In this document: piece after piece, positions 1 through 64,000 of the stretch | Layout of the letters: each line of letters opens with the position of its first letter | Numbering within the stretch: the first letter of the stretch is position 1 | Assembly (NCBI RefSeq): GCF_040807025.1 | Contig: NC_090943.1 | Coordinates: forward strand, 136,783,950 to 136,847,949 | DNA length: 64,000 nucleotides | Reading direction: 5' to 3' | Origin: Struthio camelus | Taxonomy: Eukaryota; Chordata; Aves; Struthioniformes; Struthionidae | The notes under the pieces: model-generated | The model's database searches: none | The model's input: only the letters and a program-made list of their open reading frames with translations | Told to the model about the DNA's origin: nothing | Translations under genes and position numbers: made by a program

Positions 1-3000
1 TGCGGACTACATATACAGGTAAACATAAATTAGTGTAAAATTATAAACGACTCTTCCTTCCTCAGGGACAGACCTACAAAACCGTGCAAACACCCTGCTG
101 TTAGTAGCTTTCCACAAAGTCTTTACAGGAGGCAGACGTAAGGAGGAAAGACAACATTAGCGCATAAAGTTTTATGAGAGTTTGTACAGACTGTTATGTA
201 CTGCTAGATCCTAAATGCTCTGTGTACAAAGAGAAGCCAGTGAAGTAGGTGCAACATGCCTGAGCATGTATCCTGGAAGCCATTTCCAATGCACCTGTTA
301 AAAAAGTCCGGTACATTCAAATAGTCAATGTGATTTTATTGAATAGATGCAGCTTGTCAACATGTGCTTTGAACTATTGCAGACTCTTCAACTGTATTTT
401 TCCAAAATAAAATACACAGTGCTATGTGCTATTGCCTGAAGCAGCAAAATTTGGTTTAGAGAAGCCTATGTAGTTTGGAATAAACTTTTTATCTGATTAA
501 TTTTTCCCCACAGGAAGTCTTCCAAAGTGATTTCCAAACCGAAAACTAGATGCCACAACACCAGTTTTGTTTGTATGTCCACTATTTCTGCTCTTACTGG
601 GCTGGTGATAGGGATTTTTTGTACAGGAATTGCATGGCCCCCTCTTGGTAACGTGGCCTGCTTAACAACAGATGATATGGTAGGAATGTGAGTGTAAATA
701 GTGTGTGTGAACAGAATACCCACATCTGCCTGCGCTAAGAGGATGTTTGCCCCAAAAACTGATAACACTAAGAGGAAATTAACAATGACAAAGTTTGCTT
801 AAAACAACGATCAGCCAGATTAAACAGTAACCAGGGGACTACCAAGAACCTTTTGAGAAAATGAGTTAGCTTGAAAAGAAGTCTAAAGGTAATATGGGAA
901 TTTGTGATTGTGAGGAGAGACCTTGGAAGCGGAAAAGCAGTAACAAAACAGTGGTCAAACCAGGCATTTTCACTTCTTTGTGGGCCTCACAGATCATCCT
1001 TCCCATCAGACACCGAGTAGCCTGTACTGGGAGCGGGGTGACAGCTAGTGGACTGCCAGCATGGGGTGCAGCAGTAGGAAACCACCCCTCAGGTATACAC
1101 ATGGGAAGTCATGGGATGCCCTCTCAACATTGTGTTGATTCGCTTGATCGTGGGGAACTGCACAGATACATGTAAAGCTGCAGCACCCACATCTCCAATA
1201 GGGGACACTTACATAGGGCAACTTGCACTCCCCAAAGAGAGGTGTGCTCTTGTAACCCACAGTTTCTGCAAGACAGGAGATGTGCACACAGAACCACACG
1301 GATGCATCTGTGGGAACAGGATTTTGGGGGATTAGTTATAGAAGGCTGTTCAAGAAAGTTGTATGTGCTTTTTAACACTTCGTTAAGTTTCTAGTATTGT
1401 GATTTATCTGCTCTATTGCTGATAGAGATCTACAATATGTAGTTCACCGATTGCTGAAAAATTACAGGCTGCTAATCAATAAACCACTTCCATCGAACGT
1501 AAAGCCCGTGAGTTGACTAGTTTTTCCCCTGCAAAAATTTTTGTTCAGTTTTGTTATTGCCAAGGTGACAAGCGTCACATTGGTAAAGCCATGAATAGAA
1601 AGGCAGACACCTTTTCAAACAGGCATAAAAGACATAATTCAACAAGATGAAGAGATCTAAAGACCAAACTAGGGCTGCTTCAGAACAAATTCAAATGATA
1701 TCCTCCTTAACGCAGTCCAGATGCACACTTCTATGTTCAAAGACATGTTAAAGTGATATACCACAGATTTAGCATCACTGCATATGCTGCAGCATATCAG
1801 CAGTTAAATATTTTGTGACTGTAATTTGCATTAAGAGAAGAAGGCAGCAAAAACGAGCAAAGGAGAAGTTCCTGGCAAGTCAGACTGTAAGCAGATCAAC
1901 AATGAGAAGCCAAGCATATTATCTGATAGGAGAAAAAGTATGTCTTTGTAAGGAAAAAGAGCTTGTGAGGATAATTATGAAGCTGATTTTGCCCACTTGA
2001 AAGAGACTCAATTAGCAATATTTGTGGCAACTTTTGTCAAGTGTAAAGGACTCCACCAAACCCCAACTGCTCTTTTTCTCTGAATCAAGGATCTAGTTCG
2101 TGTCTTCCTCAGTTACGTAAGAAATTAAAGAAAACCGAACACTTTGAGGGGTTTCCCTATTTTTATAGGTTGAGCTTTATGATGAAGTAAAGTATTATGA
2201 AAATTTAAGAAAGGACAGGCTAGATGCTACATTAGACCTCCAGCTCTGGGCTTGTGCTTATGCACAACACACGCTACACACGTACTATCTGCAAAGAATG
2301 TTAGTTACCAATAAGCTACGCAGCTACTCAAGTTCACCTTTAACATGGGATATTTTCAGTTTAGGTGTGAATTCTGGAAGAATTCCAATAGCTGAGGCAG
2401 CTGTGGACATAAACATACATGCCCAAAATTTAGAGAGTACCAAGGGATGTTAGTAGGTACTACCCTTCCTGAACCGAGAACATGTAGGAGATGTCTGCCA
2501 CATGATATAACTGAAATAACTTCAAGTTGACACAGAAAGATCTGCAGATACCTAGGATTAAGACTAAGCAGATGCTGAATCCTGACTTAAAACGCTTGAA
2601 GAAGAACTTTCATAGGATTTATCTACTTAATCGGACATATCTTGTCAGCCTGCTGACTGGTTTAGATACTCTACCACCTATTGATGATTTCACAAGAAAT
2701 ACGGATTTGCAAAGCCGGTGGTAGTGTTAATGACAGGCACGTTCCCAAAGGTGCAATCAGACTTCAGCATTCACCAGAAGGTAACAATTAAAAATGCTGA
2801 GATTCACTGGGAAATCCACCACAAACAATCATTTCAAGAACAGTTAATACAATATTTTAGCAAACACTGAGAGACAAGCACATTCTAATTCAGTTAGTCC
2901 TTCAGTCACATAGGCAAACTTATACCTGGATCCATTGCTGAATTATAACTGCTCTAGCACTACAAAAACATCTAGATGATCTCCTCAAAAACCCTTTATC

Positions 3001-3050
3001 ACATGACCAAAAGACAACAAAAAGCTAATTAACAGCCAGGCTATGTGGAT
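1..3050. other. Intergenic DNA, no gene recognised
   Basis: Both strands were read and no exon with convincing protein similarity was found. The longest open frames (about 60 to 100 codons, for example 466-768 on the - strand) start and stop without splice-site logic and have no recognisable motif. In mammals the gene beyond RPS20 is MOS, a single-exon kinase; no kinase motif appears here, so MOS, if present, lies further left. Confidence 0.5.
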
Positions 3051-3098
3051 TTAGATTTGTAGAATACTGGGCCTTTTTTTTTTTTAAACGGATATATA

Positions 3099-3138
3099 GT
3101 TTGCCTCAGTCACAGGAGAGGCAAACTCCTCTCCTGTG
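3099..3138. repeat. Two overlapping, mutually exclusive small hairpins
   Basis: An 11-bp perfect inverted repeat (3111-3121 with 3128-3138, 6-nt loop) overlaps a second 9-bp inverted repeat (3099-3107 with 3118-3126). The middle segment can pair with either side but not both. Both are seen directly in the sequence. No function is implied; it lies in intergenic DNA. Confidence 0.6.
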
Positions 3139-3139
3139 A

Positions 3140-4050
3140 GGACATTTGACAGGATATCAAATGTGTTCTACGGGAAAAGTTAACAGGATTAAATAAAATG
3201 GCATTCAAAAGCTAAAGAATCAGATGACCATTCCTTTAGCACAAAATAAAGATGTTCAGGCCAAAAATAAGCCAAAGACAAAAAAAAAAAAATAATGATG
3301 AGAAGAACCAAACTGCCTATACATGTATTTTATTTGGAAGCATATACTTAATTTAGTTGGTTTTACTATAACCTAGTGGAAAATACAGTGAGTACAAAAT
3401 ATCATCAATAATAACAGACTATTTCTGAAGAACCAACTGGTCAAAGGAAGGAAGAAAGAGAATAGTAGGAGTATATGAAAAGCAAAATAAAGTCAGAAAG
3501 TATCATGCATACACATGGATCAATGTTCTGAGTGATAAATAATGACAATAGGTATTAAATAGTTTCTACTATAGACTATTAAATCATACTAGAAACAGGA
3601 CACCTTGCTTCTTAATCCCTATATGACATGAGGAAAAAAAAAAATCCCAAAAGCTTAATCTAAGACGCATATGCCAACAGTACCTTACACGTCCAAAGTC
3701 ATAATCTCATTAACTGAACTGAAGTAACACCAGTTGGGGAGAAAAACTTACACTGAAAACAATACATAATCAAAGGAAAAACAGGCACAGTACAAAAGAT
3801 GAATGAGAAGATAGGAACTGCAGAAAATTCAGAAGGTAACCAAAAACCTATATTGGCCACAGATGTTTACCCATGTGAGGAAAAGGGAGGAGTCATCTTG
3901 CATGTATTTCACACAAAGCAGAAAGTTTAGATAAATATTTCTGTTCTACATTTGAGGAGAAATATACTCATGTAAGAAAAGAAAACTCTAGCAATAACTA
4001 AGGAAAGCCTCAAACATAGGAACTAAAGTAAGACTTTTTATTTTTGTTTA
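3140..4050. other. AT-rich intergenic DNA, possibly the upstream part of the LINE remnant
   Basis: Nothing with a reading frame or RNA-gene signature is visible. The stretch leads directly into the CR1-like fragment and may be its more degraded 5' portion, but I see no specific match that proves this. Confidence 0.3.
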
Positions 4051-4620
4051 ATATAAATCAGCAGCACCAGACTACTTGCATCCAAAAACTTTAAGAGCTG
4101 GCAAAGGAGATCTCTATACTGTTAATGTGGATTTTCCATAAGCTTTGAGAAATCAGGGAAAGCTCGGAAAAAAGTTTCAAAGAAAGGTAAGGTGGTGCCA
4201 ATATTCTAAAAAAAGTAAGAAAGGCAAAAATTTCAGGAACTTACTGTCAACCTTGTATTAATCCCAGGAAAAAGAGTAACTGATGCCTTGCTACACGATC
4301 AAGGAATAAATGAGGAAGTTCTGGCTTAAGTCACTCAAATGTAAACACCACACCACATTTTTCAGACTGACTTTTATTTCTCATGCAATTACAGCATAAG
4401 TTTGGTAGACAATAGGAACAATGTTGATGTAACAAACATTCGAGCTGACTTGTTCTGTAGGACATGGAGAAACTGAAAGTGCACACCGCATGTTAGACGA
4501 GTTAACGCTAAGGTGACAGGTCTACATCATTAACAATAAATCAGTCAGATGTATTTGTAGTTGAATCCTACTGGGATTAGTTCTTGGCACTAAGGTATTT
4601 AATATTTTATCCGTTTATAA
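4050..4620 (+). mobile_element. Diverged CR1-like LINE fragment
   Basis: Three short stretches, in the right order and on the + strand, resemble the reverse-transcriptase part of vertebrate CR1 elements: one near 4,065-4,110 (containing gcatccaaaa followed by an agagctggc-like run), one near 4,195-4,290 (gtgccaatattctaaaaa, then a caggaacttactgtcaac-like run), and one near 4,568-4,615 (gggattagttcttggcact followed by tatttaatattttatc). The copy is full of substitutions and indels with no open frame, so it is old and dead. The match is to remembered consensus only and the boundaries are approximate. Confidence 0.45.
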
Positions 4621-5680
4621 GGAAATAAGGTTTACTGAAAAAGTTCATAAAAGCTCCAAGCAAACAACACAGAAAGACTGCTGATTCAGAACCATCTGGA
4701 TCACTGGGGAATTAAGTGTTTCAGCATGGTCACATCACATATCTAAGAGTGATGAATATAAAACACTTATAGGATGGAAAACTTCCTCAGGAAGTAGTTG
4801 AAATAGCTGATAAGAGAGTAAACACGGGCTCCTTATGGCTAATTGAGTTCAAATGTGTTAATGTGGCTTTTAATCAGCTCAGAAAATAAACGGCCAGAAA
4901 CAAACGCTGCTTTCAGTGTAGGACGAGGCCATGGAAGCCATAGGGCTGTCATCAAAACAGATTCTTCAACTGCTGTTCTCCCTTGGCAAAAGCCATTGCA
5001 GGTTCCAGCCAGCAGCAGTGGGATGACTACTTCTGACTTCATGTTCATTGCAACTGCTTTATCAGAATATAGCATCTCATTCAAGAAAAGGTAGTAGTAA
5101 ATCAGAGATTTCAAACAGCAAGTACAAATGCTAGAAGAACTGCAAGACAAGTCTAAAACTGAGTGTTGCAATGTAATGCTTAGCATATTGAAAAATTCTC
5201 ATTTGCATGAAGCGTAACGATCATAAACACACCTATAAAGTATTTGGTAGGGGGAACAAAAACTTATATTGGGGCAAAGGCTTAGAAGACCCACTGTTAG
5301 AGCTGAATATATAAGTTCAGATTAAAATACCATGCAGACTGTTTTTTGAAAAACTGCAATAATTACTAAAGCTTCCAAAGGTGGCAGCAGTTTTGCTAAC
5401 GCCGTTACGTGTCTGCGGCTACTGAGCTAAAACAAAACACACGCGCACACACACCAGAAGCTACTAAGTTAAAACATGATTTCCAAAGCTATAGCAGAGC
5501 TGAACTAAAAGATGATCACAATGATTTTACTATAGGGCATAAATCATAACATGTAGCAACTTTTTTTTTTTTTCCAGTTTTATAAGTCCGTGAGGTAGTG
5601 ATGTGGCTAAAAATGGACAAGTAAAATACTTGTGCGAGTGACAGCTATCAACGCTCGGGCCAAATCACTGGCTATTCTCG
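4620..5680. other. Intergenic DNA upstream of the RPS20 CpG island
   Basis: No gene recognised. A - strand frame of 115 codons (4839-5186) and a + strand frame of 83 codons over the same DNA look like chance overlaps: neither has a known motif or plausible splice sites. A run of about 14 T lies near 5,560-5,574. Confidence 0.45.
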
Positions 5681-6443
5681 TTACAACACTCTCGCTAACG
5701 CAGCGTCGCAATAAAGCGAAGGGACTTCCATACCCAGGTTGGGTCCGAGTTCCTGAATCCAGGCCCGAGCGAGGCTGGGGTTTTTAAACTTGATGCTGTT
5801 TAAGAGTTTCTCTTCTTCCCCCTCCGCTTCTAACAGCGAGCGGGACTTACGCAGGGAGGAGCCTGCTTTCGCCGAGAGCCGTGAAAGCGTGCCCGCAGAT
5901 CGCGACCCGGCGCTACCCACCGCGGAGAGCTGAACTCTACCGGCCAAGAGCGACGCGCACCTGAGAGGAGCGAACGGGCCCTCGTGGCAGGGCTGCCCCG
6001 GCGGCGCCCCGCGGTCTCCCGCCTCGCACCGACCCCCGCACACCGGCTCCGCCGCCGCGCCGCCCCGAACCTCAGCGCCGCCCCGACGCGGGGCCGGGCG
6101 CGGCGGCGGTTGGCGCGCGCCTCACCGCGGCCAACGGCCGGGAGCCAACGGCCGCGCCTGCCCCCGGCCCGGCGACGGAAACGCTCCCCGGGCCCTCCTC
6201 GCCGCGGCCGCCCCTTTACTCGCCCCCAACACCACAGCTGGCCCCTAAGGGGCTTCCAGCGCACCGCTCCCCCCCGCCTCGCCGCCCGGGGAAGCGCAGC
6301 CCGGCCCGGCCCGGCCCCCCGCGCTGCCGCTGGGGCACGCTCGGCCTCGCCCTCTCCCCAGCGCTTCCGCGTCCGGCGCCGCGGCGAAAGGTCCCCGAGC
6401 ACCCGGATGGAGGCGGTGTTTCCTTCCCCCCCCCCTCCCTCCC

Positions 6444-6450
6444 TATATAA
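6444..6450 (+). promoter_or_regulatory. RPS20: TATA box of RPS20
   Basis: TATATAA lies about 150 bases before the start codon. A pyrimidine-rich stretch (ctctccctcctct, about 6466-6478) lies 20 to 30 bases downstream, where transcription would begin. Ribosomal protein mRNAs start with a 5' terminal oligopyrimidine tract that places them under growth and mTOR control, and this stretch fits that, though the exact start cannot be read from sequence. Confidence 0.65.
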
Positions 6451-6469
6451 GCGCTTTGCGAGCACCTCT

Positions 6470-9405
<2,936 letters not shown>

Positions 9406-9409
9406 CACT

Positions 9410-11560
9410 GTCTTTTTTTATATTTGTGCAAGAGTCTTGAGTAGTCCTGTGGTGATTTTCATGAAGTACAACTGATACAATGAAAATGCTGTGCAGAAGG
9501 ACTATACTTTGTTGATCTTTAAAGAATACTTCAGTTGTAAACATGAGGAAGGTGAAACCTGGGCATCATAGTTTCATTAGAGGTTGGTGATTGCACAGAT
9601 ATGAGTACATAAACATAGGCAGCTCTTAAATTATGGAAAAATTATTTTTAATACGGGATTTAACTTTGATTGAAACTTCAGTCTATACCCAGACAAGCAA
9701 TAGCATTAAAATCGATGATTAGGTAAACTACAAAGTTTTGAATTCTTAGTTTTTGCTATGCAAGGCTGAACTAACACTTAGCTTGCCTTTGGGGTTTCTT
9801 TTGAGCTTTTCACAGTCAACAGATCCTGAGGATGTTAGTTATAAAACTACATTTGCAGTGAACATGTTGAATTTAGCAAGTTCTTTCTGTAGGCTTGCAT
9901 GCAGAATCACAATCAAAACTGAACTGTGGAACTCTAGTTCTCTTTCTAGGTTTCGATCTCCATAGATTGAACCATTAAAGGAAATGTAAAAGATGCACTA
10001 ACTTCATATGTAAAGTAACCAAACAGCTATTTTCTTGGCTGCTACTTAAGGCTCTCAAGGGGGGCTTTGTTTGTTTGTTTGTTTGTTTTGGGGGGGGGGG
10101 GTTGTTCCTTGAAGGAACTATGATTAATTCTTAAACTTGCAAGAGGTAAGCCCTGAAATAAGTGAAAGATTACTGTTTCATTTCATGCATAAAGATGAGG
10201 GTGCCATCGTAGCTTCTGCTCCGAGCACAGGAGAGAACTTGAATTCTAATTCAGCAAGTAAAAGAAACAAGGAAACCTGCGTTTGTGTGAAGATTGAAAT
10301 TCGATTCGCGTTATCTGAGACCTGAAAAGGTTGCCAAACCTTGAGCTTCCTTCCTGAAGGGTATTCAAGAATCTCATCTGCCCACCTACCTTAATTTTAT
10401 TGAAATCTTAGAAGGATTCTATCACTCGGGTTAGCAGGTTCAGAAACTTTTCAGGAAGGGAGAGGAGAGACAGTCATGTTACACACTGAGATCACAGTGA
10501 GTCTGATTCCTTGGGAAACAGCTAAAAACAACTGTTCTCTCAAAAGAATTGTGAGAATGGAGAAAGTATCTGTTTTCCTAAAGGTCAGTTTCTGGTCATA
10601 TGTTATAGGTAAGCGCTGCCTGATAAATATTTCCAGTTTTCATTTCAAAACTACTTTATAGGGTGTTCTGAAAAGCATATTAAAAATAAGACTTTGTTGT
10701 GAACACAAGTCAGACTGATTGAAAGAGGATAAGCTGGGGCAGACAAGTAATACACTAAAAGTGCTACCCGCTGAGGCTGGCTGACCTTTGTATGTGATAA
10801 GCTATTAACTTTCACGCAGATCGTCTTCCCTGTGCTTGTTTAACCCAGTAACTTTCTGACCTAAAGCACTAGCCCAGAAATGAATGCGAGACTTCGCTTC
10901 TGCCTTAGATGAGCTTTTCTGTTGGTCAATAACTATTACTATTAATTAGCTTTCTGTCAGCTCACAGGCTGCTGTATCTCAGAGTTAATTTCTGCCCTTG
11001 AACATACCCAAATGACTTAGTCCCATTTATGTTCTCTGGGTAGCCTGGGCTCTTCAAAAGCAGTTCTCTGTAGTCTTTGAGTGTCTGGGGTTTTCTCTTG
11101 TCCTCTGCCTCCAACTTACTTGTAAAAACAGGAATGCTCAGCTTTACTTTGCACTCTTATTCGCGCGTTTCAAAAATAAAGCCAACTTCCTACTCTCCTA
11201 ATGTATATGGTCACCACACAGGTTTTTTCCTCTTTGCCAGACAAGCTGTTAGGGAGTTTGTGTCCGTTTGCTTGTTCAATGATTTAAGGTGATGGGCCGT
11301 ATGCTCTGTTTTAAAGTTACTTCACCGGGGAAATCGGTCCCTTCTTTCTGTGGACACCAGCTAGTAGGTACATAGTTTGCTTAAATTGTCCGGATCGTAC
11401 TGGCATTATAACCAGAATATTATGAATATTATTAAATTGCAACGATTGTAATGTGAACATTTTGTGATTTTTTTTTTAAATACAAAACTGCTACCTAGTG
11501 TCGAAATAGTTACACAACAGTCATCATAACTTTATATAACTTCTGGTGGAAATATTTAGA
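9410..11560. other. Intergenic DNA between RPS20 and the kinesin gene
   Basis: No exon, RNA gene or classified repeat recognised. A (GTTT)n tract followed by a long G run lies at about 10,064-10,100. Open frames of 60 to 71 codons have no motif and appear random. Confidence 0.5.
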
Positions 11561-11564
11561 TATC

Positions 11565-12400
11565 TGCTTCCTCCTCCCCTCCTCCCCCCCCCCCCCCCAG
11601 CACCCTCTCAGCTACGGACACTTCTTCCTTTGGCTCTGACTGCTGGTGTTAGTTCACCCCTTTGCCGTTCATAACTCAACCGCCCCCCCCAACTCCCCCC
11701 CCCCCCGCGCTATTAAAAATAAATAAGCCGTGCGTCACGGCCGCACGCTGAGGGCGGGCCCGCGCTGGCCCGCGCCTTGCCGAGGCGCCGGCCGCGTTGC
11801 GCTGTGCGGCGGCGCCCCCTGCCGGGCGGAGGGAGGCGCCGCTCGGCGGCGGCGGCGGCAAACGGGGCCCGCGGCGCCGCTTCCCCCCCGCTCCTAGCAC
11901 ACACGCACTTCGGCCAATCAACGCCCGGCTCCCCCCGCTCAAATTCTCCCTCCGCCGCCCGTGCGGGGGCGTTTCCCGGGTTCCCGCGCGCGGCAAAGGT
12001 AGCGGCCGTTGGTGCCGCGCGCGCGGCGAGGTGGCGGTTGTTAGTGCCGCGAGGGGGCGGCTGGGGCGGCGCTCGCCTACCCGCCCGCCCGCCCGCCGCC
12101 CTGCCGCGTCTCGCTCCTGCCGCGGGGCGGCTCGAAACTCTTCACTGCGCCCTCCTCCGCGGGGCGCTGCCTCCCCCGCGCGGGTGCGCGGCCAGCCCCC
12201 GGAGCCGCCTTGCCAGGCTGACGGTGCTTCGGCTCGCTGAGGCCGGGTTGGGCCCGGTGCCCAAGTGCGGGCCGGGGCTGTGCCTGGCCGTAGGCCCAAG
12301 GGGCCGAGCTCCTGGCAGCTGGTGGTGTTCCACCTTTTGGGGAGTGGGGGCTACAGGCTGTGTCTCTGCCTCTTCCAGCTGGATGAGGAGGCTGCCTAGC
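11565..12400. promoter_or_regulatory. CpG island, probable kinesin promoter and non-coding exon 1
   Basis: A second island of dense CpG lies about 0.3 to 0.9 kb before the kinesin start codon. It contains an NF-Y type CCAAT box at 11,914-11,918 and no TATA box, the usual layout of cell-cycle gene promoters. Long C runs (11,583-11,598 and about 11,683-11,706) sit at its left edge. The non-coding first exon must lie here, but several GT dinucleotides could be its donor, so I do not place it. Long Arg/Pro/Ala-rich open frames here are composition artefacts. Confidence 0.7.
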
Positions 12401-12635
12401 TGAGAGGCAGTTAGTGTGCTTCAGCTGGTCTGTTTCTTAGTATATCCCAACTGTTGTTTGGTCTTGAAGGTTCCTTTATACTCTCAAACTTCTGATGAAG
12501 ATCTTATTTTCTTAAGAAGTATTTGTTTGCATACAGATTAACCTGATCCCTCTTTCAGCCTCTGTCTATTTTTGCTTGCTCTCTGGAAAAAAAACAATAT
12601 GGCTTTTTTTCTTACAAGTTCCTCACTGCAGAGCA

Positions 12636-12767
12636 ATGGATGATGAGGGGAAAAGCTATGTCTCTGCAGAAGTATCTGATATGTCGGAATCGGTTTCTTT
12701 TCTGGACTTCAGGGGTAAACCCTCACCTATGGAGTCAACAGTATTGGCTAATACAGAAGAGCAGGAG
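12636..12767 (+). CDS. Kinesin coding exon 1: N-terminus
   Basis: Residues 1-44, acidic and Ser-rich (starts [10 protein letters not shown], ends EEQE), as in the short N-terminal extension of KIF20A. The acceptor is either at 12618 (acaag) or 12631 (ctgcag); both leave this ATG as the first. Donor gtgtgg. Confidence 0.75.
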
Positions 12768-15326
12768 GTGTGGATGGCTTTTGAAATATGTCTTCTAACT
12801 CTGCCTTTTCTTTTTTTTAAATGTTGATTCTGGAAAATACATCTTCAGTAAGACCATCTCTTTTCCCTTGCCTCGATGATATGTTTGATTCTTCTGTTTA
12901 TTTCTCATTATTTACAAATAAATTACGTCCAGTAGCAAATGGTTAATACTGTTGTCTTAGGCTTTTGAGAAGGAGGTGAAGAATTTCAGTACTTGCACTT
13001 TTGGATGTATTGGAACCCCATTGTTCTGGTTAGCAAACTAAAAGGTTATAGGTTCTTGTTGAAAGCTATTAAATGCTTGGAAATAAAAATCTATAATACT
13101 GCATACTTCTTTTGGAAGACAATATAACTATTTCTGATTATAATTTAATTTTTTTTTTTTTCTTAGAATAGTAGGTTTCCTGACAGAGTTCCCTCAGGTG
13201 ACTTACTTTCTATGTTTAGTACAGTGATGGTCACTGCAGGGCTCTGGAGAACTCTGGTAAATCTATCTGCTAAATGAATAAGTTGCTGAAGCAGAGACAT
13301 CTGAGCTCTGAGAAAGGAAGGAATGTTGAGGCAGCTGTAAAAAATCTCCCACTTGTCACTGCCCCTAGATGGGGAGACCTTTGCGTAGTGGAAACAGGAC
13401 GGAAAAGCCTACCTTAGTAACCAGGAACCTTTCTGTGATTATTCCTGTGAGGAATGGGAGGGTTTAGTGACTGGATGGTAAAAATGAAGTAGTCTGAAGG
13501 TAAAAAGGTGTTGATCTATTAACTGAACATGCGCCATACAAAATGGAAGTACAGAACTGCAGAGCAGCTGTTAGAAAATACAGCTTGAATTCAGTGCACA
13601 CCGTGACCAGAAGGTGGAAGCAGTGCAGTTTAATCCTCCAATAACATGCTCTTTTTAAACCATAATGCTGGCGTGGTCAAACAAAAGAACCCTAATGGGA
13701 GGGGGACAGGATGGCTTGAATGAAAAACAGGTTACTTTAGGACACCAGGAGGCCAAGAAACAAATGGCAACTTGTAGTAGGAAGTTTACAAGGAAGAAGT
13801 GGAGGCAGTAAGATAGGAAATACTGTATCAGAGAGATGTATGCTGATAAACGATTTTAGGGATGTTCTATTTTAAAAGTGACAAATTAACACTTTTTTCT
13901 TTATGAGTAGGCATATCAACCTTTGAAAGTCTTCTTGAGAGTGAGGCCCTTTTCTGTAGCAGAGCTTGAAAACCATGAATCTCAGGTTAGTTGTAGAGTT
14001 AAGACAAGTTATTCTTCCCTGAAGAACTGCTTGTGTTGTAAGGTGGGATTTTCTTTTATAAAAAACATGTTTCCTTAATTTCCACATAGAATTAATGGAT
14101 GCCTGGGTAAATGTGACTTTATCAAAGCCTTTAGTATTTGCCAGTTGCACATACTCCTCCTACCTGTAGTTCTCTAAAACTCCACTGGTACCTCATTTAA
14201 AAATTGGTGTTGCTCTTGGCTCTGTGCAGTGGTCAGGTAACAAAGGAGTTTCATGCAGGAGATCATGCACTTCCAGGAGCAATTCAGGTTTTTGACCTTT
14301 GAGTTCCTTTGTAATGTCTGAATGGGTGAATGCCTCGTTCTGTCAATTTGTTCTATAACCTCCACAGTTTCTTCTGTGAGTTTGAGTGATGCCTTAATGT
14401 TTTGTGAACACACACACACTACCAGGTTTTTTTCCTCATTGTGAGCACCGATGTGAAGAATTTGTTCGGCTTTCCTTGGAGGACAAGTCCAGTGCAGCGT
14501 ATCTTCTGTCAGCTCTGATCATTGCTAGACCTCATAGGCTGCCTGATAGGCTTCTTATTGCTGACTCATTTGAAGAAGGGTTTAATATTGGTTCTGATCC
14601 TTTAGCTGACTTACGGCTTGAGGTTTGCTTGCTTCTTTTCTTATGAGTAGTTGTCATCTTGCATTTAATCTGCCAAAGTTGGAACCTTTCTATTTTCTTG
14701 ACTTGGATGCTTTTTCCAGAATCCGTTTACCTTTCCTCAAGCCTTTCTTGTTCAGCAGTATGGCCTGGCACAGTGTTTCCAGTATGGAGTCATTCAGCAA
14801 TTTGAGATGACTCTAAGGATAAACTGATCTATGAAATCAAATTGTTCTACAGGTTACCTCTTTTCCATTCCTCTCTGGAATGAGAAACTTCTGAATACTC
14901 TACCATTAATGAAATTACTTGTATGTTCTTAAAAGCAGGGGGGTGTGATGGGGGGGGGTAAATATTGCAATTTGTACTAAGTTTCTTAAAACTCTTGCCT
15001 TCGTGTTGTTCTTCATAAAATAGTTGATCTTCCAACATATCTGTATAAATTGATTTTGCACTGTATGAAGGCTTTCCTTCTCAGCCTCCAAAAACTCTGA
15101 ATCACTCTGCAAGATAATTCTCCAACATCGTATATGTTTTTCCATTACTGATGGTCTTAACTATCACCTGAATCCATAAGGAAGGTGCTTGGTAACAAAT
15201 AGAAAAACCTTCCCATCTCTGTAATGGAGAGATCAACTTAATTCTTTTGTTCTTTTTTTTCTCCCTGCCCTACCTAATTTTCAGGAAACCATCTTTCCTC
15301 CAAATATATGTAGCACATTAAAAAAA

Positions 15327-15369
<43 letters not shown>

Positions 15370-18300
15370 AAAAAACTTTGGTTGTAGACTGATGCTTTAA
15401 ATGGAAACATTCCACAAGTTGGAGTTCCATCTCATCTATTGTGCCTTACAGAGACAGTGACTTAAGCAAGAAAGGCCTAAGTGTCTAAGATGAAATTCTA
15501 TAGTCTATCTACAACTGCCAGTAGTACCCAGAGAGTATAAGGGGTTAGAGCATGGTACAGGTGGAGCAAATGTTTGGCCTGAGTTCAGTGCCCATTCTTA
15601 CAGCTTCTAAACTAGTTGATAAGCTGGCTTGTTAAATGAGACTGCTGGTAAAAGTGGTGCTTGTGGTGTACATGCTACACACAGATTATTAGTATTGCCA
15701 GCTTTGGCTAGCCTCTAAAATGTAAATGTCAGATTTAGCAGCAGTTAATAATCCTTGTAAGCTGTTTTAGTAGTTCAGGTTTTACTTCTGGTAGCCTGTC
15801 TGCTGTAAAAATCTGCTGTGGTACATGTTCTGCATTTGTCTAGTTAAGTGAATGCTAGGTAACTGCATCTAACATTTACTTAGTTAAGAAACAGTGATCA
15901 AATTAGACTTGAAACCAATTCAGGTCTGTTCATTACTGATGACACCATCTATCTGTCAAAGGATAACGCTTCAAATCTATTTTACTTTGTTTATGCTGTT
16001 CATAGCTTGTTTTTCACTGAAAATGGTTCATGTGGAAAACTAGTCAATTTCTATATAACTTTTTTTCCACAGGAGTTTATAGGGTACTGTAAGCTAGAAT
16101 CATAATATACTGGGGTTCGGAATGCGTGGAAAAAAACATTAAACCTTTTATAAAACTTCAGACAATAGCTTTAACTTTGCATTCGTTCTTGTGAAACGAG
16201 TGTCTCTAGTTGTTAGGCACCTCGAGAGAGATAATATTATGGATTTTGCCACTGTTAATAGCTCCAGTAAATGGATGAAAGCACTAATTTTTTTTCCAAG
16301 ATAACTTTCTTCCATAATGTAGTGTGATGTTTTGTTTTGCCTTTTTTTTAAGGGTTGTGTAACTATTGAAGATCCTCAGACAGTAACTCTTCATGCACCC
16401 AAAGAATCATCTGCAATGAAAAACAGTGAAAGAGGGATTGGCCGTTCTGTACACAGATTCACATTTTCTCAGGCAAATCTTTTTCTAATTTTTACTTAGA
16501 ATTTTTTTCTTTTACTGTAATGCTAAAAGTTGATGTCTTTCTGTTACATCATACAAATATGTTCTTTCATCTTTGGATTCTGTCTGGTACTTCTTGCCTA
16601 AAAAAAAATAAAAGGCAGACTGCTTATTATTTACTCTTAGGTTGCTAAGAAAGTTGCATTATAATAGAGATGCCGCTTATGAGACAAGGAAGCTTCTTTG
16701 AGAATTCTGATTTCTTTGATTAGATGCCACAGAAGCTTCTTGTAGGTGCAGGCTCACTGTAGTTCTGCTGTTTTTTGCATGTCCTCATCTGGGAGGTATT
16801 ACAGGAAACAGGATTTTAAAGGGATTTCTGTAAGCATGTGTTTATAGTGGCATAGTTTGTTATTGGAAGAACGGCAGCCTTAACTGGTTGTACCTCCTAT
16901 GTTGGAAGTAAGTTTTGCTTAATAATAAAAAAAATCTATCATCTATTACAAGAACTTCTGTTCTTCCATTATCAAAAGATAAATTGCTCCATGCTTAGTG
17001 AGTCATTTAGACCATTCTAACTGCCGATCTTCTCTTCAACTGTGGATGATTGTTACAGAGTTAAGAGCATAGCTCTTGAAAATATCCACTAAGAGGCATA
17101 TGTTCAACAGCATTTGAGCAGTTTATTTTAAGAGCAGGAAAATGTTCAAGAATAAGTGCAAGTCTGAGTGCATCTGAGAATTAAGCAGGCATGCTGTGAT
17201 AACCCAAAAGAAAACCCTGAATTAAAGGGGTTCAAGCAAGACAGAAAACTAAAATGGTATCTCCTGTTCAGCTTGTCCTGAAAAACTAGTCAGTATTATT
17301 CAATATTTAATGCTATAATAAATAGTAAACTTCTTAATTAAACTATTAATTTTCATAACTTCTTAACCATAGCTTCTTAAATAACCATAACTTCTTAAAC
17401 CATTTATCACTCCATTTTTTCTTTCCTCTGCTCTTTCCCTTTCTCCTCCAAGGTTTTTGGACCAGAAACTACTCAAAGTGAATTTTTTGAAGGCTCAATG
17501 AGAGAAATAGTAAGAGCATATGTTAATGGAGTAAATGGACTGGTATTTACCTATGGGGTTACAAATGCAGGCAAGACATTCACTATCCAAGGTATAAAAT
17601 ATTTGTCAGAAAGCATATAACAACTAAGTCAAAATCCATTGGGAGGTTTGTATCAATGTCTAAATTTTATGTTTTTATTGTAATTGTTAAGGGTCTTCAA
17701 AAGACTTTGGTATTTTGCCTCGCTCGCTTGATGTGATTTTTAACCACATAAAGGGAAGACAGTACCTGAAGATGAACTTTAAACCGTATTTGAGCAATGA
17801 TGTTAAGAAATTAGAAGATGCACAGGTTAAACAAGAAGAAGCCGTAAAAACTGCCATTCTTGCTTCGCTAAAAGAGGTCAGTGGCCCAATCTTATTGAAT
17901 GAAGCTTCTTAAGCACTTTAACTGTTGAAGAGGAAGTTTTTACGTTATCTTAATCTACAGTATGGATACTTTGTGAACGTTGAAAAATAAGGTAGCTTGC
18001 CACTTCTAGAGCTCAGAGTGAAGTGGAAGAACTTTCTGCAGCCATCAGCATGCAATTCAAAATAAAAAACATTGCACAGCCAAAGCCTGCATTTCCATAG
18101 AGGAGGAGTTCTGACACTGGGTCAACGCTAGGCCTTGAAGAGACTGAGAGAGCTGACCTATCTGCAATCTGGTTCTTGCTGTTGCCAGGGGAATCTTCTT
18201 TTGGATCAGTTCCTTAGGCTGGATCTCTAGGCAGCTGCTCAAAGTCTAGTTCTGGTTCAGTGGAGATGGTGACATCACTTTAGCAGAGGTAACAAAGAAG

Positions 18301-21300
18301 GCAGTAGAATCCCTTTTTTGTGGAAGACAATCTTAACTTAGATTTAAAAGCTTGTGAACCTGTAACTTATGTAGCTTCATACAGATTTTTTTCTGATGCA
18401 GCAAGCAAAGTGAGATATCATCAAATGAATTTCCTCAAATGCCTGCAGCCTGCTTTAGGGGGTTGTATATATCTTAGTTTGTAGCTCTAGTCTCTGAAGG
18501 TGGCAGATAGAATAGAAGAACCTTTCCTTTGGCAGCCTTCTGTTCTCAATATCTAGCCAGTCCTGTCAGTTCCAGTGTAAGAAACAATTGAATGTCTGAC
18601 TCTTCTGTACTTCTAAGTCCAATTGCAAATTGTCACAAGATGTCTACCTTTTTCCTTGTAGTCTGAATGTCTTCAGTCTGGTAAGTCAAAAGAGTGTGCT
18701 CATGGATTTAATCTTAAATTCAGTAGGTTCTGCTCATTATCATTCAAAGCAAGCCTGAATGATTCTGGGAACTATAGAATTAGTGATTGATTGAGGTTTT
18801 TTTTTATATGGTTTTTAATACCATCATTGATCTTAAAGCACTCTAGCTCTCAAAGATTATTTTGTGAATCAAAATCATATGTGAGGTTCCACTCTAGGTT
18901 CTGGTGCTTAATTTAAACTCTGCAAACTGAAATTGATTTATTCTGAATCTAGTTACCATTTCTGAGGAAAGAACTCAGATGAAAAATGTAACACTTGCTA
19001 AAGATCACATTTCTTTTGTGAGTGTCTTAAAAGCTCACATGCACTCTGTGTGTATGAGTGGGGGTCTTAAAGAAAAAATGAGTTAGTCAGGAGAAGTAGT
19101 GGGTAAATGCTTTCAGAATCTTTAGGAAACCTACAAGCTTGTACGAAAGAGCAAGCAGCAACTCAAGGTATAGAACAGGAGGTCAAATAGTTACGTTCAA
19201 AATAAGATTTCACAAGCACTTCTCTCCATTAAATCACTGACTTGATTAATAGTTTGGCTGCTGAATGTTATAATAAGTTGTCTAGATGCTGATGCAGTAC
19301 AATGAAAAGCAAGCAAGCCTCCACCATCAGGAAGGAAAACTAAAATGCATGTAGGAAATAATGCATGACAAACTTGCCTACTTTATCTATGCTGATGCTC
19401 ACAGGTCTGTGCTGTGATGCTTTGTATTGATAGCTCAGCTATCCCCACTACTGAAGCCATGCTTCTTGATAGCCTGTGAATAGCATCACTGTTCTGATGC
19501 TCGCTTAAGCTTGTAATCTGAGAACGGATAAGGCTTGGTGGAGTTGTTTTTGATTTACATGGATTTCTGTAGGCACTTTTCCCAGGCTCAATTTACATGT
19601 GCAGAATGAATCTACTGTTCCTTTTATTCTCTTGGCATAAATTTTTCTGAATTACTGCAATACACTTGAATTTAATATTCTACTGTTCATGTTCACTCTA
19701 GGATACTGCTGCAAAAACTCATTGTGTATGCTTCCCTTCCCTTTCACTGTTGGTTTTTTTTTTTTTACTGGACTAAATACTGTTTGTGTGGGGGGGGGGT
19801 GGTTTTTTTTTTAAACTGGATTAAAAGCTGCTTTCCTTGCACTGCAATTCCCACCTGTCCGCTCTTATTCCCTGTCAATTGTCAGCTTCTGCCTCTGGCA
19901 AACTGTTAGTTTTTGTTCCTGCTTGTTTTCAGACAGTTGCCTTAGTGATTTTTTTCTAAATTAAGTCTCATGATTTGAAGAATGGTACAGAGCTAATTCA
20001 CTCAGTTTTGTTGAAATCCCTTTACAAAAACTTAACCTTTATAATGCACACAAGTACTGTGGTATTGTTTTTATGTTCTATTTTTGACATGTGCCATACA
20101 TGTGAGTCACACACCCTGCTTTGTAATCCTATTGTGTGCTTTACAAACAGAATAGGGTACCTTTTAGTGGTGTCACTTGTAACTATTCTAGCAACGTAAA
20201 TAATTAAATATCTTGCCAGTGCGTGTCTTTAAAACGGACGTTTCTAAAATAAATGGCAATGAAATCTCATGTGATTTACATCTAAAATGTAACTGACTTC
20301 TTTTCCAAGAGCTCAATTTTAGATCTAAAAGTGAGTAACACAGGTTGACTATGAATTGTCTAGTGCTGTCTATCACTGCATTCTAATAGGTAGAGTATTG
20401 TGTCCAAGACTTACTACTTTCTGAATGTCTGCTTCCCTGTTGCATTGTGGGGTGACCCTCTCAAGATTGCTTTTTAGAAATAAAGGTGAATGTCCTAATG
20501 AACGTACATATACTGGGGTATAAAATAAGGGGGAGAGGGGAAGGTGGTGGTTGAAGATGCAGGAATCTCTGAATGGTGGGAGTTGCTATTTTGACAAATC
20601 TTAGTAGGTTTTGAAATAATTTTGTTGAGGTAATGAAGTTCAGTGAAGGTGTGTACTCCAAAAAACTGTGCTGTTATCCATATAGGACGACTTAGGGTCT
20701 TTTAGCTGAGTCATAGGTTATTGGTTTGGTTTATCAGATCATTAAGTACCTTATAAAGCTATCATTTCCCTTCAAGGTGTTAAAATAAGTTTGACTCACT
20801 CTGACAAGCCTATGACTTTTGCAAAAAGTGATTTGTCCCACACAAGCAGTAAGAAATCTCTACTGTTTTAGTCTGTTCAGCCCCACCCACGCACACTGCC
20901 ATCTGCCGCTGGAAGACTCTTACTTCTCCAGCTCATCTGGTTTGTTCAAATACTGTTTAGATTTATATAGTACCTCATAAAGGCACTCCTGGCTGTTATG
21001 GTCAGATAGAGGACCTATTGCCTTGTTTCCTCCCTGAACTGTAAAGTAGGTCTCTTGTGTTAGCAGCAATTAGCCTCCAAGACAGGCTACTGGGAGTAGC
21101 ACAGGGCAAAAATTCTTGTGAAGAAAGAGTGTTTGTGGATGTTAGGTTTCAGTGTTAGAAACGTTCCGCTTGGAGCAGAAGTAAGGGTGGCTTAATATTT
21201 AATGTTAAGTGAATATTTAACTCTTAAATACTGGAATTACTGTCATGTTTTATTTTTCTTCTGCTGTTCTCATAGTCTGTTCATATGAATGTAACAAGTC

Positions 21301-24300
21301 TCTTATTTTCTTAAGGATACAGAAAGCATCTTGACTACTATTACAAATATGTATAATCTGGAATCAGCTTCATCTATCAACTGTACTTTCAAAAATCTGC
21401 CTTCTGATTCACTAGGTAAAATAAAGTGGAAAATTCCAATGCAAATATGAATAGAAATTTTGGCATTTAAGAATAGAAGTGGATATCTCCAGTAGTGGAT
21501 TTAAAAACTGCTATACTGTACACAAAGTACAAAATATATTTTTTTAACCAAGCTTAAAATGGTTAAACTTGGGAGAGAGTAAGAATGTAAAAAGTATTTT
21601 GATAGCTTTGCACCTTTTAGAGGGAAGAAGAAAATTTAGCTCTGCAAAGCTAACGGACAAGCTGCTGAAAGCTTGTGCTAAGGGGAGGGAATGGCTAAGA
21701 ACTTGTGCATGTTCTGGTTACGGATGGCTGTTGAGAAATACAATCATAGGCGTTTGATCATTGAGCTCCTCTTCTCTTTTGGTTATCAGAAAAAAACTTT
21801 GTTCCGCTTGACGTGTGTAGGACTATACACCAAAGAACACAAGCATCAGTGTGGATTTCCTTTTATGAAATTTATAACGAATATGTGTATGACCTGTTAA
21901 ATGTGTTATCTACATCAAAAAATCAGAAACGCAGAGTCTTAAGAATTTGTGAGGATCAAGGAGGAAATTCGTACGTTAAAGGTAATACTATTTCATGACC
22001 TTTGCTGTTTCATAGAATTTTTACAGGTGATCAGAAGTGTCTGTAAAAGGTCTCTTTTCACAGACTTGAAGTGGATTAACATTCAGAGCACTGAAGAAGC
22101 CTGCAAAATACTAAAAATAGGAAACAAGAACCGAAGCTTTGCTTGTACTAGAATGAATGAGCAATCAAGTAGGAGGTTTGTTCTTCTAATTATAAGTATG
22201 CTCTCTCTTTTCTTTGCCGGGGGGGAAGGGAGGAAAAGATTTTAGAGCAACTCCTCAGTAATAGTTTAAGAACTTCCTTGATTATTCTGGTTTTGTTAAG
22301 AAACTTCCTTTCAGGAAGCAAAATAAGATGGGTGTGGAGAGACTAGACAACTTTAATAGTAGCTGAACTTCAGTTGCCATTAATAACTTTGTATGACTAA
22401 GAATGATCAAAACACATAGCCATTTTTGAGTGCCAACATGGCTACGGGTCTTGGCAAACACTAACGAAGCTGAGTGGACGTGGCTGTGCAAGGATGTAGA
22501 AAGAAAACCTGAATAACTCTTAATTACTCCTTTGGCAATGTAACTCTTAAAGACCTAAAGCCTGTCCACAGGGATGTGGGAAGGTGTGAGTCTTGCAGTA
22601 CCTCTAAGTGTTGCGAAGTTATCTAGATCCTGTTAGATTGCTGTACTGTAGCTGAGCTTTATTAGTATCTTAAGAGTGAAAGACTTGCCTTTGAGCACCT
22701 AGTTCTTATCCAGCTCTGGGAGAATCTCATTTGATGGTATGGGAGGAAATAAATGGAGAAGGTAGTCTACATTCTGCTGAAAACTCACTAATTTCTATAC
22801 CCTCTTACTAATTTGTCCTTTAATATGTGTGGAAAGGTCATGTTGTATGTTTAGCGAAGGACAATCACACTGTTAAGACTGCTTTTTCGCTAAAAAGCAG
22901 GAGTTGTGCTCTTCTGTATTAGCTATAGGCAGCTGCCATTAAATTTCATGTTATGCTTCCACCTGAATTTCACTCAAGCTTCAAGTATTGCAGAAAATAA
23001 TTCTGTGCTCCTCTGGTGGAGTTTTGTGCCTAGAACTTTCTACTTTTGCTTTGGAGAATACACTGACTTCCATTTAACTTGCTTCTAAACTGTGATGCTT
23101 TTATCAGCTTCACTCAACTCAGTTTGGCTTGGTGCTGACAGATAAAAGCCCTGCTTTAAATCTATACTAGAGAAGCTTGACTTCTCCAGTACGTGCTTAA
23201 TGATTTACTTGATAAACTAGGGACAAAGCACTTCTAGTTCTGGAATCTTCTCTTTGGTTTAGTATAGCATGTGTTCGTGCTTTTGTCTTTGGAGTTTGGC
23301 TAAAACAGTAATTATGGCTTTAAAGCCATATTACAAATGCAACCTGAAAAACTGGGAAAAATTTCAAAACTGAACATGTAACTGTGTGTAAGAACTAGGC
23401 AGAATTACAGCTTCCAGGCTTCATGTGATTTTTTTTTTCCTATACAAGAGAAGGAAAAAGTTGCAAAATATAACTTTTTTGGCTGCTAAATGGAATGCAC
23501 TGCAAAGGTAACTAAATTAGTGAACTCCTGTTATTTTTTCAGCAGTGAATTTTCTGTATCCTACAAACTTACTTTGTTTCAGTGATTGCTAGCTTTCATA
23601 ATTCTAGTTGTTAATAAGGACTTCTTTCCATTCCAGTCACAGTATATTTTCAATCAGGCTACTGAAGCTAACTGATGAGAATCAGCCACGTATTCTTGGA
23701 GTTTCAGAGTAAGTGAATGCTTCAGTTGATTAACAAAAGCTTAAATATTTTAGAAAAGTTGATAAGGCATGAGCATACTAAATTGGTGAACTTTCTTTCA
23801 ATAGACAATCCTTCTGAGAGCTGAGAAGGAAATCAGAACTGCACTGGTTACATAAAACTGATTGGAAACCTCATAGGGACAGGAGTAGAAGTGTTTCCCT
23901 ACTTTTTCTGTTCTATTAAGGTTTGGCTGAAGGAACGTTTTAAAACTCCATGTCAGTAATTCATCATTTGGGGTTAATAGATAATCAGGGGAGGATTTGG
24001 GACAATAGTGCTCTGCAATACCATGCTATTCGGTTAAGTAGAAGTCAAATGGCTATCTGATAGAAGCTGATCTCTGAAGTCAGAGTGCAGCAGCTAGTGC
24101 TGAAGATCCTGTGTGGATGCTATGCCAGTGCTGAGAATATCTTCGTACTTTGGGTCTATACTACAGTTAAGTTTATGGTTTGAGTGTTTAACTGGAGCAT
24201 GTTTAATATGCTCCTGGAACACAATTTCCAGTGTGTCTTAATCAAAAATATGATCTGAGGCCGCTTGGTGGTGCGATCTACAGCACTGTAAAAAGGGATC

Positions 24301-26910
24301 ATCAAGAGAATTGCTTCAAAACTGCTCTTCTGACTTGAAATGCTAGTGTAGGTGTACCCTGTGAGACCAGTGTTAAGTCCTTACTGCTCTCTCTTCCCTT
24401 ATGATTTAGAGGAAGTTACTTAATGTTTTGGCCTGAAGCTGTTACAGTCCTTGTTTGTGTGTGTGGTGTTTGTTGGGGGGCGGGGCGGGGAAAAGGTGTT
24501 TTTTTTCTGATTAGTCCTCCGCTTAACTTGAAGTGGAGTGATGAGTGTGGTTTTGCATCGGAATGTTTTAGTTCAGTCATAGTTCCTTTAGATTTGTATC
24601 TGCTGAAGAGAGATGGTAATAAATAAACACCTCACTATGAGATAATGCTGTTTAATGTCAGGTGTTATGGTGATAAATACTCTAAGGAAAGATAACCTGA
24701 GGAACTGACTGCTTCTGTATTTTTTTTTTGTCATTCCCTGTGTAGTATATTCCACTGGTAGAGCTTGCAGCAGCTGCTAATTGAAGGACAGAAAACTTGA
24801 ATGTTGCTCAAGGAAGGAAAAGGTCTTCATCTTGTATTGAAAAGAGCTGAGATCATAAGATCATATCCTTTCACACAGTTGAGAATGTGCATTATTAGTA
24901 TGTATTAATATGTGTACTTATTTCAACTGTGTGAAAGGATATGATCTTATGTACATGTTTTATGTAAATCAAATGTATGTATAAGTGAGTAACAGGTTAC
25001 ATCAGTTACCTAACTTCCAAAGCTTCCTATTTTTCAAGAGCTTTGTTTATGTTAAAAGTGAAGAAGTCCCATGATTATTTGTGATAGTTTTTTCTGATCA
25101 TACGTATAAAGCCATGAGTGGCAATTCAGTGGACTAAGTTTAATAGCACAGTTGTTTTAGCCAAATAAAGAGCTATAAGGTGATCATCTTAAAGGATTTA
25201 TGGCCTTTTATTTGCAGTATATTAAAGCATATAATGAACAATATCTTCATGTATTGGTTTTAGTGCTGAAACTAGTGAAGGTGAAAGTCAAAGTACTTTT
25301 GTAGTGTAGCACCACTGCATAAAACTGTTTCAGAAGTTCTTTTGTCTTGGAACTGGTAACACTTGGGATTGCATTAGAAATGAGGTTTCTAAAGTGAATA
25401 CTTGTCTAAGAATGCCTACAAAGTTTTGAATGAAGTCTACAAGCAAAATTCTTCAAATGCACTAAACAAGCTGTCCTAGGAGCCACAATCATATTCAAGA
25501 ATCTTTACATGTGGGGAAAATAGTTTAGTGCCGATATTCTAAATACTTTGCATAGTACCTTCAGAACAAAACTTAAACATTGAAGAAGTACAACTTCTTA
25601 TGTGATCTAGGTACGCCAAAATGAGTCATGCTTTAGACTTAAAGAAATATAAAGATACGTAGTTCTATTTTCATATTATTTAGAAACAAGTTTTGTATCT
25701 CTATTCTGGTTCATTCTTTCATGCAGGCTGTCTTTCTGTGACTTGGCTGGGTCAGAGAGGTGTAATAAAACACAAGCATTTGGAGACAGACTAAAAGAAG
25801 CAGGGAATATTAATAATTCTCTTCATATCCTTGGAAAATGCATTGCAGCATTGAAGCAGAATCAAAATCCAAAGTAAGTGATAAAACTTAAACAGTATGT
25901 TTAGCCTTTCAATCTAAAACTTGGCATCCCATTATGTTTCTGGGTGCAGTTCACAAGGTAAGGGGACTGAAAATGCAAATCTGCAGCTGCCTTTATTCCC
26001 TCTTGTCAGCCGCCTTTATTCCAGGTGTCACTAGAATACCTGAAGTGAACGTTCTTACTCTTACTATTTGTGGAGAATGTGAAAAGGGAATTTGGCAGCA
26101 ACGCTAACAAGCTTTTGTAGTGTGTGCATGTGAGCAATACATTTTGTGCACAGAGTTCCTATTTTGTAGTCTTCTCTTCCATCTCCAGATTATACAGGTG
26201 GACTCCTCAGGCAATTGACAGAGATGTCCTGTATTTGGCATCTGGGTTGTTCCAGTATCTATTTTCTGACACTAGGGACTGTGGTGCAGCAATGTTTTAC
26301 TCCTCTTTTTAAATACTTTGGAGAGCTTCTGAGATCTAGCAAAGATCCTTGGTCTTTGTGAAATATTTGAGGCTCAGATCTGAGCCATCTTACTGGTAGA
26401 CTAGATCTCTTTCCTCAAAGACAGAAAGAACTAAGCCAAGTTAGGGAATCACATAGGCCTGTCATAATTTTTCACATAGGCCTTGGAATTTTATTCTTTT
26501 CTGTATAAGGATGAAGCCAAGCTATATTCCATTTAGAGAGAGCAAGTTAACTCGTCTGTTTCAACCATTTTTCTGTGGAAAAGGCAAAGCTTGTATGATT
26601 GTAAACATTAATCAACGTGCTTCCACCTATGATGAGACACTACATGTCATGAAATTTTCAGCAATAGCCAAACAGGTAAGAAGAATCTACTTTCCCTGCT
26701 ATTCTGCATTCTGTTATTATTGGGTTGTGAAATGATTGGGCTGTATGGACTTCAGGGTTGTTAGGACTTTTGATGTGTCATACTAGTTTTTCTGCATATA
26801 GCTTCCCTTTAAAAGGCTTTCAGTAGTCTTTCCCATCTTCAAACTTTTGTGATATCAAGACAAGATAGTTGCAGCTGTCTGACTTGTTAAATTCTACATC
26901 ACAAATGTTC

Positions 26911-26946
<36 letters not shown>

Positions 26947-29900
26947 GACTGGGCACTTTCAGATATGACTGTTTATACCATATTTCAGCAAATGTAAAAT
27001 CTCAGCTCAAGCTTTGACTTAATTGGTGTGCACTAAATATCTGTTATATGAGGTGAGTTGTTCAAAACTTCTTGGACAATAGCACTGATGCTAAAAGAGG
27101 TAGCCTTTTTTCTTATTCTGCAGTCTAAACAAGATCTCTTGTTCCTGCATTGCTCTTACTTGGCCAAGTGTAAGTTACTGATACCAACCAAAAATAAAAC
27201 ATTTTATGTAAGTTAAAGCTTGAAGGTAGTGTGCTCCTCTGCTTTAGAACTTTCTTAAGCAAAAAGACTGCTAATTCTAAATTACTCTGTGCTTTCTGCT
27301 AGCTCTGCTTGCCAGTCTCCCCTTAAATTCAGGACTTCAGAGTGATGTTTGATCTTAACCTTTTTTGGTGTCTCTGGAAGCTGCTACTTCCTCGACCCTT
27401 GAAAGAGCTAACTTTGGGAGTAGGATGGTGGGTTATGTTGTGCTCCATGCCAAAAAGTCCATTTCTAATCTGGAACTGTGGATTAGCTCTTATACTTTCC
27501 AAGTCTGTAATGGCATGCCTAATATGATCTCAGACATAAAGATTTTTCCAATTATGTTTAGCTGCAACTTCCATCATAAAAGAACACGCAATGAGGACAC
27601 AAGCTTCTCTGACTTTTCCTGTAACAAACTTACTATCTTTACTTATTAAGGTGACTTGCTGGATCCTCATCACAGTATTTCAGGAAGGAGCAAATGTCTT
27701 AAGAACTTCCTCGCCGTTTTTGACTGACCTTCCAGGAAACTACACCAAAAACTGACATGTTTTTAGTGGGGAGAGAGAGCAGCTTTCTAGACAACCATGT
27801 TAAGTCTGTCAGTATATAGTCCTTCTATTTACCATGCTGTTAGAGTATGTTAGTGTTATAGCTCTATATTGAAACTGATAGATTTTTCTGTCTGCTAAAA
27901 AATGTTGTGTTAAAATTCTTGTAATCCTTAAATGAAGTGTAAATACAACTGTGCACTCACACCACTTCTTCGTAGTATTCCTGTGCCTGCAGTATTGACA
28001 GCATTCATAAGTCCATGTGTTCAACTCTGGTTTGTTATGTTTTTTTATTTATTTTTCAGGTAATCCAGACGATCCTACCCAAAAGTTTTGGTTACTTCCC
28101 CCCCAAGCTAGTTGGAAGTGATGGCAAACCTATCATAAACTTTGATGTTAACACATCTGTAGACGATTTTCCTGATGGCACTGAAATCTCCGTGGAAGAG
28201 GAAGTGGACATCACCATTCTGAGTCATGAGGTAGATATACGTCTACCCAAAATTGTGCACAGGAAAGCCATTGGTATTAGCTCTAGTATTAGAAACTTCT
28301 GCTATGAACATGTGCTAGCAGCTCTCCCAGATGATAACTGTAAACTTCTACTCGTTGTCGAATAAACCTAGACTTAGCAGTCTCGCTCTGCAGGAGCGAA
28401 TGTAATTGTGGAAGGCCTTTTTCAGCTTGTAGTTGCATCAAGTGCTAAAACCTGAATTCACACTGATAGCTCAACATGAACTGTAAGGAAGCAGTAAGTC
28501 TGTTTAAGGCACGTTGCCTAGTTACCCACACTCTGGGAACCTCAGGACAAGTATTAAAGTAAGCCGTGTTTTTTTAAAAACAAAGCTATACAATCTAATG
28601 GTAATAAACTGTAAAAATCAAGTAGGCTTCGTGCTAAATGGTTGTACAAATTAATATTTAAATGCCAAAAATACACCAAATTAATAGTAACATTTTTGAT
28701 AGCAGAAACCATCAAGATGGAAAAAGGTTGTCTTTGCAGTAGAAGAAACTCAAGTTTGACAGTACTTAACCCTTTACCCCCACCTTGAAAATACGAGTTT
28801 GTAGAAATGGCCTCTGACTGCCTGTATTAACAGATTAATCTATTAATTTGGCATTCATATTGAGACTTCTTTCTGGCTTGTTTTGTGAAGTGAAATATTT
28901 TAAATTCAGGATCTTTTGAAAACTACTGAGAACCTAAAGGAAAAGCTAGCTGCAGAAAGGCAAAGTAAGCTTCTTCTGGAGGTGAAGATACGTAGAGAGA
29001 TGGCAGAAGCAATGTTCCGACAGCTGCTGGAAACAGAGGAAGCCTGGAGGTAATTCAGATGGCAATCCTATGCAAGACTGGAAAGATTGCACGTTTATAT
29101 AAGTGTCTGTATGATATGTGCACTCATGCTATTTGGAGAAGTTAAGGCTGACCAGTTTTGAAGCTTCTGATGAAAAGGGAAGGAACACTAAAATAAAATA
29201 TTTTTACAGATAAGTCTCTTCCTATGTACAATAAAAACAGTAATGCTACTTTGTATTGAACTTTATTCTATCGTTAATTTGAAATTACTGGAGGTTCTCC
29301 TGATTCTTTCTTGTTGTTAGTATCTAGCAGATGCAAAAGGCTATGGGTACCTCTCTGAGGCTTGTAATTATTCTAAAACATGCACTTGGTCATGTAAATA
29401 TATGTGCATGTGCTTCAGGTAGGTAGGTTGAATTGCATATCTTTGAACTATCATGCTGGCTTCTTACTCCTGAATGGCTTAAGAACCATTGTTTTATTGC
29501 ATAGATTGCTGTGGCTGCCTGCATTGGTGTTACTAACTTGGGGATTTTTATCAAGTATATCCAGATTGCTCCAACTGAATTCATTTCCTCTTAACTTTTC
29601 TCTTTCTAAAAATCAACTTCCTGTTTGAATTGCTGAACAGAGATTAACCCAAAGTTAAATTGCAGACTGAATGACCATCATTTAACACTTGCCCTGAGTC
29701 TAAAATTGTTTGTGTATGTCTTTGGTCAAAGACACCTGAAACTACCAGTGACACTTCTCTGTTGGGGTAATGTTCTGTGTCTATACTGGGGAGACTTTAT
29801 TAATCATAATAAAGTGTAATTAATGTGTATGTTCTCTAACTTGAAACAATGAGGCAAGGTGAATTTTGCATTTATCAAAACAGCTACACTTCAAATATTA

Positions 29901-32900
29901 GGTATAATCAAGTGTGGTCATATCTACCATTACATGTTGGTGGATTTTTTTAATAAAACTTCATTTCACAGATCTTCCCCAAGACATCATCCAAATCCCG
30001 TAGCTTAAAATGATATCATTCAGACTTTAACAGTCCTGACAACACCAGAATCATCCAGGAGCTAGATAGATGCAAACACTTAAGTGCTATTAGTATACTA
30101 ACAATTTAAAGTGTAACAGGAGATTTACGTGCTTCAACTGAAATTGAAGGAAGGACTGCACTTACAAAACTCACACTGAAATTTGAGTGCAACCTTGCTC
30201 AAAAGTGAGGAAATTATTGGAGGTTTAGTTGAGTGTTTGGGATTCTAACTGGTTGTAGTTCCTGGAGGGATTTCTTAGCTTTTGTGTGACAAAGGGTTTG
30301 TGGCTCTTGTGTAGGCAAATTAGTCATAAGAGGAGTTGAGATGCTCTGCTGTCATTAAGTGCCAGATTCCCACTTATTTGGGTGCTTGCATCCCAATGCC
30401 ATAAACTTGATACTGAGTATTTTTGCGGCTGTAAAATGGCAATATTAAGTTCACTGTCACTGAGAATTCATCAGCTTGATTTGTGAAGTGCTTGAACTAT
30501 GTAGCATGTCAGGCCCTGTAAGTACCAAAGACATTTTGACTTTAATCAAAGTTGGCCATTACTACTGTGACCTTACATCACTTGTTTAGAAGCTCAGTTT
30601 GTACTGAGATCTGTAGCTGCACTTGGCCAGTAAATTTCTGTTGTCACACCAAAGAGATGAAAGGATCAGCATAACAAATAAGACTGAGTTCAAGGATTAA
30701 ATACGTGTTCTTCTATATACGTTGTCTCGGTATATGCAAATGGAAGTAATGTCTCGGTGCAGTTCCACAGGATCCTTGAGAACAGAAAGGAGGTAGAAGT
30801 ACTCCTTGGTCTCTTAATTTCACTGCCAGTGATTAGGTCTGATAACTTTGATATTGCCAGGAGGATGTATGTTGTCAAACTTAACAGCTGGAATGCTAAT
30901 ATAGTAAATAAAACTAACATGTCCTCCTCAGCAACCGCTTGGAAGATGTGAAAGACAGTTATGAAGAAAAACTGGAGAGCAAATTTGAAATGTATAAAGA
31001 AGCCATCAAGAAACATGCATATATGTGTGCAGTGGAACAGATTGAAGATCATTATGTTCCCATAGAAGAATTTCTAGCTGAGCAAGGGAAAGTTGAGGTA
31101 TGACTTGACTACTGCTAAAAACTGTGTCCTAAATGTTAGCCTCTTAACTCTAAACAGTGCTTTTCCCTAACAGCATTATTCAGGAATCCTAAATGTAACA
31201 CTAAACAGTCAAAATCATTGTAGCAGTTCAGCCTAGTTATTCAGGTATCTGTTGCTAGGGATGATATATGCAGCGACTTAGCTTTGTGGAGATCCTTGGA
31301 GTTGTAAGGTATGGAGTAAAAAATTTAAGGGTTGGTGGGGAATTGAGTAGAAGGGTAGCTATTTTAATTACAGTGGGCATCTGATCGGAAGATCTAGAGG
31401 GAAGACACTGGGAAAGAAACTGATGGGAAATCAAACTTTATGCAGTTTAAACTCCTGAATATACTCACACCTAGAACTGCTCAGTGGTCATGGTCGGTAA
31501 GTTGCTACTCCTTTTGCAGGGCGTAAGGAAGTGTATGTACCACCTCAGAACTGCGTGCATATGCTTCTTTAATGATAAGTACCCATAAATGAAAAATATC
31601 TATCTGGAAATATCTGGGAATTACACACTTTTTTCTTTTGAAGTTGTGTAGATGAAGTTAATGGGCACTTAGGCAAAAGCTGATACTAGATCATTATTGT
31701 CAACTACATGTAATGGAAAGGATTTAAGCCTAAGCCAGGGTATTAAACGACGCTTTGGTTTTACTAGTCACAAGCCAAAGTAACATTCTTATGGTTAAAA
31801 CATCCACCCTCACTTTTGCAGAATGATGAAAACGTGTTGTAAATGCCTACTTAACCTTTCTCTTTGGTCTGTCAAACTTGTGTCTAGACTTAAAACAAGT
31901 ATAGAATTCTCTTCTGATGGTCGTCTTCTAAACAACTGTAGTGCTATTCAGTGGTACAAGATTTTTGTGAAATCCTTGCGCTCTCTAGTTCACATAATGT
32001 ATCTTGTGGCATCAGATGGTTAGATAGTTTTGTGTTTTTCCCTTTGTCTAGTAGCCACTAAGTGCAAGTGCTCTGTGTACATGACAGACCAAGCTCTCTT
32101 CTGAAGAGCGGTTCTTGTGGTCACACCTCTTATCCTCAGCTGCCGCACTCACAAAAGGGCAGAGTAGCTTCAAAGGCCACTTAGGTCTTCCTGTTGCCTA
32201 TTGCTGGGAAGCAATGTCTGTGTAACTATTCCAAGACTGAGATGTGCCACAGAACTGCAGCAAGACTTGAATTATTTTTGCAATGAATCCTTTGCAGTCT
32301 TCTGCATCTACTTTAGGCCTTTGTGTAAGAGATTCTCATCCTGCTGTAGGTAACTACTCCAAATAGCAGGGTTCAGGGTTTCCATAGGGTCTACTTTTGT
32401 GGGGTCTGAGTGACTTCTGAGAGACTCCGACTGTACACAAAGCTAAATTCTAACTTTCTATAGATTGGAGCTTAATGTACCGTATCACATCAGTGGTAAG
32501 GAAATGACTGCCACTGAGATTTTTTTACCTTTTTGCTCTGTAAACATCTATGTGAAATTAAGTCCATAAGGAAAACACTGCTCCCAGACCATGCTAACTG
32601 GGACAGCATTATATTTCAAATCAGTGAGAATATGCTTCCTTCAGCAATGAGTCCAGGTGAGAATAGCTTCAGTTACACTTCAGAAAGTTGGTGAAAACAT
32701 ACTGTGAAATCCTGAGCCACGTTAGCCATATGTCTAGCCTCTGGATGGATGGCTGACTGATCCAGGGAGCAGATGATAGACTTGTGGGTCTTAATCTATT
32801 CAGAAGCTCTGTAATGGGAGAAAAGAATAATAACGGCATACACTAGAGTTGCTTTTTCATTGCTCTCCTGCCTAGGCACTGATCATGGGTGTCTTACCCC

Positions 32901-35900
32901 ACTCATAGGCAGCGTCCTTTAAAGTTATGAGGGAAGTGTTTTTTTTCTTGTAGATAGTGAAATATACACACTTCTGCTTTTACAGCTCTCCATTCAGGTG
33001 GTTGACACACAATGCTGTATTGTGTAATGGGCTCTGTTCTTCCTGTTCATCTCCACTTGTCTTTTATGGCAAGTTTTATGTGTGTTTGCATGTACATTGC
33101 TATACGATTTAAGTGGTCATGTACTTAATCTTCCATCAAAACATTCACCAGATCATCCCCTAAGGAGGTCTCTAACAGTTGTGTGTGGTGTGTATGGTGT
33201 TTTTTTAATGCTGCTTTGAATCATTCCTCTGACTTCTGTTGGATGACTCTTCAGCAGTGGACCTCTTCTCTCTGCATAAGATAAGCAGAACAGTAGCAGT
33301 CCATCCAACAAGTCTGATCACTGCAGGGGAAGGAGGGATCTTGGCCTTTATGATTAATCTCTGATAAATTACTTCTGAAAAGTAAGAGATCACTTGTAAG
33401 TCTTATCCTAATCCTAATTCCTTTTTACAACAAATCTGGATCTCATGATCAGAAACATTTTGCTAAGCCATATTACGTTGTAGGTAAATCAAGATTTCCC
33501 TTTCAACACAGGGGACGGTGTTATTTCTTCATTTAGAGCATAATCTTTTGGATCTTAGTCCAGTGTAGCTAATAACTTGATTGCCCTCTAAGTCAATTTG
33601 CAGAAAATGATTCAGACATCCATCTGAGAGCTGGCTGTGAGCTTTTGTATTTTTTGTTGAGGGTTATTTGTGGTTATTTGGTGGTTTTTTGTTTGTTTTA
33701 GAAGTAAACTGAGATAAGTTGGGCTGCCACCAGAAGGCAGACTTAGCACATGCTTGTTATTTGTTAGGTCAGGCTGGCAGATAGATATTCTACTTGGCCA
33801 TCTCCTTTAAATGAGGCTGCTCTTTCTTCCTGTTCAGAATGCGATTTAGGGGAGAATAAAAACACTTGGTTTCTAGTACAGGTAATTGATCTTGCCCACT
33901 TAAACTCCACTTTTATGTTCACTTGAGCCACAATTATATGTAGTTTAGTGTTTGTTTAAAAAAAGATTTATATTTTAATAGTATTGTCTAGTTACATAGC
34001 TGCCTCTTAGGCAGCCTTGCAGCCAATAAGATTCAAGTAGGATGGTGTTGGTAGCAGATCGGACAAGGAACTGATGAAACGGTTAAGATGTAAAATTCTG
34101 AATTGAAGGAGAAAACTAAGTGGGCAGCTTCAGAGAATCGGAATTTGAGTAACTTTTCTTGGTGATGAGACTTGTTCCGTTGTGATCTCTCTCTCTCATA
34201 TCATGCTAGCAATCTGGTGGGTACCAAACAGCAACGAAGAGATTAATGTTCAGCTCAGTAGGATGTATTCTTCCTTTACCAAGCTAACTGGCAGTGGTGT
34301 TTAATACAGACGAACTAAAGTTTCCTTTCTGCGTTATGGTTGCTTTTCAAACAATTAGAAAATCTTCAGGCTGGAGAAACTGATTCCTGTGTGAAGATAC
34401 TTCCTCCAAGAAGAAGGCCTCATGATCTGAATGGCATTCTTTACTGTGATTTCTCAACCATAACTGTCGCAATTTTCACTTGAAATTATTTAAAAATTGC
34501 ATATACATGTAAATGCATATAATTGAAGGATGTGCAGTGGTGCAGTCAAATTAAGGAGACACTTCAGGTAAATTCTACCATGTCCTCCTCTCTTTTCAGG
34601 AGAGGGAGAATAAAATAATGCAATTGGAAAGGCAACTTGATGAACAGTCAGGGAGACCGGCTCTGGAAAGTCCAAGTTCAGATACACCGACTGCAGAAAA
34701 TGACATGGAACTAGGTAGGAATCTAATCTGGATATACTTTATTAGCTTTTTGTACTGTGTGTAAACAAAACCTTTTCTGTTGCCTGTAGATCTTCTAAAC
34801 AAGAAGATGAAGAGAGCCAATGAAGGATTGCAGGAACAATGCAAAGAGAAGGAAGAGGTAGCTTTTGCTTAATATTTAATAAATCTGGGGATAGCGGTCC
34901 TAACCTCTTGAATGGTTTCAATGTTTGAAGATCTGTACTGCAGAGAAAAGCATGAAAATTCCTGCATCAGGTTTACAGAAGAGCTCTTGCCCAGCAGTTT
35001 TATCAAGAGATTGGCTATGTTCTGGCTTTTCTTGAGTTTATGAAGGCAGATACTACAATAGCTAGTCGCATGGTGAATATAGTGGCAGTTGGAAGAAGGG
35101 GGATATCTGGCCTTTTATTGTAATGTGTTGTTGCTTTTATGGCCTCAGTGCTTTCTTCCTGAAATGCTGCCTGCTTAGACATGGGGGAACAGGATGGCAG
35201 TTAAAGAATCTGGTAACAATTTAGATGTAGAGCCAGAATAGTGCCTTAAATCTGTCCTTGCTGTTAGTGCTGAACTCCATACCCCTCCCCCCCCCAACTT
35301 AAATTCCAGTAATAGATAACTTCTGTCCTTTAAACAAACAAGATCCCTATGTTCTGCATGGTATGTGGAGGTGGAAATCATGGCCTTCAGAATGCTGTGG
35401 AGAACTAAATATTAATCATTTTTAGGTATGCGTTTTTTTCTACACCTTGAACAAACTTACTGTAAGGCTGTAGTTAGTTTCTCATGTTGAAAGGGTGGGG
35501 ATGAGGGAAGAGACTTGAGCCTTGCTCCCTTCACTTCCCAGAGTAATTCCTAATAAAAAATAGGAGTAGGTGTTGGAGAAAGAGTTCCAGCTGGTTCTAA
35601 TAAAGCATATAAATGGAAAGTGAACTTAAATCCTCTTCTATTGAAAAAGTGTACTCCAAAAATAACTTTTTCCTTACCAGATTTAATGTCTTGTTTTATG
35701 GCCCTGGCATTTGTTTTCTACTCATGTTCTCCAGAGCTCTACAACAACTTCTAGTTCCTGTGTCAATTTCAAATTCTGATGCTAGAAAGCAAGTTTGGCT
35801 TTCATGCTTGATATGCGAGTTCAATATTGATTGTTTTGTGTGTCTAGAAAATGTGAGAGTGATGGGGTTGCTGCCTGGCAGTAACTGAAGTGAGAGCAAT

Positions 35901-38168
35901 TTAAAGCAGTTACGCTGTTAGTGCCACTCTGCTGCTTTGCCTCACAATATCCAAGCATATGTGATGAGTGATTTGCTGCTTTTTGTCCTTCCCTCCCACT
36001 CCCAGCTATTAAATGTGGGCAGAGGTTTTCTTTAGCTATCTAGGTATTTCCCTCCAACTATATAGAGTTAATGATCTTGCTGGTTCTGGATTTCTTTTCC
36101 CTCTTGAGTTAATCCAGCAGTATTAAAAGCCATCTTGCCATCAGAAAGGTAAGGCTCTGTGTGGAACTTAATTATGACAGAAGACATGAATAGTGTTAAT
36201 GAGAAGAGACCACAGTCTTAACTACCCTTACTGAAAAGGAGCAGACTGTTCCAGGAGTAGCTTAGTCTGTATTAGTGTTTTTTGTGGTTGATATATGTCT
36301 GTACAAATCCAATAGCTTCAGCACAGTGGCCCTTCAGTGCACCATGACGTTTTTGACCAGAAGCGATGGATTGGGGCACAGGGGTTAGAGAAGCAGATTT
36401 CATCTCTGTTGCATTGGTCTTAATTTGCTCTGTTCAAAACTAATCACTTAGAAATGCTTATACTGTCTTTGAGTTTTAATTATAAACAAAATTCATACAA
36501 AACATATCTTCAACTTGCAAGGGTTTTATTTTCAGCTTGTAAAATCTCTGAAGCTTAAAATACAGAAACTAAACGAAACCCTGCTAGAAGCTAATGAAGG
36601 CTACAGAAAAATGGCAGAAGAGAACAGTAGACTGAAACATACAATCATGCTTAAGGTTGGTCAACTATTTAAAAGAAACTTTAATACAGCTTGTGTATAG
36701 ACAATGTCAGATGTTTCTACATCCTTTTCTATGTAAAAACACTGTTCATTCTTATTCCTTGCTTTTAACATGAGCATAATATTTTTGAGTTTTTTTTTGC
36801 TTTCTTTCGTTCCATCCCTAACTTAAACTGAATCAGATTTCACAACCCTTGTGTTTCACTCCTCGACTTTCTTTTAAAAGACAAAGTCTGCCTTTTGATT
36901 TAAGGAATAGACTTGGTGAATTAATTACTTGGTGCTGTAAACTCTTGCTAATCTAAAGATGCCACAATGTGCTGTCAGGCACAGAAAATACTGTTCAGAA
37001 CTCTTCTAGAATTTCCTCAAATCATGAAGTGCTCTACTAAGGCCTAGCAAGCAGTTAGTACACAAGTTAGCACAACAATACCTAAGGTTCTTTGGCTTTA
37101 AAGCTATGCTGGCATTCTTGCAGAGGTGGCCAAGCTGAGTAAGAGCTATGGGCAGGTAAACCACTTAATACTGAAATGGAAGAACTCCCCCCCTTCAAAA
37201 GTAGAGGCTTTGTAAAGGTGAATGCATCTGACCTTGGGCATCAACTGAACTCCTAAATAAACACTGAAAACTTTGAACTCTTGAAATCTTGTATGTATGC
37301 CTCGTTTGTAATCTGCAAATGAAACAAGGTGGGTATAATACTGCAGAGCATTCTCTGAGCATTAAATTACTTTCTGCATGCTTTAGCTCAAGTCTGAGAC
37401 TGAAAAGCATTCATCCTGAACTTTCTAAGTCTTGGAACAAATTAAAGAAAATGAAGTTTTTTTCTTAATCACAAGGTTTAGAGAGTCTTTTTAAAAAGAT
37501 CATGCCCATTTTAAGCATTTATTCAGTCCTTGTTAGTAGAATTACAGCTATTATAAGAGTTTTGATTTGACCAATTTTGCTTTCAGTAATTAGTTTGCAG
37601 TTTAAGACAGGAAGGCGATCTTTATTTAGTTCCTAGAATAACTGAAGCTCTTTGCATGGGATGCCTAAGCATTATGGTGTCAGCTGCTGCAGTCAGACTC
37701 TGATCTCCAACTAGATCTGATGTCCCATTAGTTTGCTGTATTCCAAATTCCATAAGTAATTCAGGGCACCGAATAGCCATTTGGAGTAGTGATAACGGAG
37801 GTATTTACTAGAATAATAAAATCTTTTGGAACAAAAAATCAGCTTTATAGAGAAGACTAGCATTCACGTACCTAACAGTCTTATCCTCATAGGATCAAGA
37901 AATGAGTAATCTTCAGAACTGGGCCAAACGTGTTCTTGAGCTTGAAGAAACAGTGTCTTCCCTGCAAAAAGAACTTGATGAACGCAAAAAGCATTTGTGT
38001 GTAGAAGATCCAAAACAACAAAAACCGAAGAGAGGTTTGTTAGCTAACCTGAAATCCACAGTAGCAGGCACTTCTGGTATGCCTCTTGGTAAAGGCTGGG
38101 GGAAGTGTGAAGACTTGTCAAGCTCTTCAAGAAAGCAAATGCCATTGGTTCATAAAGTAAAAGAATAG
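12636..38168 (+). CDS. Kinesin-6 family motor, KIF20A-like, complete coding region (831 residues, 18 coding exons)
   Basis: A plus-end-directed microtubule motor by family; KIF20A acts in the central spindle and cytokinesis, while the role of this copy is inferred only. Exons: 12636-12767, 13911-13985, 16353-16472, 17453-17591, 17692-17876, 21316-21415, 21790-21981, 22064-22175, 23637-23708, 25727-25873, 26510-26675, 28060-28230, 28910-29049, 30932-31097, 34600-34714, 34790-34857, 36536-36655, 37893-38168; all phases agree and there is no internal stop. The motor spans about 48-480: FLRVRP 52-57, P-loop GVTNAGKT 144-151, switch I NEQSSRSH 346-353, switch II DLAGSE 381-386. The long stretch between the P-loop and [10 protein letters not shown] (272-281) contains the large loop-6 insertion typical of kinesin-6. 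Residues 540-780 are Glu/Lys-rich coiled coil; the tail is basic. Human KIF20A is 890 residues. ATG 12636 has a good context (G at -3, G at +4). KIF20A ortholog or paralog is unresolved. Confidence 0.9.
13911..13985 (+). CDS. Kinesin coding exon 2: first motor strand
   Basis: Residues 45-69, beginning [14 protein letters not shown], the first beta strand with the RVRP motif that opens every kinesin motor domain. Acceptor gagtag, donor gttagt, phase 0 on both sides. Confidence 0.9.
14050..15150 (-). pseudogene. Unrecognised decayed coding-like segment, antisense in a kinesin intron
   Basis: Read on the - strand, three frames in turn give protein-like stretches: near 15,020-15,145 ([18 protein letters not shown]), 14,458-14,640 ([18 protein letters not shown], later [18 protein letters not shown]) and 14,185-14,345 ([20 protein letters not shown]). 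They are separated by frameshifts and by stops, including a TGA at 14,529-14,531 of the kind a CGA codon gives by C-to-T change. The pattern is what an old processed pseudogene would look like, but I do not recognise the parent and cannot exclude chance. The + strand of 14,404-14,646 also carries an 80-codon open frame with no known motif. Confidence 0.3.
15329..15364. repeat. (AC)18 microsatellite
   Basis: Thirty-six bases of perfect AC dinucleotide followed by an A-rich run, in the kinesin intron between coding exons 2 and 3. A likely polymorphic length marker. Confidence 0.97.
16353..16472 (+). CDS. Kinesin coding exon 3, ending at a GC donor
   Basis: Residues 70-109 (GCVTIEDPQ through RFTFSQ), matching the ERGIG...HRFTFSQ stretch of KIF20A. 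The exon must end at CAG 16470-16472 because the next exon resumes with VFGPE; the intron therefore begins gcaaat, a GC donor, not GT. Confidence 0.9.
17453..17591 (+). CDS. Kinesin coding exon 4: P-loop
   Basis: Residues 110-155 plus one base. Contains [16 protein letters not shown], the Walker A nucleotide-binding loop with the catalytic Lys150 and Thr151. Acceptor tccaag, donor gtataa. Confidence 0.95.
17692..17876 (+). CDS. Kinesin coding exon 5
   Basis: Residues 156 (shared) to 217. Starts [19 protein letters not shown], parallel to GGILPRSL in KIF20A, then enters the Lys/Glu-rich kinesin-6 insertion. Acceptor gttaag, donor gtcagt. Confidence 0.92.
17877..21315 (+). other. Kinesin intron 5, no extra feature recognised
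   Basis: 3.4 kb of AT-rich intron with T and G homopolymer runs near 19,748-19,812. Open frames up to 74 codons have no motif. No RNA gene or classified repeat seen. Confidence 0.5.
21316..21415 (+). CDS. Kinesin coding exon 6: loop-6 insertion
   Basis: Residues 218-250, [20 protein letters not shown] and on: a poorly conserved linker within the family-specific insertion. Called from flanking splice sites (ttaag, gtaaaa) and exact phase continuity rather than from similarity. Confidence 0.8.
21790..21981 (+). CDS. Kinesin coding exon 7
   Basis: Residues 251-314. Contains [18 protein letters not shown], the conserved FEIYNE segment of kinesins, and [12 protein letters not shown]. Acceptor tatcag, donor gtaata. 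Confidence 0.95.
22064..22175 (+). CDS. Kinesin coding exon 8: start of switch I
   Basis: Residues 315-351, starting DLKWINIQ and ending MNEQSSR. The preceding intron is only 82 bases. A nearer acceptor (tttacag, 22026) would add a stop codon, so 22064 is the functional start. Confidence 0.94.
23637..23708 (+). CDS. Kinesin coding exon 9: end of switch I
   Basis: Completes NEQSSRSH across the splice junction, then [16 protein letters not shown] and on. Acceptor ttccag, donor gtaagt. Confidence 0.93.
24854..24951. repeat. 29-bp perfect inverted repeat, long hairpin in a kinesin intron
   Basis: Arm 24,854-24,882 is exactly the reverse complement of 24,923-24,951, with a 40-base AT-rich spacer that can itself extend the stem by partial pairing. 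It lies in the intron between coding exons 9 and 10. The flanks (gagat and tacat) show no target-site duplication, so a transposon with terminal repeats is not supported. It could be a hairpin RNA precursor or the product of a template-switch mutation. Confidence 0.9.
25727..25873 (+). CDS. Kinesin coding exon 10: switch II
   Basis: Residues 376-424, [14 protein letters not shown] then [19 protein letters not shown], the switch II loop and helix that carry the microtubule-binding surface. Acceptor atgcag, donor gtaagt. Confidence 0.96.
26510..26675 (+). CDS. Kinesin coding exon 11: end of motor core
   Basis: Residues 425-480. Contains [23 protein letters not shown] and [18 protein letters not shown], the last conserved blocks of the motor. 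Acceptor tataag, donor gtaaga. Confidence 0.96.
26916..26944 (+). repeat. A29 homopolymer in a kinesin intron
   Basis: Twenty-nine consecutive A in the intron after the last motor exon. No retroposon body is recognisable upstream. Confidence 0.9.
28060..28230 (+). CDS. Kinesin coding exon 12: neck region
   Basis: Residues 481-537, [16 protein letters not shown] and on to [13 protein letters not shown], an acidic stretch like the DDDIENEADIS segment of KIF20A. Donor gtagat. The frame stays open past the donor to a stop at 28363-28365. Confidence 0.9.
28910..29049 (+). CDS. Kinesin coding exon 13: coiled coil
   Basis: Residues 538-583. Heptad-like [20 protein letters not shown] followed by [15 protein letters not shown], parallel to the ERQEKLQLEMHLRDEI segment of KIF20A. 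Acceptor attcag, donor gtaatt. Confidence 0.92.
29050..30931 (+). other. Kinesin intron 13, nothing recognised
   Basis: AT-rich intronic DNA with no motif-bearing frame. The - strand frame at 30,690-31,052 overlaps coding exon 14 and is its antisense shadow. Confidence 0.5.
30932..31097 (+). CDS. Kinesin coding exon 14: coiled coil
   Basis: Residues 584-639, [20 protein letters not shown] and on, a helical Glu/Lys-rich stretch. Acceptor cctcag, donor gtatga. Confidence 0.9.
31098..34599 (+). other. Kinesin intron 14, nothing recognised
   Basis: 3.5 kb intron. Open frames of up to 66 codons have no motif; no RNA gene or classified repeat seen. Confidence 0.5.
34600..34714 (+). CDS. Kinesin coding exon 15
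   Basis: Residues 640-677. Short helix [16 protein letters not shown] followed by a Ser/Pro/Thr-rich linker ([14 protein letters not shown]). Acceptor tttcag, donor gtagga. Confidence 0.88.
34790..34857 (+). CDS. Kinesin coding exon 16
   Basis: Residues 678-700, [20 protein letters not shown] and on, coiled coil. The shortest exon but one besides exon 2 (68 bases); acceptor ctgtag, donor gtagct. Confidence 0.85.
34858..36535 (+). other. Kinesin intron 16, nothing recognised
   Basis: 1.7 kb intron. A + strand frame of 91 codons (35,613-35,888) and its antisense partner lack motifs and splice logic. Confidence 0.5.
36536..36655 (+). CDS. Kinesin coding exon 17
   Basis: Residues 701-740, [20 protein letters not shown] and on, coiled coil with regular Leu spacing. 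Acceptor tttcag, donor gttggt. Confidence 0.88.
37893..38168 (+). CDS. Kinesin coding exon 18: tail and stop
   Basis: Residues 741-831. A last coiled-coil stretch ([20 protein letters not shown]) is followed by a basic, Ser-rich tail ([17 protein letters not shown] onward) and TAG at 38166-38168. The tail is loosely like the basic KPFLRNLLPRTP region of KIF20A. Confidence 0.9.
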   Translation, partial: DQEMSNLQNWAKRVLELEETVSSLQKELDERKKHLCVEDPKQQKPKRGLLANLKSTVAGTSGMPLGKGWGKCEDLSSSSRKQMPLVHKVKE

Positions 38169-38800
38169 TATTTGATTGAAGCGTGCAACTGCTGGGCCTC
38201 TTCAACATTCTTTAACTGTTGGTAGCTTTGCATCTACTTTCAGAGTGAGAAAATCTTCACTGTCATGGTAACTGATAGAGGAAAAAATACTTAATACAAA
38301 AGTTTAGATCAAATCAGGGTAGAATTTACAGAACTCTACAAGTATAGACCTAAACTTGGGTTTTTAACAATTGGTATGGGGATATGATTTGTTTTTTTAG
38401 TCTTGAGTAACTGCTATCATGGACTTCTGCATTGATAAACATGCAATTTATGTGAAGGGGGATGTTCCTCTCTTGCTGCTCACTACCTTTTTATGTTAAT
38501 ACTTCATTTCTGTTGGTTTCCTAGAATCAGATGGCTTGTAAGCTTTACCTCAGGCAGTTAAAATAAGTTGCTGCTTTAGTAGTAATCTTTGACTTGAAAA
38601 TTGCCATCTTGGGATCAAACTGAGCAAATTCTTAAAAGTAATATGTCAAAAGGAGGCAACATAAAGCATGTCTTGTGGCTTTTTTAGCTCACTTAGCTTT
38701 GTACAGGCAGTTGTTTTAATATTGTTTGAAGTTTTACTAAGAATGTGCATGAAACTTTAAAAATCTATTTATAATAAAATTTTCAATTTCTAGATTATGC
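38169..38800 (+). terminator. Kinesin 3' UTR with AATAAA at 38773-38778
   Basis: About 0.6 kb of AT-rich DNA follows the stop, ending in AATAAA and a T-rich stretch. No other consensus signal is closer to the stop. Confidence 0.75.
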
Positions 38801-40234
38801 TCTGTTTATTTGATAAAGGTGAAGAAAAATAGTAAAAACTAAGATAAGGAACGATAATTAACTTAGAGGCTAAATTGTCCTACAGTGATTGATTATATGA
38901 TGATCTTTAGTGCAGAAGATCATAGCCCTGATTATTACTTAAACGTAGGTGGTAATGCAATAGCAAAACTGGATGATAAAACATAAGAGGTTTTGTAGAG
39001 GTGTTTCAGTCAAAAATAGTGGGATGAGGGGTGTGTGTGTGTGTATGTAGGGAGTTGTCTGCTTGCTATGAAAACACCAGGACTGTAAGAGTTGGAGAGG
39101 CTCTTTAGAGCGAGGCTGAGCTTGGCAGTAGGCTGGATCAACCTGTTGCTGCAGTGCTGTTTCAGGCAGTGCAAGGGGCTGTGGTGCTGAGCAAGAGCCT
39201 CACCTCTTGCTCTGAAGACACTAGGGGGTGCAGCCTTGCCGTGTGCTCAGACCAGCCCCTCTGGGAGGTGATTGCTCTTGACAGTTTGAGCCAAGTTTCT
39301 TTTAATCCTGGATCAATCTGTTCAAGTTTAGTAACATGTAATTGCTGACATGTCTTTAACCAGCCTGACGATGTAGGACCTGAGCCAGTACTATTAGCAT
39401 GTTTAACAAAGACAGCTTAAATGTAGGTTATCTGGCTCCAGGAGTTCAAAAGGCCCATAATCCCCCAGCACAGAATTTCTGAAATATTATTCTACTCCCA
39501 CACAGCCTATTCTAGCTATTAAAAATATATTGGTGTAGTGATAGTGATCCCTTGACTTAACTTTTTTTTTTATCAGATATAAATTGCTTGAGGAATGGCA
39601 GTATCCAAACAGGAAGTAAGAAACATTTAATCAGAATAGGCTTATGGTGGACACTTACTGCAATAAGCCAAAACATGCTCTAGTGCTATGCATTGACAAC
39701 CTGCATCAAGTTTATGTAACAGACACTCTAAATGTAGAGTCTCTTACTCCCTAAGCAAATGCTGTTGCTATACACAATACATCCACTGCTCTTTAATTAG
39801 CTACAGGAAAGGGAAAGACAGGGTTAGTATCTAAATGTCTTGCCTCTGTTGAAGTGCTGACCAATTCTTAACTGTACTGTTTTCCTAAGTGTTGCAATGG
39901 ACAGTGTGTTGCCCTGTTACATTAAAGAATTGTGAAAAGCTGTTTTAAAGGGGATCTGAAGACTGAATCCTCCTCCCTTCCTGCCTTCCACCCAAAAAAA
40001 TAAAAAAAAGACAAACACACACACCCAAACCAGGATATAGAAATAGCTTGCTCAGTCCTCTTCCACTTCTCAAAACTGAATGAATGTAAGGAAAGCAAAA
40101 TCCATTACCACTTATAGCTGCGAAATAACCCTTTTAAGAGCATCTGCACGTTGCCACTGTGTTCTGCACCAACCTACCACTCCTGATATTCCACATCAGC
40201 CATTTGTAAATCAAAGCCACTACTACAGTACAAC
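38800..40234. other. Intergenic gap between the converging kinesin and LYN genes
   Basis: About 1.4 kb separates the kinesin poly(A) site on the + strand from the LYN poly(A) site on the - strand. A short GT-rich tract lies near 39,031-39,045. The 39,060-39,250 stretch is GC-richer than its surroundings and may be an unclassified repeat. Confidence 0.5.

Positions 40235-64000
<23,766 letters not shown>

Follow-up and report, generated by a model that had tools for sequence, protein, structure and literature searches.

A likely third KIF20 paralog between RPS20 and LYN in Struthio camelus, apparently lost from mammals

Gene content of the RPS20-LYN interval

The window, by which we mean the whole 64,000 nt stretch of Struthio camelus DNA that was analysed (C2:136783950-136847949, C2 being its contig), carries RPS20 upstream on the forward strand, LYN downstream on the reverse strand, and a kinesin gene between them (Table 1). 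The exons of the kinesin gene were re-derived from the sequence letters, without any prior exon list, and joined into a CDS of 2496 nt (window positions 12636-38168, forward strand) that encodes 831 residues plus a stop codon and stays in frame across 18 coding exons. An initial reading of the letters alone (hereafter the sequence-only reading) had placed a kinesin between RPS20 and LYN, with 18 exons, 831 residues and intact nucleotide-binding motifs, and all of this was reproduced by the independent derivation. The gene span it had proposed, 11700-38790, also agrees with the CpG island found at the start and the AATAAA found at the end. Two patterns for CR1-type tails, which would have hinted at bird DNA, had no match.

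Table 1. Features of the window, with positions counted from its first nucleotide
Feature	Position	Strand	Basis
RPS20, residues 2-119, three exons	7871..9357	+	best PDB matches 40S S20
snoU54, within RPS20 intron	8547..8612		
CpG island, where the kinesin promoter and a 5′ non-coding exon probably lie	11501..12500	.	GC 0.66-0.69, CpG observed/expected 0.8-1.06
Coding exon 1, start codon	12636..12767	+	re-derived exon join
Coding exon 2, motor start, RVRP	13911..13985	+	exon join; most of exon also from KIF20A-guided spliced alignment
Coding exon 3, then GC donor	16353..16472	+	exon join and KIF20A-guided spliced alignment
Coding exon 4, P-loop GVTNAGKT	17453..17591	+	exon join and KIF20A-guided spliced alignment; motif check
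Coding exon 5	17692..17876	+	exon join and KIF20A-guided spliced alignment
Coding exon 6, uncertain, in a variable loop; 18662-18782 as alternative	21316..21415	+	exon join; spliced alignment picked the alternative
Coding exon 7	21790..21981	+	exon join and KIF20A-guided spliced alignment
Coding exon 8, switch I up to NEQSSR	22064..22175	+	exon join and KIF20A-guided spliced alignment
Coding exon 9, SHSIF	23637..23708	+	exon join and KIF20A-guided spliced alignment
Coding exon 10, switch II DLAGSE	25727..25873	+	exon join and KIF20A-guided spliced alignment
Coding exon 11, motor end	26510..26675	+	exon join and KIF20A-guided spliced alignment
Coding exon 12, neck linker, long and acidic	28060..28230	+	exon join, PDB match, KIF20A-guided spliced alignment
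Coding exon 13, stalk start	28910..29049	+	exon join; upstream intron at same column as KIF20A intron 12
Coding exon 14, stalk	30932..31097	+	exon join
Coding exon 15, stalk	34600..34714	+	exon join
Coding exon 16, stalk	34790..34857	+	exon join
Coding exon 17, stalk	36536..36655	+	exon join
Coding exon 18, stop codon after the basic tail	37893..38168	+	exon join
AATAAA, likely poly-A signal of the kinesin	38773..38778	+	sequence
LYN, second half; small first model pieces 60358-63058 doubtful	41615..63058	-	one exon against PDB, best match Lyn

The encoded protein has a complete kinesin motor, with RVRP (residue 54), the P-loop GVTNAGKT (144), switch I NEQSSRSH (346) and switch II DLAGSE (381) all intact, and it covers positions 1-327 of the 327 in the Pfam Kinesin profile (PF00225, E 7.5e-94), placing it in the kinesin superfamily. 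A second Pfam match is to a microtubule-binding domain. In kinesin-6 proteins the neck linker that joins motor to stalk is exceptionally long, and the protein shares this trait: its linker of about 57 residues (483-539) is acidic (pI 4.05) and aligns loosely to that of KIF20A. The tail (residues 761-831) is basic, with a pI of 9.75.

Sixteen of the 17 introns have GT-AG boundaries, the remaining one being GC-AG (intron 3, donor after 16472); this donor reads CAG/gcaaat (16473-16478), and the KIF20A paralog has GT there. The exons were cross-checked with a home-made spliced aligner whose sole guide was the KIF20A sequence from the PDB, and exons 3-5 and 7-12, together with most of exon 2 and the start of exon 13, were recovered. 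For exon 6, which encodes a poorly conserved loop, the aligner chose 18662-18782, also in frame, instead of 21316-21415, so that some 33-40 residues of the variable loop are uncertain. The alternative has a good acceptor and could be a mutually exclusive exon.

Kinesin-6 genes in the same genome

When the full protein was compared with 177,635 distinct PDB sequences, and as ranked from the best 60 of 139 matches, the top chains were three KIF20A sequences (484-490 bits), which we take to be mouse, followed by 5x3e, a ‘Kinesin-like protein’ that is presumably Caenorhabditis elegans ZEN-4 (180 bits), and then by KIF3B (163 bits). Within those best 60 matches, motor likeness thus makes the protein a kinesin-6, closest to KIF20A and then to 5x3e. 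The KIF20A match extends beyond the motor, through the neck linker, to residue 544, with 52% identity over motor and linker.

Residues 44-583 were used as a query against the whole genome (1,451,902,618 bases in 262 contigs) and gave 47 matches, comprising the gene's own exons on C2, multi-exon KIF20-type genes on contigs C13 and C7, and weaker kinesins that include KIF23 on C12. The KIF20A on C13, modelled on an 890-residue human guide, has 18 exons and 867 residues without stops, and reaches residue 857 of that guide. On C7, 506 residues of the KIF20B motor were modelled, two guides giving different loop regions, and on C12, 458 residues of the KIF23 motor; both genes were named by their identity to the human sequences, 64.3% and 87.8%, respectively.

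A BRD8-like gene (12 exons, 547 residues) adjoins the KIF20A of C13 in head-to-head orientation, and human KIF20A likewise lies beside BRD8. PDB searches with pieces of this gene returned nothing relevant and a Pfam search with one ORF there had no match, so its identity depends on the human guide sequence with which it was found. The sequence-only reading had associated a separate KIF20A with both BRD8 and CDC23; the KIF20A and its BRD8-like neighbour are present on C13, but CDC23 was not recognised by eye among the ORFs of at least 45 residues on one strand of the stretch that was inspected.

In the motor domain, the RPS20-LYN kinesin is 55.1% identical to KIF20A of its own genome, 55.5% to the PDB KIF20A, 53.0% to its own KIF20B, 38.4% to its own KIF23 and 36% to ZEN-4. 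For comparison, the C13 KIF20A is 74.3% identical to the PDB KIF20A and 51.1% identical to KIF20B of the same genome. The protein resembles KIF20A (MKLP2) in its motor, acidic neck linker and number of coding exons, and the two proteins are also alignable in the stalk and in a basic stretch near the C terminus (12 residues against QPPGKKPFLHNL). It differs in its locus, in its 55% motor identity and in the lengths of individual exons: exons 6, 15, 16 and 17 are shorter, and exon 14 is longer. By the tree tests given below, it is not the one-to-one ortholog of KIF20A. KIF23 (MKLP1, ZEN-4) likewise has a kinesin-6 motor, but with the low identities given above and with none of its 12 introns in common with the RPS20-LYN kinesin, which is therefore not a KIF23.

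Relationships, age and mode of origin

Four tree runs were made, with 9, 6, 5 and 8 rows; each has few rows, drawn on one genome, and long-branch warnings attach to ZEN-4 in the 9- and 6-row runs and to KIF23 in the 5-row tree. The KIF20 clade was separated from KIF23 (and ZEN-4) with support of 100/100 in the 9-, 6- and 8-row trees, the 5-row tree having a single outgroup row, and this support, together with the common intron positions, puts the RPS20-LYN kinesin within the KIF20A/KIF20B clade. Its place inside that clade is less firmly fixed: three of the four best trees set it outside KIF20A plus KIF20B (92/88, 73/77 and 75/82), and approximately unbiased (AU) tests did not reject it as the sister of KIF20A (p 0.18, 0.18, 0.30 and 0.22).

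Our data are best accommodated by a reading that we regard as likely: the gene is an intact and constrained third KIF20 paralog that arose by DNA-level duplication before birds and mammals split, was kept between RPS20 and LYN, and was apparently lost in mammals. The strongest competing explanation pairs it with KIF20B to the exclusion of KIF20A, as a KIF20B-like gene with a short tail. The AU test did not reject a union with KIF20B (p 0.08, 0.26 and 0.22), the 5-row tree joins the two (62/62; the pair of own and PDB KIF20A itself reaches just 74/68 in that tree), and VFGPETTQ and EFFEG are common to the protein and its own KIF20B. However, the other three best trees do not join them; where KIF20A and KIF20B differ, the kinesin is KIF20A-like at 59 sites, KIF20B-like at 45 and like neither at 90; and KIF20A, the one protein with which that comparison was made, is alignable to it in both stalk and tail. 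The KIF20B (MPP1) stalk is longer, with four coiled coils according to passages of one paper (PMC5374676), whereas the RPS20-LYN kinesin stops at 831 residues. On balance we hold a sister relationship to KIF20B to be plausible but unlikely.

Much less probable still, and in our judgement very unlikely, is a young and fast-evolving duplicate of KIF20A in the host lineage. Such an origin would agree with the intron phases, which are equal in the RPS20-LYN kinesin and its own KIF20A at all 17 positions, in order, and fall in the same alignment column at 13 of them; but KIF20B, too, matches it in column and phase at nine of the 11 introns in its model. A duplicate younger than the bird-mammal split should favour the KIF20A of its own genome, and this is not what was seen: at the 103 gap-free sites that split the two KIF20As, the kinesin agreed with its own copy at 23, with the PDB sequence at 23 and with neither at 57, and realignment gave 23/23/58 of 104 and 23/23/57 of 103. 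The AU test rejected a union with its own KIF20A in all four runs (p 0.00107, 0.0015, 0.00105 and 0.0008 with 9, 6, 5 and 8 rows). Nor is fast evolution evident, since none of eight relative-rate comparisons, six of which include the RPS20-LYN kinesin, was significant (lowest p 0.077); against its own KIF20A the count was 32 versus 36 of 395 sites (p 0.72). In the 9-row tree the terminal branch of the kinesin measures 0.28, less than the distance that separates KIF20A or KIF20B from the fork at which it arises, a shortness that the relative-rate counts, with no significant difference, did not confirm.

A decaying or silent copy is extremely unlikely: the GC donor of intron 3 and the weak donor of exon 1 would fit decay, but 831 open codons, intact motifs, a CpG island and the lack of any rise in rate speak against it, as does the naming of KIF20AL in chicken transcript data. 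We give practically no credence to a relocated, sole KIF20A ortholog, which the equal exon number and KIF20A as best solved relative (among the best 60 of 139 matches) might have suggested, but which is refuted by the second KIF20A, beside the BRD8-like gene on C13. The sequence-only reading had recognised that a moved ortholog would undo its claim of a paralog; as another KIF20A exists and the RPS20-LYN kinesin does not group with it, the paralog reading survives. No relatives, such as host contamination might have left, were confirmed in scans of viral and prokaryote contig collections.

Together, the even site sharing and the AU rejections place the split from KIF20A before the separation of birds and mammals. 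As judged from these protein comparisons, the RPS20-LYN kinesin is thus a third KIF20 lineage older than that separation, and we infer any greater age with more reserve.

As for the mode of origin, the matching introns argue for duplication at the DNA level within the KIF20 group, and the presence of 17 introns rules out a retrocopy. Whole-genome duplication found no support from REEP and FAM53, which we take to be neighbour families of KIF20A, although this is a thin test: REEP matches (PF03134, at least 8) fell on C13, C7 and other contigs and FAM53 matches (PF15242, at least 3) on C4 and C7, with none of either on C2. FAM53 matches were absent from C13, the KIF20A contig; human FAM53C, we assume, lies close to KIF20A. 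Separately, contigs C40 and C41 carry kinesin and REEP matches with identical scores, offset by about 19.5 and 19.1 Mb. The Z and W chromosomes of ratites retain a long shared region, and these two long, collinear contigs are perhaps Z and W, or else two haplotypes.

Mammals, chicken and a proposed function

Published statements are consistent with loss of the gene from mammals. Three kinesin-6 motors are counted in mouse (PMC5374676), and in part of a cattle gene table RPS20, snoU54 and LYN are consecutive, with no gene between them (PMC3683327). By these published statements, mammals apparently lost the RPS20-LYN kinesin. The sequence-only reading had offered loss from the mammalian locus or gain in this lineage; the old paralog is borne out by the site sharing and the AU tests, a gain in the lineage is not, and apparent loss in mammals draws on these published statements.

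In chicken, one study lists KIF20AL with LYN, RPS20, MOS, PLAG1 and PENK as candidate genes for one chromosome 2 SNP (GRCg6a; PMC12193209). From its locus and name, and with the caution that this gene list is alphabetical, we infer that KIF20AL adjoins LYN and RPS20 and is the ortholog of the RPS20-LYN kinesin. The expectation that the gene would add a member to the family was right in substance, although the name KIF20AL already exists in the chicken annotation. As far as our searches show, the gene is apparently undescribed: no description of it was found in the open-licence literature, and the available passages of a paper on KIF20A in hen liver mention no paralog (PMC8100479).

By analogy with other KIF20 proteins, the RPS20-LYN kinesin would move slowly towards microtubule plus ends, have a long neck linker and form dimers through its coiled-coil stalk. 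In such a model, it would cross-link, bundle and slide the antiparallel microtubules of the anaphase midzone, and its basic tail may hold cargo or a second microtubule. A bolder proposal, which we consider speculative and rather improbable, is that this ‘KIF20C’ is the founding vertebrate kinesin-6, which branched before KIF20A and KIF20B split, is, by branch length, the least changed of the three, and serves germ-line division (meiotic division and the incomplete cytokinesis of spermatocytes) in egg-laying vertebrates; mammals would have dropped it, leaving a reduced set of KIF20A, KIF20B and KIF23. If birds did keep an ancient fourth kinesin-6 under ordinary constraint while mammals no longer have it, studies of mammalian KIF20A and KIF20B describe a reduced system, and in chicken cells the paralog may mask the effects of losing KIF20A. 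A possible role in the male germ line is hinted at by a single chicken study of testis, in which KIF20AL is among the genes up in the testis of the L-TES group (PMC12193209).
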